DNA of 64,000 nt from Lachnospiraceae bacterium P6B14 (GTDB lineage: Bacteria; Bacillota; Clostridia; Lachnospirales; Lachnospiraceae), in contig JHWZ01000003.1 of assembly GCA_000687695.1 (NCBI GenBank), forward strand, positions 124,001 to 188,000, given 5' to 3'. The position numbers and the translations under genes are program-made. Positions within the stretch are counted from its first letter, which is position 1, and each line of letters starts with the position of its first letter. Positions 1-64,000 of this stretch are shown piece by piece. The notes under the pieces were generated by a model. It had not been told where the DNA came from, did not search any database, and saw nothing but the letters and a program-made list of their open reading frames with translations.

Positions 1-1
1 A

Positions 2-1279
2 AAGCTGGCGCTGGTCATGGTGGTGGTATTACCGTTACTCATGATAACGCTCGGCATAGTTATCAAGGTTGCATTTCCGAGATTCAACAGGATGCAGGAT
101 GGTATAGATCATCTGAATACGAGGGTGCAGGAAAACATAACCAACCAAAGAGTCGTAAAATCCTTTGTCAGGGATGACCATGAAAGACAGACCTTCGACG
201 AAGCGAATGAAGGATTGAAAAACAAAACATTAAAGGCTATTGGAGTTGTTATTTTTACTCTTCCTATTATGACACTCGCGATGAATGTAACAACTCTCGG
301 AGTGGTATGGTTCGGGGGAAAACAGATAATAACAGGTGACATGCCGATAGGAGATCTGACAGCATTTACGACCTATGTTGTACAGATTCTCATGTCCCTT
401 ATGATGCTTTCATTTGTTATAATACAGGGATCCAGAGCTATAGTTTCTTCGAAAAGAATCTGTGAAGTTTTGGACGAAGAAATAGATCTTTCGGATGAGA
501 CGGCTGCTCATCCTGAGCTTAAGGTTGAAAGCGGAAAAATTGAGTTTAAAAATGTCGGTTTTAAATACTATAAAAAGCACAAGGATTACGTATTAAAGGA
601 TATATCCTTTGTCATCAACCCGGGTGAGACTGTCGGGATCATAGGTTCCACCGGTTCGGGAAAAAGTACGATGGTGCAGCTGATACCTCGTCTGTATGAC
701 TGTGATGAGGGACAGATATTAGTCGATGGTGTCGACGTAAAGGACTACTCGCTCTATAACCTCCGAGAGGGTGTATCGATGGTGCTTCAGAAAAATGTCC
801 TGTTTTCGGGAAGCATTGCCGACAACCTCAGATGGGGTGATATGGATGCAAGTGATGATGAAGTTAAAAAGATGGCTGAGATAGCTCAGGCGGATCTGTT
901 TATAAAGGATTTCGAGGATGGCTATGAGAGGGATCTCGGACAGGGAGGAGTAAACGTCTCAGGCGGACAGAAGCAGAGACTCTGTATCGCGAGAGCTCTT
1001 CTGAAAAATCCCAAGATTCTCATACTCGATGATTCTACCAGTGCGGTCGATACAGCTACCGAGGCGAAGATAAGGACTAACTTAAAAGATTATCTGCCTA
1101 TGGCAACCAAGCTTATCATAGCACAGCGTATTTCATCCGTTATGGATGCGGACAAGATAATAGTAATGGAGGAAGGAAACATCGTGGGTATGGGAACCCA
1201 CGCGGAGCTTTTAAAGAGCAATCAGACCTACAAAGAGATCTGCTTCTCCCAGCTTTCCGAGAAGGAGGTGGCGATCTGA
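2..1279 (+). CDS. ABC exporter half-transporter, degenerate-site subunit (5' partial)
   Basis: The reading frame is open to the left edge, so the first membrane helices are missing. The visible part has the last transmembrane helices of a type IV ABC exporter followed by a complete nucleotide-binding domain. Walker A (GSTGSGKST) is at about bases 644-670, the signature is VSGGQ, Walker B ends LILDDS and the switch region reads AQRIS. In this superfamily an Asp replacing the Walker B catalytic Glu and a Gln replacing the H-loop His mark the non-hydrolysing half of a heterodimer. It overlaps the next gene by one base (TGATG), so the two are translationally coupled partners of the BmrC/BmrD or TM287/TM288 kind. 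The substrate cannot be read from the sequence; drugs or lipids are usual. Confidence 0.9.
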   Translation, partial: KLALVMVVVLPLLMITLGIVIKVAFPRFNRMQDGIDHLNTRVQENITNQRVVKSFVRDDHERQTFDEANEGLKNKTLKAIGVVIFTLPIMTLAMNVTTLGVVWFGGKQIITGDMPIGDLTAFTTYVVQILMSLMMLSFVIIQGSRAIVSSKRICEVLDEEIDLSDETAAHPELKVESGKIEFKNVGFKYYKKHKDYVLKDISFVINPGETVGIIGSTGSGKSTMVQLIPRLYDCDEGQILVDGVDVKDYSLYNLREGVSMVLQKNVLFSGSIADNLRWGDMDASDDEVKKMAEIAQADLFIKDFEDGYERDLGQGGVNVSGGQKQRLCIARALLKNPKILILDDSTSAVDTATEAKIRTNLKDYLPMATKLIIAQRISSVMDADKIIVMEEGNIVGMGTHAELLKSNQTYKEICFSQLSEKEVAI

Positions 1280-3138
1280 TGGCAGCGGTAAGAGGAAGCG
1301 TGGCAGCGGGCCCGGGAAGAAAATCAAGGGAAATGCAGATGCGAGGCGGAAAGCCGAAAAACTCGTCAGCCACCATAAAAAGAATAATATCATATCTCGC
1401 AGGGGATAAATATCTCATACTCGTGGCATTTTTGTTTGTAATAATCTTCTCTGTCGCGTCCATACTCGGTTCATATATGCTGAAACCAATCATGGACAGA
1501 CTTGCGGAGTGCGCTTCTGACATAGCGTCATCCACGGGTGATGTGACGGGAAAAATAGCGGATGCAGTGACAGAGCTGGCACGGATGTTACTTGTGATGG
1601 GTGCTATATACGGGGCGGCGATACTGACTCAGTATTTCCAGATGAGGATAATGGTCGGTGTGTCTCAGAGGACACTCATCCGCATAAGAAAGGATCTGTT
1701 TGATCATCTGCAGCGTATGCCGGTCAGGTATTTTGACACCAATACGGTCGGGGATATCATGTCCCGATTTACAAATGATGTGGATGCGATCGGTGAGATG
1801 CTGAATCAGACCGTGGTCCAGATGATAACCGGAATAATAAACATCGTGGGAGTCCTTATCATCATGCTGACCGAGAATATCTGGCTCTCATTGGTCACTA
1901 TCTTTATGACGCCGGTGATGTTTTTTGCGGCGATAAATGTCGCAAAAAAAAGCTCGAGCCACTTCCGTCATCAACAGGAGGCTCTCGGAAACCTGAACGG
2001 CTATATCGAGGAGACTGTTACCGGACAGAAGGTTGTCAAGGTGTTTAACCATGAGGAGGCAGCGGTAGCTGATTTCAAGGAGAAAAATGACAAGCTTAAA
2101 AATGAGCAGATAAAGGCTCAGTTTTTCGGAAGTATAATCATGCCGATCATGGGAAATATCGGGCAGATCTGTTATTCGCTCACCGCCATGATAGGAGGTA
2201 TTCTCTGTGTCGGCGGCGGACTGTCCATCGGCGGACTTACTATATTTGTTAATTATTCAAGACAGTTTTCGAGACCTGTGAACGAGCTTTCCATGCAGGT
2301 GAATACGATCTTTGCGGCCTTGGCCGGAGCGGAGAGGGTGTTTACCGTGATGGACAGTGATGTGGAGGAGGCTGATCCCGAGGATGCTATAGAGCTTAAG
2401 GATGTACGGGGAGAGGTTGTACTCAATCATGTAAGCTTCGGATACAAGCCGAGACACAAGGTCCTTAAGGATATCTGCCTTACTGTTAAGCCCGGTCAGA
2501 AGGTCGCGTTTGTCGGTTCGACCGGTGCCGGAAAGACTACAATTACAAACCTTCTCAACAGGTTTTATGATACTGATGAGGGTGAGATTCTCATCGACGG
2601 GAAGGAGATCCATTCCTACAAAAGACAGAGCCTCCGCTCGAGTATAGCGATGGTGCTTCAGGATACACATCTTTTCTCCGGGACGGTGCGTGAAAACATA
2701 CGTTACGGTCGCCCTGACGCCACCGATGAGGAGGTCGTGGAAGCGGCGAAGACAGCCAGTGCACACTCGTTTATCATGAGGCTGGAGGATGGGTATGATA
2801 CGGTGCTCGAGGGCGATGGCCTGAATCTGAGCCAGGGCCAGCGTCAGCTTTTGAACATAGCGAGAGCGGCGATCTCGAATGCGCCGATACTTGTTTTGGA
2901 TGAGGCAACAAGCTCTGTCGATACTCGTACCGAGATGCATATCGAACACGGTATGGAGAGGCTTATGAAGGGAAGGACGACCTTTGTTATCGCGCACAGA
3001 CTCTCCACGGTCAGAAACTGTGATGCCATCTGTGTGTTGGAGGCCGGCGAGATCATCGAGCGTGGTACACATGATGAATTGCTGGAGCAGAAAGGGCGGT
3101 ATTATCAGCTTTATACCGGCGCTGTGGAGTTGGCGTAA
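1279..3138 (+). CDS. ABC exporter half-transporter, catalytic subunit
   Basis: This 619-residue protein has an N-terminal six-helix membrane domain (about residues 45-340) and a C-terminal ATPase domain. Walker A (GSTGAGKTT) starts at about residue 413, Walker B with LDEA at about 540-543, and the H-loop reads AHRLST. These are all catalytic residues, unlike the upstream partner. Its own signature is altered to LSQGQ (about residue 517). In a heterodimer the canonical site would therefore pair this Walker A/B with the partner's VSGGQ, and the degenerate site would combine the two altered halves. The start ATG overlaps the upstream stop codon and is served by GAAGGAGG at 1261-1268. The exported substrate is unknown. 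Confidence 0.92.
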   Translation: MAAVRGSVAAGPGRKSREMQMRGGKPKNSSATIKRIISYLAGDKYLILVAFLFVIIFSVASILGSYMLKPIMDRLAECASDIASSTGDVTGKIADAVTELARMLLVMGAIYGAAILTQYFQMRIMVGVSQRTLIRIRKDLFDHLQRMPVRYFDTNTVGDIMSRFTNDVDAIGEMLNQTVVQMITGIINIVGVLIIMLTENIWLSLVTIFMTPVMFFAAINVAKKSSSHFRHQQEALGNLNGYIEETVTGQKVVKVFNHEEAAVADFKEKNDKLKNEQIKAQFFGSIIMPIMGNIGQICYSLTAMIGGILCVGGGLSIGGLTIFVNYSRQFSRPVNELSMQVNTIFAALAGAERVFTVMDSDVEEADPEDAIELKDVRGEVVLNHVSFGYKPRHKVLKDICLTVKPGQKVAFVGSTGAGKTTITNLLNRFYDTDEGEILIDGKEIHSYKRQSLRSSIAMVLQDTHLFSGTVRENIRYGRPDATDEEVVEAAKTASAHSFIMRLEDGYDTVLEGDGLNLSQGQRQLLNIARAAISNAPILVLDEATSSVDTRTEMHIEHGMERLMKGRTTFVIAHRLSTVRNCDAICVLEAGEIIERGTHDELLEQKGRYYQLYTGAVELA

Positions 3139-3146
3139 TAAATTTA

Positions 3147-3186
3147 ACATTTTTTACGATGGGTGTAGACAAACCCGAAAAAATGT
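3147..3186. other. Inverted repeat over the 3.2-kb promoter
   Basis: ACATTTTTT at 3147-3155 is mirrored by AAAAAATGT at 3178-3186, with GGGT/ACCC pairing nested inside. The dyad lies between the exporter stop codon and the secreted-protein gene and covers the -35 region. It could end exporter transcription or act as an operator. Confidence 0.4.
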
Positions 3187-3194
3187 AGTATAAT
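3166..3194 (+). promoter_or_regulatory. Sigma-A promoter for the secreted Ig-like protein
   Basis: TAGACA at 3166-3171, a 17-base spacer and a perfect TATAAT at 3189-3194, about 50 bases before the start codon. A small GGCGA/TCGCC hairpin follows in the leader. Confidence 0.75.
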
Positions 3195-3247
3195 AGTGAG
3201 CTGTAAAGAAAAAACGGCGATTTTTCGCCATTCAGAAAGGATGAAAG

Positions 3248-4120
3248 ATGATGAAAAAGAGTACTTACAGAGTATGCGGAATGGTTCTTGCTATGGCTGT
3301 AGCACTCGGAAGTGCGCCCGTGACGACGGGAATAGCAAAGGTTAAGAACGAAAATGCATCAAAGGCTGTTGTTGCAGATGCGGTTAGTGGTTCACCGGTT
3401 GTAGTATCCGGACCGACTGCACTTGATAAGACAGATGTAAACACTATGGCAGGTAAGAAAATCACTCTTACACTGAAAAATATTACGGGAGGATCAGCTC
3501 AGGCTTACGCAGTATCGTTTACATCGGATAATGAAGCAGTAGCTAAGCCTTCAACAAACACTGTTGCAGCTGATTTTACTTCGGTAACATGTACTATTGA
3601 TCTGCTTGCGAAGGGATCTGCAGTGATCACGGCAAATGCCGGTGGTTCGAAGTACACATGTAACGTTAATGTTGTTCCGGCCTTTTCAAAGGCGGATTTC
3701 TCGATGTATCGTCCGTCGAACTTCGTAACGGCTTATAAGAAGGTCAGCAAAAAGTACGCATGGTACTATGATGGAGAGTGGGGCAAGCCGGCTAAATACG
3801 GAAGCACCTACAGAGGCATCCGTATCGGAAAGACCATCAGTGATGTTACCCGTGAGTATGGTGAGTTGACTCTGAAAAAATGCAATAGAAAGAAGGACGC
3901 ATTCCTCTACGAGAAGCAGTTCAATTCAGGAAAGAAACTAAAGGTATCAAAGTATACCGAGTTTGTTTATAAAGACGGAAAGATCACCTATCGTCTCAGG
4001 ATTTACTTTACATCTGCAGGAAAGGTTCACGGATTTATCTATCTTGCAGGAAAGAGCTTTGAGAAAATCTCGAAGGATGACTACAGAAAAGGTAAGCGTA
4101 CCGGTGAGAGCCTGATCTGA
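3248..4120 (+). CDS. Secreted protein with Ig-like domain, function unknown
   Basis: This 290-residue protein begins with a lysine-containing N-terminus and a hydrophobic stretch (about residues 9-28) typical of a Sec signal peptide. Residues of about 50-140 look like a bacterial Ig-like (BIG2-type) beta-sandwich, with alternating strands ending in a run resembling 'KGSAVITANAGG'. The C-terminal half (about 150-290) is a basic, Tyr- and Lys-rich region without a family I can name. The start is set by AAAGG a few bases upstream. The gene has its own promoter (3166-3194) and a strong terminator (4146-4180), so it is probably monocistronic. A role at the cell surface is inferred from the signal peptide and Ig fold only. 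Confidence 0.75.
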   Translation: MMKKSTYRVCGMVLAMAVALGSAPVTTGIAKVKNENASKAVVADAVSGSPVVVSGPTALDKTDVNTMAGKKITLTLKNITGGSAQAYAVSFTSDNEAVAKPSTNTVAADFTSVTCTIDLLAKGSAVITANAGGSKYTCNVNVVPAFSKADFSMYRPSNFVTAYKKVSKKYAWYYDGEWGKPAKYGSTYRGIRIGKTISDVTREYGELTLKKCNRKKDAFLYEKQFNSGKKLKVSKYTEFVYKDGKITYRLRIYFTSAGKVHGFIYLAGKSFEKISKDDYRKGKRTGESLI

Positions 4121-4145
4121 TGATCCACCTGATAAAGAGTTAATT

Positions 4146-4180
4146 AAACCCCTGCGGGATTATCCCGCAGGGGTTTTGTT
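4146..4180. terminator. Strong intrinsic terminator between convergent genes
   Basis: A 14-bp perfect stem (4146-4159 with 4163-4176) and three-base loop is followed on the plus strand by TTTTGTTTTG. The stem starts with AAA, giving a short U run on the minus strand too, so it can serve both the secreted-protein gene and the convergent gene ending at 4196. Confidence 0.9.
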
Positions 4181-4195
4181 TTGCTTATGTAGTTA

Positions 4196-4588
4196 TCATA
4201 CCGGAGGTTCTGAAGGAGTTTCGCTCGCCTCGGTGTCCTCCTCGTTTTCACCTTCGGCACCCTCATTTCCTTCTTCCTCAGTTTCATCGGGGATGGACTT
4301 TTGAGGCTTGGAAAGCTGTATCAGTACGAGCATCAGTATCGACAGGACTATGGGCAGCCAGTATACCAACTGTTTGACTGTATCCGATGCTGTGATCGGG
4401 TATGTATTGAACCAGACGATCACTGCAAAGTAAGTGATGAAAGTTAGGGTTCCGAGCACGGAACCAAGTATGCGGGCGATGGATTTTTGGTCGCCGCCGA
4501 ACTTCGCCTTAGTGACGTAGTATACAAGAAAGAAAGCAACTCCTGAATCAAAAAGAGCAAACAGAAGCATACCGACGGATATTCTCAT
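4196..4588 (-). CDS. Small membrane protein with acidic C-terminal tail
   Basis: A 130-residue protein starting MRISVG, chosen because AAAGGAG lies six bases upstream on the minus strand; a longer frame up to 4639 has no ribosome site. Three hydrophobic segments (about residues 4-25, 42-62 and 73-92) predict an integral membrane protein. They are followed by a strongly acidic tail of about 35 residues rich in Glu, Ser and Pro. I do not recognise a family. Downstream it converges on the terminator at 4146-4180. Upstream lies a family A structured repeat and then tRNA-Leu on the same strand. Confidence 0.7.
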   Translation of the reverse strand: MRISVGMLLFALFDSGVAFFLVYYVTKAKFGGDQKSIARILGSVLGTLTFITYFAVIVWFNTYPITASDTVKQLVYWLPIVLSILMLVLIQLSKPQKSIPDETEEEGNEGAEGENEEDTEASETPSEPPV

Positions 4589-4622
4589 ATGGTACTCCTT
4601 TCTATACAGAAACGGGTAGCTG

Positions 4623-4801
4623 GCTGGGCCGCCAAACAAAGCAGAGATGATCTGTCACGTGATGGATGTGTCGCGAGCGTCGTTGCGCAGCGCGGGTATT
4701 GAAAACTCGAAGAGTTTTCTCTGCGCGCACAACGTGACGCTCGGGAAAAAAGCGAAAGCGTGCCATCACGGACAGATCAATCTGATTTGCCGCGGCCCAG
4801 C
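4623..4801 (-). repeat. Family A structured intergenic element, copy A1
   Basis: A nested imperfect palindrome. GCTGGGCCG (4623-4631) pairs with CGGCCCAGC (4793-4801). Inside, GATCTGTC plus CGTGATGG pair with CCATCACG plus GACAGATC. Then CGAGCGTC-GTTG pairs with CAAC-GT-GACGCTCG, leaving a two-base bulge, and the tip is GAAAACTC/GAGTTTTC. Read on the minus strand it carries the family A blocks GCGTCACGTTG and TGCGCAACGACGC. It lies between a minus-strand tRNA and a minus-strand gene, so it is co-directional like the other four copies. Confidence 0.85.
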
Positions 4802-4828
4802 GGGTTCAGGACCATCTCCTGTATAACA

Positions 4829-4856
4829 AGATAGCACGACCTACGTCGTGCTATCT
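4829..4856 (-). terminator. Terminator of tRNA-Leu
   Basis: A 12-bp perfect stem (4829-4840 with 4845-4856) with a four-base loop lies just downstream of the tRNA on the minus strand. The U-rich tail there is short (TGTT); the plus strand reads TTTTA, so it may work in both directions. Confidence 0.7.
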
Positions 4857-4860
4857 TTTA

Positions 4861-4944
4861 TGCAGGAGATGGGACTTGAACCCACACGTCCTTGCGAACA
4901 CAGGCACCTGAAGCCTGCGCGTCTGCCAATTCCGCCACTCCTGC
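4861..4944 (-). tRNA. tRNA-Leu (anticodon CAG)
   Basis: On the minus strand a full class II cloverleaf is visible. The acceptor GCAGGAG (4944-4938) pairs with CTCCTGC. The D arm has the GG box, and the anticodon loop UUCAGGU holds CAG (bases 4910-4908). A long variable arm is closed by UUCGCAAG, and the T loop is GGGTTCAAGTCCC. The 3' CCA is not encoded. A consensus promoter precedes it and a hairpin terminator follows, so it is a single-gene unit. The long variable arm excludes most species except Leu, Ser and Tyr; the CAG anticodon settles Leu. Confidence 0.97.
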
Positions 4945-4956
4945 GCACCAAGAGAT

Positions 4957-4985
4957 ATATTACCATTTTGAACAGGACTTGTCAA
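4957..4985 (-). promoter_or_regulatory. Promoter of tRNA-Leu
   Basis: On the minus strand: TTGACA (4985-4980), 17-base spacer, TAATAT (4962-4957), ending 12 bases before the mature tRNA 5' end. This is near consensus, as expected of a stable RNA gene. Confidence 0.88.
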
Positions 4986-5024
4986 GTGTTCATATAAAAA
5001 TCACAGAACTTTCCTATTTGAATG

Positions 5025-5053
5025 TTGCACGCGAAGCGATTTTGTGGTACAAT
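5025..5053 (+). promoter_or_regulatory. Promoter of the foldase-purL-maf unit
   Basis: TTGCAC (5025-5030), 17-base spacer, TACAAT (5048-5053), divergent from the tRNA promoter and about 60 bases upstream of the foldase start codon. Confidence 0.75.
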
Positions 5054-5115
5054 ATCAAAGTGTGCCGTTTTAAGGCGCAAAATACGTATTATTTGTTACG
5101 GAGGAAAGAAAGAAA

Positions 5116-6246
5116 ATGAACACAGCAAAGAAAATCATCAAAGAACAGGGGATCCAAAAGCCCGACAAGAAGGAAGCGAAGGCCGAGGCTAAGTCCAGGA
5201 AATACCTGATCCTCATCATCGTGGGAGCACTGGTAGTACTCGGGGGTATTTTTGTAGTGTGCTACACACAGCTCAGACCGCGCGCGATCCTCACGGTAGA
5301 GGGACCTGCGGCAAACGGTGAAACTGCGACACATACGGTTAACTATACAGATTCGGTATATGACATCTACCAGATGGAGTCAATGTATAACGCTTATGGA
5401 ATGGATTGGGATCAGACACAGGGCAAAGGAACACTTTCATCCAATGCCAAAAAGCAGATCATGCAGAACCTCAAGCAGAGAGAGGTTCTCGTAATGCAGG
5501 CAGAGAAGGACGGAACCGTTCTTGATGACGCAGAAAAAGAAGAGATCAACAAGGCTGTCGAGGAAGCGATGGCAACTATCTCTCAGATGCCGAAGAGCAT
5601 CAAGGGTCTCTCAGAGAGTGATGTTCGCGCATCCATCGAGAAGCAGAGACTGGCTGAGAAGGAAAAGAAAAAGATCATCGACGGATTTGATATCGATGAC
5701 GCGAAGCTTACTGCCGAGGTAAGCAAGACGGATTATCGTCAGTACACTCTTCAGTATTACACGATCTCAAAAGAAGATGAGACTTCAGATGCTGAAGAAA
5801 AGCCGATGAAGGATGATGCTACGATCCAGAAAGAAAAATCTGATATGCAGGAGCTCGAGACCAAGGCAAAGACTGCCGAGGACTTTACAAAGCTTCTCAC
5901 GGATGCTGACAATGACAGCAAGGATGATAACACAGGCATCACATATACTACCAGAAATCTTCTTGAGAAGGATGAGGATTTCGCAGATGAGGCGACCAGA
6001 GATCTCATCAAAAAGATGAACAATGATCAGGTATCATTCTTTGAGAGTGACAAGGCATTTTTCCTCGTAAAGATGATCAATAACAATGATCCCGAGGCAT
6101 ATGACAACGAGGTAAAGAACAAGATCTCCACAGAGGAGAACAACCAGTATCAGACCTACTATGACGAGACACTGAAAAAGCAGTACAAGTTCAAGGTTCA
6201 GTCATACTGGAAGAGTCGTGTAACTATCGGTGGAATCACAGCCTAA
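5116..6246 (+). CDS. Membrane-anchored PpiC/SurA-like foldase
   Basis: This 376-residue protein has a basic cytoplasmic N-terminus and one transmembrane segment (about residues 30-50), placing the rest outside the cell. Residues of about 90-200 form a Lys/Glu-rich helical region like the N-terminal chaperone domain of SurA/PrsA proteins. Residues of about 205-345 show the strand-helix pattern of a parvulin-type rotamase, including 'DFTKLL' and 'NDQVSFFESDKAFFLVK'. Such proteins assist folding of secreted proteins; whether the rotamase fold is catalytic cannot be told here. The start follows GGAGG (5100-5104). It is 15 bases upstream of purL and probably co-transcribed, although the two functions are unrelated. 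Confidence 0.75.
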   Translation: MNTAKKIIKEQGIQKPDKKEAKAEAKSRKYLILIIVGALVVLGGIFVVCYTQLRPRAILTVEGPAANGETATHTVNYTDSVYDIYQMESMYNAYGMDWDQTQGKGTLSSNAKKQIMQNLKQREVLVMQAEKDGTVLDDAEKEEINKAVEEAMATISQMPKSIKGLSESDVRASIEKQRLAEKEKKKIIDGFDIDDAKLTAEVSKTDYRQYTLQYYTISKEDETSDAEEKPMKDDATIQKEKSDMQELETKAKTAEDFTKLLTDADNDSKDDNTGITYTTRNLLEKDEDFADEATRDLIKKMNNDQVSFFESDKAFFLVKMINNNDPEAYDNEVKNKISTEENNQYQTYYDETLKKQYKFKVQSYWKSRVTIGGITA

Positions 6247-6261
6247 AAGGAGGAACTTTTG

Positions 6262-9200
6262 ATGGCGGTCAAGCGAATCTATGTCGAAAAAAAACCTGCG
6301 TATGCCGTGCATGCAAAGGAACTTAAAAAGGAGCTCAAGGAGTACTTAAGTCTCGGAGGTCTTAAGGATGTCCGCGTGCTGGTACGCTATGATGTGGAAA
6401 ACGTCAGTGAGGATATTTTTAAAAAGGCGCTCGTTACGGTTTTCTCAGAGCCGCCCGTTGATATCCTGTATGAGGACAGTTTTCCGACGGATAGTAATGA
6501 TCATGTTTTTTCGGTTGAGTATCTGCCGGGTCAGTTTGATCAGAGAGCTGACTCCGCGGAGCAGTGCGTACGCCTGCTGAAGGAGACTGAGGAGCCGGTT
6601 ATCCGTTCCGCAACGACATATGTGCTTTCGGGTGATTTCAGTAGTGAGGAACTTGAAAAGATCCACAGCTATTGTATCAATCCGGTTGATTCGCGCCAGA
6701 CCGACGAGACAGTTCCCGACACGCTCGTGGCAGTTTATCCCGAGCCTGAGGATGTGAAGATTTTTGATGGTTTTATAAGCATGGATGAGACCGAGCTTAA
6801 GAAGCTTTATGATTCGCTCGGACTCGCTATGACCTTTGCTGATTTTAAACATATTCAGAATTATTTCAGCGGCGGATGGGATTCGAATGAGTCACCCCGC
6901 GATCCGTCAGTTACGGAGATCAGGGTTCTCGACACCTACTGGTCAGACCACTGCCGTCATACTACTTTCCTTACGGAGCTTACCGACGTCAAATTCGAGG
7001 ACGGTGATTACAAGGCTCCGATCGAGGAAACATATAACAGGTATAAAAAGGCTCATGATGAGATGTATGCAGGTCGCGATGACAAGTATGTATCTCTCAT
7101 GGATATCGCACTTCTCGCGATGAAGGAACTGAAGGCTGCCGGCAAGCTCGACGATATGGAGGAGTCTGATGAGATCAACGCCTGCTCCATAGTAGTGCCT
7201 GTTACGGTTGACTATGGAAAGGGACCTGAGACCGAGGAGTGGTTGGTATTTTTCAAAAATGAAACGCACAACCATCCGACTGAGATAGAGCCGTTCGGTG
7301 GCGCCGCTACATGTCTCGGTGGTGCTATCCGCGATCCTCTTTCGGGACGTGGTTATGTATATCAGGCTATGCGTGTTACGGGTGCTGCTGACCCGACGAA
7401 GTCTCTCGCCGAGACGATGGAGGGCAAGCTTCCTCAGAGAAAGATCGTTACAGGCGCGGCTTCGGGTTACAGCTCATACGGAAACCAGATCGGTCTGGCT
7501 ACCGGTCTTGTCGACGAGATCTATCATCCGAACTACGCGGCCAAAAGACTTGAGATCGGTGCTGTTATGGGTGCCGCTCCGAGAAAGAACGTTATCAGAG
7601 AGAACTCCGATCCGGGAGATATCATCATCCTGCTCGGCGGACGTACGGGACGTGACGGATGTGGAGGAGCCACAGGTTCATCGAAGGCTCACACCACGGC
7701 ATCCATCGATACCTGCGGAGCTGAGGTGCAGAAGGGTAATCCGCCTACTGAGAGAAAGATCCAGAGACTCTTCAGACGTGGCGAGGTTGCTCATATTATC
7801 AAAAAATGTAACGACTTTGGTGCCGGCGGTGTCTCGGTAGCTATCGGAGAGCTCGCACCGGGACTTACGGTAGACCTTGATAAGGTTCCCAAAAAATACG
7901 CCGGACTTGACGGTACGGAGCTTGCGATATCAGAGTCGCAGGAGCGTATGGCTGTCGTTGTTGATCCGAAGGACGTGGACAAGATGCTCGGATTCGCCGC
8001 TGAGGAGAATCTGGAGGCAGTATGTGTGGCGACCGTGACAGAGTCTCCGAGACTTGTTCTCAGCTGGAGAGGCAATGAGATCGTAAACATCTCACGTGCA
8101 TTCCTGGATACAAACGGAGCTCACCAGGAGACGGAGGTTGTTGTATCAAGCCCGTCAAAGGATGATAATTATCTGACAACTTCAGATGACGTGACATCCT
8201 TCAAAACCGCTATGCTTCGCAGATTGTCAGATTTGAATAGTTGTTCTAAGCGTGGATTGGTCGAGATGTTCGACAGCTCGATCGGTGCTTGCACGGTTAC
8301 GATGCCCTATGGTGGACGCTATCAGATGACACCGATTCAGACCATGATCGCGAAGATCCCTGTTATGGATGGCGAGAGTGATGCGGTAACCATGATGAGC
8401 TACGGAATGGATCCGTATCTTATGAGCTGGAGTCCGTATCACGGTGCTCAGTACGCAGTGCTCACATCAGTGGCAAAGATAGTTGCTGCCGGTGGTGATA
8501 TGAAGAAGATCCGATTTACGTTCCAGGAATACTTCAAGAGAATGACTGAAGACCCGAAGCGCTGGGGCGAGCCGATGGCTGCTCTTCTCGGAGCATACGA
8601 TGCGCAGATGAAGCTGGGGTTACCTTCCATCGGTGGAAAGGACTCCATGAGCGGAACCTTCAACGATATAGATGTGCCTCCGACGCTGTGTTCATTCGCA
8701 GTTGATGTGGCACAGATTTCGGATGTGGTTACCGACGAGCTGAAGACTGCGGGCAGCAGACTGGTCAAGTTCAATATCGAAAAGGATTCGTATGATCTTC
8801 CTAATTTTGAGAAGATTATGATACAATATGATAAGATTACAACACTTATGCGTCAGGGCATCATAAAATCAGCATATGCTCTGGACGGTGAGGGAGTTGC
8901 TGCGGCGCTTGCAAAGATGGCGTTCGGTAACAAGCTCGGCGTGAAGTTCTGCAAGCATAAGGAGCCTGCTTTCTATTTTTCAAAGAACTATGGAGAGATC
9001 GTGGCTGAGATAGATGAGACGGATCTTGCAAAGCTCGATGCGGCCGGAATCGTATATGACAGACTGGGTAGAGTTCTCGACACACCGGAGTTCACCTACC
9101 GTGAAGAGAGCCTGTCTTTGGAGGAGGCACTCGAGGCATGGCAGAAACCGCTCGAAAAGGTATTCCCGACACATTCCGCACCTGAGGGACCGGCACTTCG

Positions 9201-10062
9201 TGATGATGTATATGATGTTTCCGGTGCAGGTGAGAACGTTTACGTTTGCAAGCACAAGATCGCCAGACCGAAGGTATTTATCCCCGTGTTCCCGGGAACG
9301 AACTGTGAGTATGATACTCATGCATCGTTCAGAAGAGCGGGGGCTGATACCGAGACGATCGTATTCAAAAACATGAGTGAGTCCGACATCAGGGATTCGG
9401 TAGAAGCATTCAAAAAGGCTATAGACGGATCGCAGATAGTTATGTTCTCCGGAGGTTTTTCAGCCGGAGATGAGCCTGACGGTTCGGCGAAGTTCATCAC
9501 TTCCGTATTCAGAAACCCTGAGATCGCTGAGGCGATACACAGACTTCTCGATGAGAGAGACGGACTGGTGCTCGGTATCTGTAACGGATTCCAGGCGCTG
9601 ATCAAGCTCGGATTGGTTCCGTACGGAAGGATCACGACACAGAAGGAGGATTCTCCGACGCTCACTACCAACAGCATCGGAAGACATTTCTCCAGATCGG
9701 TATACACAAAGGTCGTTACAAACAAGTCACCATGGCTTCAGAAGGCAACGCTCGGTGGTGTTTACACCGTACCGGCATCTCATGGTGAGGGAAGATTTGT
9801 AGCTGACAGTGAGTGGATTGAAAAGCTTTATAAAAATGGTCAGGTGGCAACTCAGTACGTCGATGCCGAGGGCAAACCGACCATGGATGAGGACTTCAAC
9901 GTAAACGGTTCCTATGGAGCCATCGAGGGTATCACAAGTCCTGACGGAAGAGTGCTCGGAAAGATGGTTCATTCTGAGCGTATCGGAAAGGGCGTAGCTA
10001 TCAATCTTTTTGGTGATCAGGATCAGCTGCTGTTTGAAAGCGGCGTGGAGTATTTCAAGTAA
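6262..10062 (+). CDS. purL: Phosphoribosylformylglycinamidine synthase, single-chain clade II
   Basis: This 1266-residue enzyme makes FGAM from FGAR, glutamine and ATP in step four of purine synthesis. It fuses the AIR synthase-like catalytic halves to a C-terminal class I glutaminase. Visible marks are 'DHCRHTTF' near residue 230, the ATP/metal-binding 'ETHNHPTEIEPFGGAATC', and the glutaminase nucleophile in GICNGFQ at about Cys 1107. His 1174 and Glu 1176 lie in SHGEGRF. The length fits the roughly 1240-1280 residue clade II form of clostridia and streptococci, which needs no PurQ or PurS. I chose ATG 6262 over the in-frame TTG three bases earlier because AAAAGGAGG sits eight bases before it. 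The stop overlaps the maf start. Confidence 0.97.
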   Translation: MAVKRIYVEKKPAYAVHAKELKKELKEYLSLGGLKDVRVLVRYDVENVSEDIFKKALVTVFSEPPVDILYEDSFPTDSNDHVFSVEYLPGQFDQRADSAEQCVRLLKETEEPVIRSATTYVLSGDFSSEELEKIHSYCINPVDSRQTDETVPDTLVAVYPEPEDVKIFDGFISMDETELKKLYDSLGLAMTFADFKHIQNYFSGGWDSNESPRDPSVTEIRVLDTYWSDHCRHTTFLTELTDVKFEDGDYKAPIEETYNRYKKAHDEMYAGRDDKYVSLMDIALLAMKELKAAGKLDDMEESDEINACSIVVPVTVDYGKGPETEEWLVFFKNETHNHPTEIEPFGGAATCLGGAIRDPLSGRGYVYQAMRVTGAADPTKSLAETMEGKLPQRKIVTGAASGYSSYGNQIGLATGLVDEIYHPNYAAKRLEIGAVMGAAPRKNVIRENSDPGDIIILLGGRTGRDGCGGATGSSKAHTTASIDTCGAEVQKGNPPTERKIQRLFRRGEVAHIIKKCNDFGAGGVSVAIGELAPGLTVDLDKVPKKYAGLDGTELAISESQERMAVVVDPKDVDKMLGFAAEENLEAVCVATVTESPRLVLSWRGNEIVNISRAFLDTNGAHQETEVVVSSPSKDDNYLTTSDDVTSFKTAMLRRLSDLNSCSKRGLVEMFDSSIGACTVTMPYGGRYQMTPIQTMIAKIPVMDGESDAVTMMSYGMDPYLMSWSPYHGAQYAVLTSVAKIVAAGGDMKKIRFTFQEYFKRMTEDPKRWGEPMAALLGAYDAQMKLGLPSIGGKDSMSGTFNDIDVPPTLCSFAVDVAQISDVVTDELKTAGSRLVKFNIEKDSYDLPNFEKIMIQYDKITTLMRQGIIKSAYALDGEGVAAALAKMAFGNKLGVKFCKHKEPAFYFSKNYGEIVAEIDETDLAKLDAAGIVYDRLGRVLDTPEFTYREESLSLEEALEAWQKPLEKVFPTHSAPEGPALRDDVYDVSGAGENVYVCKHKIARPKVFIPVFPGTNCEYDTHASFRRAGADTETIVFKNMSESDIRDSVEAFKKAIDGSQIVMFSGGFSAGDEPDGSAKFITSVFRNPEIAEAIHRLLDERDGLVLGICNGFQALIKLGLVPYGRITTQKEDSPTLTTNSIGRHFSRSVYTKVVTNKSPWLQKATLGGVYTVPASHGEGRFVADSEWIEKLYKNGQVATQYVDAEGKPTMDEDFNVNGSYGAIEGITSPDGRVLGKMVHSERIGKGVAINLFGDQDQLLFESGVEYFK

Positions 10063-10721
10063 TGAGTCAAACAATACAATTTGTACTGGCATCCCAGTCT
10101 CCCAGGCGTAAGGAATTACTGCAGAGGCTGGGAATCTCCTTTCAGGTGATCATATCAGAGACGGATGAAGAGGTTAGCTCAAAGGATCCTGCCATGATCA
10201 CAAGTGTTTTAGCGAACCGCAAAGCGATGGCTGTTGCGGAGGGACTCGTGTGTCAGCATGGCAGCCTGTGGATGAGAGAGCCTTTGGTTGACGGTACGAC
10301 GCTTCGTGTAGGACCGGCTGACAAGGCGATAGTTATCGGCGCGGATACACTGGTTGTTGTAGATGGAAAGATCCTTGGTAAACCTACATCTGTTGTTGAG
10401 GCACGCAAGATGATCCACATGCTCGAGGGACGTTCGCATGAGGTTTATACGGGTGTGGCTCTTCTTACTTTGCAGGATGGCAGGCAGGATCGAGGCAGGA
10501 CGTTTCATGATAAGACGATAGTTCATGTCGGAAAACTGGATGAGATCGAGCTGGAGGAGTATATCACTTCGAAAGAGCCGTATGATAAAGCCGGGGGTTA
10601 TGGTATCCAGGGAGCTTTCTCGAAGTATATCACCGGTATCGAGGGGGATTATTATAATGTTGTCGGGTTGCCGATACATCTGCTTTATCAGGAGTTGAAA
10701 AAGCTGGGAGTGAGGCTGTAG
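10062..10721 (+). CDS. maf: Maf family nucleotide pyrophosphatase
   Basis: This 219-residue cytoplasmic enzyme begins with the Maf motif SQSPRRKELL (about residues 11-20). It also shows the conserved GADTLVVVDG, the RSHEVYTGV block and EPYDKAGGYGIQG, ending GDYYNVVGLP. Maf proteins hydrolyse canonical or modified nucleoside triphosphates such as dTTP, UTP or m5UTP to monophosphates, acting in housecleaning and linked to division arrest. It is longer than the usual 185-200 residues because of an insertion of about 25 residues (about 63-88) before the GADT motif. Its ATG overlaps the purL stop codon (TAATG), showing translational coupling. A family A element and a partial copy follow. Confidence 0.93.
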   Translation: MSQTIQFVLASQSPRRKELLQRLGISFQVIISETDEEVSSKDPAMITSVLANRKAMAVAEGLVCQHGSLWMREPLVDGTTLRVGPADKAIVIGADTLVVVDGKILGKPTSVVEARKMIHMLEGRSHEVYTGVALLTLQDGRQDRGRTFHDKTIVHVGKLDEIELEEYITSKEPYDKAGGYGIQGAFSKYITGIEGDYYNVVGLPIHLLYQELKKLGVRL

Positions 10722-10754
10722 TTCGGGGTGGTCCGTGGTGACTGTGCACGAAAG

Positions 10755-10796
10755 GTATGAGAGTGTGTATACGTGGTGGCACGCTTGCGGCATACT
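10755..10796 (+). repeat. Partial family A element (5' fragment)
   Basis: The stretch carries GAGAGTGTGTATACGTGG then GGCACGCTTGCGG, matching the 5' arm of the complete copy A3 (GAGAGTGTGTATCTGTGG then GCGCACGCTTGCGC). The 3' half of the fold is missing. A complete copy (A2) starts about ten bases downstream, so this looks like a truncated tandem copy. Confidence 0.6.
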
Positions 10797-10806
10797 TATG
10801 ACTGTA

Positions 10807-10970
10807 GCCTGCGTGACGACAGCGTGTATCTGTGATGGCACGCTTGCGCTTTTTTATCATACGTCACGTTGCACGACTCGAGGAAACTCAGAGAGTTTCC
10901 TGACCTCGTCTGCGCAACGACGTATGATAGACATCCATCACAGTAATACACTTCTGTCGTCACACAGGCA
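10807..10970 (+). repeat. Family A structured intergenic element, copy A2
   Basis: The outer stem pairs GCCTG plus TGACGACAG plus CTGTGATGG with CCATCACAG plus CTGTCGTCA plus CAGGC, with small bulges. The strand then carries CGCTTGCGC plus a T run. The inner stem ATCATACGTC-AC-GTTG pairs with CAACGACGTATGAT, leaving the two-base AC bulge at 10866-10867. The tip is GGAAACT/AGTTTCC. Together with the partial copy it accounts for nearly all of the 299-base gap between maf and the methyltransferase gene. Confidence 0.85.
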
Positions 10971-11020
10971 TAAATGACTCTGAAACAATTTGATAGTTTT
11001 TTACGTAATTAAGGAAAAAC

Positions 11021-11782
11021 ATGATCACCAGTAAAGATAATAATAGAATTAAGAGAATAAAAAAGTTACTTGAGAAATCGAAGATAAGAAGAGAAGAAGG
11101 CTGCTTTATACTGGAAGGGTTTAAGCCGGTTTTAGAGGCGGTAAAAAGAGGACTGGCGACGGAGATTTATGTTGCTGAGAGTGCGGATGTGCCCGAGGGG
11201 ATCACGGTTACGGACACGCTTGGTGATGCGATATTTAACAGCTTATCCGACACGGTTACTCCGCAGGGGATAATGGCTGTTGTAAGGATGCCGGAGTTTG
11301 ATAAAGATGAGATCTTTGGGAGAGATGACTGCAAGGTTATCTGCCTGGAGGATGTCAGGGATCCCGGGAATATTGGTACTATCATAAGGACGGCTGAGGG
11401 TGCGGGGATAGATGCCGTATTACTCTCTAAGGGATGCGCGGATGTGTATCAGCCGAAGGTTACGAGATCTACAATGGGATCTGTTCTGAGGGTTCCCTGC
11501 TTGTCGTGCGAGGGGACGTTTGCTGAAGAAATGGATAAGCTTCATGATAAAGGCTTTACCGTTTACGGGGCATATCTTGACGGTGCGGTCGACTTCAGAG
11601 AACCGAAGTATGATGGGAAGGTTGCAGTACTCATCGGAAATGAAGCAAATGGACTCAGCGATGAGGTTGTAAAAAAATGTGACAAGCTGATAAAGATACC
11701 GATGAAGGGTGAACTTGAGTCATTAAATGCAGCGGTGTCGGCGGCATTGTTATCATATGAAATAGAACGCAATATTAACTGA
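11021..11782 (+). CDS. SpoU/TrmH family rRNA 2'-O-methyltransferase
   Basis: This 253-residue protein has an N-terminal substrate-binding domain (about residues 1-95) and a trefoil-knot SPOUT methyltransferase domain. The three SpoU motifs are present: DPGNIGTIIRTA (about 111-122), IGNEANGLS (about 206-214) and IPMKGELESLNAAVSAAL (about 226-243). These form the SAM-binding knot and carry the catalytic Arg and Asn. The architecture resembles RlmB and TsnR-type enzymes that 2'-O-methylate 23S rRNA; the exact target nucleotide is not deducible. The start follows AAGGA with about five bases of spacing. It is isolated from maf by the family A elements. Confidence 0.9.
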   Translation: MITSKDNNRIKRIKKLLEKSKIRREEGCFILEGFKPVLEAVKRGLATEIYVAESADVPEGITVTDTLGDAIFNSLSDTVTPQGIMAVVRMPEFDKDEIFGRDDCKVICLEDVRDPGNIGTIIRTAEGAGIDAVLLSKGCADVYQPKVTRSTMGSVLRVPCLSCEGTFAEEMDKLHDKGFTVYGAYLDGAVDFREPKYDGKVAVLIGNEANGLSDEVVKKCDKLIKIPMKGELESLNAAVSAALLSYEIERNIN

Positions 11783-11785
11783 ATA

Positions 11786-11808
11786 ATAGTATGAATAAAT
11801 ACTATAAT
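11786..11808 (+). promoter_or_regulatory. ARG-box-like dyad overlapping the argF -10
   Basis: ATAGTAT (11786-11792) and ATACTAT (11799-11805) form a perfect seven-base palindrome around GAATAA. The core TATGAATAAATACTAT resembles the ArgR consensus TGAATWWWWATTCA. The right arm overlaps a TATAAT (11803-11808) suited to transcribe argF 27 bases downstream. No good -35 is visible. Repression by ArgR with arginine is an inference. Confidence 0.5.
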
Positions 11809-11834
11809 AATTAGTCTGAAATGGAGGCTGGATC

Positions 11835-12818
11835 ATGGATTTAAAAGGACGCGATTTTTTGACTTTAAGAGACTTTACACCTGAGGAGATCAGGTATATG
11901 TTAGACCATGCAAGGATGCTCAAGGATATGAAAAAAAGAGGTCTTGTTCATCGTCATCATGAGGGTAAAAACATCGCCCTTATTTTTGAAAAAACAAGTA
12001 CGAGAACGAGGTGTTCTTTTGAGGTTGCAGGTCACGATCTCGGAATAGGTGTGACATACCTTGATCCTTCCGGTTCTCAGATTGGAAAGAAGGAGAGCAT
12101 CGCGGATACAGCAAGGGTTCTTTCGAGGATGTTTGACGGTATCGAGTACAGAGGATATGGTCAGGAGATAGTCGAGGAGCTTGCGAAGTACTCGGATGTT
12201 CCGGTTTGGAACGGTCTTACGAATGAGTATCATCCGACCCAGATGCTGGCAGATCTTCTCACAATAGAGGAGGAGTTCGGCCATATCGAGGGTATCAAAC
12301 TGACATATATGGGTGATGCCAGATATAACATGGGCAATTCACTTATGATCGCGTGCTCAAAGATGGGTATGCACTTTACCGCATGCACGTCGAAGGAGTA
12401 TTTCCCGGATGCTGAGCTGGTCAAGGTATGCGAGGAATTCGCCAAGGCAAGCGGCGGAAGCATCACGCTTACCGAGGATGTAAAGGAAGGAACAAAGGAT
12501 GCGGATGTTCTCTACACGGATGTCTGGGTATCCATGGGTGAGCCTGAGGAGGTATGGAAGGAGCGTATCGAGGTACTCTCGCCATATCAGGTAAATGCAG
12601 AGGCCATGAAAAATGCCAAGCCGAATGCTATTTTCATGCACTGTCTCCCGGCGTTCCATGATCTGAAGACAGAGATCGGTAAAAAGGTTTATGAGCAGTT
12701 CGGGCTCAGTGAGCTCGAGGTTACCGATGAAGTATTCGAGGCACATGCGGAGACGGTATTCCGTGAGGCAGAGAACCGCATGCATACAATAAAAGCAGTA
12801 ATGGACCTCACACTTTAA
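11835..12818 (+). CDS. argF: Ornithine carbamoyltransferase
   Basis: This 327-residue cytoplasmic enzyme transfers the carbamoyl group from carbamoyl phosphate to ornithine, giving citrulline for arginine synthesis. The carbamoyl-phosphate-binding loop [11 protein letters not shown] is at about residues 56-66. The '[13 protein letters not shown]' block follows, then the ornithine-binding 'DVWVSMGE' and the catalytic HCLPAFHD at about 274-281. The length is typical. The start has GGAGG nine bases upstream. A palindrome resembling an ArgR box overlaps its -10. Catabolic versus anabolic use is not decidable, but no arcA or arcC neighbours are present, which favours biosynthesis. Citrate synthase follows after 14 bases. 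Confidence 0.96.
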
Positions 12819-12832
12819 TTAGGGGAGAGTAT

Positions 12833-14296
12833 ATGGCGCAGGTAATAGAGAACGATATCGAAACCCGTATGGACGATGAGTTCCGTCAGGACTGGCTACG
12901 CAAAATGGCGTCAGTCAGTGAGGCGACGGCTACCATCGATTCAACGCTTTTTGATAAATATGAGGTTAAAAGAGGACTCAGAGATCTGGACGGACGAGGT
13001 GTGCTTACCGGACTTACCGAGATTTCGGAGATAGTCGCGTATACCGTCAAGGATCGTGAGCTCGTTCCCTGTGATGGTGAGCTTTATTATCAGGGTATAA
13101 ATATTGAGGAGATAGTTGAAGGCTTTTTGTCCGAAAAACGTTTCGGATTTGAGGAGGTTGTTTATCTTCTCCTGTTTGGTGAGCTTCCGACAGAGAGTGA
13201 TCTTGACGGTCTGGAGGAGATGCTTGCTTATTATCGCAAGAGCCTTCCGATGAGCTTCGTCAGGGATATTATTATGAAAGCACCGAGCTCTGACCTCATG
13301 AATACACTTTCGAGATCAGTGCTGACGCTCTATGCATATGATAACAGAGCTGATGATACATCGATTCGCAACGTGCTCAGGCAGTGTCTGGAGTTGGTTG
13401 CATTGTTCCCGATGTTTTCCGTGTACGGATATCAGACTTCAAAGTATTTCCACGAAGGAAACAGCTTTTATCTGCATCCGCCGAAAGAGGAGTATTCTAC
13501 TGCGGAAAATATTCTGCATATGTTACGACCTGATTCGAAGTTTACTCCGCTCGAGGCAAAGATTCTTGATCTGGCGCTGGTTTTGCATGCAGAGCATGGC
13601 GGTGGTAACAACTCAACATTTACGGATCACGTGGTGACATCATCCGGAACTGATACATATGCTGCCATATCCGCGGCTTTGGGAAGTCTGAAGGGACCCC
13701 GTCATGGTGGCGCAAATGTGAAGGTCTCCCTTATGTTCGAGGATATGAAAAAATGGGTCAAGGACTGGGAAGACGAGGAGGAGATAGAGTCATATCTCAC
13801 TGCGATAGTCAACCACCAAATGTTTGATAAATCCGGTCTAATTTACGGTATGGGACATGCTGTTTACTCTCTTTCTGATCCGCGTGCGAGGACATTCAGA
13901 AGGTTTGTCGAAAAGCTCGCCGAAGAGAAGGATATGATGAAGGAGTTCAAGCTTTACAGCAATGTTGAAAGGCTTGCGACAAAGGTTATCGCCGAGCAGA
14001 GACATATCTACAAGGGAGTATCCGCAAACATAGATTTTTATTCGGGACTTGTTTACAGTATGCTGGATATCCCGCACGAATTATATACTCCTTTATTTGC
14101 GATAGCACGTATTGCAGGATGGAGCGCACATCGTATCGAGGAGCTTGTAAACGCGGGCCGCATCATCCGTCCGGCTTACAAGGCTGTCGGACACCACAAG
14201 CACTATGTGCCTATGAAATACAGAGGAGATGTAGATTACCGTCCAGATGCTATTGATGATGACATGCTGAATAACAGAGAAGATATCAGAAGATGA
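12833..14296 (+). CDS. Citrate synthase
   Basis: This 487-residue enzyme condenses acetyl-CoA and oxaloacetate. The catalytic region is complete: HAEHGGGNN at about residues 252-260, GPRHGGAN with its active-site His at about 291, GMGHAVYSLSDPRA at about 340, and NIDFYSGLVY with the catalytic Asp at about 404. It is some 50-60 residues longer than the E. coli protein because of an N-terminal extension, a form common in Lachnospiraceae. The start follows AGGGGAGAG. It lies 14 bases after argF. In a fermentative anaerobe the likely role is to supply 2-oxoglutarate and hence glutamate and ornithine, which fits the argF linkage; that functional link is inference. Confidence 0.93.
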   Translation: MAQVIENDIETRMDDEFRQDWLRKMASVSEATATIDSTLFDKYEVKRGLRDLDGRGVLTGLTEISEIVAYTVKDRELVPCDGELYYQGINIEEIVEGFLSEKRFGFEEVVYLLLFGELPTESDLDGLEEMLAYYRKSLPMSFVRDIIMKAPSSDLMNTLSRSVLTLYAYDNRADDTSIRNVLRQCLELVALFPMFSVYGYQTSKYFHEGNSFYLHPPKEEYSTAENILHMLRPDSKFTPLEAKILDLALVLHAEHGGGNNSTFTDHVVTSSGTDTYAAISAALGSLKGPRHGGANVKVSLMFEDMKKWVKDWEDEEEIESYLTAIVNHQMFDKSGLIYGMGHAVYSLSDPRARTFRRFVEKLAEEKDMMKEFKLYSNVERLATKVIAEQRHIYKGVSANIDFYSGLVYSMLDIPHELYTPLFAIARIAGWSAHRIEELVNAGRIIRPAYKAVGHHKHYVPMKYRGDVDYRPDAIDDDMLNNREDIRR

Positions 14297-14339
14297 TCCG
14301 GGCATAAAATGTGGAATTACAGATTATTTGGAGAGAAAA

Positions 14340-14660
14340 ATGACTGATGAACAGGTGCTGTGTGCGAGCAGCAAATATGAACAGAAATACTTTTTGAATC
14401 CGAGGTTTAACGACACTTTGCCCAAGCAGGTAAAGGATGAACTTCAGGCGTTGATGGTTTTATATACGGAGGATGTTGGTGGGATACTGACACTTTCCTA
14501 CGATGAGGAAGGTAATTTGTATTTTTCTACAACTGCTGCTGACGGTGATCTCGATTATGACGAGATCGGAGCATTTTTGAAGATAAAACAATACCAAGAA
14601 AAATATAAAGAATTGTTAGAGGATTTAGAGGAGTATTATAAAGCGTTCTTTGCGCGATAA
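14340..14660 (+). CDS. DUF6145 family protein
   Basis: A 106-residue soluble protein beginning MTDEQVLCASSKYEQKYFLN, followed by 'VLYTEDVGGILTL' and a C-terminal helix. This matches my recollection of the small Lachnospiraceae family DUF6145, which has no assigned function. I chose the ATG at 14340 with GGAGAG just upstream; an in-frame TTG at 14328 would add four residues but has no ribosome site. It probably shares a transcript with the citrate synthase gene. The stop codon lies inside the 5' arm of structured element B1. Confidence 0.75.
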   Translation: MTDEQVLCASSKYEQKYFLNPRFNDTLPKQVKDELQALMVLYTEDVGGILTLSYDEEGNLYFSTTAADGDLDYDEIGAFLKIKQYQEKYKELLEDLEEYYKAFFAR

Positions 14661-14789
14661 GCGCGAGTCTGTGCAGATCATGTGTGCATCGCATGCTTGC
14701 ATGCAGATGGACACATGGATGCACAGAAGAGCCAACGGACAGCGAGGATGCCGAAGGGATCCGAGCCTGTGCGGTGGACTCGCGCTTAT
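14657..14789 (+). repeat. Family B structured intergenic element, copy B1
   Basis: The outer stem is 13 bp and perfect: ATAAGCGCGAGTC (14657-14669) with GACTCGCGCTTAT (14777-14789). Inside is a long hairpin, CTGTGC/GCACAG then CATGTGT/ACACATG then CATC/GATG then GCATG/CATGC closed by a CTTG loop. The conserved strand CCAACGGACAGCGAG (14732-14746) follows, then a third hairpin GGAT-G-CC/GG-G-ATCC with a GAA loop. The outer stem includes the stop codon of the upstream gene. The coaX ribosome site begins 13 bases downstream. Confidence 0.88.
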
Positions 14790-14811
14790 ATAGCTCATTA
14801 TGGAGGATAAT

Positions 14812-15576
14812 ATGTTATTAGCTATAGATGTCGGTAATACAAATATTACAATCGGGCTTGTGGATGGCAAAGAGATCAAGCACGAATTTCGCTTAACTAC
14901 GGACCTTCCGCGTACCTCGGATGAGTTTGGCGCGTCGATAATGGAGCAGCTTTCTCATCAGAGTGTTACCGCAGACGATATCGAGGATGTTATTATTTCA
15001 TCTGTTGTTCCGAAGGTGAATTATTCACTTAGTAGTGGTATTTATAAGTACTTAAACTGTGATGCTATCTTCATAGGAAATGGAACTAAATCTGGCATTA
15101 GAATTGCACTTCCGAATCCGGTTGAGGTTGGTGCCGACAGAGTGGTGGATGCCGCCGGGGCATTTTTCTTGTACGGTGGTCCGGTTATCGTGATAGACTT
15201 CGGTACGGCGACTACTTATGACCTTGTAACGGAGGACGGTTCGTTTATCGCGGGTGTCACGGCACCGGGACTGAGGACGGCTGCGAAGGCGCTTTGGAGC
15301 GGGGCTGCGAAGCTTCCGGAGATTGAGATAGAAAAGCCCGAGTCGATCCTTGCGAAGTCGACGATCCCGAGTATGCAGGCGGGGCTTGTGTACGGATGTA
15401 TCGGGCAGACAGAGTATATCATCGATCATTTCAAAGAGGAGTCGGGGCTGGATGCCAAGGTTGTTGCGACAGGCGGACTCGGACGAGTGATCGCTGATTC
15501 TACGGATAAGATCGATGTTTACGACAGGAATCTGACCTTGCAGGGACTCAGGATTATATATGAAAAGTCAAAATGA
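14812..15576 (+). CDS. coaX: Type III pantothenate kinase
   Basis: This 254-residue enzyme phosphorylates pantothenate in the first step of coenzyme A synthesis. It has the ASKHA fold: phosphate-1 motif [13 protein letters not shown] (about residues 4-16), phosphate-2 motif [13 protein letters not shown] (about 125-137), the conserved GADRV and the glycine-rich [10 protein letters not shown] and ATGGLGRV. The start ATG 14812 is chosen because GGAGG lies five bases upstream; a frame four codons longer has none. The upstream structured element B1 separates it from the DUF6145 gene. dusB follows after about 24 bases, probably in the same transcript. Confidence 0.95.
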
Positions 15577-15600
15577 TGCTTTTGGAGGATGGTTAAGGAT

Positions 15601-16599
15601 ATGATGGGTACTGATTCTGTGGTTGACGGAGGAAACAAAGTCGGTGGGATCAGTATCGGTGGAGTTACGCTCGAGGCGGGAGCCATCCTTGCACCTATGG
15701 CCGGAGTGACTGATATCTGCTATCGTACCATCTGCCGCGAGATGGGCGCGTCGATGGTCGGTACCGAGATGGTTAGTGCAAAGGGAATATACTATAATAA
15801 TAAAAATACAGATGAGCTGCTGGAGATCGGAGAGAGTGAGAGGCCGGTTTCTCTGCAGCTTTTTGGTTCTGATCCTAAGATCGTTTCCGAGATGGCAAAG
15901 AGGATAGAGGACAGGCCTTTTGATATTCTTGATTTCAACATGGGATGTCCGGTGCCGAAGGTTGTCAAAAATGGTGAGGGGTCGGCTTTACTTAACGATA
16001 TTCCACTTGCTTATAAAGTGTTGAAGGCGACTGTGGATGCGATAGATAAGCCTGTGACCGTGAAGATCAGAAAGGGTTTTCATGACGGTGAGGAGCAGGG
16101 ACTCGAGATGGCGAAGGCTGCCGAGGAGGCAGGAGTAGCCGCAATCGCCGTGCATGCGAGGACCAGGGATCAGTATTACAGCGGGAAGGCTGACTGGGGT
16201 TTTATAAGGAGAGTTAAGGAGTCAGTGAGTGTGCCCGTGATCGGGAACGGGGATATTTTTAGCGCAGAGGATGCGCTTTTGATGGTTTCGGAGACCGGTT
16301 GCGATGGTGTTATGATCGGCCGTGCGGCTAAAGGAAATCCGTGGATATTTGCACAGGTGAAGGAGGCTTTTATCTCCGGGAAGACTGATTTTCAGAAGCC
16401 ATCGTATGAGGAAATGTGTGGGATGTTACTGAGGCATGCGGCTGATGAGGTGGAGAGGATCGGTGAGGAGAGAGCGATGCGGATGATGAGGACGCATTTC
16501 GCGTGGTACACGGCCGGTTATCCCGGATCCGTTAAACTTCGGCGGCAGATGAATATGATTAATACATATGATGATATGAAAAGGCTATTACAGATATAA
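15601..16599 (+). CDS. dusB: tRNA-dihydrouridine synthase B
   Basis: A TIM-barrel FMN enzyme of about 332 residues that reduces uridine to dihydrouridine in the tRNA D loop. Visible motifs are LAPMAGVTD near the N-terminus (FMN phosphate region), [20 protein letters not shown] with the catalytic Cys, '[16 protein letters not shown]' and 'GNGDIFS', ending with '[13 protein letters not shown]'. The C-terminal helical tRNA-binding domain is present. The start is uncertain: GGAGG (15584-15588) abuts an ATG at 15589, too close to use, so ATG 15601 or 15604 is more likely. It lies downstream of coaX. The stop codon touches structured element A3. Confidence 0.92.
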
Positions 16600-16737
16600 G
16601 CAGGATGAGAGTGTGTATCTGTGGGCGCACGCTTGCGCTTTTTTATCATACGTCACGTTGTGCGCGCATAGAGTACATGCGCTGCGCAACGACGTATGAT
16701 AGACATCGCCCACAGTGATACACTTCTCTCATCCTGC
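16600..16737 (+). repeat. Family A structured intergenic element, copy A3
   Basis: It begins at the base after the dusB stop codon. GCAGGATGAGAG (16600-16611) pairs with CTCTCATCCTGC (16726-16737). The stem continues TGTAT-CTGTGGGCG with CGCCCACAG-ATACA across bulges. GCGCA-CGCT-TGCGC plus six T follows. Then ATCATACGTC-AC-GTTG pairs with CAACGACGTATGAT, topped by a GCGC-rich stem. The folP ribosome site starts about 20 bases later. Confidence 0.9.
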
Positions 16738-16769
16738 CTGTGCCCATGGTAAATTTGGAGGATATCAGA

Positions 16770-17585
16770 ATGAGAATAATGGGAATATTGAACGTGACGC
16801 CTGACTCGTTTTCGGATGGCGGGAGATATGCGGATGTAGACATGGCGGTGAAATGCGCTCTTAGGATGGTTGATGAAGGTGCGAGTGTTATCGACGTCGG
16901 AGGCGAGTCTACGAGGCCGGGATATACTGCTGTTTCCATGATCGAGGAGATGAACAGGGTTGTGCCGGTGATCAGGGAGATACGTAAAAGAAGCGATGTG
17001 ACCATATCGATAGATACTTATAAATATGAGGTCGCGAAAGCTGCGATAGAGGCCGGGGCGGATATGCTTAATTCAATCTGGGGATTTGTTAAGGATGAGA
17101 GACTGGCTGAGCTTGCAGGAAAGACCGGGGTTCAGGTCGTGTTGATGCATAACAGGGAGGAGCCAGCTGATATCGATGTCGGACGTCATAACAGCTTAGA
17201 CAAATTGGAGATCACTCCAAATGAATCTGCTTATATGGAGTTGGTCAAAACAGAGATCGCAAGGTCGTTGGATATAGCAAAAAAATGTGGGATAAAACAG
17301 AATCGGATATGGATCGACCCCGGAGTAGGTTTTGGAAAAACTTATGAGCAAAACCTCACCGTTATAAGGCACGTGGATCAGCTTGTGGAGATGGGGTATC
17401 CTGTTCTTATGGCGGCATCGAGAAAAAGTGTTATAGGAACGGCGCTCGACCTTCCCGTGGATCAGAGAGAAGAAGGAACCATGGCTATATCCGTTTATGC
17501 TACCATGAAAGGGTGTGCTATGGTAAGAGTTCATGATGTGGAAAAAAATGCCCGAGCGATCGGCATGATAGAAAGGATTCTTTGA
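16770..17585 (+). CDS. folP: Dihydropteroate synthase
   Basis: This 271-residue TIM-barrel enzyme joins p-aminobenzoate to dihydropterin pyrophosphate in folate synthesis; it is the sulfonamide target. Visible are GILNVTPDSFSDGG (pterin and phosphate site, near residue 5), the VIDVGGESTRPG loop, 'ISIDTYK', 'LMHNR', 'IDPGVGFGKT' and the substrate-binding 'AASRKSVIG'. The start was placed at ATG 16770, with GGAGG eight bases upstream; a longer frame lacks a site. No folE, folB or folK is next to it, so the folate genes are dispersed here. A terminator follows at 17600-17628. Confidence 0.95.
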   Translation: MRIMGILNVTPDSFSDGGRYADVDMAVKCALRMVDEGASVIDVGGESTRPGYTAVSMIEEMNRVVPVIREIRKRSDVTISIDTYKYEVAKAAIEAGADMLNSIWGFVKDERLAELAGKTGVQVVLMHNREEPADIDVGRHNSLDKLEITPNESAYMELVKTEIARSLDIAKKCGIKQNRIWIDPGVGFGKTYEQNLTVIRHVDQLVEMGYPVLMAASRKSVIGTALDLPVDQREEGTMAISVYATMKGCAMVRVHDVEKNARAIGMIERIL

Positions 17586-17599
17586 TAAATATAGACGAG

Positions 17600-17628
17600 G
17601 ACCGGCTGATATAGTCGGTCTTTTTTTT
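17600..17628 (+). terminator. Terminator after folP
   Basis: GACCGGCT (17600-17607) pairs with AGTCGGTC (17613-17620), with one G-U pair and a five-base loop, and is followed by eight T. It separates folP from the efflux genes. Confidence 0.92.
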
Positions 17629-17756
17629 ATGTGTTATGATCTGACAAAAACACATTTTGTTACTTTTTTATTCACAGACTGCACACATTTTTTATTTAAT
17701 GTAAAACTATGCTCAGGATGTATCTGTAAACATGGATATATGAAACGGAGGTTTCT

Positions 17757-19289
17757 ATGAAGAAAAAGAAGAAAGGCCTGATAATAGGGGGAGTATTATT
17801 AGTCGCATTTATTGTCAGCGGGTGTATCTTTTTGCCGGGGTTACTTGGAAAAAAGGTATCTCATGCCGAAAACGAAAGGCAGATAAATACGGTGACACTT
17901 GAAAAAATGGACCTGACTGAATCCGTCAGCGCGACCGGTACGATTGAGGCCGCATCATCGGACACGGTTTCGGCCGATGTTCAAAATGTGACGGTGAAGG
18001 ATGTTTTGGTCAGTGTCGGGGATACAGTGACAAAGGGACAAAAGCTTGTTTCTTTTGACAAATCCGAGTTAAAGGAGGCACTCGCTGAGGCGAAGGAGGA
18101 CTATAGTGATACGGTCTCTCAGACGTCTTCGGAGCTTTCGCAGGCATATCAGCAGTTATCAGAGGCGAGATCTACTTACTACAGCGAAAAGAAAAAGCTG
18201 GAAAAGAAGGTCAAGGAAGCCAAGGCTGCTCTGAAAAAAGCAAAGAAGGCAGCAAAGTCCGGAAATTCAAATATAAATGCGACGACACCGGATACGCTAT
18301 CTGATACATCAATTACGATAAATACAAATATGTCTTCAGGTACCATGTCTGTTTCCGAGGCAGAGGCGGCACTCGAACAGGCAAAGGAGAATCTGGAAAG
18401 CACAAATAAGCAGAATCAGAAATCCATTACTCAGGCGCAGCAGCAGGTAACTCAGGCTCAGACAAATAATAAAAAACAACTTCGCCAGGGAAAACGATCT
18501 GTTCAGGATGCAAAAAAGACACTTGAATCAGCATCCATGACAGCGACTATGGACGGTACAGTAACTGCTCTCGGAGTTTCCGACGGTGATAGTTATAACG
18601 GGGGAGATGCAGTACAAATAAGTGATCTTTCAAGCCTTCAGGTTACAACTACTATTAGCGAATATGATATAAATAAAGTTGAAAAAGGACAGCGTGTAGT
18701 AATACTTACAGATGCAACAGGTGATGAGGAAATTGAGGGTGAAATAACCTATGTCGCACTGACTATGGGAGACACTACTTTATCAGGTTCTCAGTCACAG
18801 TCAGGATCGGATATTAGCAGCGGAATGAGCGGTTCTTCATCGTCTTCGTCAGGCAGTGGATATGAGGTTATTATTACACTTAAAAATGCAAACGAAAAAC
18901 TCCGCTCGGGAATGACTGCCAAGTGCAGTATTATAACAAAAGAAGCATCGGATGTTTTTGCTGTCCCATATGATGCGATTCATACAAGCAGTGATAATAA
19001 AGATGTTATTTATGTAAAGGATTCCTCAGGAAACAGAAGTGAGGTAGAGGTTACAAAAGGAATGGAAAGTGACTACTATGTGGAGGTCTCCGGCGAAGCC
19101 CTGAGCGAGGGTATGTCAGTGATCATTCCATCTGACGAGGTATCAACGGATTCTTCAAAAAGCGATGATTCTTCGGATGGAGGATTTGGCTTCATGATGG
19201 GTGGAGGTGATATGCCGGGTGGAGGATTCCCCGGCGGTGGAAGTAACGGAGGACCGCCGAGTGGCGGATTTCCGGGAGGATCGAACTGA
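17757..19289 (+). CDS. HlyD/MacA-like adaptor subunit of ABC efflux system
   Basis: This 510-residue membrane-fusion protein has one N-terminal transmembrane segment (about residues 5-27). A biotinyl-lipoyl half follows, then a long coiled coil rich in Lys, Ala, Glu and Gln (about 100-265), the second lipoyl half ('MDGTVTALGVSDGDS') and a beta-barrel domain. In MacAB-like systems of Gram-positives this protein bridges the ABC permease and the wall. Oddities are a Ser/Gly-rich insertion at about 343-365 within the barrel region and a Gly/Pro/Phe-rich tail with repeated GGG. The start has GGAGG six bases upstream. The ATPase and permease genes follow, separated by a hairpin cluster. Confidence 0.88.
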   Translation: MKKKKKGLIIGGVLLVAFIVSGCIFLPGLLGKKVSHAENERQINTVTLEKMDLTESVSATGTIEAASSDTVSADVQNVTVKDVLVSVGDTVTKGQKLVSFDKSELKEALAEAKEDYSDTVSQTSSELSQAYQQLSEARSTYYSEKKKLEKKVKEAKAALKKAKKAAKSGNSNINATTPDTLSDTSITINTNMSSGTMSVSEAEAALEQAKENLESTNKQNQKSITQAQQQVTQAQTNNKKQLRQGKRSVQDAKKTLESASMTATMDGTVTALGVSDGDSYNGGDAVQISDLSSLQVTTTISEYDINKVEKGQRVVILTDATGDEEIEGEITYVALTMGDTTLSGSQSQSGSDISSGMSGSSSSSSGSGYEVIITLKNANEKLRSGMTAKCSIITKEASDVFAVPYDAIHTSSDNKDVIYVKDSSGNRSEVEVTKGMESDYYVEVSGEALSEGMSVIIPSDEVSTDSSKSDDSSDGGFGFMMGGGDMPGGGFPGGGSNGGPPSGGFPGGSN

Positions 19290-19317
19290 TTAGTATAAGT
19301 GTATGGGTTGGAGGATA

Positions 19318-19438
19318 GTGTGAAAAATCGCATTGATATGCCGATTTTTCACACGCACTCTGTGCCGGAATGGCACAGGAGTGCCTGATGCGACATGCGT
19401 GTTGGAGACACGCATGCGCGAGCCGCAGAAATCGCGGC
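19318..19438 (+). repeat. Hairpin-cluster element C between adaptor and ATPase genes
   Basis: Four consecutive hairpins fill the gap. GTGTGAAAAATCG (19318-19330) pairs with CGATTTTTCACAC (19342-19354), with CAT/ATG inside. GCACTC-TGTGCC pairs with GGCACA-GAGTGC (19355-19384). CATGCGTGT pairs with ACACGCATG (19394-19416). GCCGC pairs with GCGGC (19422-19438). There is no U tail, so it is not a terminator. The ATPase ribosome site starts directly afterwards. Confidence 0.75.
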
Positions 19439-19452
19439 ATGAAAGGATTAAT

Positions 19453-20139
19453 ATGGGAAAAAACAGTGAACCTATTATCGAATTAAACGGCATAGTGAAG
19501 CGATTTTTCATCGGACATCCAAATGAGCTTGAGGTCTTGCATGGGATTGACCTTAACGTAAGGGAAGGTGAGTTCGTCTCCGTGGTCGGTGAATCGGGCT
19601 CCGGTAAATCGACGCTTATGAATATCATCGGTGCTCTCGACAGACCGACCGAGGGATCGTATTGTCTCCGTGGGACGGATGTGACGAAGGCGAAGGATAA
19701 GCAGCTTTCTGATATCAGGAATCGTGAAATAGGGTTTGTTTTTCAGACCTATAATCTGATATCGAGAACGTCGGCTCTTAAAAATGTCGAGCTTCCCATG
19801 CTCTATGCAGGTAAGTCCAAAAAGGAAAGATCGGAAAAGGCGAAGGAGCTTTTGAAACTGGTCGGGATGGAAGACCGTATGAGCCACAAGCCTGATGAGC
19901 TTTCGGGAGGTCAGAAGCAGCGTGTGGCCATAGCGAGAGCTGTGGCGAACGATCCGGCTATCATACTTGCTGATGAGCCGACGGGAGCACTTGATTCGGA
20001 AACCGGACACAAGATAATGGATATTTTTCACAAGCTTCATGAAAGGGGAAAAACGATCGTTTTGATCACACACTCAAAGGAGCTTGCGGAGGAGACGGAG
20101 CGTATAGTTCATATCAGTGATGGTTCGATAGTTGCGTAA
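19453..20139 (+). CDS. MacB-like ABC transporter ATPase
   Basis: This 228-residue ATPase has Walker A GESGSGKST at about residues 44-52, the Q-loop 'FVFQTYNL', the signature LSGGQKQR, Walker B ILADEPTGALD and the H-loop ITHSKE. The spacing and 'ADEPTGALD' wording are typical of the MacB/LolD/FtsE class, which works with extracytoplasmic FtsX-type permeases. The start at 19453 has AAAGGA five bases before it; the frame upstream runs through hairpin element C and is not coding. The permease begins 22 bases downstream, and together with the adaptor they form a tripartite-like efflux set. The substrate is unknown; antimicrobial peptides or macrolides are typical. Confidence 0.92.
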   Translation: MGKNSEPIIELNGIVKRFFIGHPNELEVLHGIDLNVREGEFVSVVGESGSGKSTLMNIIGALDRPTEGSYCLRGTDVTKAKDKQLSDIRNREIGFVFQTYNLISRTSALKNVELPMLYAGKSKKERSEKAKELLKLVGMEDRMSHKPDELSGGQKQRVAIARAVANDPAIILADEPTGALDSETGHKIMDIFHKLHERGKTIVLITHSKELAEETERIVHISDGSIVA

Positions 20140-20161
20140 GATAAGGCATGGAGGATGATTT

Positions 20162-21463
20162 ATGCTTATTTGGGAGAATATAAAACTGGCGCTCTCAGGC
20201 ATACTTGGAAACAAAATGAGGTCTGTGCTCACGATGCTCGGTATCATCATCGGTATCGGGTCGGTTATAGCGATAATGACAGTGAGTACCTCGCTCACAT
20301 CATCGATCTCAAGTACGTTTGCCGATCTCGGAGCAAACAACATAACAGTCGGAGTGAGAAGGCAGTCTGAGCAGCAGGAGACCAGAGAAAACGGCATGCG
20401 ATTCGGTAAGTCAAACAGACAGGTTTCATTGGATGAAGAGGACCGTATCACGGATGATATGCTTGATGAACTGAAAAAAAGATACAACGAAAAGATTGAT
20501 TCGTTTTCGATGTCGGAGTCTGTAGGGAGCGCGACGGTAACGCTTGGTGAGAACTCGGCAAATATATCCGTAGAAGGTATAAACCAGGGTTACTATGACG
20601 CAAATGATGTGGCGTTACTCGGCGGAAGATATCTGACGGAAGAAGATGTATCCGGGGAAAAGGCCGTGATCATGGTCTCCGACAAGATGATAGAGGCTCT
20701 CTACGGAGAGGGAACAACATATGAGTCTGTTCTCGGAAAAAGGATCCTGGTAGATATAAACGGACTTTACTATTCGTTCTATATAGTCGGTGTTTATGAA
20801 TATGAGGAAGATGCAACGTCGTTCTCGTCCGAGTCAGATGAAGATGTTGAGACAGCAGTATATATTCCGATCACTACTGCAAAGAATAAGCTTCACAGCG
20901 ATAACGGTTATCAGCAGGTGACAGTGGTCACGACTGAAGCGGTCACGGATGTAACGACCTTTGCGACAGAGATCAAGGAATACATGAATAACAAGTTTTA
21001 TGCTACGAATGATGATTACAAGATATCTACCACCACGATGAGCTCGCTCACGGAATCCATGAGTGATACGATAGGTACAGTCGCTATAGCGATCGCCTTT
21101 ATTGCAGGTATATCACTTTTGGTAGGTGGAATAGGTGTCATGAATATCATGCTCGTATCCATCACGGAGAGAACCCGTGAGATAGGTACGAGAAAGGCGC
21201 TTGGTGCCAAGAACTCGTCCATAAGACTTCAGTTCATCATCGAAGCGATGATACTGTGTCTGATAGGAGGATTGCTTGGTATCACACTCGGATTCGGACT
21301 CGGGGCTATCGCGGCATCGGTCATGGGGTATTCGGCAGCGGCGCCGGTTGCTGCCATCGTAGGCTCTGTGGCGTTTTCCATGGGTATCGGAATATTTTTC
21401 GGATTCTACCCTGCGAACAAGGCGGCGAAGATGGATCCGATAGAGGCTCTCAGATACGAATAA
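20162..21463 (+). CDS. MacB-like ABC transporter permease (FtsX superfamily)
   Basis: This 433-residue membrane protein has one N-terminal helix (about residues 22-45, 'LTMLGIIIGIGSVIAI'). A large extracytoplasmic MacB-PCD domain (about 48-305) follows, then three C-terminal helices, the FtsX domain, including 'GGIGVMNIMLVSITERTREIGTRKALGA' spread over about 325-355. This is the standard four-helix MacB permease. The start has GGAGG seven bases upstream. It completes the adaptor-ATPase-permease set and probably exports a hydrophobic compound or peptide, an inference from the family. Confidence 0.92.
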   Translation: MLIWENIKLALSGILGNKMRSVLTMLGIIIGIGSVIAIMTVSTSLTSSISSTFADLGANNITVGVRRQSEQQETRENGMRFGKSNRQVSLDEEDRITDDMLDELKKRYNEKIDSFSMSESVGSATVTLGENSANISVEGINQGYYDANDVALLGGRYLTEEDVSGEKAVIMVSDKMIEALYGEGTTYESVLGKRILVDINGLYYSFYIVGVYEYEEDATSFSSESDEDVETAVYIPITTAKNKLHSDNGYQQVTVVTTEAVTDVTTFATEIKEYMNNKFYATNDDYKISTTTMSSLTESMSDTIGTVAIAIAFIAGISLLVGGIGVMNIMLVSITERTREIGTRKALGAKNSSIRLQFIIEAMILCLIGGLLGITLGFGLGAIAASVMGYSAAAPVAAIVGSVAFSMGIGIFFGFYPANKAAKMDPIEALRYE

Positions 21464-21516
21464 AAAAGGGCTTCAGAGCGGTCCGGGTATGTAACTCGGT
21501 CCGTCTGAAGCCCCTT
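21464..21516. terminator. Bidirectional terminator
   Basis: GGGCTTCAGA (21468-21477) pairs with TCTGAAGCCC (21504-21513), with a second inner stem CGGGT/ACTCG. On the minus strand it is followed by six U, so it mainly serves the lipoprotein gene ending at 21532. On the plus strand the tail is weak. Confidence 0.85.
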
Positions 21517-21531
21517 GATGGATCAGATCTT

Positions 21532-22251
21532 TTATTTCAATTCATAATCTAATTCTTCTTCTCCCATGGACAGCTTCATCTTGAGTTCTTTAAGCTTTTT
21601 TGCTGCTTTCTTTGGTAACTCGAAAATAAGAGCGCCCTTTTCGGTTTTCCCTGCCTTTACGGTCCTGTCATGCATATCATCGGAGAAACCGATCATTTTT
21701 AATGACTCGAACTCATCTCCGTCATCATTTACCAGCTTGGTTATGATATCCTCTGACGGATTATAGATGAACGGAAACAGTTTGATCTTTTCATCGCCTT
21801 TATTCTCGACACTTAAGTCCACCCGAAGCAGGACATTACCTTTTTTCTTTGATTTGAAAATAAACAGGCCGCTTTTGAACTGCTTTGCAACTTTGGCTTT
21901 TTTAACCTTGATAGAAAGGTCGCCGAGATTGCCTTTTTTACCGAATTCGATAACGTCAGCCTCTTCTTCCGTATCTTCTTCGACAGTCTCTTCCGGCTCG
22001 GCAGTTTCTTCCGGTTCGGTCGCAGGCTCTGTAGCCGGCTCGGTAGTTGGCTCGGTGGGCTCTTCCGGTGCAACCGTAGGTTCCGTATCATTGGAACTAT
22101 TGTTATCCTTAGCAGCGTTAATGCCTTCTTCAACTGCATTTTTAATGGTATCCTTAAGGCTGTCGGACAGATTCGAATTATCCTCTCCGCAGGCCGTAGC
22201 CATCGCAAGTACCGCTACAAGAACGATCGCCAGCATTCTTTTTTTGATCAT
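21532..22251 (-). CDS. Lipoprotein with Thr/Glu/Pro linker and DUF4352-like domain
   Basis: This 239-residue secreted protein has a signal peptide ending in MATAC, a plausible if weak lipobox with Cys at about 21. Residues of about 57-98 form a low-complexity linker of TEP and EE repeats that should span the wall. The C-terminal domain (about 105-239) contains 'LLRVDLSVENKGDEKIKL', the strand pattern of the DUF4352/Ig-like fold found in many Firmicute lipoproteins. The function is unknown. The ribosome site AAAGGAG lies upstream on the minus strand. It converges on the efflux permease through the terminator at 21464-21516. Confidence 0.78.
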   Translation of the reverse strand: MIKKRMLAIVLVAVLAMATACGEDNSNLSDSLKDTIKNAVEEGINAAKDNNSSNDTEPTVAPEEPTEPTTEPATEPATEPEETAEPEETVEEDTEEEADVIEFGKKGNLGDLSIKVKKAKVAKQFKSGLFIFKSKKKGNVLLRVDLSVENKGDEKIKLFPFIYNPSEDIITKLVNDDGDEFESLKMIGFSDDMHDRTVKAGKTEKGALIFELPKKAAKKLKELKMKLSMGEEELDYELK

Positions 22252-22396
22252 TTTCTTTCTCCTTTCAGCGGCATTCTCGTTGTGTTATATTTGATTTTTT
22301 TCAATGCCACTTGAAGAGGGTAACATTTTTTGGGGAAAATGTCAAGAAATGCGCATGAATCAATTTCATAGCGAGGAAACTCAAGCTCGGTTTTGA

Positions 22397-22425
22397 TTGA
22401 CAATATCTGCATAAAATGGTACACT
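22397..22425 (+). promoter_or_regulatory. Promoter of the GDPD-guaA unit
   Basis: TTGACA (22397-22402), 17-base spacer, TACACT (22420-22425). The first gene starts at 22488, which gives a leader of about 55 bases. Confidence 0.8.
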
Positions 22426-22487
22426 GAATGATAGTATGCATTAGTGATGAGATCGTTGCTATTGCAAATCATATCGGAGGGTATGAG

Positions 22488-23228
22488 ATGGATATCAGAA
22501 GGATCGCGCACAGAGGCCTCAGTGCCTGGGCACCTGAGAATACGGAGGTTGCATTTCGCTTGGCTACGGAGTGCGACTGTTTCGGCATAGAGTGTGATAT
22601 TTGGAGGACTATTGACGGAGTATACGTGGTTTCACATGACGACTCCATGAAGAAAATGTTTGGAGTAAAAAAACATATCACCGAGAGCTCGTATGAGGAT
22701 ATAAAGGATATCCCCGTGATCGGAGGAAACCTGGTAGAAGAGTCACCGACTCAGCATATCTGTACACTTCAGAGATATCTTCATGTGATTGCTGACTCAG
22801 ATAAATATGCTTTTATAGAGATCAAGCAGGACCTTGAAGTAGAGTTCTTGGATGAGATCATCTCTGTCGTAAACGCATATGATATGTACGAGAGAACATT
22901 TTTTATAAGCGCTGAAGCAAAGACCCTTTTAAGGCTCAGGTATGACTTGAGCTTCCCTAAGGAGAGACTACAGTATGTGCACGGAGCGAAGGCCAGAGAC
23001 TCGCATGTCCCTGTGAATGATGCGCTTGTCACAAGGCTTGTGGCGCATGGGATAGGACTTGATTCAAGACATAATCTTTTAGATGAAAAGTTTGTGGATG
23101 ATCTGCACGATGTAGGTCAGTCTGTAAACGTATGGACAATCGATACCGAGAAAGACTTCAAAAAAGTCATTGAAAAATACGGTGTCGATATGGTTACAAT
23201 GAACGATGTCAGGGCTATGAAAGAATAG
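22488..23228 (+). CDS. Glycerophosphodiester phosphodiesterase
   Basis: This 246-residue TIM-barrel enzyme hydrolyses glycerophosphodiesters to glycerol-3-phosphate and an alcohol. The GDPD motifs are visible: [16 protein letters not shown] (about residues 8-23) with the catalytic His, the metal-binding ECDIW, the second catalytic region VVSHDDS, FIEIK for the barrel strand, and 'VNVWTIDT' near the C-terminus. No signal peptide, so it is cytoplasmic like UgpQ. The start at 22488 has GGAGG seven bases upstream; a longer frame reaches 22428, before the likely transcription start. guaA follows after ten bases and is probably co-transcribed. Confidence 0.93.
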
Positions 23229-23238
23229 GAGATTAAAT

Positions 23239-24864
23239 ATGAGTCAGGAAAGAGTAATAGTAATCGATTTCGGCGGGCAGTATAACCAGCTTATCGCGAG
23301 ACGCGTCAGAGAGTGTCACGTGTACAGCGAGGTCTATCCTAATACGATAACTATGGATCAGATCCGCGAGATGCAGCCGGACGGAATCATTCTTACAGGC
23401 GGACCGAATAGCGCATACAAGGATGATTCGCCGTCGATATCAGCAGAGCTTTTCGAGTTAGGGATACCTATTCTCGGTATCTGTTATGGTGCTCAGCTGA
23501 TGGCACACCTTCTCGGAGGAAAGGTCGATACCGCTCCTACAAGTGAGTATGGTCGTACAAATGTAAGCCTTTCTCAGGCATCTACTATTTTTAAAAATGT
23601 CAGCTCAGATACCATCGCATGGATGAGTCATACTGACTACATCGCCGAGGTGCCGGAAGGATTTATCATCACTGCTACGACAAAGGTTTGTCCTGTTGCG
23701 GGTATGTCAAATGCATCAAAAAAACTCTATGCTGTGCAGTTCCATCCTGAGGTAACGCATTCCGTAGAGGGACAAAAAATAATAGAGAATTTTGTTTATC
23801 AGGTATGTGGTTGCAAGGGCGATTGGAAAATGTCATCCTTTGCAAAGCATACCATCGATGAGTTGAAAAAGAAGATCGGTTCAGGTCGTGTTATGTGCGC
23901 GCTTTCGGGCGGTGTTGATTCATCTGTGGCAGCGGTACTGTTATCAAAGGCAGTCGGTAAACAGTTGACTTGTGTTTTTGTAGATCACGGACTCCTCAGA
24001 AAGGATGAGGGAGATGAGGTTGAGGCTGTATTCGGACCAAAAGGAGAGTACGATCTGAACTTCGTCAGAGTAAATGCTGGAGAACGTTTTTATGCAAAAC
24101 TGAAAGGTGAAACCGATCCTGAAAAAAAGAGAAAAATAATAGGTGAAGAATTCATCAGAGTATTTGAGGAAACAGCAAAACAAATAGGTGCTGTTGACTT
24201 CCTGGTACAGGGTACTATTTATCCTGATGTTATCGAGTCCGGACTCGGTAAATCGGCTACTATTAAGAGCCATCACAACGTAGGCGGACTACCTGATCAT
24301 GTTGATTTTAAGGAAATAGTAGAGCCGTTAAGATTACTGTTTAAGGATGAGGTCAGAGAGGTCGGAAGAGAGCTCGGGATCCCTGAGTATCTTGTGAGTC
24401 GTCAGCCGTTCCCGGGACCTGGACTCGGTGTGCGTATAATCGGTGAGGTAACTCCGGAAAAGGTACGTATAGTACAGGAAGCTGATGCGATATATCGCGG
24501 AGAGATTGACGCCGGCATCGAGCGTTGGAGAAAGGGAGAGCTTGACGGCGAGATAAAAGGAAAGCCGGGCAAGTTCCATCCGATAGAGAGAAAGGGAAGA
24601 TTCCCGGTATGGCTGCCTGATCAGTATTTCGCAGCCATCACAAATATGCAGTCAGTCGGAGTTATGGGTGATTTCAGAACCTACGACTATGCCATCGCGC
24701 TCCGCGCCGTGCATACGTCGGACTTCATGACCGCCGACGCGGTACACCTTCCGTGGGAGATTCTTGACATCGTTACAAACAGGATAGTAAACGAGGTCAA
24801 GGGAGTAAACAGAGTGCTGTATGACTGTACATCGAAGCCCCCGGGGACAATTGAGTTGGAGTGA
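23239..24864 (+). CDS. guaA: GMP synthase (glutamine-hydrolysing)
   Basis: This 541-residue enzyme aminates XMP to GMP. The N-terminal class I amidotransferase has its nucleophile in GICYGAQ (about Cys 81) and the His-Glu pair in FHPEV. The ATP-pyrophosphatase domain carries the P-loop SGGVDSS at about residues 222-228. The C-terminal dimerisation domain ends 'KPPGTIELE'. Relative to the 525-residue E. coli protein there is an extra segment at about 423-455 ('[12 protein letters not shown]'), which I believe is common in clostridial GuaA. It follows the GDPD gene by ten bases and ends in a strong terminator, which also marks the edge of the accessory island. Confidence 0.97.
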
Positions 24865-24893
24865 GCGCGAAAGCGGACTGAGACTGGACAAGG

Positions 24894-24935
24894 AAGAAGG
24901 AGCTGCGAGCTTGCTCGTAAGCTCCTTCTTATTTG
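24894..24935 (+). terminator. Terminator after guaA
   Basis: AAGAAGGAGCT (24894-24904) pairs perfectly with AGCTCCTTCTT (24920-24930). An inner GCGAG/CTCGT stem is closed by CTTG, and TATTT follows. Confidence 0.85.
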
Positions 24936-24946
24936 GACAGGTGAGA

Positions 24947-24977
24947 AACTTGCTGTCACAATTTGTTACAGCAAGTT
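24947..24977. repeat. Inverted repeat at the island edge
   Basis: AACTTGCTGT (24947-24956) and ACAGCAAGTT (24968-24977) are perfect reverse complements around 11 bases. It lies just past the guaA terminator and 37 bases before the XRE promoter. It could be an operator, a hairpin or an integration-site remnant; nothing decides. Confidence 0.55.
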
Positions 24978-25010
24978 GGACTGTAGGTTTTTTAACTTTG
25001 CACGAAATAT

Positions 25011-25055
25011 ACGTTGACAACGTACAGAATATGATGTATACTTTATTAAAGTATA
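25011..25055 (+). promoter_or_regulatory. Promoter with two palindromic operators for the XRE gene
   Basis: TTGACA (25014-25019), 17-base spacer, TATACT (25037-25042). The -35 lies inside the palindrome ACGTTG-A-CAACGT (25011-25023). The -10 lies inside TATACTTTA-T-TAAAGTATA (25037-25055). Both dyads are perfect. Autoregulation by the downstream HTH protein is the simplest reading. Confidence 0.8.
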
Positions 25056-25075
25056 GATAGCGTGGAGGTATAGCT

Positions 25076-25270
25076 ATGGATATTTCTGATAGAATAAAAG
25101 AATTACGAAAGAAAACAGGATTATCACAAAGCAAGTTTTCTGCTAAATTCGGGATTCCCGTAAGAACTCTTCAACAATGGGAACAGGGAATTAGTGCGCC
25201 TCCGGGATATTTGGTTAGGATGATGGCGTACATTATGTTGCTTGAAGAAAGAAGGGATGAAAATGGGTAG
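25076..25270 (+). CDS. XRE-family helix-turn-helix regulator
   Basis: This 64-residue protein is almost entirely one HTH_3 domain: 'DRIKELRKKTGLSQ' (helix 1), SKFSAKFGIPVRTLQQWEQG (helices 2 and 3, recognition helix) and a closing helix 'YLVRMMAYIMLLEE'. Such minimal XRE proteins act as dimeric repressors in toxin-antitoxin and phage-like loci. The start follows GGAGG. Its promoter contains two perfect palindromes over -35 and -10. The gene overlaps the next small reading frame by eight bases. It opens the accessory island, ahead of the Fic pair, which has its own promoter. Confidence 0.88.
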   Translation: MDISDRIKELRKKTGLSQSKFSAKFGIPVRTLQQWEQGISAPPGYLVRMMAYIMLLEERRDENG

Positions 25271-25442
25271 TGCAGATAGGAGTGATGGCATGGGTACTGA
25301 AAGCACAACGAAAGAGATAACAACAGAGATTGCAATTGTATTTGAAACGACCATTCGGGATAATAATTATGAGGCTCGGGGTGTCAAGGTGATGCTTGGC
25401 TTTGAACTTGAGGAGATATATAGATATACTCCGAGAAAATAG
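25263..25442 (+). CDS. Small hypothetical protein coupled to the XRE gene
   Basis: A 60-residue protein starting MGSADRSDGMGTEST. ATG 25263 is preferred because AGAAGGG lies six bases upstream; in-frame ATG 25257 and TTG 25242 have worse spacing. The reading frame overlaps the XRE stop codon, suggesting coupled translation. The sequence is polar at the N-terminus, then 'EIAIVFETTIRDNNYEARG' with amphipathic beta or helical character. I do not recognise a family. It could be a partner of the XRE protein, as in some type II toxin-antitoxin pairs, but size and context are the only hints. Confidence 0.55.
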   Translation: MGSADRSDGMGTESTTKEITTEIAIVFETTIRDNNYEARGVKVMLGFELEEIYRYTPRK

Positions 25443-25452
25443 TTCGAAAGCC

Positions 25453-25481
25453 TTGAAATTGCGAGGTTTTTGATGTATAAT
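25453..25481 (+). promoter_or_regulatory. Promoter of the Fic toxin-antitoxin pair
   Basis: TTGAAA (25453-25458), 17-base spacer, perfect TATAAT (25476-25481), with the antitoxin ribosome site AAGGAGGG beginning nine bases later. Confidence 0.85.
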
Positions 25482-25505
25482 AGATGAACAAGGAGGGAAA
25501 ATGAT

Positions 25506-25673
25506 ATGACGAATGCACAAGCTTGGGATTATGCTGTTGGGATGATCAAGGTCGATGGACTTGAACCTACTTCAGAGTTTAAGGAGTATATTGAGAAAGA
25601 AAAAAACGGTGAAGTGACCATGAGTGACATCAAACAATATCTCGATAAAAAGTATAAGGTAAAAGAGGCTTAA
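25506..25673 (+). CDS. VbhA-like antitoxin of Fic protein
   Basis: This 55-residue protein precedes the Fic gene by four bases. It has the layout of class I Fic antitoxins: an N-terminal helix (AQAWDYAVGMIKVDGLEP) followed by 'SEFKEYIEKEKNGEVTMSDI', the conserved G-E-hydrophobic turn of the VbhA family. In VbhA the inhibitory helix carries (S/T)xxxE(G/N), whose Glu blocks ATP in the Fic active site. Here the equivalent positions read M-IKV-D-G, with Met for Ser/Thr and Asp for Glu. AAGGAGGG lies eight bases before ATG 25506; an earlier ATG at 25501 is followed at once by a stop. Family assignment is by pattern and context. Confidence 0.72.
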   Translation: MTNAQAWDYAVGMIKVDGLEPTSEFKEYIEKEKNGEVTMSDIKQYLDKKYKVKEA

Positions 25674-25677
25674 ATAG

Positions 25678-26304
25678 ATGCGTGATATCTATCTGTATGA
25701 GAATAGTGATGTTTTAAAGAATCTGCTTGATATCCGTGACAGACAATTGTTGAATGATGCAGAATCTGATTTCTTGTCGTTTCGATTGAGAGAGATAGCG
25801 GCAACCCATTTGCCCGGGGAATATGATTATCGACACTTGCTGTGTATGCATCAGTATTTATTTCAGGATCTATATGAGTGGGCTGGACAGCAACGAAAGC
25901 AGAACATTTATAAGGAGGAGCCAGTGCTTGGCGGATTGTCGGTTGAATACTCCGATATGTTTGATATTGCCAAGGACGCTGAATGGATTCTATCACAGAT
26001 GAGAAAAAAAGAGTGGATGGATATGAATACCAATGAGGTTGCTCATGAATTCTCAGATTCATTAGCCAAATTGTGGAAAGTTCATCCGTTTAGGGAAGGT
26101 AATACACGAACAACAGTTACATTTTGTTGCCAGTATGCTGATGAGGTGGGATTGAAACCAGATAGACAGCTTTTTGCGGATAATGCTCAGTATGTCCGCA
26201 CGGCATTAGTTGCTTATAATGCTGTGTTTGATGATTTGGGTGATTTGTCCAAACCGGAATATCTTATTCGGATTGTTGAGGATGCATTGACAAGGGGAAA
26301 GTAG
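25678..26304 (+). CDS. fic: Fic domain AMP-transferase toxin
   Basis: This 208-residue protein carries a complete Fic active site, HPFREGNTR at about residues 136-144, matching HxFx(D/E)GNxxR. The catalytic His, acidic metal ligand and phosphate-binding Asn/Arg are all kept, so AMPylation activity is expected. The flap region 'RKQNIYKEEPVLGG' lies at about 73-86. The Fic fold helices around it are intact, including 'YDYRHLLCMHQYLFQDLYEWAGQ'. There is no C-terminal inhibitory helix, so control should come from the small protein encoded directly upstream (class I arrangement). Bacterial toxins of this type often AMPylate GyrB and ParE; the target here is unknown. Confidence 0.93.
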   Translation: MRDIYLYENSDVLKNLLDIRDRQLLNDAESDFLSFRLREIAATHLPGEYDYRHLLCMHQYLFQDLYEWAGQQRKQNIYKEEPVLGGLSVEYSDMFDIAKDAEWILSQMRKKEWMDMNTNEVAHEFSDSLAKLWKVHPFREGNTRTTVTFCCQYADEVGLKPDRQLFADNAQYVRTALVAYNAVFDDLGDLSKPEYLIRIVEDALTRGK

Positions 26305-26342
26305 TCTGTGCATGCCGGTTTTGAATTCAGGAGGCTGATGGA

Positions 26343-27083
26343 ATGCTTAAGGAAGCAGTAAACAAAGTCAGGAGAACGCGTAGGAGAAGAAAAAGCAGGA
26401 GCGTGGTTGATAGTGCAGCCAGAAATGCCGCTTCTTTGAGTGATGGATGTAATCCGGAGTTGGTCAAGGGTGCGAGCTTTGAAGGATTCCTTGAGATTCC
26501 CATCATAAAAAAGCCAGAGACGCTGATTGTTCCAGATGGACTCGTTCCGTTTAGCAAGATGGAAAAGGCTAATCCAAAAGCATTTGCGGTCTGCGAGTAT
26601 GAAAACGATACCGAGTTTAAGGATATATTGGTCAATCCAAAGGATTATATCAAGGTTCTGAGGAAATACCAAGGCTTTATATCCCCGGATTGTTCAGTTT
26701 ATCGGGATATGCCACTTTCGCTTCAGATAACAAACATCTATCGGAGCAGGGCGATTGGTTATTTTTTTCAGAAGAATCGGGTATATGTGATTCCATGTGT
26801 GAGATGGGGCGACGAGAGGACATATACGACGAAGGTTCTTCCGGAAAAGGTTGCTTTTCTTGGAGTGGAAAAGCATTCTATCATTTCGATCGGGAGTTAC
26901 GGACAGATCAAGGACAGGGTAAACCGATATTTCTTCGAGGCAGGACTGGATTCAATGATGGAAACTCTTGAGCCGGAGATTGTTTTGGTATATGGTAAGG
27001 TGCCGGAAGATGTTAAGGAAAAATACGGAGACACGAGGTTTGTCGAGTATCTGAACTGGACGAGTTCAGTGAGGAGTAAGTGA
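26343..27083 (+). CDS. DUF4417 domain protein
   Basis: This 246-residue protein has a very basic N-terminus ('KVRRTRRRRKSR', about residues 8-19) followed by a globular domain. The patterns 'GFISPDCSVYRDMPLSLQI', 'IYRSRAIGYFF' and 'VIPCVRWGDERTY' match what I recall of DUF4417, a family common on plasmids, phages and integrated elements with no established activity. The basic N-terminus suggests nucleic-acid binding, an inference. The start follows GGAGG about eight bases upstream. Its stop overlaps the start of the next gene (TGATG), so the two are translationally coupled. Confidence 0.72.
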   Translation: MLKEAVNKVRRTRRRRKSRSVVDSAARNAASLSDGCNPELVKGASFEGFLEIPIIKKPETLIVPDGLVPFSKMEKANPKAFAVCEYENDTEFKDILVNPKDYIKVLRKYQGFISPDCSVYRDMPLSLQITNIYRSRAIGYFFQKNRVYVIPCVRWGDERTYTTKVLPEKVAFLGVEKHSIISIGSYGQIKDRVNRYFFEAGLDSMMETLEPEIVLVYGKVPEDVKEKYGDTRFVEYLNWTSSVRSK

Positions 27084-27466
27084 TGGGTGCAGGACAGAGT
27101 GATTTATATGAGGGAACGTATGGGGATAATCCGGAGAATATTCCCGACGCACTTAAAGGGCACATTAAAATGCCTAAGGACGACTCGCAACTCAAGCATA
27201 TTTTCAGAGAAGATGAGGGACATTTGCCGGATACTCCAGAGAATAGAAAACTGATATCTGACCTTGCTAATGATATGGATTACTATATTGGCAAGGATAA
27301 ATGGGGAAACAATTGGCATGTGAGACAGAACAGTGATGGAACTCAGGATTGGGTGGAACATCAAAGTCAAGTAGTTTCTGATGGTGGGAGAAATGTTATC
27401 CCAAAAGAATGGGATGAAAATACAGGACTCAAATATAATCCTCTGAGGAGGTATAAAAATGAATGA
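27083..27466 (+). CDS. Putative stand-alone polymorphic-toxin module
   Basis: A 127-residue protein with no signal peptide. Its core 'HIFREDEGHLPDTPENRKL' followed by 'YYIGKDKWGNNWHVRQNSDG' resembles C-terminal modules seen on large secreted polymorphic toxins, as far as I recall; here it stands alone. His, Asp and Arg residues cluster in the core, as in small nucleases, but no catalytic motif can be proven. ATG 27083, six bases after GAGGAG, is preferred over the in-frame GTG at 27080. It overlaps both the DUF4417 gene before it and the putative immunity gene after it. An orphan toxin cassette is the favoured reading. Confidence 0.55.
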   Translation: MGAGQSDLYEGTYGDNPENIPDALKGHIKMPKDDSQLKHIFREDEGHLPDTPENRKLISDLANDMDYYIGKDKWGNNWHVRQNSDGTQDWVEHQSQVVSDGGRNVIPKEWDENTGLKYNPLRRYKNE

Positions 27467-27803
27467 ATTTGAATTATTTACAATGATTTTTTATGCAGTA
27501 GACGCATATTGTGATGATAATCCAACTGATGAATTGAATGCATTTTTAGGGCAGATGAGTCCATTTACTTTCAAGGGGATTGATTCTGCGGATTCTGCTG
27601 TTTTTTCTGATTTCCGTAGTTTTATAAATCATCAAACAATTACTGTTGAGAATAGTTTAAAGTATGCTGTTGATTATGCTAAAACTGTGGAGTGTTGTAA
27701 TATTACAGATGCGTTTGATGGTATTACGGACGAACAGTGGCGGTTAGCTTGTGCGGATTATTTAAGCAAGCCTCATAAGGGAGAGAATTATCCGGAAGAA
27801 TGA
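27459..27803 (+). CDS. Putative immunity protein
   Basis: A 114-residue acidic soluble protein (many Asp and Glu, few Lys and Arg) starting MNEFELFTMIFYAVDAYCDD. It overlaps the preceding toxin-like gene by eight bases and has its own strong GAGGAGG. Small acidic proteins tightly coupled to a toxin module usually bind and neutralise it. I recognise similar sequences beside such modules but cannot name a family with certainty. It overlaps the next gene by four bases (ATGA). Confidence 0.55.
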   Translation: MNEFELFTMIFYAVDAYCDDNPTDELNAFLGQMSPFTFKGIDSADSAVFSDFRSFINHQTITVENSLKYAVDYAKTVECCNITDAFDGITDEQWRLACADYLSKPHKGENYPEE

Positions 27804-27985
27804 TACATGAAAATGATAAAGTAAAAACATTGGTGGATAAAGATGGTTTTCCGGCTGGAACGGTAGGTGTCGTTGTGAGTTTATATTCATCTGGTCCGGC
27901 CTGCGAGGTTGAACTGTGGGATGAGGATAACTACCCGATTGATGTGGTTACCTATCTGTTATCCGAAGTTGAGTTGGTGGACTAA
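27800..27985 (+). CDS. DUF4926-like small protein
   Basis: This 61-residue protein has the pattern 'VKTLVDKDGFPAGTVGVVV' then 'CEVELWDEDNYPIDVVTYL', an SH3-like small beta barrel matching DUF4926. That family often appears next to toxin/immunity pairs. It overlaps the previous gene by four bases and is the last gene of the cassette. It may be an accessory immunity protein; no activity is known. About 55 bases later the relic transposase frame begins on the opposite strand. Confidence 0.65.
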   Translation: MIHENDKVKTLVDKDGFPAGTVGVVVSLYSSGPACEVELWDEDNYPIDVVTYLLSEVELVD

Positions 27986-28042
27986 CCCGCAAGCCGCTAT
28001 CACAACACAATGATGAATCCACCCTCCGGTACTATTTCGGTA

Positions 28043-28600
28043 CTAAAACCTGATCAAACGAGAAATCACTAGGTGGATGGCAATAGATAATTTAACAAAT
28101 ATGTTAAATATTAAGATTGTTTGGATACAAAAGGACGGATTCCTTATAGAACTTGAGTGAGGATGGATATTTCTGATCGGATGATTGTCGCGAGATAAAG
28201 CGCATGCTTCGGTGACATGATACCCTTTTTCGTATATGTTCTTATCTTTGGTGCTTCTTGAACCGTCACGGACCAAGCCGAGGGACTCAAATCCCTTGCC
28301 GTTTGGTTTGATGACATCGCTTTTATCAACAAAGATGGTAGGATCGTCTGAAACGAAAGATTCTGCGTATCTCAGATAAGATGTAAGCAGTTCATCCGGA
28401 ACACCGGACATAAGATGATTTGAGAGCCGATCCACGGTGTTGATCTTTTTGCCGGTTTCCAAAAGCTGATCGGCGATGTCTGTAAGCAGGCAACTACGAG
28501 ATGCCAGTATCCCATAAACCATGTCGGATACAAATTTCTGATTGGTCTGGAAAGCTCGGATGAGAGATGTCGAGAGAATGTAGAAACTCGGGCTTGACAT
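28043..28600 (-). pseudogene. Transposase relic (IS4-like, N-terminal part only)
   Basis: The minus-strand frame begins MSSPSFYILSTSLIRAFQ and continues with 'MVYGILASRSCLLTDIADQL', 'INTVDRLSNHL', 'FVDKSDVIKPNGKGFESLGL' and 'EKGYHVTEACALSRDNHP'. This is the N-terminal third of an IS4-type DDE transposase, with the first catalytic Asp region 'VDKSDV'. After about residue 140 the similarity fades and the frame runs into unrelated sequence; the full family length is near 430 residues. The catalytic core is therefore incomplete and no terminal repeats are evident. It is a decayed insertion within the accessory island. Confidence 0.75.
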
Positions 28601-28622
28601 GAACGGAAAAGTATGTTACTAT
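28594..28622 (+). promoter_or_regulatory. Promoter upstream of RsgA-like gene
   Basis: TTGACA (28594-28599), 17-base spacer, TACTAT (28617-28622). It overlaps the 5' end of the transposase relic on the other strand. It precedes a mini-ORF and a terminator, so it drives an attenuator-like leader. Confidence 0.75.
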
Positions 28623-28656
28623 ATCAAAGCAAAATACGAAAGAAAGCGAGGTACAA

Positions 28657-28725
28657 ATGATGATTGCGATTGAAAGAATCCTTACAATTGAATACAGCAT
28701 GAAGACCTCGGTTGGTGTCGATTGA
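28657..28725 (+). CDS. Short leader ORF ahead of RsgA-like gene
   Basis: A 22-codon frame starting MMIAIERILTIEYSM, with GCGAGG five bases before its ATG, lies between a consensus promoter and an intrinsic terminator. The arrangement promoter, mini-ORF, terminator, gene is that of translation-dependent attenuators of ribosome-targeting-drug resistance genes. The peptide itself is not recognised. Confidence 0.5.
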   Translation: MMIAIERILTIEYSMKTSVGVD

Positions 28726-28754
28726 TTATTGAATCAGGATATTGATATGTATGT

Positions 28755-28782
28755 AACCGTGGCTTTTTCGTCACGGTTTTTT
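28755..28782 (+). terminator. Leader terminator ahead of RsgA-like gene
   Basis: AACCGTG (28755-28761) pairs with CACGGTT (28772-28778) and is followed by a T run to 28782. It sits between the mini-ORF and the GTPase gene. The rest of the roughly 300-base gap (28783-28901) is AT-rich and shows no further gene. Confidence 0.85.
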
Positions 28783-28901
28783 GATGTTTAAAACGGGTTA
28801 TATCCCCCTTTTTCTTCGGCAGTAATCTCTGCATTCCCCGAGTCTGATGCTGTATTATTCATAGCTATATTTATACAGATAACAGAATGGAGATTATAAA
28901 A

Positions 28902-29930
28902 ATGAATAATACAAGTAATAACAAACACAACATTATATTACGAAAAGAAAACAAAAATGAAGGGTCTGAAAAACTTGGCAGAATCTGTGAGGTACAAAAA
29001 AACAGTTACAAGATTCGCTTCTTTGAAGAGGAGATACCGGCCAAGCTGAAAGGATCATTCTTTGAAGGCGATGCGGACGAACTTCCGTTAGTAGGAGACT
29101 ATGTTACATTTGCCTATAATCCGTATGGCGATTCGACAATCCTTTCCGTGTGTGAACGAACAAGTTTGCTTTCGCGCCCGGATCAGGCCAAGACCGGTGT
29201 GACGCAGTATATGGTTGCTAATGCAGACTATGCGTTTATCGTCACTTCGTTAAATGAGGACTACAGCTATAACAGGATCGCGCGTTACGTAAGCGTGGCG
29301 CTTCAGGGAGATGTAACACCCGTTGTTATCCTTACAAAGTCGGATCTTTGTGATGATGTAGATCGGTATGTCTCTGAGGTACAGAGAATATCGGATAAAG
29401 CTTACGTGCACGCATTATCCGCCCTATATGAAACTGGAATGGAAGCGTTAGATACGTATCTTGTATCGGGTAAGACCATTTGTTTCATGGGATCATCAGG
29501 AGCCGGAAAGTCGACATTGATTAATGCGCTGTCCGGAAGAGAGCTTATGAAGACGGGTGAGGTTCGACGGTCTGACTCAACCGGCAAGCATACGACCACC
29601 TACAGGCGCCTGATCGAGCTTGAAAACGGCGTTACGCTTATTGATACACCAGGTATGCGGGAAATAGGCATTGCCAATAACGAGGAAGGTGTAAATGAAA
29701 CATTTTCCGATATTGCAGAGCTTGAAAGTATGTGCCGATTCAGTAATTGTAAGCACGAGACGGAACCCGGATGTGCTATCCTGGCTGCCATTGAAAGCGG
29801 TGAGCTTTCCGAAAAACGTTATATGCTCTATAAGAATCTTAACGCAGAAAATGAAAGAAACTATGCGAAGAAAAAAGAAATATCCAAGTGGATAAAAGCA
29901 GAAAAGAAAGCCGGGAGACGGAAAAGATAA
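28902..29930 (+). CDS. rsgA: RsgA-type circularly permuted GTPase
   Basis: This 342-residue protein has an N-terminal OB-fold (about residues 25-85) and the permuted GTPase order G4-G1-G3: TKSD at about 145-148, GSSGAGKS at about 197-204, DTPG at about 248-251. A zinc-binding motif CRFSNCKHETEPGC lies near 275-288. RsgA proteins act on the 30S ribosomal subunit late in assembly. The position, inside an accessory island with a leader ORF and terminator and next to an exporter and ABC-F gene, suggests an additional copy tied to ribosome-targeting antibiotics rather than the housekeeping one; that is inference. ATG 28902 is chosen, nine bases after GGAG. Confidence 0.88.
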   Translation: MNNTSNNKHNIILRKENKNEGSEKLGRICEVQKNSYKIRFFEEEIPAKLKGSFFEGDADELPLVGDYVTFAYNPYGDSTILSVCERTSLLSRPDQAKTGVTQYMVANADYAFIVTSLNEDYSYNRIARYVSVALQGDVTPVVILTKSDLCDDVDRYVSEVQRISDKAYVHALSALYETGMEALDTYLVSGKTICFMGSSGAGKSTLINALSGRELMKTGEVRRSDSTGKHTTTYRRLIELENGVTLIDTPGMREIGIANNEEGVNETFSDIAELESMCRFSNCKHETEPGCAILAAIESGELSEKRYMLYKNLNAENERNYAKKKEISKWIKAEKKAGRRKR

Positions 29931-29970
29931 TAATGATTAAATGGCACGGTTTGTTTGAAAGGTAAATGCA

Positions 29971-30759
29971 ATGAAATACTTCTATATCATCAAAACCCAA
30001 ATCATAAAGAGCATGACGTATGAGTTCAATGTCTATGGAAACATCATTATGCAGACGATCATCATGATAACGTCGGCCTATTTTTGGAAAGCACTGTATA
30101 AGGATCAGAGTATGGTCGGTGATGTCGATGCGCAAAGTATGCTTACATACATCGTCATTTCATCTGCACTGTCGGTACTTCTCATAACAAATGTGGAGCG
30201 AAGGATCGAGCAGAGCGTTGAAAAGGGAACGGTGGCCACAGATATGATTAAGCCGGTCAACCTTTTCGGGATGTATTTTGCGGAAGACATCGGGAGCATT
30301 ATCGCTTTGATCTTTCAAAATATGATCCCCATACTCCTGATCGGATCGCTCATGATCAAAGTGCCGGTTATGGCAGATATCCGTGCGCTTCCGCTGTTTA
30401 TCATTTCAGTCATGGAGTCGTTTCTGATCAACTGGCTGTTTGCCGCTTTGTTCGGAATGATCGCCTTCAAGACGATGAATATATCCGCATTGCTACAGGT
30501 CAAGAAGCACCTGATCAGACTCCTGTCCGGAAGCATCATCCCGGTCTGGTTTTTTCCGGAGGCTGTGGCAAATGTACTTAACGCCCTTCCGTTTGTATAT
30601 ATTTACCAGCTTCCGCTAAGCATCTATATTGGCAGAGGAGACTGGGACGAGCATATTGCACAGATGAAAATACAGTCCCTGTGGCTGGTAGTGTTGTTGG
30701 TTATTTTTTATTTTGTTCAGAACAGGGCGACTAAAAAAGTTATGGTACAGGGAGGCTGA
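29971..30759 (+). CDS. ABC-2 type permease, first subunit
   Basis: This 262-residue integral membrane protein has six predicted helices, starting with 'NIIMQTIIMITSAYFW'. A conserved 'ERRIEQSVEKGTVATDMIKPVN' segment follows, characteristic of the ABC2_membrane_6 family. These permeases occur as adjacent pairs with one ATPase and export drugs, peptides or polyketides. The next permease starts two bases after its stop. It begins 40 bases after the RsgA-like gene with no terminator between, so it is likely in the same transcript. The substrate is unknown. Confidence 0.85.
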   Translation: MKYFYIIKTQIIKSMTYEFNVYGNIIMQTIIMITSAYFWKALYKDQSMVGDVDAQSMLTYIVISSALSVLLITNVERRIEQSVEKGTVATDMIKPVNLFGMYFAEDIGSIIALIFQNMIPILLIGSLMIKVPVMADIRALPLFIISVMESFLINWLFAALFGMIAFKTMNISALLQVKKHLIRLLSGSIIPVWFFPEAVANVLNALPFVYIYQLPLSIYIGRGDWDEHIAQMKIQSLWLVVLLVIFYFVQNRATKKVMVQGG

Positions 30760-30761
30760 CT

Positions 30762-31586
30762 ATGAAGAAACTGTTTCGCACACTGTGCCATTACCTTGAC
30801 GTTACATGGCAAGTGATAAAAATGGCATTCATGACGATCATCGAATACCCCTCCAGTATTGCGGGCTGGCTGATCTCAAATCCTTTGCAGTTTATCATGG
30901 GTTTTGCGATCATCAAGTTCGTTGTCGAATCCTTTGGTGAGATCAATGGATGGAATTACGGCCAACTTGCATTCTTATACGGATTGTCGGTAATCTCTCA
31001 CGCCCTATCGATGATATTTTTTGTTCAGGGCTGGTTCATGGGGTGGTTTGTGATCGAGGGAGAATTTGACAGATACCTGACAAGACCTCTTGGTGTTCTG
31101 TATCAGTTTTTCTTCACGAACATCAATGTCTTTGGCATTACGGATCTGATTCCGGGAATCATAGTATTTATTTACGGATGTATCAAATGCGAGATCGAGG
31201 TGACTTTTTTATTCGTAATCTCGGTGATCATCATGCTGATCGGAGCAACGCTGATACGTGGAGGGATATACATTCTTCTTGGCAGCACTTCGTTCCATAC
31301 GCGAAGCGCAGTGGATTACGGACAGTATACGCAGGAGATCATGGATAAGACGACTATGTATCCGATTTCCATGTATCCTGAGAGTTTGCAGTTCATACTG
31401 ACATACCTGATTCCGGTCGGATGGGTATCCTTCTATCCGGTATCTTCGCTTCTCGGAATCGAGGTTGGGATAGGACAGGCATTGCCGGTTCCTCTGCTCA
31501 CGCTGCTGATCGGTGTTGCGGTGATGCTTCTGGCGGGAGCTTATTTTAAATGCGGACTAAAAAAATATGAAAGTGCAGGAAACTAA
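30762..31586 (+). CDS. ABC-2 type permease, second subunit
   Basis: This 274-residue membrane protein has about six helices and the cytosolic motif 'GEFDRYLTRPLGVLYQFF', equivalent to the 'KGTVATDMIKPVN' region of its partner. Near the C-terminus it has 'YPESLQFILTYLIPVGWVSFYPVSSLLG', seen in the second permease of these pairs. GGGAGG lies six bases before the ATG. With the partner it forms the heterodimeric channel; the ATPase gene begins two bases downstream. Confidence 0.87.
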   Translation: MKKLFRTLCHYLDVTWQVIKMAFMTIIEYPSSIAGWLISNPLQFIMGFAIIKFVVESFGEINGWNYGQLAFLYGLSVISHALSMIFFVQGWFMGWFVIEGEFDRYLTRPLGVLYQFFFTNINVFGITDLIPGIIVFIYGCIKCEIEVTFLFVISVIIMLIGATLIRGGIYILLGSTSFHTRSAVDYGQYTQEIMDKTTMYPISMYPESLQFILTYLIPVGWVSFYPVSSLLGIEVGIGQALPVPLLTLLIGVAVMLLAGAYFKCGLKKYESAGN

Positions 31587-31588
31587 TT

Positions 31589-32557
31589 ATGATAGATGTT
31601 AAAAACCTAAGTAAAGACTATATTCTGAAAAAAAAGGACAGCGGACTGAAGGGCGCGTTGAAGGGGCTTGTAAAGAGGGAACATATACCCGTTCATGCGG
31701 TAAAGGATCTCTCATTTCATATCGATCCCGGCGAGATCGTCGGGTTCATCGGTCCAAATGGTGCAGGAAAAAGTACCACGATCAAAATGATGTCCGGGAT
31801 ACTTACTCCGACTAAGGGAAGTGTTCTGATCGATGGCAGAGATATTACCAGATACAGAAAAGAGGTTGTGAGAAATATCGGCGTTGTTTTCGGACAGAGA
31901 TCACAGTTGAACTGGGATCTGCGTCTGCAGGAAAGCTTTGAATTGTTGAAGCACATATATCAGATTGATCAAAAAGATTATGATCAAACGCTCGATGTTA
32001 TGGATGAGATTCTCGGTATCAAGGAAATCATGGGCAAGCCGGTGCGACAGATGTCCCTGGGACAGAGAGTAAAGGGAGACCTTGTTGCCTCAATGTTGCA
32101 TTCGCCCAAGGTTCTCTTTCTTGATGAGCCGACGATTGGTCTGGATGTTTCCTCCAAGTATTCCCTTCGCAAGTTCATAAAGGAGATCAATAGTGTCAGA
32201 AATACTACAGTCATTCTGACAACACATGATCTGGGAGACATACAGGAACTTTGTGAACGGCTGATCATAATCAATCATGGTGTTATGATGGAAGATGGGA
32301 ATCTGAAGGAGATCGCTGACAGGATTGCTCCGTATAAAACGCTGGTTGTCGAGTACTATGACGAGTCCGCACCGGAGCATGAAAAATGTGAAATGATCGA
32401 ACATACAGGAAACATAGCTAAGTACAGATTCATGAAAGCGGAAGTTACGGCGGCGGAAATCATTGCAGACCTATCCCAAACCGGATCGATAAAAGATGTA
32501 TCGATCGAGGAGGCAGGAATCGATGATATCATCAAGGCAGCGTATGAAGGAGCATGA
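31589..32557 (+). CDS. ABC-2 exporter ATPase
   Basis: This 322-residue ATPase has Walker A GPNGAGKST at about residues 55-63, the Q-loop 'VFGQRSQLNWDL', the variant signature MSLGQRVKGDL, Walker B LFLDEPTIGLD and the H-loop TTHDL. The 'SLGQR' signature and the basic N-terminal stretch are typical of ATPases serving paired ABC2_membrane_6 permeases. A C-terminal domain of about 90 residues follows the ATPase core. The substrate is unknown. The ABC-F attenuator begins about 45 bases after its stop. Confidence 0.92.
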   Translation: MIDVKNLSKDYILKKKDSGLKGALKGLVKREHIPVHAVKDLSFHIDPGEIVGFIGPNGAGKSTTIKMMSGILTPTKGSVLIDGRDITRYRKEVVRNIGVVFGQRSQLNWDLRLQESFELLKHIYQIDQKDYDQTLDVMDEILGIKEIMGKPVRQMSLGQRVKGDLVASMLHSPKVLFLDEPTIGLDVSSKYSLRKFIKEINSVRNTTVILTTHDLGDIQELCERLIIINHGVMMEDGNLKEIADRIAPYKTLVVEYYDESAPEHEKCEMIEHTGNIAKYRFMKAEVTAAEIIADLSQTGSIKDVSIEEAGIDDIIKAAYEGA

Positions 32558-32603
32558 TCTGTTCTGAGTTGAGAAATTTGCGGAAACTCAAGTGTAAGTG
32601 TGC

Positions 32604-32632
32604 TTGACAAATTCTGCAGTTGATGTTACAAT
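32604..32632 (+). promoter_or_regulatory. Promoter of the ABC-F attenuator
   Basis: TTGACA (32604-32609), 17-base spacer, TACAAT (32627-32632). A leader of roughly 290 bases separates it from the ABC-F start codon. Confidence 0.88.
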
Positions 32633-32720
32633 ACCGCACATAGAAATAGAAAGGCGCACGGTAGTGCGATGGTGAAGAAATGAAGAACTGATAATCTTAT
32701 TTGGTAAAACGAGGATTGTT

Positions 32721-32783
32721 ATGACCTTGAGTGGTCTGTTTTCGTTCGCTGAATCAGATTGTCGTATTCATTTGACACCATAA
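32721..32783 (+). CDS. Leader peptide of the ABC-F gene
   Basis: A 20-codon frame starting MTLSGLFSFAESD, with GAGG six bases before the ATG, lies between the ABC-F promoter and an intrinsic terminator. Two even shorter frames (32669-32683 and 32680-32691) precede it. ABC-F resistance genes such as vmlR and lsa-type genes are commonly controlled by drug-stalled ribosomes on such leaders. GAATCAGA inside the frame could pair with the terminator's 5' arm. Confidence 0.6.
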   Translation: MTLSGLFSFAESDCRIHLTP

Positions 32784-32842
32784 TAATATATGGGGTATGC
32801 CGGAACTTTGGCTCCTCCTTTTGTTTGGTATCATGCGTATGG

Positions 32843-32870
32843 TCTGCTTTCGGTGAAAGCAGATTTTTTT
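32843..32870 (+). terminator. Attenuator terminator upstream of ABC-F gene
   Basis: TCTGCTTTC (32843-32851) and GAAAGCAGA (32855-32863) form a perfect nine-bp stem with a GGT loop, followed by seven T. It lies 58 bases before the ABC-F start, so most transcripts should stop here unless the hairpin is prevented from forming. Confidence 0.92.
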
Positions 32871-32928
32871 GTGCGAATAGTACAATTCGTCACATGCTGG
32901 TTTGCGAGCGAAAGAAAGGAGGGCTGAT

Positions 32929-34446
32929 ATGGCACAGATACATGTAACAGAACTTACTTTTTCATACGATGGAAGTGCAGATACTGTACTTGACAATGTT
33001 AGTTTTAATATTGATACAAACTGGAAACTCGGACTGATAGGAAGAAACGGAAAAGGTAAAACAACACTTCTCAATCTTCTGTTGGGAAGATACGAGTACC
33101 GTGGGAACATAAGCGCAAATACACGGTTTGATTACTTCCCGTATCAGGTTTCAGAGAATGATATTGAAAAAACAGCTTTTGATCTGATTGAGGTATGGAA
33201 GCCTTATGTTGAAGGATGGCAGGTGCTTATCCAATTGAACCAGATGGGGATGGATCCGGGATGCTTGTATCGGCCGTTCGGAACGTTGAGTTACGGTGAA
33301 CGGACGAGAGTCATGCTTGCTGTTTTGTTTGCAGATGAGAATGATTTTTTATTGATCGATGAGCCGACAAATCACTTGGATGATGAGGCACGCAGGATTG
33401 TCAAAGAGTATCTGAGTTTGAAAAAAGGGTTTATCCTTGTATCTCATGACAGAGATCTTCTTGATGGTGTATGCGATCATGTGCTGGTATTAAACAGAGC
33501 GACGGTTGATGTGCAGACCGGAAACTTTTCTTCCTGGTGGGAAAACAAAGAGAAAATGGATGCTTTTAATCAAGCAGAAAATGAAAAGCACCAAAAAGAG
33601 ATCGGCAAACTAAAAGCAGCTGCAGACAGAAGCAGCAGGTGGGCTGATAAAAATGAAGGCACGAAGATAGGATTTGATCCGGTCAAAGAAAACGACAGAA
33701 GTATATCCACCCGGTCATTTATCGGGGCCAAGACAAAGAAGATGCAATCCAGGGTGAAAGCATATGAAAAAAGGATCGATCGTGAGATCGAGGAAAAAGA
33801 AGGACTTCTTCAGGATATAGAACGGGTTTCAGACTTAAAGATCCATCCACTGATACATCACAAGGAAATCCTTGTCGATGCAAAGGATCTTTCACTTGGA
33901 TATCCCGAGAAAGAACTCTTTTCCGGGCTTACATTTCAGGTTAAAAGAGGTGAAAAGATTGTACTTACCGGGGAAAACGGATGTGGGAAATCCAGCATAA
34001 TAAAGGCAATCCTGGACAGGGTTGGATATGCTCCGAACACTGATTTGATAGTTTCAGGAAAACTGGAAATCGCATCCGGAATAGTTGTTTCTTATGTGAA
34101 CCAGGATACTTCATTTCTGTCCGGCTCTTCTCGTAGTTTTTGTGAAAAGCGTGGGCTGGATGTGAGCTTATTTTTCACGGTACTCAGACATTTGGATTTT
34201 GGACGGGAACAGTTTGAGAAGAAAATGGAAGATTATTCTGAGGGTCAAAAGAAAAAGGTGCTCATCGCAGCAAGTCTCATTACTCCTGCGCATCTGTATA
34301 TATGGGATGAACCGCTAAACTATATTGATGTGTTTTCTCGTATGCAGATAGAAAAACTAATCAAAGAGTATGAGCTTTCTATGCTTTTAGTTGAGCATGA
34401 TTCCAGATTTCGTGAGGCTGTTGCAACCAGAGTGGTGAACGTATAA
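32929..34446 (+). CDS. Lsa-type ABC-F ribosomal protection protein
   Basis: This 505-residue soluble protein has two ATPase domains and no membrane segment. Domain one has GRNGKGKTT, LSYGERTR and LLIDEPTNHLD. Domain two has GENGCGKSS, YSEGQKKKV and YIWDEPLNYID. A charged linker (about residues 195-300) is the antibiotic-resistance domain that reaches into the ribosome. The N-terminus 'ITELTFSYDGS'-like pattern and 'DTNWKLGLIGRNG' closely match Lsa and CplR proteins, which displace lincosamides, pleuromutilins and streptogramin A. The exact drug range cannot be read. ATG 32929 is chosen, five bases after AAAGGAGGG. It follows a complete attenuator leader. Confidence 0.92.
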   Translation: MAQIHVTELTFSYDGSADTVLDNVSFNIDTNWKLGLIGRNGKGKTTLLNLLLGRYEYRGNISANTRFDYFPYQVSENDIEKTAFDLIEVWKPYVEGWQVLIQLNQMGMDPGCLYRPFGTLSYGERTRVMLAVLFADENDFLLIDEPTNHLDDEARRIVKEYLSLKKGFILVSHDRDLLDGVCDHVLVLNRATVDVQTGNFSSWWENKEKMDAFNQAENEKHQKEIGKLKAAADRSSRWADKNEGTKIGFDPVKENDRSISTRSFIGAKTKKMQSRVKAYEKRIDREIEEKEGLLQDIERVSDLKIHPLIHHKEILVDAKDLSLGYPEKELFSGLTFQVKRGEKIVLTGENGCGKSSIIKAILDRVGYAPNTDLIVSGKLEIASGIVVSYVNQDTSFLSGSSRSFCEKRGLDVSLFFTVLRHLDFGREQFEKKMEDYSEGQKKKVLIAASLITPAHLYIWDEPLNYIDVFSRMQIEKLIKEYELSMLLVEHDSRFREAVATRVVNV

Positions 34447-34460
34447 CGGCCAAGCTTATG

Positions 34461-34488
34461 AAAAGGCTTGCATTTGCAGGCCTTTTTT
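34461..34488 (+). terminator. Terminator of ABC-F gene
   Basis: AAAAGGCTTGC (34461-34471) pairs with GCAGGCCTTTT (34476-34486) with one G-U pair and an ATTT loop; the last T run serves as tail. It overlaps the -35 and spacer of the rfbB promoter. Confidence 0.85.
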
Positions 34489-34496
34489 AGTATAAT
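34468..34496 (+). promoter_or_regulatory. rfbB promoter embedded in the terminator
   Basis: TTGCAT (34468-34473), 17-base spacer, perfect TATAAT (34491-34496). The -35 lies within the terminator stem, so the same bases end one transcript and start the next. Confidence 0.72.
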
Positions 34497-34532
34497 AAAG
34501 GTTGGTTTTTTATTCGAATGGAGGTTTTTTGA

Positions 34533-35564
34533 ATGGACGGCAAAATGACAGTGATCGTTACCGGAGGAGCCGGATTTATCGGGTCTAATTTTATATTTCA
34601 CATGCTTGATGAGTATCCGGACTATCGGATAATCTGTCTTGACAAGCTGACATATGCGGGGAATCTTTCTACATTGAAGGATGTGATGGATAATCCCGCT
34701 TTCCGTTTTGTCAAGCTCGACATATGTGACCGTGAGGGAGTGTATAAGCTTTTCGAAGAGGAGAAGCCGGACATCGTTGTCAACTTCGCAGCCGAGTCAC
34801 ATGTGGACAGAAGCATAGAGGATCCTGAGATTTTCCTAAATACCAACATAATCGGTACGGCAGTTCTCATGGATGCCTGCAGGAAATACGGGATCACCAG
34901 ATATCACCAGGTGTCAACGGATGAGGTGTATGGTGACCTTCCGATCGACAGACCGGACATGTTTTTCACGGAGGAAACTCCCATTCACACCAGTTCTCCG
35001 TACAGCTCGTCAAAGGCGGGTGCGGATCTTTTGGTGATGGCGTACCACCGTACATACGGGCTTCCCGTGACGATAAGCCGTTGTTCAAATAACTACGGGC
35101 CGTATCATTTTCCGGAAAAATTGATTCCGCTTATGATAGCAAACTGTCTGAATGACAAACCGTTACCGGTTTACGGTGAGGGCAAAAATATTCGCGACTG
35201 GTTGTATGTTGAGGATCATTGCAAGGCGATCGATCTGATAATACATAAAGGCAGTGTCGGAGAGGTTTACAATGTCGGCGGTCACAATGAGATGGCGAAT
35301 ATAGATATCGTAAAACTCATTTGTAAAGAGCTTGGAAAACCGGAGTCTCTCATCACCTATGTGACAGATCGCAAGGGACATGATATGCGTTATGCCATAG
35401 ACCCGACCAAGATTCATGATGAGCTCGGGTGGTTACCTGAAACAAAGTTCGCCGACGGTATCAAAAAAACGATCAAATGGTATCTCGATAACAAGTCTTG
35501 GTGGGAAGAGATAATTAGCGGCGAGTATCAGAATTATTATGAAAAGATGTATGGTGACAGATGA
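34533..35564 (+). CDS. rfbB: dTDP-glucose 4,6-dehydratase
   Basis: This 343-residue short-chain dehydrogenase-type enzyme converts dTDP-glucose to dTDP-4-keto-6-deoxyglucose, step two of dTDP-rhamnose synthesis. It has the NAD-binding TGGAGFIGSNFI (about residues 9-20), VDRSIEDPEIFLNTNI, STDEVYGDL with the catalytic Thr-Asp-Glu, YSSSKAGADLLV with the catalytic Tyr and Lys, and RCSNNYGPYHFPEKLIPL. The start has GGAGG eight bases upstream. The stop overlaps the rfbD start. The first pathway enzyme (RfbA/RmlA) is not in this window. Confidence 0.96.
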   Translation: MDGKMTVIVTGGAGFIGSNFIFHMLDEYPDYRIICLDKLTYAGNLSTLKDVMDNPAFRFVKLDICDREGVYKLFEEEKPDIVVNFAAESHVDRSIEDPEIFLNTNIIGTAVLMDACRKYGITRYHQVSTDEVYGDLPIDRPDMFFTEETPIHTSSPYSSSKAGADLLVMAYHRTYGLPVTISRCSNNYGPYHFPEKLIPLMIANCLNDKPLPVYGEGKNIRDWLYVEDHCKAIDLIIHKGSVGEVYNVGGHNEMANIDIVKLICKELGKPESLITYVTDRKGHDMRYAIDPTKIHDELGWLPETKFADGIKKTIKWYLDNKSWWEEIISGEYQNYYEKMYGDR

Positions 35565-36448
35565 TGAAAGTATTTGTGACCGGTGTGATGGGACAGCTCG
35601 GATATGACTGCGTAAAGGAATTAAAAATGCGCGGACACGAGGTTGTCGGAAGTGATATCAGACCTTCGGATGACGAGGGTTATGTACAGCTCGATATCAC
35701 TGACAAAGCTCAGGTAGACAGTGTTATAAATAAGGTGCGTCCCGACGCGGTGATACATTGTGCGGGATGGACTGCTGTTGATGCTGCCGAGGATGAAGAA
35801 AACCGAGAGATCGTAAAAAAGATAAATGCAGACGGTACCCGTTTTATCGCTGAGGCATGCGCATCCGTAGATGCAAAGCTTTTATACCTTTCGACAGACT
35901 ATGTGTTTGACGGACAGGGAGAACGTCCATGGCAGCCTGATGATAAAAACTACGCGCCATTAAACAACTATGGACAGAGCAAGCTTGACGGCGAACTCGC
36001 AGTAGCCAAAGCACTAAAAAAATACTTCATACTCAGGATAGCCTGGGTGTTTGGATTAAACGGAAATAACTTTATAAAAACGATGATAAATGTCGGAAAG
36101 ACTCACGATACGGTTCGTGTAGTAAATGACCAGATCGGAACACCCACGTATACAAAGGATCTGTCGAGGCTTATCGTGGATATGATAGAAACCGAAGAGT
36201 ACGGATATTATCATGCTACAAACGAAGGCGGTTATATCTCATGGTATGATTTCTGTGTCGAGATATACGATCAGTACGGACTTGATACAAAGGTCATCCC
36301 GGTAACGACTGCCGAGTACGGTCTCAGCAAAGCGAAGCGTCCGTTTAATTCGCGCTTCGATAAAAGCAAACTGAAGGAAAAAGGATTCGAACCACTGCCG
36401 GATTGGAAGGATGCGGTGAGCAGGTATCTGAAGGAGGCTAATCTTTAA
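35561..36448 (+). CDS. rfbD: dTDP-4-dehydrorhamnose reductase
   Basis: This 295-residue enzyme performs the last step to dTDP-L-rhamnose using NAD(P)H. The Rossmann motif GVMGQLGYD is at the N-terminus, the active-site Ser/Thr-Tyr-Lys includes 'LSTDYVFDGQGERPW' and 'NNYGQSKLDGE', and the RIAWVFG block follows. The start overlaps the rfbB stop codon by four bases (a second in-frame ATG lies three bases on), and its stop overlaps the rfbC start, so the three genes are translationally coupled. Rhamnose would feed cell-surface polysaccharide. Confidence 0.95.
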   Translation: MMKVFVTGVMGQLGYDCVKELKMRGHEVVGSDIRPSDDEGYVQLDITDKAQVDSVINKVRPDAVIHCAGWTAVDAAEDEENREIVKKINADGTRFIAEACASVDAKLLYLSTDYVFDGQGERPWQPDDKNYAPLNNYGQSKLDGELAVAKALKKYFILRIAWVFGLNGNNFIKTMINVGKTHDTVRVVNDQIGTPTYTKDLSRLIVDMIETEEYGYYHATNEGGYISWYDFCVEIYDQYGLDTKVIPVTTAEYGLSKAKRPFNSRFDKSKLKEKGFEPLPDWKDAVSRYLKEANL

Positions 36449-37056
36449 TGGGTCAGATAACGGTTGAAAAAAATATCGGAGGAATAGAAGGCCTTTGTGT
36501 CATCACACCCAAGGTACATGGTGACAGCAGAGGTTATTTTATGGAAGCATACAACGAAGCTGACATGAAGGAAGAAGGTATAGATATCAGATTCGTTCAG
36601 GATAATCAGAGCAGTTCCGTAAAGGGGGTATTAAGAGGTCTGCATTTCCAAAAACAGTTTCCTCAGACAAAGCTCGTGCGCGTGATAAAAGGGACTGTTT
36701 TTGATGTTGCAGTGGATCTTAGAAAGGGCTCTAAAACCTTTGGAAAGTGGGCAGGTGTTGAACTCTCGGAGGAGAACAAAAAACAAATGCTGATCCCGAG
36801 AGGATTTGCTCATGGCTTTTTGGTCCTTTCAGACATTGCTGAGTTTTGTTATAAATGTGATGATTTTTATCATCCCGATGACGAGGGGGGTATGGCTTGG
36901 AATGATCCTGATATCGGGATAACATGGCCGCGCCTTACGGGTGAGTATAAAGGCAGTCCTTCGGCGGAGGGTTATTTTGTGGACGATATTCCGTTAAATC
37001 TGTCAGATAAAGATCAAAAATGGTCCGGAATAAAATCATACGGAGGAAATGAATAA
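36448..37056 (+). CDS. rfbC: dTDP-4-dehydrorhamnose 3,5-epimerase
   Basis: This 202-residue cupin enzyme epimerises carbons 3 and 5 of the 4-keto-6-deoxy sugar. The catalytic-His segment GVLRGLHFQ is at about residues 54-62, preceded by DSRGYFMEAYN and followed by 'GTVFDVAVDLRKGS', 'LIPRGFAHGF' and the Tyr-containing 'CYKCDDFYHPDDEGG'. The length is normal. Start and stop overlap with rfbD and the transporter gene respectively (TAATG on both sides), so it is in the middle of a tightly coupled operon. Confidence 0.95.
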   Translation: MGQITVEKNIGGIEGLCVITPKVHGDSRGYFMEAYNEADMKEEGIDIRFVQDNQSSSVKGVLRGLHFQKQFPQTKLVRVIKGTVFDVAVDLRKGSKTFGKWAGVELSEENKKQMLIPRGFAHGFLVLSDIAEFCYKCDDFYHPDDEGGMAWNDPDIGITWPRLTGEYKGSPSAEGYFVDDIPLNLSDKDQKWSGIKSYGGNE

Positions 37057-38495
37057 TGATAACTTTTATTGTAGGCCTGGTGGTACTGATAATCGGTGGC
37101 ATTATCTATGGCAGAATTGCGGAGAAGATATTTAAGCCTACGGATGATGAGACGCCGGCGATAGCACAGCAGGACGGGATAGATTTCGTCCCCATGAGCA
37201 AATGGAAAAACTCTCTTATTGAGTTGTTGAATATAGCCGGTACAGGTCCCATACTCGGACCTTTGCAGGGTATCCTTTTCGGACCGATAGCTTTTATCAC
37301 CATCCCGATAGGATGTGTGATCGGAGGGGCATTTCATGATTATATGTCAGGCATGATCTCGGTCAGATCAAAAGGAGCACAGATGCCGGAGCTGATCCGC
37401 AGGTTTTTGGGCAAACATCTTCATGTCCTTTATCTGGTATTTGTCAGTCTTTTGTTACTTTTGCTGGGAGCGGTGTTTATTTACACGCCCGGAGACCTTT
37501 TTGTAACACAGATACTTAACCAGGATTCATCATCAACCAACCCGATAGTATGGGTCGTTTACGGCAGTATATTTTTGTACTATATTATCGCGACACTTTT
37601 CCCGATAGACAAGATCATCGGAAAGGTATATCCGATATTCGGAGCGATATTATTATTATCTGCCGTCGGAGTATTCATAGGTATATTTGTAAAGGGTTAT
37701 TCACTTGTTGAGATATGGGATGCGGCAGCGGCAGGTTATCCTTTTAAGACGAATTTTATCCCGATATTCTTCGTTACCGTGGCATGCGGTATCTGTTCGG
37801 GATTCCACTCGACACAGGCCACTTTAGTCTCGCGTACTATCAAAAATGAGCATGAGGGTCGTTTTACGTTTTATGATATGATGATCCTGGAAGGCTTCAT
37901 CGCCATGATATGGGCGGCAGCCGGTATGGGAGTTATTCAGGCAGGGCTTACGGATCCGGAGACTCTGGGAACGCAGGCGACAACGGTTGTAGGGATAGTC
38001 GCAAAGGACATGCTGGGAGGTGCCGGCGGTATCGTAGCGATAATAGGAGTTATTGTTCTTCCGATAACATCGGGAGATACGGCACTCAGGTCACTGCGAT
38101 TGATGATAGGGGATGCTTTTAAACTCGACCAGACAAAAAAGAAAAATGCGCTCAGGCTTGCCCTTTGTATATTTGCTGTCGTGGCAGGTGCGCTGATATG
38201 GGCAAAGATCAACCCGTCCGGATTTAACATCCTGTGGCAGTATTTCGCATGGGCGAACGAGGTTATAGCGGTATTTGCATTCGGTGTGATCGCGCGCTAT
38301 ATGAAAAAACACAAGATGCCTTATATCATGGCAGTGATTCCGGGAGCTTTTTACATGTATGTGACCACCAGTTATATATTGAACGCGCACATCGGATTCA
38401 ACCTTCCGTGGATGGCGGCTTACATAATAGCGGGAGTACTCGCCGTGATCTACTCGATAGAGATTATGATAAGAAAACCCAAAATAATAGAATAG
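37056..38495 (+). CDS. CstA-family carbon starvation transporter
   Basis: This 479-residue membrane protein has about 12-14 helices. Typical CstA features are the N-terminal 'VVLIIGGIIYGRI', the conserved NIAGTGPILGPLQG (about residues 60-73), HDYMSGMISVRSKG and CGICSGFHSTQATLVSRT. Family members take up peptides or pyruvate. At under 500 residues it is the short form found in anaerobic Firmicutes. Its start overlaps the rfbC stop (TAATG) although its role is unrelated to rhamnose. The substrate here is unproven; AzlCD genes follow. Confidence 0.93.
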   Translation: MITFIVGLVVLIIGGIIYGRIAEKIFKPTDDETPAIAQQDGIDFVPMSKWKNSLIELLNIAGTGPILGPLQGILFGPIAFITIPIGCVIGGAFHDYMSGMISVRSKGAQMPELIRRFLGKHLHVLYLVFVSLLLLLLGAVFIYTPGDLFVTQILNQDSSSTNPIVWVVYGSIFLYYIIATLFPIDKIIGKVYPIFGAILLLSAVGVFIGIFVKGYSLVEIWDAAAAGYPFKTNFIPIFFVTVACGICSGFHSTQATLVSRTIKNEHEGRFTFYDMMILEGFIAMIWAAAGMGVIQAGLTDPETLGTQATTVVGIVAKDMLGGAGGIVAIIGVIVLPITSGDTALRSLRLMIGDAFKLDQTKKKNALRLALCIFAVVAGALIWAKINPSGFNILWQYFAWANEVIAVFAFGVIARYMKKHKMPYIMAVIPGAFYMYVTTSYILNAHIGFNLPWMAAYIIAGVLAVIYSIEIMIRKPKIIE

Positions 38496-38533
38496 AAAAA
38501 ACTATAACATCAAACTGAAAGACCGGTATTATT

Positions 38534-39271
38534 ATGGAAAAGGAATTGGGATTCGGACAGGGCGTAAAGGATGGAGTGCCCATAGGACTGGGATACCTGT
38601 CCGTGTCATTTACGTTCGGAATAATGGCTATCATAGCCGGACTGTATTGGTGGGAAGCAGTGCTCATATCCATGACCTGCGTGACCAGTGCGGGACAGCT
38701 CGCCGGCATACAGGTTATGATCAGTCCGGGAAGATATTTAGAGATGCTTGTCTCCCAGCTTACTATCAACGTGAGATACTCGTTTATGTCCATATCTCTT
38801 TCGCAAAAGGTAACGGAGAAGTTCAGCGGGATATGGCGTTGGATATTCGGGTTCATGATCACGGATGAGATATTTGCGGTTGCGGTATCAAAGCCCGTAG
38901 TCAGGAGATCATACTTCGCGGGACTGTCGGTGATGCCCTATATAGGATGGACACTGGGGACGCTCGCAGGTGCTCTTTTGGGAGACGTTCTTCCGGCTTC
39001 CGTGATGAGCGCTCTCGGTATAGCAATCTACGCGATGTTCGTCGCAATAGTAGTTCCCGAGATGAAGAAAAGCAGACCGGTAATATTTGTTGTAATACTG
39101 GCAGCGGGACTCAGTTGTATTTTTACTTATGTACCCGTGATAAAAGAGGTTCCGTCAGGTATTGCCATAAGCATCTGCGCAGTGGTGGCAGCGATGATCA
39201 TGGCTATAATAAAGCCTATCAGGGAAACTGCTGACGAACCAAAAAAAGTTGAAATTACCGACAGGATGTGA
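38534..39271 (+). CDS. AzlC family amino-acid exporter subunit
   Basis: This 245-residue membrane protein shows the AzlC opening 'GVKDGVPIGLGYLSVSFTFGI'-like segment, 'TSAGQLAGIQVM' and 'NVRYSFMSISLSQK', with about six or seven helices. AzlC and the small AzlD together export branched-chain amino acids or analogues such as 4-azaleucine. The AzlD gene follows after seven bases. No strong ribosome site is visible beyond the short 'GACCGG' context, but the start is well placed for the conserved N-terminus. Confidence 0.9.
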   Translation: MEKELGFGQGVKDGVPIGLGYLSVSFTFGIMAIIAGLYWWEAVLISMTCVTSAGQLAGIQVMISPGRYLEMLVSQLTINVRYSFMSISLSQKVTEKFSGIWRWIFGFMITDEIFAVAVSKPVVRRSYFAGLSVMPYIGWTLGTLAGALLGDVLPASVMSALGIAIYAMFVAIVVPEMKKSRPVIFVVILAAGLSCIFTYVPVIKEVPSGIAISICAVVAAMIMAIIKPIRETADEPKKVEITDRM

Positions 39272-39278
39272 TATAATC

Positions 39279-39596
39279 ATGACTCACGAAACGTTTTTTA
39301 TTTATCTTGCACTGATGGCAGGATCGACATTTCTCATAAGAGCGATCCCGTTTGTTCTTGTAAAGAAAAAGATTGAAAATATATATATCAGATCATTTTT
39401 GACTTATATTCCTTACGCGGTACTTACGGCCATGACATTGCCCGCGATACTGTATGCGACGGAATCACTTTGGTCGGCTGCGGTCGGACTTCTGGCAGCG
39501 GTCCTTATGAGCGTTTTCGGCTTCGGACTCATGCCGGTTGCGGTTGTCGCGTGCGCGGCTGTATACGTTACGGAATGGGTGTTAACAATGGTGTGA
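39279..39596 (+). CDS. AzlD family amino-acid exporter small subunit
   Basis: This 105-residue membrane protein has three or four helices. The AzlD signature is 'GSTFLIRAIPFVL' near the start, then 'FLTYIPYAVLTAMTLPAILY'. It pairs with the AzlC protein upstream. ATG 39279 is preferred because it gives the usual AzlD N-terminus; the ribosome site is weak (AGGATG 12 bases before). The two-component genes follow 58 bases on. Confidence 0.88.
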   Translation: MTHETFFIYLALMAGSTFLIRAIPFVLVKKKIENIYIRSFLTYIPYAVLTAMTLPAILYATESLWSAAVGLLAAVLMSVFGFGLMPVAVVACAAVYVTEWVLTMV

Positions 39597-39654
39597 TTAT
39601 TTTTGAAAAACAGCACGCAGGTACTGCATGCAGAGTTCGTTGTGGAGGGACTTG

Positions 39655-40710
39655 ATGGAGCAGATAAAGGTGTTTTTGGTAGAAGATGAGTTTGTGATAC
39701 GAGAAGGGATTCGCAAGAACATCGACTGGGAGTCACAGGGACTCACTCTCTGTGGTGATGCGGCCGATGGTGAGCTTGCATGGAATGAGATCCAGAAAAA
39801 GAACCCGGACATCGTTATCACTGATATTCGTATGCCGTTTATGGATGGTCTCGAGCTGTCGAGACTTATAAAAGAGCATATGCCCCAGGTTGAGATCATC
39901 GTTCTCTCCGGACATGAGGAGTTCGAATACGCGAAGGAATGCATCAGTATAGGTGTGTCCGAATACCTTTTAAAGCCGATAAGCCGAGAGGATCTGTTGG
40001 CGAGGGTAAATGTTATCGCCGAGAAACTCAGAGAGCGTCGCCAGGAGCAGTCTACTCCAAATGTTGATATGAACCAGGTGGACAAGGAAAAGGTGATCGA
40101 TTTCCTTCGTTTCGGTGCGCCCGAGGATGCGGACAGCTTTATTGATGAGCTTATAGAAAAAATGGGTGACGGAATGCAGTCTCAGATTTTCCGTCAGTAT
40201 ATGACCATGGATATCTACTATTCCACGATTCGATTCCTCGACGAGATAGGTGTTCCGAAGGATGAGCAGGATGGGCTTTCCATCGATCTCAGTGTGCTCG
40301 AGAGCTACGATCTCACCGTGGCCGGAATAAAAGAGCTGGTCAAGGGAGCGTGTGAACTCAGAGGTTTCGTGCGCAACACCAGACATTCGGAGGTGGTGGA
40401 CAAGGTGCTTCGCTATGTAGAGGAGCATTACAAGGATGAGGAGCTGTCGCTCAATCAGGTTGCCGATCACGTGAACTTTTCCGCGAACCATCTCAGCACC
40501 GTATTCCATCAGGAGTACGGACAGTCATTTGTTAAATATCTTACCGACTTCCGCATGAACAAAGCAAAGAAGCTTCTCAGAGAGACAGGCATGCGTTCCA
40601 GCGATGTTTGTTATGAGGTCGGATACAAGGATCCTCATTATTTTTCTTCCATATTCAAAAAGACACAGGGAATCACACCTACTCAGTATCGTGAAGGGAA
40701 AGGATTATGA
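39655..40710 (+). CDS. YesN-type response regulator, AraC output
   Basis: This 351-residue regulator has a receiver domain (about residues 1-120) with the acidic pair in VEDE, the phospho-acceptor Asp in 'IVITDIRMPFMDG' and the Lys in 'YLLKPIS'. A variable middle follows, then a C-terminal AraC double HTH (about 250-350) with 'LNQVADHVNFSANHLSTVF' and the hallmark 'GYKDPHYFSSIFKK'. YesN-type regulators usually activate neighbouring carbohydrate ABC operons. ATG 39655 is chosen, four bases after GGAGGGA. It overlaps the kinase gene by four bases, and the sugar importer genes lie directly downstream. Confidence 0.94.
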   Translation: MEQIKVFLVEDEFVIREGIRKNIDWESQGLTLCGDAADGELAWNEIQKKNPDIVITDIRMPFMDGLELSRLIKEHMPQVEIIVLSGHEEFEYAKECISIGVSEYLLKPISREDLLARVNVIAEKLRERRQEQSTPNVDMNQVDKEKVIDFLRFGAPEDADSFIDELIEKMGDGMQSQIFRQYMTMDIYYSTIRFLDEIGVPKDEQDGLSIDLSVLESYDLTVAGIKELVKGACELRGFVRNTRHSEVVDKVLRYVEEHYKDEELSLNQVADHVNFSANHLSTVFHQEYGQSFVKYLTDFRMNKAKKLLRETGMRSSDVCYEVGYKDPHYFSSIFKKTQGITPTQYREGKGL

Positions 40711-42008
40711 GAAAAAAGCTCTTAGAAGCGTACGAGCGTCTTACGCTGGTTTCACGTATCCGTTTTTCATATATTATCCCTTTTGTTCCGATTGTCTTTC
40801 TGACAGTTTTTACCTATTATAATCTTTGGCTTTTCAACCGCCAGTATTCCGGAATGATCAATTCCGTTGTAAAGGCGAGTTCTTTTAATATGGAGTTTAA
40901 ATCCGACTTCGATTACGAAACATATATGGTCATAGTCGGTCAGCGTGCCATGAAGGAATCAAGGATCGAAGAGATGCTCTCCGGTGCGGGACAGGTGATC
41001 AAAGATCTCAGAGAGCTGACCAACACCAGTGAGAGTGTGGAGAGACTTTCTACCATAGAAAACTATCTGAAAAATCTCGAGAACTATGTAGACCGTATAG
41101 AAAAAAATATAGGACGACCGGGAACATACGATGAAAACATCCAGATCTGGGAAAACGATATTCAGGTAGGTACATCACTTCTTCAGGAATCATTCTACCA
41201 ATATATATATTATGAAGTAAAGGATCTGGATTCCGAGAGACAGAACCAGACGAAGTTCTTTAACCGTATCGTAAGTATTTCCATCGGAGCTTATGTTGTA
41301 GTAGTAATATTGGTAATACTTTTCTCGTGGTTTTTTAACAGACAGCTTAGACAGGTTCAGCAGGAGCAGATACAGCTCAGAAAAACAGAGTTTCTGGTGC
41401 TCCAGTCACAGATCAATCCCCACTTTCTTTATAACACTCTTGATGCCATCACCTGGCTTGCGGAGTCAGGAGACCAGGAGACCGTAGTAAAGATGGTTGG
41501 TTCTTTGTCCGAGTTTTTCAGGACATCTCTTAACCATGGAAAGGATATAGTGACAGTGTCTGAGGATGTACATCACATCCGCAGCTATCTTGAGATTCAG
41601 AGTATACGTTATCAGGATATCCTCGAGTATGAGATCGATGTGCCCGGCAAGTTTAACGATATTCTGATTCCGAAACTCACCCTGCAGCCTCTGGTAGAGA
41701 ACGCGCTTTACCACGGTATCAAAAATAAACGCGGCGGCGGAAGGATAGCAGTGACCGCCCGTCAGGAAAACGATTCTCTTGTGATCAGTGTGACCGATAA
41801 CGGAGTAGGCATGGATGAGGAGAGACTTGCTCAGGTTAGAGACGGTATCAGTGAAAAGGCTCCGGAGGAAAAGGGAATATACGGCTTGTATAACGTAAAT
41901 GAGCGTATTCGCCTGCATTTCGGAGAGGCGTACGGAGTACAGATCGAGAGTGTTTCGGGAGAGGGGTCTACTATCAGTATCAGACTTCCTTTATCTTACC
42001 TTTCTTAA
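40707..42008 (+). CDS. YesM-type sensor histidine kinase
   Basis: This 433-residue membrane kinase has a transmembrane helix at about residues 20-42, an extracellular region of about 145 residues and a second helix at about 192-214. Without an evident HAMP domain it runs into the His_kinase domain 'LQSQINPHFLYNTLDAI', with the phosphorylatable His near residue 238. The ATPase boxes 'PLVENALYHGIK', DNGVGM and 'GIYGLYNVNERI' are complete. The start overlaps the YesN gene (ATGA). It probably senses the sugar, or a liganded binding protein, and controls the importer operon downstream. Confidence 0.94.
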   Translation: MRKKLLEAYERLTLVSRIRFSYIIPFVPIVFLTVFTYYNLWLFNRQYSGMINSVVKASSFNMEFKSDFDYETYMVIVGQRAMKESRIEEMLSGAGQVIKDLRELTNTSESVERLSTIENYLKNLENYVDRIEKNIGRPGTYDENIQIWENDIQVGTSLLQESFYQYIYYEVKDLDSERQNQTKFFNRIVSISIGAYVVVVILVILFSWFFNRQLRQVQQEQIQLRKTEFLVLQSQINPHFLYNTLDAITWLAESGDQETVVKMVGSLSEFFRTSLNHGKDIVTVSEDVHHIRSYLEIQSIRYQDILEYEIDVPGKFNDILIPKLTLQPLVENALYHGIKNKRGGGRIAVTARQENDSLVISVTDNGVGMDEERLAQVRDGISEKAPEEKGIYGLYNVNERIRLHFGEAYGVQIESVSGEGSTISIRLPLSYLS

Positions 42009-42143
42009 AAAAATTAACCGCATTCGGAAAAAATCAAACTATATGTAGTGCTTTTGTGAAAAATTCAAACCATTTATGGGAGAATATCTATGGCGTTTTT
42101 TTTAAAAAGGGCGTATCATAGCCATATCGTCAAAAACGAAACT

Positions 42144-42164
42144 AACCTTGCATGGTGCAAGGTT
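42144..42164 (+). promoter_or_regulatory. Leader hairpin of sugar-binding protein gene
   Basis: AACCTTGCA and TGCAAGGTT form a perfect nine-bp hairpin with a TGG loop, ending about 11 bases before the GGAGG of the binding-protein gene. It could stabilise the mRNA 5' end or be a regulator site. No U tail follows. Confidence 0.7.
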
Positions 42165-42189
42165 CACAGAAAAAAGGAGGAAACAAAAA

Positions 42190-43224
42190 ATGAAAAGAAA
42201 ACTGATTGCATTACTCATGGTTATGGTAATGGCATTCGCTCTCACCGCTTGTGGTGACGAGGCAAAACCGGCAGCTGACAATGCAGCTCCTGCAGCAGAC
42301 GATAAGGCAGCTGACGATGCAGCACCGGCTGACAACGCAGACTCAGGTAAGACAATCAAAGTTGGTATCATCAACAACGATCCGAACGAGTCAGGATATC
42401 GTACAGCAAACGACAAAGACCTCAAGGCTAAGTTCTCAGCAGAGAATGGCTACGATGCACAGTTTGCATACAGCCTGAAGAACGATGAGCAGCAGGCATC
42501 TGCTAAGAAGTTCATCGAGGATGGTGTTGATTATCTTCTCCTTTCCGCTGCAGATACAGCAGGATGGGATTCAGTTCTTAAGCAGGCACAGGATGCCGGC
42601 ACAAAGGTAATCCTTTTCGACCGTACTATCGATGCTGATCCGTCTCTCTATGAGGCATCAATCGTATCAGACATGGATAAAGAGGGTCAGACAGCAGTTG
42701 ATTGGCTCGCAGGCCAGAACCTTTCAGAGTACAACATCATCCATATCCAGGGTGTTATGGGTTCAGCAGCTCAGAAGGGACGTTCAGGAGCACTCGATGC
42801 TAAGAAGGCTGATGGATGGAACATCGTTGAGCAGCAGACAGCTGAGTGGAACGCAGAGAAGGCTCAGCAGATCGTACAGGCTGTAATCGATGGTGGCAAG
42901 AAGTTCAACGTAATCTATGCAGAGAACGACGATATGGCTAAGGGAGCTGTAGCAGCTCTTGATAAGGCAAACATCTCACACGGTGTTGGCAAAGACGTAA
43001 TCGTTATGGGATTTGACTGCAACAAGTGGGCTCTTGAGGAGCTTCTCAAGAAGAACTGGAACTATGATGGTCAGTGTAACCCGTTCCAGTCATCATACAT
43101 CGACGATGTAATCAAAAAGCTTGAGGCTGGTGAGACACTCGCTGAGAAGACAATCGTTATGGATGAGAAGGGCTTCGATGCAGAGAGCATCACTCAGGAA
43201 GACGTAGACAACTACGGCATTTGA
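42190..43224 (+). CDS. Sugar ABC transporter substrate-binding lipoprotein
   Basis: This 344-residue lipoprotein has a signal peptide ending LTAC (lipidated Cys near residue 21) and an Ala/Asp/Pro-rich linker. A periplasmic-binding-protein fold (type 1) follows, starting 'TIKVGIINNDPNESGYRTAN'. Blocks 'FIEDGVDYLLLSAADTAGWD' and 'VILFDRTIDADPSLY' follow the pattern of YtfQ, the galactofuranose-binding protein. GGAGG lies nine bases before ATG 42190. A structured element and a terminator separate it from the ATPase gene, so it should be expressed more strongly than the transporter. The actual sugar is not deducible. Confidence 0.9.
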   Translation: MKRKLIALLMVMVMAFALTACGDEAKPAADNAAPAADDKAADDAAPADNADSGKTIKVGIINNDPNESGYRTANDKDLKAKFSAENGYDAQFAYSLKNDEQQASAKKFIEDGVDYLLLSAADTAGWDSVLKQAQDAGTKVILFDRTIDADPSLYEASIVSDMDKEGQTAVDWLAGQNLSEYNIIHIQGVMGSAAQKGRSGALDAKKADGWNIVEQQTAEWNAEKAQQIVQAVIDGGKKFNVIYAENDDMAKGAVAALDKANISHGVGKDVIVMGFDCNKWALEELLKKNWNYDGQCNPFQSSYIDDVIKKLEAGETLAEKTIVMDEKGFDAESITQEDVDNYGI

Positions 43225-43232
43225 TCGCATAA

Positions 43233-43348
43233 GGCATGAGCCTGTGCGCAGTATATGAACAGCGCGTGCTTGCACGCAGATGTACATATACGAGCACAGG
43301 TGAGTCCAACGGACAACGAGAACACGAAGTGTTCGAGTTGCTCATGCC
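43233..43348 (+). repeat. Family B structured intergenic element, copy B2
   Basis: The outer stem is GGCATGAGC (43233-43241) with GCTCATGCC (43340-43348). The inner long hairpin is CTGTGC/GCACAG, GTATATG/CATATAC and GCGTG/CACGC closed by CTTG. The conserved strand CCAACGGACAACGAG (43306-43320) follows, then a third hairpin GAACAC/GTGTTC with a GAA loop flanked by CAAC/GTTG. It starts nine bases after the stop codon. Stem sequences differ from B1 while pairing is kept. Confidence 0.88.
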
Positions 43349-43384
43349 GTGAGCGACAATAAAGAAAATAAGTAACTTTAAGGG

Positions 43385-43416
43385 GGCGCAGCGCAGTTTA
43401 TGCGTTGCGCCTTTTT
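43385..43416 (+). terminator. Intra-operon terminator after binding-protein gene
   Basis: GGCGCAGCGCA (43385-43395) pairs with TGCGTTGCGCC (43401-43411), with one G-U pair, followed by five T. It would reduce transcription into the ATPase and permease genes. Confidence 0.88.
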
Positions 43417-43441
43417 AAAAAAAGTGAGGTGACAATACCAG

Positions 43442-44956
43442 GTGAAGGACAATCATGTTTTAGAGATGCGAGGCATCTATAAAAGCTTCCCCGGTGTCAA
43501 GGCCCTGCAGAACGTAGATTTCACTCTCTGTAAGGGAGAGATACATGCTCTGATGGGAGAGAATGGTGCTGGAAAATCAACCCTTATCAAGGTTCTTACC
43601 GGCGTATACGGAAAGGACGAAGGCGAGATTTTTCTCGATGGGATCGAGGGCGCAGCATCGATCAATTCTCCACAGGATGCTCAGAATTCCGGAATCAGTA
43701 CCGTGTATCAGGAGATCACACTCTGTCCGAACCTCTCCGTAGCGGAGAATATGTACATTGGTCGTGACAAGGGAAAGACAGTTAAATGGAAGAAACGTAA
43801 CAAAGACGCTGACAAAATTCTTACAGAGCTTGACATCCCGGCAAAAAGCACACAGCAGCTTGGATCGTGTTCGCTGGCTGTACAGCAGATGGTTGCTATC
43901 GCGCGTGCCGTGGATATGGAGTGTAAGGTTCTTATTCTCGATGAGCCTACTTCCTCTCTCGATGAGACAGAGGTTGAGAAGCTTTTCGGACTTATGAGAA
44001 ACCTTAAAGCAAAGGGAGTAGGAATCATCTTTGTAACACACTTCCTTGAGCAGGTATATGAGGTCTGCGACAAGATTACCGTACTTCGTGACGGACAGCT
44101 TGTCGGAGAATATGTTATAGAGGATCTGCCGAGAGTACAGCTCGTTGCCAAGATGCTTGGTAAGGAGATGGATGATATGGCAGACATCAAGGGCAATGCC
44201 GAGACTTACTCGGGTGCCGATGCGGATCAGATCGTTTATGAGGCGAAGGATCTTGCAAGTAACTCCGGAATCAAACCTTTTGATTTCCATATCAAAAAGG
44301 GCGAGGTCAACGGCTTCACCGGTCTTCTCGGATCCGGTCGTTCTGAGAGCGTACGTGCCATATTCGGTGCGGACAGAGTTCTCGGCGGTACCGTAAAGAA
44401 GAACGGAAAAGAATTAAAGATCAAAAAGCCTATCCAGGCTATGAAGAACGGAATCGCTTATCTTCCGGAGGATAGAAAGGTCGATGGTATCGTCGGAGAT
44501 CTTTCTGTCAGGGATAACATCATCCTGGCTTTACAGGTAATGAAGGGATTTTTCAAGCCTTTCTCACATGCACAGGCTCAGGCCTTTGCCGAGGAATATA
44601 TAAAGCTTCTCGACATCAAGACAGCTTCGGCTGACACACCTATCAAGTCACTGTCCGGTGGAAACCAGCAGAAGGTTATCCTTGGACGTTGGCTCCTCAC
44701 TCATCCGGAGTACCTTATTTTGGATGAGCCTACGAGAGGTATCGATGTCGGGACAAAGGTAGATATCCAGAAGCTCGTTCTCAAGCTTGCTTCAGAGGGT
44801 ATGAGTATCACATTCATCTCATCAGAGACTGACGAGATGCTCAGAACCTGCTCAAGACTTGTCGTAATGCGCGACGGAAAGCAGGTAGGAGAGCTGACAG
44901 GAGATGAGTTGACACAGAGTGGTATAATGAGTGCTATAGCGGGAGGTGATAAATAA
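43442..44956 (+). CDS. Sugar ABC transporter ATPase (two-domain, YtfR/RbsA type)
   Basis: This 504-residue protein has two fused ATPase domains. The first has GENGAGKST (about residues 40-48), a signature region reading 'LGSCSLAVQQMVAIARA' and Walker B LILDEPTSSLD. The second has a degenerate P-loop (GLLGSGRSE) and the signature SLSGGNQQKV with 'LILDEPTRGID'. This is standard for CUT2-class sugar importers (RbsA, MglA, YtfR). The start is GTG 43442, about ten bases after AGGTGA; no ATG is better placed. The first permease begins two bases after the stop. Confidence 0.93.
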   Translation: MKDNHVLEMRGIYKSFPGVKALQNVDFTLCKGEIHALMGENGAGKSTLIKVLTGVYGKDEGEIFLDGIEGAASINSPQDAQNSGISTVYQEITLCPNLSVAENMYIGRDKGKTVKWKKRNKDADKILTELDIPAKSTQQLGSCSLAVQQMVAIARAVDMECKVLILDEPTSSLDETEVEKLFGLMRNLKAKGVGIIFVTHFLEQVYEVCDKITVLRDGQLVGEYVIEDLPRVQLVAKMLGKEMDDMADIKGNAETYSGADADQIVYEAKDLASNSGIKPFDFHIKKGEVNGFTGLLGSGRSESVRAIFGADRVLGGTVKKNGKELKIKKPIQAMKNGIAYLPEDRKVDGIVGDLSVRDNIILALQVMKGFFKPFSHAQAQAFAEEYIKLLDIKTASADTPIKSLSGGNQQKVILGRWLLTHPEYLILDEPTRGIDVGTKVDIQKLVLKLASEGMSITFISSETDEMLRTCSRLVVMRDGKQVGELTGDELTQSGIMSAIAGGDK

Positions 44957-44958
44957 TC

Positions 44959-46023
44959 ATGAGTATTTGGAAGAAACTTACCAGCAATCAGATTTTTATC
45001 CCGATCGCTGCATTTGTGATCCTTATCATCGTAAATCTGATCCATGATCCGTCATTCTTTGCGCTGTCATTCGGACCGAACAGTGACGGTAATAACGTCC
45101 TTACAGGAAACCTTATGTCAATCCTTGACAGTGGATCAGAGGTTGCCATACTGGCTATCGGTATGACGCTCGTTACAGCAGCATCAGGTGGACAGGATAT
45201 CTCCGTCGGAGCTACCATGGCAATCGCGGGTTCAGTTACACTCCGCATGCTTTGCGGTTCTCCTGACAACCCGAATTATGATGTTATGCAGACACCGATC
45301 ATCGTGGCATTTTTAGTAGCAGTACTTGTATCAATGCTTTTCGGTGCTTTCAACGGACTTTTGGTATCGATCTTCAAGATACCGCCGATGGTTGCGACGC
45401 TGATACTCTTTACGGGTGGACGTTCGATCGCATCCTGGATCAACGGAGGAACACTTCCTCAGGTTAACGATCCTACCTTCAAGATATTCGGTAACTATAT
45501 TCCGGGTATCCCGCTTCCGACACCGTTCATCATCGCGATGGCGTGTGTACTGGTGATGTTCATATTTATGAAGTTTACGAACATCGGTCTGTATGTACAG
45601 GCAGTTGGTATCAATTCAAGTTCATCCAGACTGAACGGATTGAATCCTCAGTATATCAAGTTTATTACCTTTGTTATCCTGGGAATATGCGTGGCAGTTG
45701 CCGGCTTTATCAAAGTAAGCCGTATCGCTTCCATCAACTACTCAGTGCTTGCAAAGGATATAGAGATGGATGCCATCCTGGCGGTAGCGCTCGGCGGAAA
45801 TGCCCTTGGTGGTGGAAAGTTCAACATGGGTGCTTCCATACTGGGTGCGTATGTAATCCAGTTCCTGACGACAACGCTGTATGCGTTCCAGGTTCCTGCT
45901 ACGGCTCTTCCGGCTTACAAGGCTGTCGTGGTCATCATCCTCGTTGTGATGAGTGCGCCTGCTGTACGTGAGTTCTTCAAGAGATTCAAGAAAAAGCAGA
46001 CCGCGGCAAAGGAGGTGGCTTAA
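44959..46023 (+). CDS. Sugar ABC transporter permease, YtfT-like
   Basis: This 354-residue membrane protein has about eight to ten helices and the CUT2 permease signature: 'AIGMTLVTAASGGQDISVGATMAIAGS' and 'DAILAVALGGNALGGGKFNMGASILGA'. It corresponds to YtfT, the first of the two permeases in galactofuranose-type importers. GGGAGG lies within 20 bases upstream of the ATG. The stop is one base from the start codon of the second permease. Confidence 0.92.
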   Translation: MSIWKKLTSNQIFIPIAAFVILIIVNLIHDPSFFALSFGPNSDGNNVLTGNLMSILDSGSEVAILAIGMTLVTAASGGQDISVGATMAIAGSVTLRMLCGSPDNPNYDVMQTPIIVAFLVAVLVSMLFGAFNGLLVSIFKIPPMVATLILFTGGRSIASWINGGTLPQVNDPTFKIFGNYIPGIPLPTPFIIAMACVLVMFIFMKFTNIGLYVQAVGINSSSSRLNGLNPQYIKFITFVILGICVAVAGFIKVSRIASINYSVLAKDIEMDAILAVALGGNALGGGKFNMGASILGAYVIQFLTTTLYAFQVPATALPAYKAVVVIILVVMSAPAVREFFKRFKKKQTAAKEVA

Positions 46024-46024
46024 G

Positions 46025-47071
46025 ATGGAAACAGCTAAGAAACCTTCTTTCTTAACAAAGATCGGACGCATGAATGAGTCTAACCTGCTGCTTTTGATCA
46101 CGGTAGTGATATTCGTGCTTATGTATGTAGGTGCGATCATTTTCCAGGGCGGTGGATTTTTATCAGCGCAGACATTCTTCAATATCCTGAATGATAACGC
46201 GGCGCTGATCATCGGAGCACTCGGAATGAGTATCGTCATGATCACCGGAGGAATCGATATCTCCATCGGTGGTGTGGCTGCCCTCGTTTCCATGTGCTGT
46301 GCGGTATATCTCGAAAAAGCAAACGGAAATATCATTGTTTCACTCCTTATCGCGATCGCTATCGGTCTTGCATTCGGATTGATCCAGGGTTACCTCGTTG
46401 CTTATCTGGAGATCCAGCCGTTCATCGTATCTTTGGCAGGTATGTTCTTTGCCAGAGGTATGACAACAGTAGTTAACAAAGAGCCTTTCAACGTATCAAA
46501 CCCGGGACTTATGAGTCTCAAGGATACACATGTGGTTGTTCCTCTCTTGGGAAAGACCAACAGAAAAGGTATTTATATCGATGCATATGTAGAGGTCGGT
46601 GTGATCGTTGCGATCGTGCTTGTAATCCTGATGTTCGCTCTGCTTCGTTGGAGCAAGCTCGGAAGAAACTTCTACGCAGTCGGTGGAAATGCCAACTCGG
46701 CTCTTATGCTCGGTATCAATGTAAAGCGTACGAGATTTTTATCTCACATTATTTGTTCAGTACTTGCAGGTATCGGCGGCTTTGTGTATTTCGTACACGT
46801 CGGGTCCGGATCGCCCTCGCATGCGATGGGAATGGAAATGGACGCGATCGCCTGCTCGATCATCGGTGGTACGATGCTTACCGGTGGTGTGGGTAACATC
46901 ATCGGAACACTCTTCGGTGTTCTTTCGCTCGGTACCATCAAAAACATCGTTGCTTCTGCCGGACTCGGCGAGGCATGGTGGACAGGTATCACCACGGCAG
47001 CAATGCTGTGTCTGTTCCTCATCATCCAGTCAGTGGTTATGGCTTTCAAGGGTCGTAGCGTGAAAGGATGA
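46025..47071 (+). CDS. Sugar ABC transporter permease, YjfF-like
   Basis: This 348-residue second CUT2 permease shows 'ALGMSIVMITGGIDISIGGVAALVS', 'LEIQPFIVSLAGMFFARGM' and the C-terminal 'DAIACSIIGGTMLTGGVGNIIGT'. The phrase around 'IQPFIVSLAGMFFARG' is especially close to YjfF. Two distinct permeases plus one fused ATPase are the hallmark of the YtfQRT-YjfF system. ATG 46025 follows AAGGAGG by eight bases; a frame reaching back to 45953 lies inside the previous gene and is not the start. Confidence 0.92.
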   Translation: METAKKPSFLTKIGRMNESNLLLLITVVIFVLMYVGAIIFQGGGFLSAQTFFNILNDNAALIIGALGMSIVMITGGIDISIGGVAALVSMCCAVYLEKANGNIIVSLLIAIAIGLAFGLIQGYLVAYLEIQPFIVSLAGMFFARGMTTVVNKEPFNVSNPGLMSLKDTHVVVPLLGKTNRKGIYIDAYVEVGVIVAIVLVILMFALLRWSKLGRNFYAVGGNANSALMLGINVKRTRFLSHIICSVLAGIGGFVYFVHVGSGSPSHAMGMEMDAIACSIIGGTMLTGGVGNIIGTLFGVLSLGTIKNIVASAGLGEAWWTGITTAAMLCLFLIIQSVVMAFKGRSVKG

Positions 47072-47089
47072 CAATATAACTTAACAGGT

Positions 47090-48199
47090 ATGCATATGAA
47101 ACAGGTTATAAAGCAATTTAAGTGTTTCATTAGTTTGATGCTGATCGTAAGTATTATGGTCAGTGGATGCACTCCCGCTTCATCCGATAAGGAAGGGGCG
47201 GGAGATGTTGTCGTTCAGAAGAAACTGATAAAGGTCGGTTTTTCGCAGCTTGGCGCGGAGTCTGACTGGAGGCGCGCGAACACCGCTTCGATGCGTGAGA
47301 CGTTTTCCGAGGAAAACGGATATCAGTTATTCTTTGAGGACGCGCAGCAAAAACAGGCCAATCAGGCTATGGCTATCAGACGATTTATACAGCAGGGGGT
47401 CGACTATATCGTAGTTGCTCCGGCTACTGAGGTTGGTTGGGATATCGCGCTTTCCGAAGCGAAAAATGCCGAGATCCCGGTGATCCTTATAGACAGACGG
47501 ATTAGCGTCAAAGATTCCACCTTGTATACGTGCTGGGTAGGATCCGATTTCAAGCTGGAAGGGGATAAAGTAACAGGTTGGATGAGACAGTTCTTCAGGA
47601 TGAAAAGTATCGATCCGAAGAGCGTTCATATATTTGATCTGCAGGGAACCATAGGAACATCCGCGCAGATCGGAAGGACAAACGGACTCAAGGACGCGGC
47701 AAAGAGAAACGGTTGGGAAATAGTAGAGATGGCCGACGGTGACTTCACTGAGGCAAAGGGTAATGAGGTTACGGATCGTGTGATCCAGGAGCATCCCGAG
47801 ATAAATGTTGTCTATGCGGAAAACGACAATATGGCTCTGGGTGCGGTTAAAGCCATACAAAAGAACGGAAGAAAGGTCGGCATGAACATGGCCGCGGGAG
47901 AGATTCTCGTGGTATCATTTGACGGTGTGAGTACCGAAGCCATGCAGATGCTGATAGATAAAAAGATCGCCTGCATAGGCGAGTGTTATCCGATGTACGG
48001 ATCGAATGTCAGATCCTGTATTGAGGTTATAGAAGCCGGCAAAAAGCCTGACAAAACATCATTTGTCAGCGAGGGGTTATACAGCGCGGATGCGACTATC
48101 ACCCAGGTGAGTGCCGGGATGAGAGATTATGCGGTGACCATAGTCACGCAGGACTGGCTTAACGAGAGAGACATTACAAACATGGGAGATTCGGAGTAG
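47090..48199 (+). CDS. Second sugar-binding lipoprotein of the importer locus
   Basis: This 369-residue lipoprotein has a signal peptide ending VSGC (Cys near residue 25) and a type 1 binding-protein fold: 'LIKVGFSQLGAESDWRRANT', 'IRRFIQQGVDYIVVAPATEVGWD' and 'VILIDRRISVKDSTLY'. These phrases resemble E. coli YtfQ even more than the first binding protein does. The start may be ATG 47090 or the better-charged ATG 47096 two codons on. A second binding protein at the operon end could widen specificity or present ligand to the YesM sensor; both are inference. Confidence 0.88.
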   Translation: MHMKQVIKQFKCFISLMLIVSIMVSGCTPASSDKEGAGDVVVQKKLIKVGFSQLGAESDWRRANTASMRETFSEENGYQLFFEDAQQKQANQAMAIRRFIQQGVDYIVVAPATEVGWDIALSEAKNAEIPVILIDRRISVKDSTLYTCWVGSDFKLEGDKVTGWMRQFFRMKSIDPKSVHIFDLQGTIGTSAQIGRTNGLKDAAKRNGWEIVEMADGDFTEAKGNEVTDRVIQEHPEINVVYAENDNMALGAVKAIQKNGRKVGMNMAAGEILVVSFDGVSTEAMQMLIDKKIACIGECYPMYGSNVRSCIEVIEAGKKPDKTSFVSEGLYSADATITQVSAGMRDYAVTIVTQDWLNERDITNMGDSE

Positions 48200-48203
48200 A
48201 ACT

Positions 48204-48797
48204 ATGGCATTTGAAGACAGCTTTTTGTTATTTTTGCAGGACAATGTCAGAAACGATTTTATGACACCGATCATGAAGGGGGTTACATTTATAGGTGATC
48301 ACGGAGGCTTGGTGTGGATTATTCTGGCGCTCCTTTTGGTCATCATCAAAAAGACAAGATGGGTTGGTATAGGGGTCGGCGGAGCGCTCGCTCTATCCGG
48401 ACTTTTTACAAACCTTATCATAAAGCCTTTGGTACAGAGGGAGAGGCCGTATGCTATGATACCGGGCCTTAATCCGTTGGGGGAGATCCCCACCGATACA
48501 TCATTTCCGTCAGGACATGCATCAGCGGGGATGGCCGCGGCGGTGGCTTTTTTCATAGTACTGCCGTGGATCATGGACAGAACCAAAGCGCACGTACTCG
48601 GTGCGATGATAATAGTGCTTTCGTTGTGTATTTGTTTTTCCAGACTGTATTTGGGAGTGCATTATCCTACAGATGTTCTCACAGGCTTGCTTTTAGGGAT
48701 CATTTATGGTATCATATCGGGAAGGGTAGTTGGTATGATACGAAGGAGGTTTTTGGGCGATGTCGATAGAGATACTGGCGAAGCAGATGAAAAATGA
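48204..48797 (+). CDS. PAP2 superfamily membrane phosphatase
   Basis: This 197-residue membrane protein has five or six helices and the three-part PAP2 active site: KPLVQRERPY (motif 1, about residues 72-81), PSGHASAG (motif 2, about 101-108) and SRLYLGVHYPTDVLTG (motif 3, about 145-160) with the nucleophilic His. Family members dephosphorylate undecaprenyl pyrophosphate (BcrC-like) or phosphatidylglycerol phosphate. Its last 38 bases overlap the proA frame, an unusually long overlap. It starts five bases after the binding-protein stop. Confidence 0.92.
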   Translation: MAFEDSFLLFLQDNVRNDFMTPIMKGVTFIGDHGGLVWIILALLLVIIKKTRWVGIGVGGALALSGLFTNLIIKPLVQRERPYAMIPGLNPLGEIPTDTSFPSGHASAGMAAAVAFFIVLPWIMDRTKAHVLGAMIIVLSLCICFSRLYLGVHYPTDVLTGLLLGIIYGIISGRVVGMIRRRFLGDVDRDTGEADEK

Positions 48798-50067
48798 CTC
48801 GGCACTCATGGCCGCGTCATCTGTAGATATAAGAAACGCAGCACTTTCTGCCATAGCAGATTCTCTGAAGGAGCACAGATCAGAGATATTTGCCGAGAAT
48901 GATAAGGATATGGCGGCGGCCGCAGAGAACGGTGTCGCTGAGGCTGTGGTAAAAAGACTTAAGTTCGATGAGCACAAGCTTGAGGATGTATGTAGCGGGC
49001 TCTCTATGCTTAAGGAGCTTTCTGATCCGCTGGGTAGAGTTACTCTTGACAGAGATCTCGATGAGGGATTGTCACTGAAGAGGATCACCTGCCCGATCGG
49101 AGTAATAGGTGTAATATTTGAGGCGAGACCTGACGCTTTGGTTCAGATCGCCTCTTTGTGTATAAAAAGCGGAAACTGTGCGCTGTTAAAGGGTGGCAAG
49201 GAGACCGTAAATACCAACAGGATACTGTTTAAACTGATCCATGAAAGCGTGGTTAAGACAGGTCTCCCCGAGAACTGTCTGGCGCAGGCGGAAAGCCATG
49301 CGGAGATAGATGAGCTTTTGAAATGTGATAAGTACGTTGACCTTTTGATACCGAGAGGATCAAACGCTTTTGTCCGTCATATCATGGACAATACAAAGAT
49401 CCCCGTTATGGGACATGCGGACGGAATCTGTCATATTTACGTAGATGATGAGTTCGACGAACGGATCGCCATACCGATCATAGTCGATGCGAAGATCCAG
49501 TATACCGCAGCCTGCAACGCGGTTGAGACTCTGCTTGTAAACAGGCGGATCGCGGGTTCATTTTTGCCGAAGCTCTCTGAGGCTCTATCAAAGGAAAACG
49601 TAAAGATAAGGGGAACAAAAGAGGTCACTGATATCATCGAAGGAGCCGGGGGCGGAGCCTCAGATGGTGTCGAGACAATCGGAGACGATGATTTCGATAC
49701 AGAGTATCTGGCGCTCACTGTGGGAGTCAAGTTGGTTGATGACGTGGATGAGGCTATCGCTCATATCAACCTGCACGGCTCACATCACACGGACTCGATC
49801 ATCACAACAAATGCTGACAGGGCTGAGCACTTTATGCAGATGGTGGACTCCGCGGGAGTATATCACAACTGCTCTACGAGGTTCTCGGATGGCTTCAGAT
49901 ATGGTTTCGGAGCAGAGGTGGGTATCAGTACCGGAAAGATCCACGCGAGAGGTCCCGTGGGTCTTGACGGACTCACGACTTACAAATACAAGCTCTATGG
50001 TCACGGACAGATCGTGGGGGATTACGCGTCAGGTAAAAAGAGTTTTCATCACGTAGATAAGCTGTAA
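48760..50067 (+). CDS. proA: Gamma-glutamyl phosphate reductase
   Basis: This 435-residue NADPH-dependent enzyme reduces gamma-glutamyl phosphate to the semialdehyde in proline synthesis. It has the aldehyde dehydrogenase fold with 'PIGVIGVIFEARPDALVQIASLCIKSGN' spread over about residues 110-140, the catalytic Cys in YTAACNAVETLL (about 255), and the C-terminal 'ARGPVGLDGLTTYKY'. GGAGG is present about 11 bases upstream of ATG 48760 inside the PAP2 gene. The glutamate kinase gene proB is not adjacent in this window. Confidence 0.96.
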   Translation: MSIEILAKQMKNDSALMAASSVDIRNAALSAIADSLKEHRSEIFAENDKDMAAAAENGVAEAVVKRLKFDEHKLEDVCSGLSMLKELSDPLGRVTLDRDLDEGLSLKRITCPIGVIGVIFEARPDALVQIASLCIKSGNCALLKGGKETVNTNRILFKLIHESVVKTGLPENCLAQAESHAEIDELLKCDKYVDLLIPRGSNAFVRHIMDNTKIPVMGHADGICHIYVDDEFDERIAIPIIVDAKIQYTAACNAVETLLVNRRIAGSFLPKLSEALSKENVKIRGTKEVTDIIEGAGGGASDGVETIGDDDFDTEYLALTVGVKLVDDVDEAIAHINLHGSHHTDSIITTNADRAEHFMQMVDSAGVYHNCSTRFSDGFRYGFGAEVGISTGKIHARGPVGLDGLTTYKYKLYGHGQIVGDYASGKKSFHHVDKL

Positions 50068-50129
50068 ACATATATGGTATCGTGGGATGCGTACGCTGGT
50101 GGCATGCGCTTTCGAATGCGAGGTAGTAT

Positions 50130-51137
50130 ATGGAAAAAGACAAAAAACTGTTTCAACGACTGTGTATACATTTCGTATTTTTGGCCCTGGCGGTGATCTT
50201 CATCGTGATGGGGTGGTGGATAGCCCTCGCTATCGAGGCGGTCGTGGCTGTCGCTCTCATCGTTCTGATAGCGTTTTACATGGTGAGTTTTACGCTGGTA
50301 AGAAAATCACCCATTGTGAAGGATGATGTCTCGGTACTAGGCCGTCACGGCGAGCTGAATGATTTCGTGAAGGATGCCGTACTGTGGCTCGAGACAGGTG
50401 AAATATGGGAGCAGGTGAGCTTCGACGGGCTGAAGCTGTACGGGAGATTTTTGAAAAATGAGGGCTCGCACGTCTATGCGATCTGCTGTCATGGCTACAA
50501 GAATCAACGTATGCAGGATATCTCAAACCAGGCGAAGCATTTTTATGATATGGGATATAATGTCTTTTGCGGACACGCCAGAGGCCACGGCAGGAGCGAA
50601 GGCAACTATATCGGCATGGGGACGAATGAAAGACGTGACATCGCCGGATGGATAAAAATGATAGTTGAGATGGATCCGGAGGCGAGGATATTTTTATACG
50701 GAGTGTCGATGGGCGGTGCTACCGTGATGACGACAAGCGGAGAGGACCTTCCGGAAAATGTGAAGTGCGTTATACAGGATTGCGGATTTACGAGTCCGTG
50801 GGATGAGTTCACATACCACATAAAGGAACAGTTCGGATTACCATACAGGCCGATACTTGATATCTGTCAGGTGATATCGAGGAGTCGGTACGGGTTCGGA
50901 TTTCACGAGTTTTCCGCGATAGAACAGGTGAAAAAGACGAGCTTGCCGTTTTTGATGATACACGGTGATCTGGACACGTATGTTCCGTACAGGATGTTTA
51001 AACCCTTATATGAGGCGTGCGCCTCGGAGAATAAGAAGGCGGTCACTATAGAGGGAGCAGCACACGCTGAGGCGTATTGGAGAGATCCCGAGACATATTG
51101 GTCGGAAGTGGATAATTGGATTAAAACGTATCTTTGA
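50130..51137 (+). CDS. Membrane-anchored alpha/beta hydrolase
   Basis: This 335-residue protein has two N-terminal hydrophobic segments (about residues 10-55) followed by an alpha/beta-hydrolase fold. The nucleophile is in GVSMGG (Ser near residue 193), the acid in HGDLDTYVP (about 278) and the His in GAAHAEAYW (about 310). The oxyanion region 'ICCHGYKNQRMQD' is typical of the BAAT/BD-FAE-like serine hydrolases seen in Lachnospiraceae. The substrate is unknown. GAGG lies six bases before the start. It is not obviously linked to the flanking proA or GGDEF genes. Confidence 0.88.
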   Translation: MEKDKKLFQRLCIHFVFLALAVIFIVMGWWIALAIEAVVAVALIVLIAFYMVSFTLVRKSPIVKDDVSVLGRHGELNDFVKDAVLWLETGEIWEQVSFDGLKLYGRFLKNEGSHVYAICCHGYKNQRMQDISNQAKHFYDMGYNVFCGHARGHGRSEGNYIGMGTNERRDIAGWIKMIVEMDPEARIFLYGVSMGGATVMTTSGEDLPENVKCVIQDCGFTSPWDEFTYHIKEQFGLPYRPILDICQVISRSRYGFGFHEFSAIEQVKKTSLPFLMIHGDLDTYVPYRMFKPLYEACASENKKAVTIEGAAHAEAYWRDPETYWSEVDNWIKTYL

Positions 51138-51171
51138 TAAATGGCATGTTGGTTTTTATGGAGGATAGTGA

Positions 51172-53130
51172 ATGTCCGGAAAAAAGTTAGCTGTTTTTAT
51201 CACTGAGTGGGATCCGCATTTTTGGAGCCGTATACTCAAAGGTATAGGTAATCACGCAAAGTCTCGCGGTTACGAGGTGTTTGTTTTCGATTGCTTCGGT
51301 GGGTCCGGAGTAAAGAGAAAACATGATAAAGGCGAGTTCCATATTTTCGATCTGCCCGATATTACGCAGTTTGACGGTGTTATCGTTGCTGCTTCAACTA
51401 TCGTGCCGACTGTTGTTGTAAAAAGTCTCGGGGAGCGTATAGTGAAAAGCGGCGTTCCCGCAATTTCTTTGGAGGTGCCCATCGATGGTCTTGACTTCGG
51501 TGGTATCTCAAATCATGATGCTATGATTTCGATGATGGATCATGTCATCGTACATCACAAATGCAGACGAATATACTATGTTTCCGGTCCTGAGGGAAAT
51601 GCCGAAGCGAGTATGCGAAAAAGCGCATACTTTGATGCCATGGAGAAAGCGGGACTCGAGGTAAGCGAGGAAAACGTCTTTACGGGAACATATGAGTTTG
51701 AGAGCGGATATCGTTCCGTGGACTATTTCAAAGCGCTTCCTGACGGACTTCCCCAGGCTATCGTATGTGCGAATGACGCTATGGCGATGGGAGTGTGCAG
51801 GAGGCTTGACGAGCTCGGTGTATCGGTTCCCGACCAGGTGATAGTTACGGGCTTTGATAATATTGACACATCAAATGACTACGTGCCGAGCCTCACTACC
51901 GTTTCGAGACCAAAGAAAGATTTGGGCGCTTTGGCTTGTGACTATATCATCAGTAAGATAGAGGATCCTTCGTTATCGACGGGAGTAAAATGCAAAACCA
52001 GACTTGAGTTTCGTGAGAGTTGCGGATGTCAGAGTACAAATCTGTATGTCGGACGCAAGTTCAGAGAGCAGCATTTCCGTCAGATCGAGGAGGAGGCAAA
52101 CCTGTCTCGTTTCATGAACAGGATGCTCGCAAGAGTGACGGATTGTGATTGGTTTTCAGAGCTTTTCAAATGCCTTCAGGATTACGTGGATATGCTCGAG
52201 TGTGAGAGGTTTTATTTTTGCATAGATCACAGTCTGATCGACGAGGGGATAGTTCTTCCCGGCGATCACACCGACAAGGATACGATCAGAAAGCAGCTCA
52301 GATGGATGAAGGAGGATTTCCCGGAGCATGTATCGGTAGTCCTGGCAACCAATAAAGGAAAGCTATTCAAGTGTGCCGACTACAACGGAAGGGAAAGGAT
52401 AATGCCGATCGAGGAGGAGAAGTTCAGGTCTTCCTCTGATTTGTATATTTACGAACCAATCCACTATCAGGATAACTGCTTCGGATACTGTATAATGGTC
52501 AATCCTACTCCGGGCAAGCGTATACTCGGAGTCAATCAGTGGCTGTTGATGGTCGGAAATGCCATAGAGACTATCCGCAGAAAGCATGTGATGAATCTGG
52601 CGATCGAACAGCTCGACGAGCTGTATACCACGGATCCTATGACGGGACTGTATAACAGATATGGTCTGGAGAGGTATGCAGCGGAGATGATCAACATATG
52701 CGTGCAGGAACGTCAGCCTTTAGTCGCGGTATTTTTCGATCTGGACGGGCTGAAGCCCATCAATGATGAGTTCGGACATGAGGTCGGTGACATCGCGATC
52801 AAGACTGTCGCTGACGTGTTACGTATCGTCGGCGATGAGGGTGATGTGATCACGAGGATAGGCGGCGACGAGTTTTTGGCGCTGTGTTCAGTCGATCTGG
52901 AATTGGTCGAGAGAAAGATACATCAGGTCGATATCGAGTTGGAGAAGAAGAATAAAGAGCTCGACTTACCGTTCACAGTCAGTGCCAGTGCCGGATACAA
53001 ATGCATCATTCCGAATGAGAACTTCGATTTAGATGCGCTTATCGAGGAGGCTGATCAGGCGATGTATGAGGTGAAAAAGAAAAAGAAAGAAGCGATGTCT
53101 TTACAAAACAGCAAAAATAGTATATCATAG
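51172..53130 (+). CDS. LacI-like ligand-binding domain fused to GGDEF diguanylate cyclase
   Basis: This 652-residue soluble protein has no signal peptide or membrane segment. Residues of about 5-285 form a LacI/PurR-type periplasmic-binding fold without the DNA-binding HTH, including 'IVCANDAMAMGVCRRLDELGVSVPDQ' and 'VTGFDNIDTS'. A helical/GAF-like middle (about 300-480) leads to a GGDEF domain with RIGGDEF near 562-568 and the 'DPMTGLYNRYG' entry motif. The active site is intact, so c-di-GMP synthesis is expected. The product-inhibition I-site RxxD is not at its usual place (DEGD). It may couple an intracellular small ligand, such as a sugar or nucleobase, to c-di-GMP. Confidence 0.9.
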   Translation: MSGKKLAVFITEWDPHFWSRILKGIGNHAKSRGYEVFVFDCFGGSGVKRKHDKGEFHIFDLPDITQFDGVIVAASTIVPTVVVKSLGERIVKSGVPAISLEVPIDGLDFGGISNHDAMISMMDHVIVHHKCRRIYYVSGPEGNAEASMRKSAYFDAMEKAGLEVSEENVFTGTYEFESGYRSVDYFKALPDGLPQAIVCANDAMAMGVCRRLDELGVSVPDQVIVTGFDNIDTSNDYVPSLTTVSRPKKDLGALACDYIISKIEDPSLSTGVKCKTRLEFRESCGCQSTNLYVGRKFREQHFRQIEEEANLSRFMNRMLARVTDCDWFSELFKCLQDYVDMLECERFYFCIDHSLIDEGIVLPGDHTDKDTIRKQLRWMKEDFPEHVSVVLATNKGKLFKCADYNGRERIMPIEEEKFRSSSDLYIYEPIHYQDNCFGYCIMVNPTPGKRILGVNQWLLMVGNAIETIRRKHVMNLAIEQLDELYTTDPMTGLYNRYGLERYAAEMINICVQERQPLVAVFFDLDGLKPINDEFGHEVGDIAIKTVADVLRIVGDEGDVITRIGGDEFLALCSVDLELVERKIHQVDIELEKKNKELDLPFTVSASAGYKCIIPNENFDLDALIEEADQAMYEVKKKKKEAMSLQNSKNSIS

Positions 53131-53216
53131 AAGTTAATCTTTACGTCCGAGAGGGCGAAATGATAAAAAAGCGCGTGAATACGTCCGGTAGACGTGTTCA
53201 GAAAGGTAGGAAAAAG

Positions 53217-54974
53217 ATGGAGAAGGAAGAATTTTTGGGATTGTATCGTCACTCGTTGGCACACATCCTGGCAAAGGCAGTTATCGAGATTTTCGGTAAG
53301 GATGAGGTACAGTTTTCGATCGGACCGCAGATCGACGACGGTTGCTACTATGATTTCACACTGCCGAGACCGGTAAAGGAAGAGGATTATCCTGTCATCG
53401 AGGAAAAGATGCGTGAGATCCTGAAGAGAAAAGAGGATTGGACCAGGAAGGAAGTATCGAAGGATGAGGCCCGGGCTATTTTTAAGGATCAGAAGTTCAA
53501 AATGGAGCTGATCGAGGAGTTGCCCGAGGATGAGATCATCACGATCTACTATACAGGTGATGACTACGTGGATCTGTGTCGCGGACCGCACGTAGCGAAC
53601 TCTCAGGAGCTGTTGTCGACCGCTTTTCAGGTGAAGAGTGCGTCGGGAGCGTACTGGAGAGGTGATGAGAAGCGTGACAGCATGCAGAGAATCTACCTGT
53701 ATGCTTTTCCGGATAAGCAGCAGTTAAAGGAGCATCTGGCGCTCGTACGCGAGGCTCAGGAAAGAGATCACAAGAAACTCGGACCGCAGCTGGGACTTTT
53801 TATGTTCCACGAGACAGCGCCGGGTATGCCGTACTGGCTGCCGAAGGGCTGGAAGCTTTACAATGCTTTGCTTGATTTCTGGAGAGATATTCATGAGCGT
53901 CACGGATATCAGGAGATAAGCGCGCCGGTGCTTAATTCACGTGAGCTTTGGATCACATCCGGACACTGGGCTCACTATCAGAACAACATGTTTATTTCTG
54001 AGATCGATGAGAATACGGTTTATGCGATCAAGCCGATGAACTGCCCCAACGCGATCAATGTTTATCGCAACGAAGGCAGATCATACAAGGATTTTCCGCT
54101 GAGATTTTCGGAGACTTCTCCGATTCATCGTAAGGAGAAGTCGGGAGAGCTTAACGGCCTTTTCCGTGTACAGCTTTTCCACCAGGATGATGATCATACC
54201 TTCCTTATGGAGGATCAGATCGGTGATGAGATCGCCGATATCATGAAGATCGCTGATACGATCTACAATACACTCGGACTTACATACAGAGCCGAGCTTT
54301 CCACACGTCCTGATGACTTTATGGGAGATATCGAGCTTTGGGACAAGGCTGAGGCATCTCTTAAGGAGATACTTGACAAGACATACGGAGAGGGCGGTTA
54401 TGAGATCAATGAGGGCGATGGTGCGTTCTACGGACCGAAGATCGACCTGCAGATGAAGGATGCACTCGGACGTGAGTGGCAGATGGGTACCATCCAGCTT
54501 GACTTCCAGCTGCCGGGTAACTTCGAGCTGAAGTATGCGGCACCGGATGGCACACAAAAGCAGCCTGTTATGATCCATCGTGCTTTATTTGGTTCGTTTG
54601 AGAGATTTATCGGTATCCTTATCGAGAACTTTAAGGGTGCATTCCCGTTCTGGCTCTCACCGATACAGGTTTCTATCGTGCCGATCAGAACGGAGCATAA
54701 TGAGTATGCGAAGAAGGTCGAGGAGGCTCTGAGGGATCGTCGTATCAGAGTGGAGACTGACTACTCAGATAAGAATATGATGAACAAGATTAAGAATTAT
54801 AAAAAGGCCAAGACTCCTTATATCGTTGTAATCGGTGACAAGGAGGCAGCTGAGGGTACGGTTTCTCTGAATATCCGAGGGACGAATCAGCAGAAGAACG
54901 ATATTCCGCTTGATGACTTTATCGCTATGTGCGAACGTATGCAGCGTGAGAAGCCGCTGGAACTCGAATCATAA
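53217..54974 (+). CDS. thrS: Threonyl-tRNA synthetase lacking the TGS domain
   Basis: This 585-residue class II synthetase begins directly with the editing domain ('YRHSLAHILAKAV', the HxxxH region near residue 11). It lacks the N-terminal TGS domain of the roughly 640-residue standard form. The catalytic core has the zinc-ligand Cys in MNCPNA, the motif 2 loop 'GLFRVQLFHQDDDHTFL' and motif 3 'HRALFGSFERF', followed by the anticodon-binding domain. Start ATG 53217 follows AGGTAGGA; a longer frame to 53160 begins with basic residues unlike the family. I see no T-box leader in the 86-base upstream gap. Confidence 0.94.
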   Translation: MEKEEFLGLYRHSLAHILAKAVIEIFGKDEVQFSIGPQIDDGCYYDFTLPRPVKEEDYPVIEEKMREILKRKEDWTRKEVSKDEARAIFKDQKFKMELIEELPEDEIITIYYTGDDYVDLCRGPHVANSQELLSTAFQVKSASGAYWRGDEKRDSMQRIYLYAFPDKQQLKEHLALVREAQERDHKKLGPQLGLFMFHETAPGMPYWLPKGWKLYNALLDFWRDIHERHGYQEISAPVLNSRELWITSGHWAHYQNNMFISEIDENTVYAIKPMNCPNAINVYRNEGRSYKDFPLRFSETSPIHRKEKSGELNGLFRVQLFHQDDDHTFLMEDQIGDEIADIMKIADTIYNTLGLTYRAELSTRPDDFMGDIELWDKAEASLKEILDKTYGEGGYEINEGDGAFYGPKIDLQMKDALGREWQMGTIQLDFQLPGNFELKYAAPDGTQKQPVMIHRALFGSFERFIGILIENFKGAFPFWLSPIQVSIVPIRTEHNEYAKKVEEALRDRRIRVETDYSDKNMMNKIKNYKKAKTPYIVVIGDKEAAEGTVSLNIRGTNQQKNDIPLDDFIAMCERMQREKPLELES

Positions 54975-55016
54975 GACGTGGCCTTATCGGGCAGATTTAG
55001 CTGCTTGAGGACAACC

Positions 55017-55151
55017 GGGATGAGTATGTGTATTCTGCTCGGGCCCGCTTGCGCTTATTTCCAAGCGTCACGTTGCACGCATGTAAAATACACATGCTGC
55101 GCAACGACGCTTGCAACATGACCCTCGCAGGGAATACACATATCTCATCCC
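55017..55151 (+). repeat. Family A structured intergenic element, copy A4
   Basis: GGGATGAG (55017-55024) pairs with CTCATCCC (55144-55151), and TGTGTATTC with GAATACACA. CCGCTTGCGC follows on the 5' side. The inner stem CAAGCGTC-AC-GTTG pairs with CAACGACGCTTG, with the same AC bulge as other copies, topped by GCATGT/ACATGC. It sits between thrS and the IMP cyclohydrolase gene. Confidence 0.88.
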
Positions 55152-55187
55152 TGCTGTACTGAATGAGAATAATTGAAGGAGAGATTA

Positions 55188-55203
55188 GTGTGAAAAATCA
55201 CAC
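55188..55203 (+). promoter_or_regulatory. Small hairpin before IMP cyclohydrolase gene
   Basis: GTGTGA-AAAA-TCACAC is a perfect six-bp hairpin ending five bases before the GGAGG. Its 5' part GTGTGAAAAATC also opens hairpin element C at 19318. A role in translation control is possible but unproven. Confidence 0.55.
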
Positions 55204-55219
55204 TGAATGGAGGATTAAA

Positions 55220-55936
55220 ATGAAGAAAGTATCATTAGAGGAAGAACTGAAAGGTAACGATTATCCGGGACGCGGCATCGTTATCGGAAAGAGCCCTGAT
55301 GGAAAGAAGGCTGTTACTGCTTACTTTATCATGGGAAGAAGTGAGAATAGCAGGAACAGAGTTTTTGTCGAGGATGGTGAAGGAATAAGGACTCAGGCTT
55401 TTGATGAGTCAAAGGTAGAAGATCCGTCTCTTATCATCTATGCACCGGTCAGAGTACGTGGTATCGATACCATCGTGACTAATGGTGATCAGACTGATAC
55501 CATTTATGACGAGATGGAGAAGGGAAAGAGCTTTCAGCAGGCTCTGATGACTCGCGAGTTCGAGCCGGATGCTCCTAACTACACACCTCGTATTTCGGGT
55601 ATCATGAGAGTAAATAAGGGCAGCTTTGATTATGCGCTCTCGATATTAAAGAGTCATAATGGAGATCCGTCAGGCTGTGACAGATTCACATATCATTATC
55701 AGAATCCGACAGCAGGAGAGGGTTATTTTATCCATACTTATATGGGTGACGGTAACCCGCTTCCAAGCTATGAAGGTGATCCTACTCTTGTGTCGATAGA
55801 TGACGATATTTCAGCGTTTACGGACAAAATATGGAACTCACTTAATGCTGATAATAAGGTGTCACTTTTTGTGAGATATATCGATATTGAAACAGGTAAA
55901 TATGACACTAAAATTGTTAATAAAAATGAGCGATAA
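55220..55936 (+). CDS. IMP cyclohydrolase (PurO-like)
   Basis: A 238-residue enzyme of the IMP cyclohydrolase family related to archaeal PurO, closing the ring of FAICAR to IMP. Recognisable segments are NDYPGRGIVIGKSPDGKKAV (about residues 12-31), 'YFIMGRSENSRNRVF' and 'YAPVRV' followed by 'VVTNGDQTD'-like sequence, and 'PNYTPRISG'. It replaces the N-terminal cyclohydrolase half of the usual bifunctional PurH. ATG 55220 follows GGAGG by six bases. The AICAR formyltransferase gene lies downstream, separated by structured element B3 that begins right at this gene's stop codon. Confidence 0.9.
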   Translation: MKKVSLEEELKGNDYPGRGIVIGKSPDGKKAVTAYFIMGRSENSRNRVFVEDGEGIRTQAFDESKVEDPSLIIYAPVRVRGIDTIVTNGDQTDTIYDEMEKGKSFQQALMTREFEPDAPNYTPRISGIMRVNKGSFDYALSILKSHNGDPSGCDRFTYHYQNPTAGEGYFIHTYMGDGNPLPSYEGDPTLVSIDDDISAFTDKIWNSLNADNKVSLFVRYIDIETGKYDTKIVNKNER

Positions 55937-56065
55937 GGCGTGAGTCTGACCGAGGTATGTGTGCAGTGTGTGCTTGCACACAGATGCACACATACAAGGG
56001 CAGATGAGCCCAACGGACAACGAGGGTTTCGTAGAAACCCGAGTCTGGCAGTTGGGGTTCGCGCC
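55937..56065 (+). repeat. Family B structured intergenic element, copy B3
   Basis: It starts on the base after the stop codon. GGCGTGAG (55937-55944) pairs with TTCGCGCC (56058-56065) using two G-U pairs. The inner hairpin is GTATGTGTGCA/TGCACACATAC then GTGTG/CACAC closed by CTTG. The conserved strand CCAACGGACAACGAG (56010-56024) follows, then GGGTTTC/GAAACCC with a GTA loop. The next gene's ribosome site starts six bases after the fold. Confidence 0.88.
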
Positions 56066-56081
56066 GGATATGGAGGAAAAA

Positions 56082-57263
56082 ATGAAAGAATTAGAGTTAA
56101 AATATGGTTGTAATCCGAATCAGAAACCGTCAAAAATATATGCTCAGGATGGTGGTGAATTACCGGTAAAAATACTGAATGGTAAACCGGGATATATCAA
56201 CTTTCTTGATGCGTTAAATGGATGGCAGTTAGTCACAGAGCTTAAGAAAGCAACAGGGCTTCCGGCTGCCACATCATTCAAACATGTTTCACCGGCAGGT
56301 GCTGCAGTAGGACTTCCGCTCTCAGATGTTGAAGCAAAGATCTACTGGGTTGATGATCTGGGTGAGCTTTCTCCGCTTGCTGCTGCTTATGCGAGAGCAC
56401 GTGGTGCGGACCGTATGTCATCATATGGTGATTTCATTGCTCTTTCTGATGTATGCGATGTATCTGCCGCACAGATCATAAAGAGAGAGTTTTCTGACGG
56501 TATCATCGCTCCGGGTTATGAGCCTGAGGCGCTCGAGATGCTCAAGGAAAAGAAAAAGGGCGCGTACGCCATCATCGAGATGGATCCGAACTTCGTTCCG
56601 CCTGAGATCGAGCACAAAGAGGTTTTCGGTATCACGTTTGAGCAGGGAAGAAATGAGTTAAATATCAACAAAGAGTTCTTTGATAATATCGTTACAAAGA
56701 ATAAGGATCTTCCGGACAGTGCGCGTATCGATATGGCTGTTGCGATGATCACACTGAAGTACACACAGTCAAACTCAGTTTGCTTCGTAAAGGGTGGTCA
56801 GGCGATCGGTGTAGGAGCCGGACAGCAGTCACGTATCCACTGTACACGTCTTGCCGGACAGAAGGCTGATAACTGGCTTCTCAGACAGAGCCCGCAGGTT
56901 CTGAATCTTCCGTTCAAGGAGGAGATAAAGAGAGCTAATCGTGACAATGCGATCGATCTTTATATCGGTGCTGACTATATGGATGTCCTTGCGGACGGTG
57001 AGTGGGAGAAGGTCTTCACAGAGAAGCCTTCGGTATTCGAGGAGGCGGCCAAGAAGGCATGGATAAAGGAGTACGCTAAGGATGTGGTTTGCGGATCTGA
57101 TGCGTTCTTCCCGTTCAGTGACAATGTGGAGAGAGCGTTCCGCTCGGGCGTTAAGTATATCGCACAGCCGGGTGGATCGATCAGGGATGACGAGGTTATC
57201 GAGGCGTGCGATAAGCATGATATCGTTATGAGTTTCACCGGTATTCGTTTGTTCCACCACTGA
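56082..57263 (+). CDS. AICAR formyltransferase (stand-alone)
   Basis: This 393-residue protein corresponds only to the transformylase half of PurH, adding a formyl group to AICAR from 10-formyl-tetrahydrofolate. Visible are 'LKYGCNPNQKPSKIY' at the start, 'ATSFKHVSPAGAAVG' with the catalytic Lys-His, 'YARARGADRMSSYGDFIALSD', 'VGAGQQSRIHCTRLAGQKA' and the final 'FTGIRLFHH'. The cyclohydrolase step is supplied by the PurO-like gene just upstream. ATG 56082 follows TGGAGG; the frame upstream reads through structured element B3 and is not coding. Confidence 0.93.
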   Translation: MKELELKYGCNPNQKPSKIYAQDGGELPVKILNGKPGYINFLDALNGWQLVTELKKATGLPAATSFKHVSPAGAAVGLPLSDVEAKIYWVDDLGELSPLAAAYARARGADRMSSYGDFIALSDVCDVSAAQIIKREFSDGIIAPGYEPEALEMLKEKKKGAYAIIEMDPNFVPPEIEHKEVFGITFEQGRNELNINKEFFDNIVTKNKDLPDSARIDMAVAMITLKYTQSNSVCFVKGGQAIGVGAGQQSRIHCTRLAGQKADNWLLRQSPQVLNLPFKEEIKRANRDNAIDLYIGADYMDVLADGEWEKVFTEKPSVFEEAAKKAWIKEYAKDVVCGSDAFFPFSDNVERAFRSGVKYIAQPGGSIRDDEVIEACDKHDIVMSFTGIRLFHH

Positions 57264-57279
57264 ATCAAGATGATGTGAC

Positions 57280-57451
57280 GTGGCCCGATTCGGGCAGCTT
57301 TGTTCTGTCCGTTCGGGACTCCGCTTGCGCCATTCCCGAACGCAGCGGTGCACGGCTTGAGAAAACTCTTCGAGTTTTCTGACCAAGCCTGCGCACCGGC
57401 GTTCGCGACAGGTCCCTCACTGAGACAGATCAAACTGCCCTGTGGGGCCAC
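57280..57451 (+). repeat. Family A structured intergenic element, copy A5
   Basis: GTGGCCC (57280-57286) pairs with GGGCCAC (57445-57451), and GGGCAG-TTTG with CAAACTGCCC. CCGCTTGCGC follows. The inner stem CGAACGC-AG-CGGTGC pairs with GCACCGGCGTTCG, changing both strands relative to the GTTG/CAAC of other copies while keeping the two-base bulge. The tip GAAAACTC/GAGTTTTC is the same as in A1. It lies between the formyltransferase gene and asd. Confidence 0.88.
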
Positions 57452-57550
57452 TGTTTTCAGATGTTTTTAATCAAGTAGTGGAACATAAATAGTAAAAACA
57501 ATACAATTCATACTTTGATAGAATTATGAGAAGAAAGAAGGTTGAAAGAA

Positions 57551-58636
57551 ATGAGTGATAAGTTAAGAGTAGGTATCCTTGGGGGTACCGGTATGGTAGG
57601 TCAGCGATTTGTATCGCTGTTGGAGAATCATCCGTGGTTCGAGGTTGTGGCTATCGCTGCGAGTCCGAGAAGTGCGGGCAAGACTTATGAGGAGGCCGTA
57701 GGCGGACGTTGGAAGATGGATACTCCGATGCCGGAGGCCGTAAAGAATATCATCGTTAAAAATGTCAACGAGGTTGAGGAAGTAGCTAAGGAAGTTGACT
57801 TCTGCTTCTCAGCTGTTGATATGACCAAGGATGAGATCAAAAAGATAGAAGAGGACTATGCAAAGGCTGAGACTCCGGTTGTCTCAAACAACAGTGCACA
57901 TCGTTGGACTCCTGATGTCCCGATGATCATCCCGGAGATCAATCCTGAGCATCTCGAAGTCATCGAGCATCAGAAAAAGAGACTCGGTACTACTCGCGGA
58001 TTCATCTGTGTTAAACCGAACTGCTCTATCCAGAGTTATACTCCGGTACTTACAGCATGGAAGAAGTTTGAGCCGACCGTAGCTGTGGTTACTACTTATC
58101 AGGCTATCTCGGGTGCAGGAAAGACTTTTAAAGATTGGCCGGAGATGGAGCACAACATCATTCCGTTCATCGGTGGTGAGGAAGAAAAAAGTGAGAAAGA
58201 GCCATTAAGAGTATGGGGACATGTTGAGAACGGAGTCATCGTTCCGGCAGAGAATCCGATCATCACCAGTCAGTGTATCCGTGTGCCGGTACTGAACGGT
58301 CATACCGCGGCGGCGTTCGTTAATCTGAATAAAAAGGCAACTAAGGAAGAGCTTATCGAGGCTATGGTTAATTTCTCAGGTGAGCCGCAGTCGCTCGGAC
58401 TGCCCAGCGCACCGAAGCAGTTCATCCAGTATCTGGAGGATGACAATCGTCCGCAGGTGGCTCTGGATGTTGACTATGAGAATGGTTACGGTATCAGCAT
58501 CGGACGCCTCAGAGAGGATAGTTACTTCGATTGGAAGTTCGTTGGACTTTCACACAACACTGTCCGCGGTGCTGCAGGCGGTGGTGTGCTTATGGCTGAG
58601 CTTCTTAAGGCGAAAGGATTTATTGATAAAAAATAA
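57551..58636 (+). CDS. asd: Aspartate-semialdehyde dehydrogenase
   Basis: This 361-residue enzyme reduces aspartyl phosphate to the semialdehyde, feeding lysine, threonine, methionine and cell-wall synthesis. It has the NADP site GILGGTGMVGQRF (about residues 8-20), the catalytic Cys in KPNCSIQ (about 159), and 'TTYQAISGAGK' and 'RVPVLNGHTAA', ending 'GAAGGGVLMAELL'. The sequence type is the archaeal/fungal-like Asd (TIGR00978-like), which is longer than E. coli Asd variants in some loops. ATG 57551 is used; an in-frame TTG at 57542 would add three residues. Confidence 0.95.
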   Translation: MSDKLRVGILGGTGMVGQRFVSLLENHPWFEVVAIAASPRSAGKTYEEAVGGRWKMDTPMPEAVKNIIVKNVNEVEEVAKEVDFCFSAVDMTKDEIKKIEEDYAKAETPVVSNNSAHRWTPDVPMIIPEINPEHLEVIEHQKKRLGTTRGFICVKPNCSIQSYTPVLTAWKKFEPTVAVVTTYQAISGAGKTFKDWPEMEHNIIPFIGGEEEKSEKEPLRVWGHVENGVIVPAENPIITSQCIRVPVLNGHTAAAFVNLNKKATKEELIEAMVNFSGEPQSLGLPSAPKQFIQYLEDDNRPQVALDVDYENGYGISIGRLREDSYFDWKFVGLSHNTVRGAAGGGVLMAELLKAKGFIDKK

Positions 58637-58681
58637 TTGAGGTTTTGCCCGGTTGGCATATACCTCGGAATGGCGGTGAAT

Positions 58682-59143
58682 ATGGAAAAGTTTAGATTCT
58701 TGGTTAAGGGTATTGTCCGTTATCAGGACACATATCTTGCAGTGGAGCGCTGGTATGACGATCGTATCTTCGATCCTTATCAGTGGGAGTTCCTCGACGG
58801 TGTGATGGAGTTCGGTGAGACACCGGAGACTGCTGTGTGCAGAGTGTGCTCCGAGAGAGTGGGACTGAATGTGGAGGTTGTCAAACCACTCTACACATGG
58901 GGCTTTACTGCCGGTGAGGTCTGCACTGCGGGCATAGCATTTTTAGTAGATACGAACTCTCCTGAGACTGTGCTTTCCGAGGATCTGCATGATTGCCGCT
59001 GGGTGACCAAGGATGAGATCTCTCACGTGATCACAAATAACAATGTTGTAGAAGATATCAGAAACTGCGGTTTCATTGAGGACTTCGGTCTGGATGATTT
59101 CGGCGATCTGGATCTTTTTATCGACCCGATGGATATAGAGTAG
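58682..59143 (+). CDS. Nudix-fold protein with degenerate Nudix box
   Basis: A protein of about 153 residues with the Nudix fold: 'FLVKGIVRYQDTYLAVERW' then 'WEFLDGVMEFGETPETAVCRVCSERVGL'-type sequence spread over about residues 34-63. Against the consensus GX5EX7REUXEEXGU, the first Glu is kept but RE reads RV and the final EE reads ER, so metal binding is doubtful. It may be a regulatory or inactive Nudix protein. The start is uncertain: ATG 58682 fits the fold, with ATG 58670 in frame. It sits between asd and pyrF, starting about 45 bases after asd. Confidence 0.75.
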   Translation: MEKFRFLVKGIVRYQDTYLAVERWYDDRIFDPYQWEFLDGVMEFGETPETAVCRVCSERVGLNVEVVKPLYTWGFTAGEVCTAGIAFLVDTNSPETVLSEDLHDCRWVTKDEISHVITNNNVVEDIRNCGFIEDFGLDDFGDLDLFIDPMDIE

Positions 59144-59159
59144 GACGGAGGACAGCACG

Positions 59160-60077
59160 ATGATTTCAACTCTAATTGAAAAGATAAAGGAGAAAAAGGC
59201 TCCGGTCGTAGTCGGACTTGACCCGATGTTTTCGTATGTTCCGAAGCATGTCGCGGATTCTGCTTTCGAGCAGTTCGAGGAGACACTGGGAACAGCAGGC
59301 GAGGCTATCTGGCAATTCAACAAAGAGATCATCGACCAGATATATGACCTCGTACCTGCAGTAAAACCGCAGATCGCGATGTATGAGCAGTACGGTCTGC
59401 CTGGTATGATGGTGTTTGACAAGACGGTTAAATACTGCAAGCAGAAGGGACTTGTTGTTATCGGTGATATCAAGCGTGGCGACATCGGTTCCACATCTGA
59501 GGCATATGCGAACGGTCATATCGGTTCCGTGACGATCGGACGTACCGAGCTTCGAGGCTTCTATGAGGATATCGTGACCGTCAATCCGTATCTCGGTTCT
59601 GACGGCGTTATGCCTTTTGTGGATGCCTGCAAGAAGCATGATAAGGGTATTTTTGTCCTGGTTAAGACATCTAACCCGTCATCAGGTGAGTTCCAGGATA
59701 GGCTTATCGACGGAAAGCCGTTATATGAGCATGTGGCTGACAAGGTAAACGAGTGGGGGGCTGACTGCATGGACGGTGAGTACTCGGAGGTCGGTGCAGT
59801 GGTAGGCGCGACATATCCTGAGATGGGAGCCACCCTTCGTAAAAAGATGCCGCACAGCTACATCCTAGTGCCGGGTTACGGCGCACAGGGTGGTACAGCA
59901 GAGAGTCTTCGTCCTTACTTCAACGAGGACGGTCTCGGTGCGATAGTGAACTCTTCGAGAGGCATCATCTGCGCTTATCAGCAGGACAAGTATAAAGAGT
60001 TTGGAGAGCAGAACTTCGCCTTGGCATCACGCCAGGCGGTTCTTGATATGATTGACGATATTAATTCGATTTTCTGA
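59160..60077 (+). CDS. pyrF: Orotidine 5'-phosphate decarboxylase, type 2
   Basis: This 305-residue TIM-barrel enzyme decarboxylates OMP to UMP. The catalytic Asp-Lys-Asp signature is in DIKRGDIGSTS (about residues 102-112); 'VGLDP' near the start and 'VNPYLGSDGV' and 'VPGYGAQGG' complete the site. The roughly 300-residue length and 'IKRGDIGSTS' wording place it in the subfamily 2 group (pyrF2). GGAGG lies upstream. No other pyrimidine genes are in the window. Confidence 0.95.
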   Translation: MISTLIEKIKEKKAPVVVGLDPMFSYVPKHVADSAFEQFEETLGTAGEAIWQFNKEIIDQIYDLVPAVKPQIAMYEQYGLPGMMVFDKTVKYCKQKGLVVIGDIKRGDIGSTSEAYANGHIGSVTIGRTELRGFYEDIVTVNPYLGSDGVMPFVDACKKHDKGIFVLVKTSNPSSGEFQDRLIDGKPLYEHVADKVNEWGADCMDGEYSEVGAVVGATYPEMGATLRKKMPHSYILVPGYGAQGGTAESLRPYFNEDGLGAIVNSSRGIICAYQQDKYKEFGEQNFALASRQAVLDMIDDINSIF

Positions 60078-60116
60078 CCGGATCATAAAGCTTCTTTAAA
60101 TAATCCGGTCAGTTAG
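60074..60116. terminator. Bidirectional terminator between pyrF and anti-sigma gene
   Basis: CTGACCGGAT (60074-60083) pairs perfectly with ATCCGGTCAG (60103-60112). The pyrF stop codon is inside the left arm and the opposing gene's stop codon abuts the right arm. The U tail on the plus strand is weak (TTAGTTTT). Confidence 0.7.
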
Positions 60117-60445
60117 TTTTCCTGTTCAGGCTGTTCCTTCGGTCCTTTTGCGATCAGGATTACCGCGACGATCATTCCGAGCACGCCCACAGCGGCGGTT
60201 ATCCACAGAATGCCTGTCGAGGAGCCTATCATGCTCGCGAGATCGTCGGGCGTCTCCGTAGAATTAGTATCGGAACCGCTTCCGAATATCAAAAGTGCGC
60301 CCGAGAACACTGTCAGAGCAAAGCAGGCCGCGAGTGCCGCATAATGTTGCCACTGCACCCTGCGTCTGGCTGGTCTTTCATCAGCTTCTGCTATATATTT
60401 CATATCCACATCGCTCAATACATCCAGAAAATCAATTCCCTTCAT
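60113..60445 (-). CDS. Putative membrane anti-sigma factor
   Basis: This 110-residue protein starts MKGIDFLDVLSDVDMKYI. A charged segment follows, then two hydrophobic helices (about residues 33-55 and 77-98) separated by a short Ser/Thr/Asp-rich extracellular loop, ending in a charged tail. No zinc-binding His-Cys motif is present. It follows the ECF sigma gene by 33 bases on the same strand with its own AGGAGG, the usual order sigma then anti-sigma. Proteins with this 'DxxDxKYIxEA'-like start next to sigma genes are common in Lachnospiraceae. Sigma inhibition is inferred from context. Confidence 0.7.
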   Translation of the reverse strand: MKGIDFLDVLSDVDMKYIAEADERPARRRVQWQHYAALAACFALTVFSGALLIFGSGSDTNSTETPDDLASMIGSSTGILWITAAVGVLGMIVAVILIAKGPKEQPEQEN

Positions 60446-60478
60446 TTGGTACCTCCTATCATGGTCTGCGCATTGCCA

Positions 60479-61039
60479 CTACACGGTGAATCCATCCAGC
60501 TGCAGATGCTCTCGAAGCCGATTGCGAGTCCTCATCAGCAACGTTTTTACCTTGCTCTCAGAATACCCGTAGAACTTCGCAATATCCTTTATATCTTCCA
60601 TGTACCAGTAGCGGCGCATAAACACGCAGCGCTGGTCTTTTTTTAATCCCGCCAAAAACCGATTCATAGACTCTGAAAACGCGAGACGGTCAACGATACC
60701 GTCTCCGGATCCCTTGCTCATCAGACAGGAATCGATCTCATCAGTCAGGTAAACGATATCTGCGCCGCGCTTCTGAGCGTGCAAACGTCTGTAGCGGTCA
60801 ATTGAAAAACAGCGCGCTATCCGTGCGAGATACGGATAAAAATGTGACGTAGGAGAATCCGGTGGGATGTTGTCCCAAGCGCGAAGATAGGTATCATTAA
60901 CACACTCCTCAGCGGTCCCTGAATCATAAACCACCTTGAAGGAGAGTGAAAACAGCTTTCTCCCGTACATATCAGAGGTTTCCTTGATCGCCTGCTGATC
61001 CCTATCGAAATATAGCCTGATGATCTCCTCATCACTCAT
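60479..61039 (-). CDS. ECF-type RNA polymerase sigma factor
   Basis: This 186-residue protein has sigma region 2 (about residues 15-85) including 'EECVNDTYLRAWDNIPP' and 'LARIARCFSIDRYRR'. Sigma region 4 (about 125-180) holds the HTH 'EDIKDIAKFYGYSESKVKTLLMRTR'. The two-domain layout is that of extracytoplasmic-function sigma factors. AGGAG lies eight bases before the ATG on the minus strand. Upstream are a perfect consensus sigma-A promoter and a possible ECF-type promoter. The putative membrane anti-sigma gene is downstream, and a PrsW-type protease gene is divergent. Confidence 0.92.
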   Translation of the reverse strand: MSDEEIIRLYFDRDQQAIKETSDMYGRKLFSLSFKVVYDSGTAEECVNDTYLRAWDNIPPDSPTSHFYPYLARIARCFSIDRYRRLHAQKRGADIVYLTDEIDSCLMSKGSGDGIVDRLAFSESMNRFLAGLKKDQRCVFMRRYWYMEDIKDIAKFYGYSESKVKTLLMRTRNRLREHLQLDGFTV

Positions 61040-61068
61040 AATCGTATCTCCTGTATTTCTCTACCCTG

Positions 61069-61098
61069 TTATCCGCATTACCGGAGGTATAGGTTGCA
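61069..61098 (-). promoter_or_regulatory. Possible ECF-dependent promoter of the sigma gene
   Basis: On the minus strand TGCAACCT (61098-61091) is followed after 15 bases by CGGATAA (61075-61069). ECF promoters of clostridia commonly have an AAC-containing -35 and a CGT/CGG-type -10. It lies 30 bases before the sigma start codon, so autoregulation is plausible. Confidence 0.42.
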
Positions 61099-61150
61099 TT
61101 TTCAAAAAAAGTTTCTAAAAAAGTATCATCAGATAGTCTCTGATTGAACG

Positions 61151-61179
61151 ATTATAACAAATCAAAAAAAGTCTGTCAA
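61151..61179 (-). promoter_or_regulatory. Perfect sigma-A promoter toward the sigma factor gene
   Basis: On the minus strand: TTGACA (61179-61174), 17-base spacer, TATAAT (61156-61151), all consensus. It gives a leader of about 105 bases before the ECF sigma gene. Confidence 0.88.
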
Positions 61180-61226
61180 CATATGTCATTTTTTGTATAA
61201 AAAAACTGAAAAAACGCCGATTTTCC

Positions 61227-61256
61227 TTGACTTTTCGAGGGGGGGTGTGATAGAAT
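61227..61256 (+). promoter_or_regulatory. Promoter of the PrsW operon
   Basis: TTGACT (61227-61232), an 18-base spacer containing seven G in a row, TAGAAT (61251-61256). The leader to the PrsW start codon is about 95 bases. Apart from the promoters on both strands, the 317-base gap holds no other gene that I can see. Confidence 0.72.
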
Positions 61257-61356
61257 ATTATGTATTCATGTAAAAATTTCTACCTATATTATGCAAAAAA
61301 ATGCTTTTATTTATTGCAATACATTTCATAAAACACGTAAGGTGAAAGGAGTAAAA

Positions 61357-62022
61357 ATGGATAGCACGATCGAATACACCTGTTTTATATGTATCATGAT
61401 CCCGCTTCTGATGATGACGATCACAGTGAAAGCGGAGTCGAGGCTCCTGACGGGAAGTGTGGCACTGGGCTTGTTCATCTGCCTTTTCTCATCAGAGGTC
61501 AGCGGAGCGGTGATCCGCGCATTCGGCCTGACGAACACACAGTTCATCACGACGAACGCAACACCTATTATAGAAGAGTTACTGAAAGCGATCCCGCTTT
61601 TGGTCTACGCCTTCAGGTTCTCAAGCCGGAGAGACAAGCTGCTCTCATGCGGCTTTGGCATAGGAGTCGGCTTTGCGGTGCTGGAGAATATAGTTATACT
61701 CCTTCGCGCCATCATGAGCAATCCTGAAAGTGCCAACTACCTTTGGGCATTTGTAAGGGGCTTCGGTTCCGGTCTGATGCACTCGGTATCAACTATGATG
61801 ATCGGAGTTGTGATTAGCATCGTAATGAAACAGAAAAAGCTGCTCCTGCCGGGAACGGTTGCCATACTGAGTGTGGCAGTGGCTTATCATGCCATCTACA
61901 ACGCGCTTATTCAGACAGATCTGAGACACCTCGGTATCGTGCTTCCGCTCGTAACCTACATCGCGCTCGCACCTATGACCCTCAAAGGAAACGGTGCAAA
62001 AGCACAGAAGGAGGTGGCGTAA
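61357..62022 (+). CDS. PrsW-type intramembrane metalloprotease
   Basis: This 221-residue protein has about seven helices and the PrsW signature: EELLK (Glu 73, Glu 74) in 'PIIEELLKAIPLL', 'GVGFAVLENIVI', 'MHSVSTMMIGVVI' and 'YHAIYNALIQ', supplying the conserved Glu and His residues. In Bacillus subtilis PrsW makes the first cut in the anti-sigma factor RsiW. Here the gene is divergent from an ECF sigma/anti-sigma pair, so the anti-sigma is an attractive substrate (inference). ATG 61357 follows AAAGGAG; a longer frame lacks a site. It ends with GAAGGAGGTGGCG, which serves the next gene. Confidence 0.85.
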   Translation: MDSTIEYTCFICIMIPLLMMTITVKAESRLLTGSVALGLFICLFSSEVSGAVIRAFGLTNTQFITTNATPIIEELLKAIPLLVYAFRFSSRRDKLLSCGFGIGVGFAVLENIVILLRAIMSNPESANYLWAFVRGFGSGLMHSVSTMMIGVVISIVMKQKKLLLPGTVAILSVAVAYHAIYNALIQTDLRHLGIVLPLVTYIALAPMTLKGNGAKAQKEVA

Positions 62023-62679
62023 ATGAACTCACAGATCATACTTGAGATTCTATATACTGTAGCGGCATTTATTGCTACATTTATAGGAACGTTTAAGTAT
62101 TTCAGAAAAAAAAGCCCGCTGTTTCTCCAGATGGTGGTTTGTATGATGGGCTGCCGTTTCTTCAACGGTCTGCTCGATCTGTTACTAGTATATAGCAAGA
62201 TGAATATGGATACCTTTACCGTTTCATCGCTCGTACAGCTTGCACAGTTTTTATTCCTGATCTGCGCCAATATCGGTGCGCTTGACCATCTGTGTGATGA
62301 CGGTTCCAAGTCGAACCGAAAATATCGTATCATAGCTGCATTGATCCCGCTATTGATCTATGGCGTCCTGATCTGGTATACGATCTACGACGAGTTCAAC
62401 GCGGCGGAAAAGTTTATGCTGTTGATCGCTGTGCCGGTTCCTTTGTATTCTCTTTACTATCACATAAAGCATTTGATAATCCCGGATGTGGAGGGTGGTA
62501 TCATCAGGACGATCCGTCCATTTAACGCCATCTGCATTCTGAACTGCGTAGCATTTTTCGCAGAGTATACATTCAAGTATGGTTCGATTTACTGGTATGT
62601 GGCAGTGTCGATCGAAGTGTTCGTGTCTATCGCCATTATTCCGGTGTTAACTCACGGAATAAAAAAATGGTCAGCATGA
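62023..62679 (+). CDS. Polytopic membrane protein, function unknown
   Basis: This 218-residue protein has seven predicted helices, with few charged residues outside the loops ('YFRKKS', 'DDGSKSNRKYR', 'DEFNAAEK'). Helix count and loop sizes recall 7TM signalling proteins, but I recognise no family motif. Its ATG directly follows the stop codon of the PrsW-type gene and uses its terminal GGAGG, so the two are translationally coupled. Possible roles are an accessory to the protease or a sensor. Confidence 0.7.
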   Translation: MNSQIILEILYTVAAFIATFIGTFKYFRKKSPLFLQMVVCMMGCRFFNGLLDLLLVYSKMNMDTFTVSSLVQLAQFLFLICANIGALDHLCDDGSKSNRKYRIIAALIPLLIYGVLIWYTIYDEFNAAEKFMLLIAVPVPLYSLYYHIKHLIIPDVEGGIIRTIRPFNAICILNCVAFFAEYTFKYGSIYWYVAVSIEVFVSIAIIPVLTHGIKKWSA

Positions 62680-62759
62680 TGTGACGCGCAGGATATACTT
62701 TTCGGTTACAGGGTTGAAAGCCTTTATTTCAAAACTACACTCGCAAGGAGGGGATTCCA

Positions 62760-64000
62760 ATGAAAACAGGAATTTTGAAAAAACTCATCGCATGCTTTTT
62801 GATCACAGCGATGATGGTATGCGGACCATTTGCAAATGTTCCGAAAAATGCATTTGCAGCCGGTGATGATACCGCATCCGGAGCAGCTGTCCAGCAGGCA
62901 GAGGCTGATGAGGACGAAACAGAAGACACCGGTGAAGACGGTGAGAAAGATGAAGCCGACAAGAGCTCAGAGAGTGATGATCAAAAGGAGTCCGATGACT
63001 CCAAGCTTTATATCAGTGAAGTGAAGCTCGGTATGGGAAAAACAGAAGAAGAGGCGGCAAAGGCTCTTGTGGATGCCGGTTTCTTTATCATGCAGAAGGA
63101 CGGTAAGCCGGTTGATCTCAACAAAGGTGCCTCAGATGAGCGCCCGAGAGTTATCTACCTCGGATACAAAACAACGACAGATCCCAACGACGGTATCACG
63201 GACCTCGCTGTCATGAATATGACCGGGGGATACAGCTTCAGTGATTATGACGAATTGATTAATAAAGCAATGGAAACCCAGGTTAAGCCTTTTGTGGAAA
63301 ACTTTCTCGCTACGATCAATGAGTATCGCGAGAACTACAATAAGCCAAAGAACACACCTAATCACAAAAGAGCAGACATCGTTCGTCAGATATTAAATAA
63401 ATTCACGGATGATGATACCGATGGTGCGCCGATTGGAGATCTCCTTCTCAATGAGACAAAATATGAGATGGGCGACAAAGCCTATGAAGAACTCCCGGAA
63501 GTGGATAAGAAAGACACTCTGGATATAGTTACGATGTTCTTGCAGGGGAATCTTACCAGCATTTCGCTTATAGAGAAGTTCCTTGTGAAGGCTGCGGACA
63601 GCTCGGACAGTACATGGGTCGAGAGATTTGAAAACACAAGCTATGATCAGCTGGTGGAAGAGTTCGAGAAGAAGTATCTGGATGCGGACTTGGATGATAT
63701 CCATAAAAAGATGGATAAAAAATATAACGATACGGCGAAGCAAATACTTGAACTCTGGGATGATTTTGCGGATGTTGCAGAAAACTATGAGGATAAAAAA
63801 GATGAGATTGAAAACAGTATAGAGGATACTAAAGAAAAGCTTGAAGAAGCAACTGACATAGACGCTGAGAATATGAATGTTGATGAACTCGCGGATTCCA
63901 TCGTAGAACTCAATGATGCTCAGGTAGATGCGATGGATATGGTAGATGACAGCGTGGCTGTTAATGCCAGCGCCGAGCTGGATGAAAAAGAAAACGAGGA
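62760..64000 (+). CDS. Large secreted protein, acidic linker (3' partial)
   Basis: The frame starts at ATG 62760, seven bases after AAGGAGGGG, and is still open at the window end (413 codons seen). It begins with a signal peptide ('KKLIACFLITAMMVCGPF', cleavage likely after FAA near residue 34). A strongly acidic segment (about 40-80) follows, then a domain starting 'LYISEVKLGMGKTEEEAAKAL' with 'VIYLGYKTTTDPNDGITDLAVMNM', which I recall only from uncharacterised clostridial secreted proteins. Beyond about residue 290 it is helical and rich in Asp, Glu and Lys, like a coiled coil. It lies 80 bases after the membrane protein and is probably part of the PrsW operon. Confidence 0.85.
   Translation, partial: MKTGILKKLIACFLITAMMVCGPFANVPKNAFAAGDDTASGAAVQQAEADEDETEDTGEDGEKDEADKSSESDDQKESDDSKLYISEVKLGMGKTEEEAAKALVDAGFFIMQKDGKPVDLNKGASDERPRVIYLGYKTTTDPNDGITDLAVMNMTGGYSFSDYDELINKAMETQVKPFVENFLATINEYRENYNKPKNTPNHKRADIVRQILNKFTDDDTDGAPIGDLLLNETKYEMGDKAYEELPEVDKKDTLDIVTMFLQGNLTSISLIEKFLVKAADSSDSTWVERFENTSYDQLVEEFEKKYLDADLDDIHKKMDKKYNDTAKQILELWDDFADVAENYEDKKDEIENSIEDTKEKLEEATDIDAENMNVDELADSIVELNDAQVDAMDMVDDSVAVNASAELDEKENE

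Follow-up and report, generated by a model that had tools for sequence, protein, structure and literature searches.

A dispersed three-armed variant of Clostridiales-1 RNA at gene ends, with a terminator-like arm at some sites

Three structured copies in the window

The window analysed here, 64,000 nucleotides of the Lachnospiraceae bacterium P6B14 genome, contains three copies of a structured element, all in forward orientation (Table 1). A first-pass annotation had described three look-alikes sharing a CTTG loop, stems altered in concert and a third hairpin; all of these are present, and each copy folds as described. Each is preceded by a short 5′ tip. Copy 1 follows a DUF6145 gene, copy 2 lies between a sugar-binding protein gene and an ABC ATPase, and copy 3 between an IMP cyclohydrolase-like gene and an AICARFT/IMPCHase domain. 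The description of these contexts as unrelated holds insofar as no pathway is shared across the window, but two of the three copies stand between functionally linked genes.

Table 1. Positions of the three copies, their arms and the adjoining stop codons in the window
Feature	Position	Strand	Remarks
Copy 1	14660..14786	+	three-way junction; 125.1 bits with variant model
Copy 1 arms	P1 14660-14667/14779-14786; P2 14669-14726; P3 ~14732-14777	+	
Copy 1, CTTG loop of P2	14696-14699	+	
Copy 1, P3 5′ side	14732..14746	+	CCAACGGACAGCGAG
TAA stop, DUF6145 gene (14328-14660)	14658..14660	+	inside 5′ tip TTGCGCGATAA of copy 1
Copy 2	43233..43348	+	94.1 bits with variant model; RF01699 36.5 bits
Copy 2 arms	P1 43233-43240/43341-43348; P2 43242-43299; P3 half	+	3′ strand of P3 deleted
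Copy 2, P3 5′ side	43306..43320	+	CCAACGGACAACGAG
TGA stop, sugar-binding protein gene (42148-43224)	43222..43224	+	8 nt 5′ of copy 2 P1
Copy 3	55937..56065	+	137.5 bits with variant model; RF01699 44.8 bits
Copy 3 arms	P1 55937-55944/56058-56065; P2 55946-56003; P3 ~56009-56056	+	
Copy 3, P3 5′ side	56010..56024	+	CCAACGGACAACGAG
TAA stop, IMP cyclohydrolase-like gene (55163-55936)	55934..55936	+	inside 5′ tip ATGAGCGATAA of copy 3

At the level of sequence, a predicted three-way junction of P1, P2 and P3, about 129 nt long, is conserved across copies. Chance folding is ruled out by three comparisons: the window copies fold with z-scores of -7.5, -5.8 and -8.1 against dinucleotide shuffles, none of 200 shuffles being as good; in a six-copy MAFFT alignment not fitted to any model, with the structure read from one of those six copies, 95.0% of 282 cells are paired and both partners have changed in 21 of the 49 pairs; and among 98 aligned copies (24 from this genome and 74 from other genomes of the genus, the latter among the matches listed) 94.4% of 4539 cells pair. 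In this larger alignment, which is fitted to the model, all 49 pairs show both-sided change and covariation is 0.623; shuffles give 0.179, and sliding no more than 0.078.

What had been taken for a nearly invariant single strand, CCAACGGACARCGAG, is mostly paired, forming one (5′) side of P3, the arm that contains a tandem G·A core. CCAAC is paired with GTTGG, and CARC with G-Y-(C)-UG; GGA falls within a 3x3 internal loop, GA makes up half of the tandem G·A core, and the GA / GA columns are conserved at 92-95% in 61 representatives. The 15-mer CCAACGGACARCGAG by itself is weak evidence, with four window matches at up to three mismatches versus 1.25 expected.

Relation to Clostridiales-1 and distribution in the genus

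The family is new only in part, being a divergent variant, with three arms, of Rfam RF01699, Clostridiales-1 RNA. All three window copies score below the RF01699 gathering cut-off of 48 bits, copy 1 at 37.4 bits in one genome search only and unlisted in two cmscan runs. Across this genome, RF01699 matches were found at five of 20 loci at E<=0.01 (44.8, 44.5, 42.7, 36.5 and 35.7 bits, window copies 2 and 3 included); the genome-wide search gave at least five, all on the plus strand, a lower bound because it missed a minus-strand copy that scored 42.7 bits in another search. At 20 chosen loci in other genomes of the genus, nine match at E<0.001 and four exceed 48 bits (L046 50.1, L067 49.2, L051 48.8, L068 48.4), with L046 and L068 sharing loci (sufC and HU-hslR) with this genome's own copies L018 and L032. 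Reciprocally, model R1 matches canonical elements at two of 30 loci at E<0.01 (L198, 7e-5; L204, 0.006).

Both forms have P1, a long P2 with a GCUUGC loop, and a P3 with a CCCAAC/GUUGGG-like outer stem and G·A core, features recovered in the cmscan alignment over model positions 1-166 and in the consensus of 61 representatives. Canonical loci have in addition a fourth arm, P4 (GGAUUG...CAAUCC, before P1 closes), which is missing from the copies read in this genome; for this reason the family is filed here as a variant rather than a canonical member. The junction is accordingly three-way rather than four-way and the element shorter than the 153-178 nt of the canonical matches read, most variant copies lack an inverted end beyond P1, and the variant shows no target duplication. 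A terminator-like P2 in a subset of copies also sets the variant apart from canonical Clostridiales-1.

Clostridiales-1 RNA is, like the variant, multi-copy in Lachnospiraceae, with matches in 160 of 298 genomes at E<=1e-4 and in 136 above the cut-off. It appears as a candidate structured RNA, with a row reading y, n, n, in Weinberg et al. 2010 (PMC2864571). Rfam types it as Gene; sRNA, and in the open-access literature neither a function nor a MITE nature was found for it. The second column of the y, n, n row we take to be the cis-regulatory one.

A variant model built from six genomic copies finds not three but 24 copies in the 2.69-Mb genome at E<1e-4, a number that rises to 27 at E<0.01. 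The additional copies from this covariance-model search retain the stems; the loss of stems in further copies, which the first-pass annotation had named as counting against the element, was not seen. Distribution in the genus is patchy, at least 21 of 39 genomes having a match at E<=0.01; in 11 of these the best E does not exceed 1.7e-13. The weaker genus matches (~35-48 bits) include other subfamilies, some resembling plain hairpins. Since model R1 at E<=1e-5, under stricter filters, matched three of 200 family genomes, this one included, the variant seems largely confined to its source genus. An exact-pattern search of viral contigs gave no matches. Empty sites occur at sufC in two genomes (G007 and G008) and in several HU-hslR spacers, the sufC end having been located in five of 12 loci and 20 of 30 hslR loci having been examined.

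Position at gene ends and the P2 arm

The first-pass annotation had concentrated on downstream genes; the constant neighbour is instead the end of the preceding gene, the element usually lying right at its predicted stop codon. A preceding ORF ends -16..+26 nt from the element in 45 of 59 site clusters (61 before two pairs, found on the minus strand, were merged), and the stop of the longest preceding ORF falls within that distance of P1 in 22 of 24 copies in this genome and 53 of 74 others (among the matches listed). Counting any ORF of at least 60 codons, the figure is 50 of 61 clusters; random positions drawn from these loci give 9.7%, and canonical elements 10 of 30. The remaining 14 of 59 clusters are away from an ORF end; the ones inspected follow native terminators or have a tRNA gene next to them, L026 and L048 adjoining the 5′ end of an oppositely oriented tRNA gene. 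Just 13 of the 61 clusters have stops in all three frames within -12..+12 (control 0.4%).

Judged from predicted neighbourhoods, an A/U tract in P2 is linked to a convergent neighbour. Of the 14 sites whose downstream gene is convergent, 12 have the paired tract, compared with two of 41 co-directional ones (p=1.7e-8); counted the other way, the downstream gene is convergent in 12 of 14 clusters with a U-run of at least 4 and in two of the 41 remaining, so that the exceptions are two convergent sites without a U-run and two co-directional sites with one. Among clusters with no copy from this genome, the proportions are 5/6 and 0/25 (p=3.5e-5). The downstream genes come from an ORF heuristic with at least two wrong calls, at L068, where the next gene is hslR, and at L164, which was set to co-directional because the element is followed by an ORF that is presumably ABC-permease-like; before this reassignment and the merging of clusters the counts were 14/16 and 3/41, and the initial neighbour count covered copies with a called downstream gene, leaving out six of 98 (four of 61 clusters). 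The call at L029 is doubtful, and without it p=5.8e-8.

A stable hairpin with a U tract, as in intrinsic terminators, is formed by P2 in 17 of the 61 representatives, all of which have a forward hairpin and T tail at -19 to -34 kcal/mol and 16 of which are terminator-like on both strands. The same custom scan placed seven of eight native-terminator controls at -18 to -22, and it also flags other copies (8/44 forward, 14/44 reverse). A standard terminator scan found nothing in the U-run copies L024 and L031, we think because it does not allow the P2 bulge, so the terminator call rests on the custom scan. In the three window copies the longest P2 U-run is 1, and no such hairpin with a U tract is formed. 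At the HU-hslR locus, G008 has kept a native terminator and has a P2 without a U-run; in G000, G025, G018, G006, G016 and G007 no native terminator was seen, and P2 has a U-run. L024 (G000) and L129 (G025) lie between the same gene pair with the element inverted (939-nt flank match, minus strand), and both are terminator-like on both strands. Convergent sites mostly look as if they carry a two-way transcription terminator.

Probable mobile ancestry and possible roles

Canonical Clostridiales-1 looks like a MITE, because it has inverted ends and 5-6-bp target duplications: of 30 loci, 19 have an inverted end with at least 9 matches in 14 positions, and 13 of these 19 have an exact duplication of 5 bp (10) or 6 bp (3), versus 3.5% and 0% in mismatched-pair controls; the 11 loci with weaker inverted ends were left out of the duplication count. 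In the variant, the P1 arms form terminal inverted repeats, shorter than those of its canonical relatives and differing in sequence between copies. Target duplication in the variant was rejected: at 59 of 61 sites (two near contig ends being left out) there is no clear offset excess except for the P1 ends themselves. The element is probably of transposon ancestry. The earlier suggestion, that it either plays a general part in mRNA processing or is a structured repeat that moves, came close, the element being dispersed and structured, with MITE-like relatives, and terminator-like at some sites.

On balance we lean towards a dispersed Clostridiales-1 variant kept at gene ends, serving as a terminator at transcript ends and as a non-terminating block within operons. 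The element would be included in the mRNA of the gene it ends; its 5′ tip would often supply the stop codon, so that an ORF would tolerate insertion at its final codons. Where transcription should end, P2 would act as a bidirectional intrinsic terminator. Operon copies, including all three in the window, would lack the P2 U tract, allow readthrough and leave a folded block between cistrons, which by analogy with REP-type stem-loops probably sets the relative stability of upstream and downstream mRNA segments. A protein or another RNA probably binds the conserved tandem G·A core of P3.

A selfish MITE-like repeat without host function, its stems needed for mobilisation and gene ends merely tolerant of it, seems rather improbable. 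The canonical inverted ends and duplications, the patchy distribution and the empty sites would all fit, but the variant shows no target duplication and its P2 U-tract tracks the orientation of the neighbouring gene. The changes at shared loci also count against it: in the first pairs of 25 clusters, both partners differ in 217 base pairs and a single partner in 29, while 69 are broken and 850 are the same, although independent insertions close to one gene may account for part of this. Change in place, which speaks for the gene-end reading, is seen between the sufC copies L018 and L046, which differ on both sides at six pairs and on one side at two, with one pair broken and 40 the same.

It is unlikely that the element controls the downstream gene in cis, as a riboswitch or a leader responding to a protein, with P3 as its sensor. 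In favour of this are the conserved P3 core and another subfamily in the genus, which starts directly after an extended -10-like box (TGNTANANT) at 7/7 readable sites; against it are the lack of a common pathway in the window, the upstream stop codon as constant neighbour, the 14 site clusters facing a convergent gene, and the y, n, n row in Weinberg et al. (PMC2864571). The Rfam typing would instead suggest an independently transcribed small RNA gene, as would the promoter-like boxes adjoining the element in that other subfamily and a TTGAAA-16-TAAAAT match at 55887-55914, 22 nt 5′ of copy 3 (0.8 expected by chance). The tight placement of 22 of the 24 copies in this genome at an ORF stop, and the absence of a recognizable promoter at L024 and L031, make this slightly more doubtful still.

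Integron attC sites have an outer stem, a 3x3 spacer, an inner stem with an extra base and a variable hairpin, with RYYYAAC / GTTRRRY boxes. P3 resembles this anatomy, follows stop codons and has few G-U pairs (105 of 4539 cells, with 36 A-C, in the fitted alignment, which leans toward G-U). So small a G-U share is unusual in an RNA family and would also fit hairpin correction at the DNA level. That the element is a signal for recombination or transposition of single-stranded DNA (attC, IS200/IS605 or REP end) is nonetheless very improbable: the AAC/GTT box of outer P3 varies, its middle pair being A-U in 55 of 86 cells with both letters, which rejects an attC site; no Y1 transposase (PF01797) was found in this 98% complete genome, with matches in five of 14 control genomes, which rejects a REP/IS200 end; and G-U exceeds A-C, with the same leaning of the alignment.

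The element has parallels in other systems. REP/BIME and ERIC sequences of enterobacteria are intercistronic structured repeats able to affect mRNA segments, but the source genome has no RAYT-type Y1 transposase and the variant fold differs. Intrinsic bidirectional terminators between convergent genes consist of an A-tract, stem and U-tract readable on both strands; here the terminator-like P2 belongs to a larger fold, as an arm of the conserved three-way junction. As described in PMC3049150, the pneumococcal SPRITE and BOX repeats are similar in being dispersed, MITE-like and strongly structured as RNA, SPRITE resembling a Rho-independent terminator and being enriched outside upstream regulatory regions and outside spacers between co-transcribed genes; by comparison, the variant is one family with terminator and non-terminator forms, adjoining stop codons.

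The pattern is large and testable: marking of gene ends, a terminator-like P2 before convergent genes, and transposon hallmarks in canonical members. It would make this orphan RNA family of Lachnospiraceae an example of transcript ends provided by mobile DNA. A more far-reaching version, which we put forward tentatively and think rather improbable, sees Clostridiales-1 as a transposon superfamily. Its RNA fold would have been recruited as a ready-made gene end with a stop codon, a tunable P2 and a factor-binding P3 core; gain or loss of the paired A/U tract would then switch P2 between two-way terminator and non-terminating block, and a common factor on the P3 core would place dozens of unlinked transcript ends under a single regulator.

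Fold, covariation and occurrence

All three copies of the element reported by the first-pass annotation are present where it had placed them, and they fold with z of -7.5, -5.8 and -8.1 against dinucleotide shuffles. The CCAACGGACARCGAG strand occurs at each with at most one mismatch; allowing three mismatches adds one unrelated match in the window (1.25 expected in all), and at no more than one mismatch the P6B14 genome has eight places, versus none for the reversed control. This strand, previously described as nearly invariant and single, is in fact the 5' side of arm P3, where CCAAC pairs with GTTGG. Inward from that stem lie a GGA/GCA spacer, a CARC strand paired with G-Y-(C)-UG, in which R and Y change in concert, tandem GA/GA, and a variable hairpin. 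In the second window copy the 3' half of P3 is missing, and two other P6B14 copies (L039, L040) are reduced to little more than this arm.

When six copies were aligned without structure and the three-way junction (P1, P2, P3) was read from one of them, 95.0% of 282 cells were paired, 21 of 49 pairs were changed on both sides, and none of 500 shuffles did equally well. In 98 copies from a search of 97 loci (24 in P6B14, 74 elsewhere), 94.4% of the 4539 cells are paired, each of the 49 pairs shows both-sided changes, and covariation is 0.623 versus 0.179 shuffled and at most 0.078 slid; since this alignment was fitted to the model, the six-copy alignment is the fairer test. The excess of G-U (105) over A-C cells (36 of the 4539), a count biased by the fitted alignment, favours an RNA strand; G-U being scarce, template-switch correction of hairpins could also play a part. 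The two sufC copies L018 and L046 differ by six pairs changed on both sides, two on one side and one broken, with 40 the same; the first pair of copies from each of 25 clusters (copies grouped by site) gives 217, 29, 69 and 850, respectively, some of these perhaps being separate insertions near one gene (L032 and L049 certainly lie at different points). Often, one or several further tandem copies of the element's 3' end follow directly after it (L015, L021, L036, L045, L050, L055, L056, L067).

A covariance model built from six genomic copies (R1) recovered the family across the P6B14 genome: 27 matches reach E<0.01, and 24 of them E<1e-4. At E<=0.01, R1 matches 21 of 39 genomes of the genus (best E<=1.7e-13 in 11 of them); eight genomes at least 95% complete have no match. 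Beyond the genus R1 matches are rare: with stricter filters, E<=1e-5 is reached in 3 of 200 family genomes, one of which is P6B14. Exact-pattern searches found eight stretches in four metagenome assemblies, two of them titled Rumen, and none in viral contigs.

Gene ends and the P2 arm

The stop of the longest preceding ORF falls -16 to +26 nt from P1 in 22/24 P6B14 copies, 53/74 others and, by site, 45/59 clusters, concentrating at -7 (the TGA within tip TGAGCGATAA), -6 (TAG) and 0 (TAA). For any ORF of at least 60 codons, a stop lies near P1 in 50/61 clusters; random positions drawn from these loci give 9.7%, and the mirrored count, taken at the element's far end, 19/61. Three-frame stops within -12 to +12 are a frequent but not universal feature, being present in 13/61 clusters (control 0.4%). 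Inspected sites away from ORF ends follow native terminators (e.g., L049-L052, L054) or adjoin tRNA genes, about 15 nt away or less at L026, L048 and L072 and antisense to the tRNA 5' end at the first two.

A run of at least four U on the 3' side of P2 is found in 12 of 14 clusters with a convergent next gene versus 2 of 41 with a co-directional one (p=1.7e-8), four of 59 clusters being left out and downstream genes being called heuristically: L164 was wrong, L068 was called convergent although hslR comes next, and L029 is doubtful (p=5.8e-8 without it). Clusters lacking a P6B14 copy are convergent in 5/6 cases with the run and 0/25 without (p=3.5e-5). Before correction of clusters and gene calls, the counts were 14/17 versus 2/40 (p=9.3e-9), and the link was also seen for P1 types other than ACTGAG (7,2/3,38; p=3.8e-5). 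A hairpin-plus-T scan called 17/17 U-run representatives forward terminators, 16 of them bidirectional, at energies comparable to native terminators (7/8 native controls detected), and flagged 8 of the other 44 copies forward and 14 reverse; a separate terminator scan of L024 and L031 found none. In 11/14 convergent clusters the element overlaps the facing ORF or ends within 45 nt of it, leaving little room for another terminator.

HU-hslR is one of the two co-directional sites with a U run. Genomes without the element have a native terminator there, a plain one in the spacer of several; G008 keeps the native terminator and its P2 lacks the run; six genomes with the element and no native terminator carry the run (the elements of G016 and G007 are incomplete). 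In two genomes (L024, L129) one and the same gene pair flanks the element, with its orientation reversed between them; an inversion on the spot appears to have taken place, as a two-way terminator would permit.

Another subfamily in the genus (TGAACGCATAAGCACGAACG-like; L055, L056, L058, L063, L064, L179, L180) directly follows an extended -10-like box (TGNTANANT) at 7/7 readable sites, starting at what is likely a transcription start.

Relation to Clostridiales-1 and occupied sites

At gathering thresholds, the Rfam scan of the window found nothing but a tRNA. Below threshold, two of the three copies align to the whole Clostridiales-1 model (RF01699, cut-off 48 bits), scoring 44.8 bits (E 1.4e-6) and 36.5 bits (E 2.3e-4); the first window copy was unlisted in two scans and scored 37.4 bits in one search of the P6B14 genome. 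RF01699 matches 5/20 P6B14 loci at E<=0.01 and 9 of 20 chosen loci in other genus genomes at E<0.001, four above cut-off, two of these at sites common to P6B14 copies. Reciprocally, R1 recovered 2/30 canonical loci at E<0.01. None of 14 control genomes matched RF01699 at E<=1e-4; four did at E<=10, none above cut-off. The window variant lacks the fourth arm of canonical members. On these sequence comparisons (sub-threshold matches, partial reciprocal recovery and the missing arm), the element is placed with Clostridiales-1 as a divergent variant rather than among its canonical members. The two also differ at gene ends, canonical loci giving 10/30 by the any-ORF measure (mirror 2).

The Clostridiales-1 row of the table in Weinberg et al. 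(2010) reads y, n, n, Clostridiales, human gut. A search of the open-access literature found no article addressing its function or whether it is a transposon; the nearest functional precedent found was the pneumococcal SPRITE and BOX repeats (PMC3049150; PMC10969869).

RF01699 matches 160/298 Lachnospiraceae genomes at E<=1e-4, many with all nine of the candidates scored per genome. Inverted ends (TGATGCCAGGGTC.../...GACCCCAACATCA) match at 9 or more of 14 positions in 19/30 canonical loci, flanked by exact duplications of 5 bp in 10 and of 6 bp in 3 (mismatched-pair controls 3.5% and 0%). With these ends, duplications and several copies per genome, canonical Clostridiales-1 RNA (L183-L212) looks like a MITE; a similar target duplication was sought at variant sites and none was seen. 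At empty sufC sites, SufC ends NGFERYLQ (G007) or GYERYTQ (G008); at filled ones (G000, G025) it reads into the element, ending FERYCASPYEG. G018 also has the element there; the search motif did not locate 7 of the 12 loci.

Window copies and neighbouring features

Structured features of the window and the genes flanking them
Feature	Position	Strand	Gene before	Gene after
Element, copy 1	14660-14786	+	DUF6145	type III pantothenate kinase
Element, copy 2	43233-43348	+	sugar-binding protein	ABC ATPase
Element, copy 3	55937-56065	+	IMP cyclohydrolase-like protein	AICARFT/IMPCHase
Terminator-like hairpin and T run	43385-43416		element copy 2	ABC ATPase
Second long-repeat family (repeat search)	4659-4772	-
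Second long-repeat family	10757-10961
Second long-repeat family	16604-16733		stop at 16599
Second long-repeat family	55055-55130
Second long-repeat family	57333-57422
tRNA gene (4861-4944), then near-perfect inverted copy of its 3' part	4800-4944	-

The second long-repeat family, perhaps family A of the first-pass annotation, has z of -4.7 to -11.2 in four folds. One member directly follows the stop of a gene that we take to be dihydrouridine-synthase-like. This family, too, may thus be a gene-end element. The inverted tRNA copy matched MIR5084 below that family's cut-off.

All three window copies have the non-U kind of P2 and a co-directional gene next. Their contexts are more coherent than the first-pass annotation suggested: at copies 2 and 3 the two flanking genes are linked in function, a pattern expected in operons. 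We infer that the window copies may have an intercistronic role, acting on mRNA stability or on the ratio of segments.
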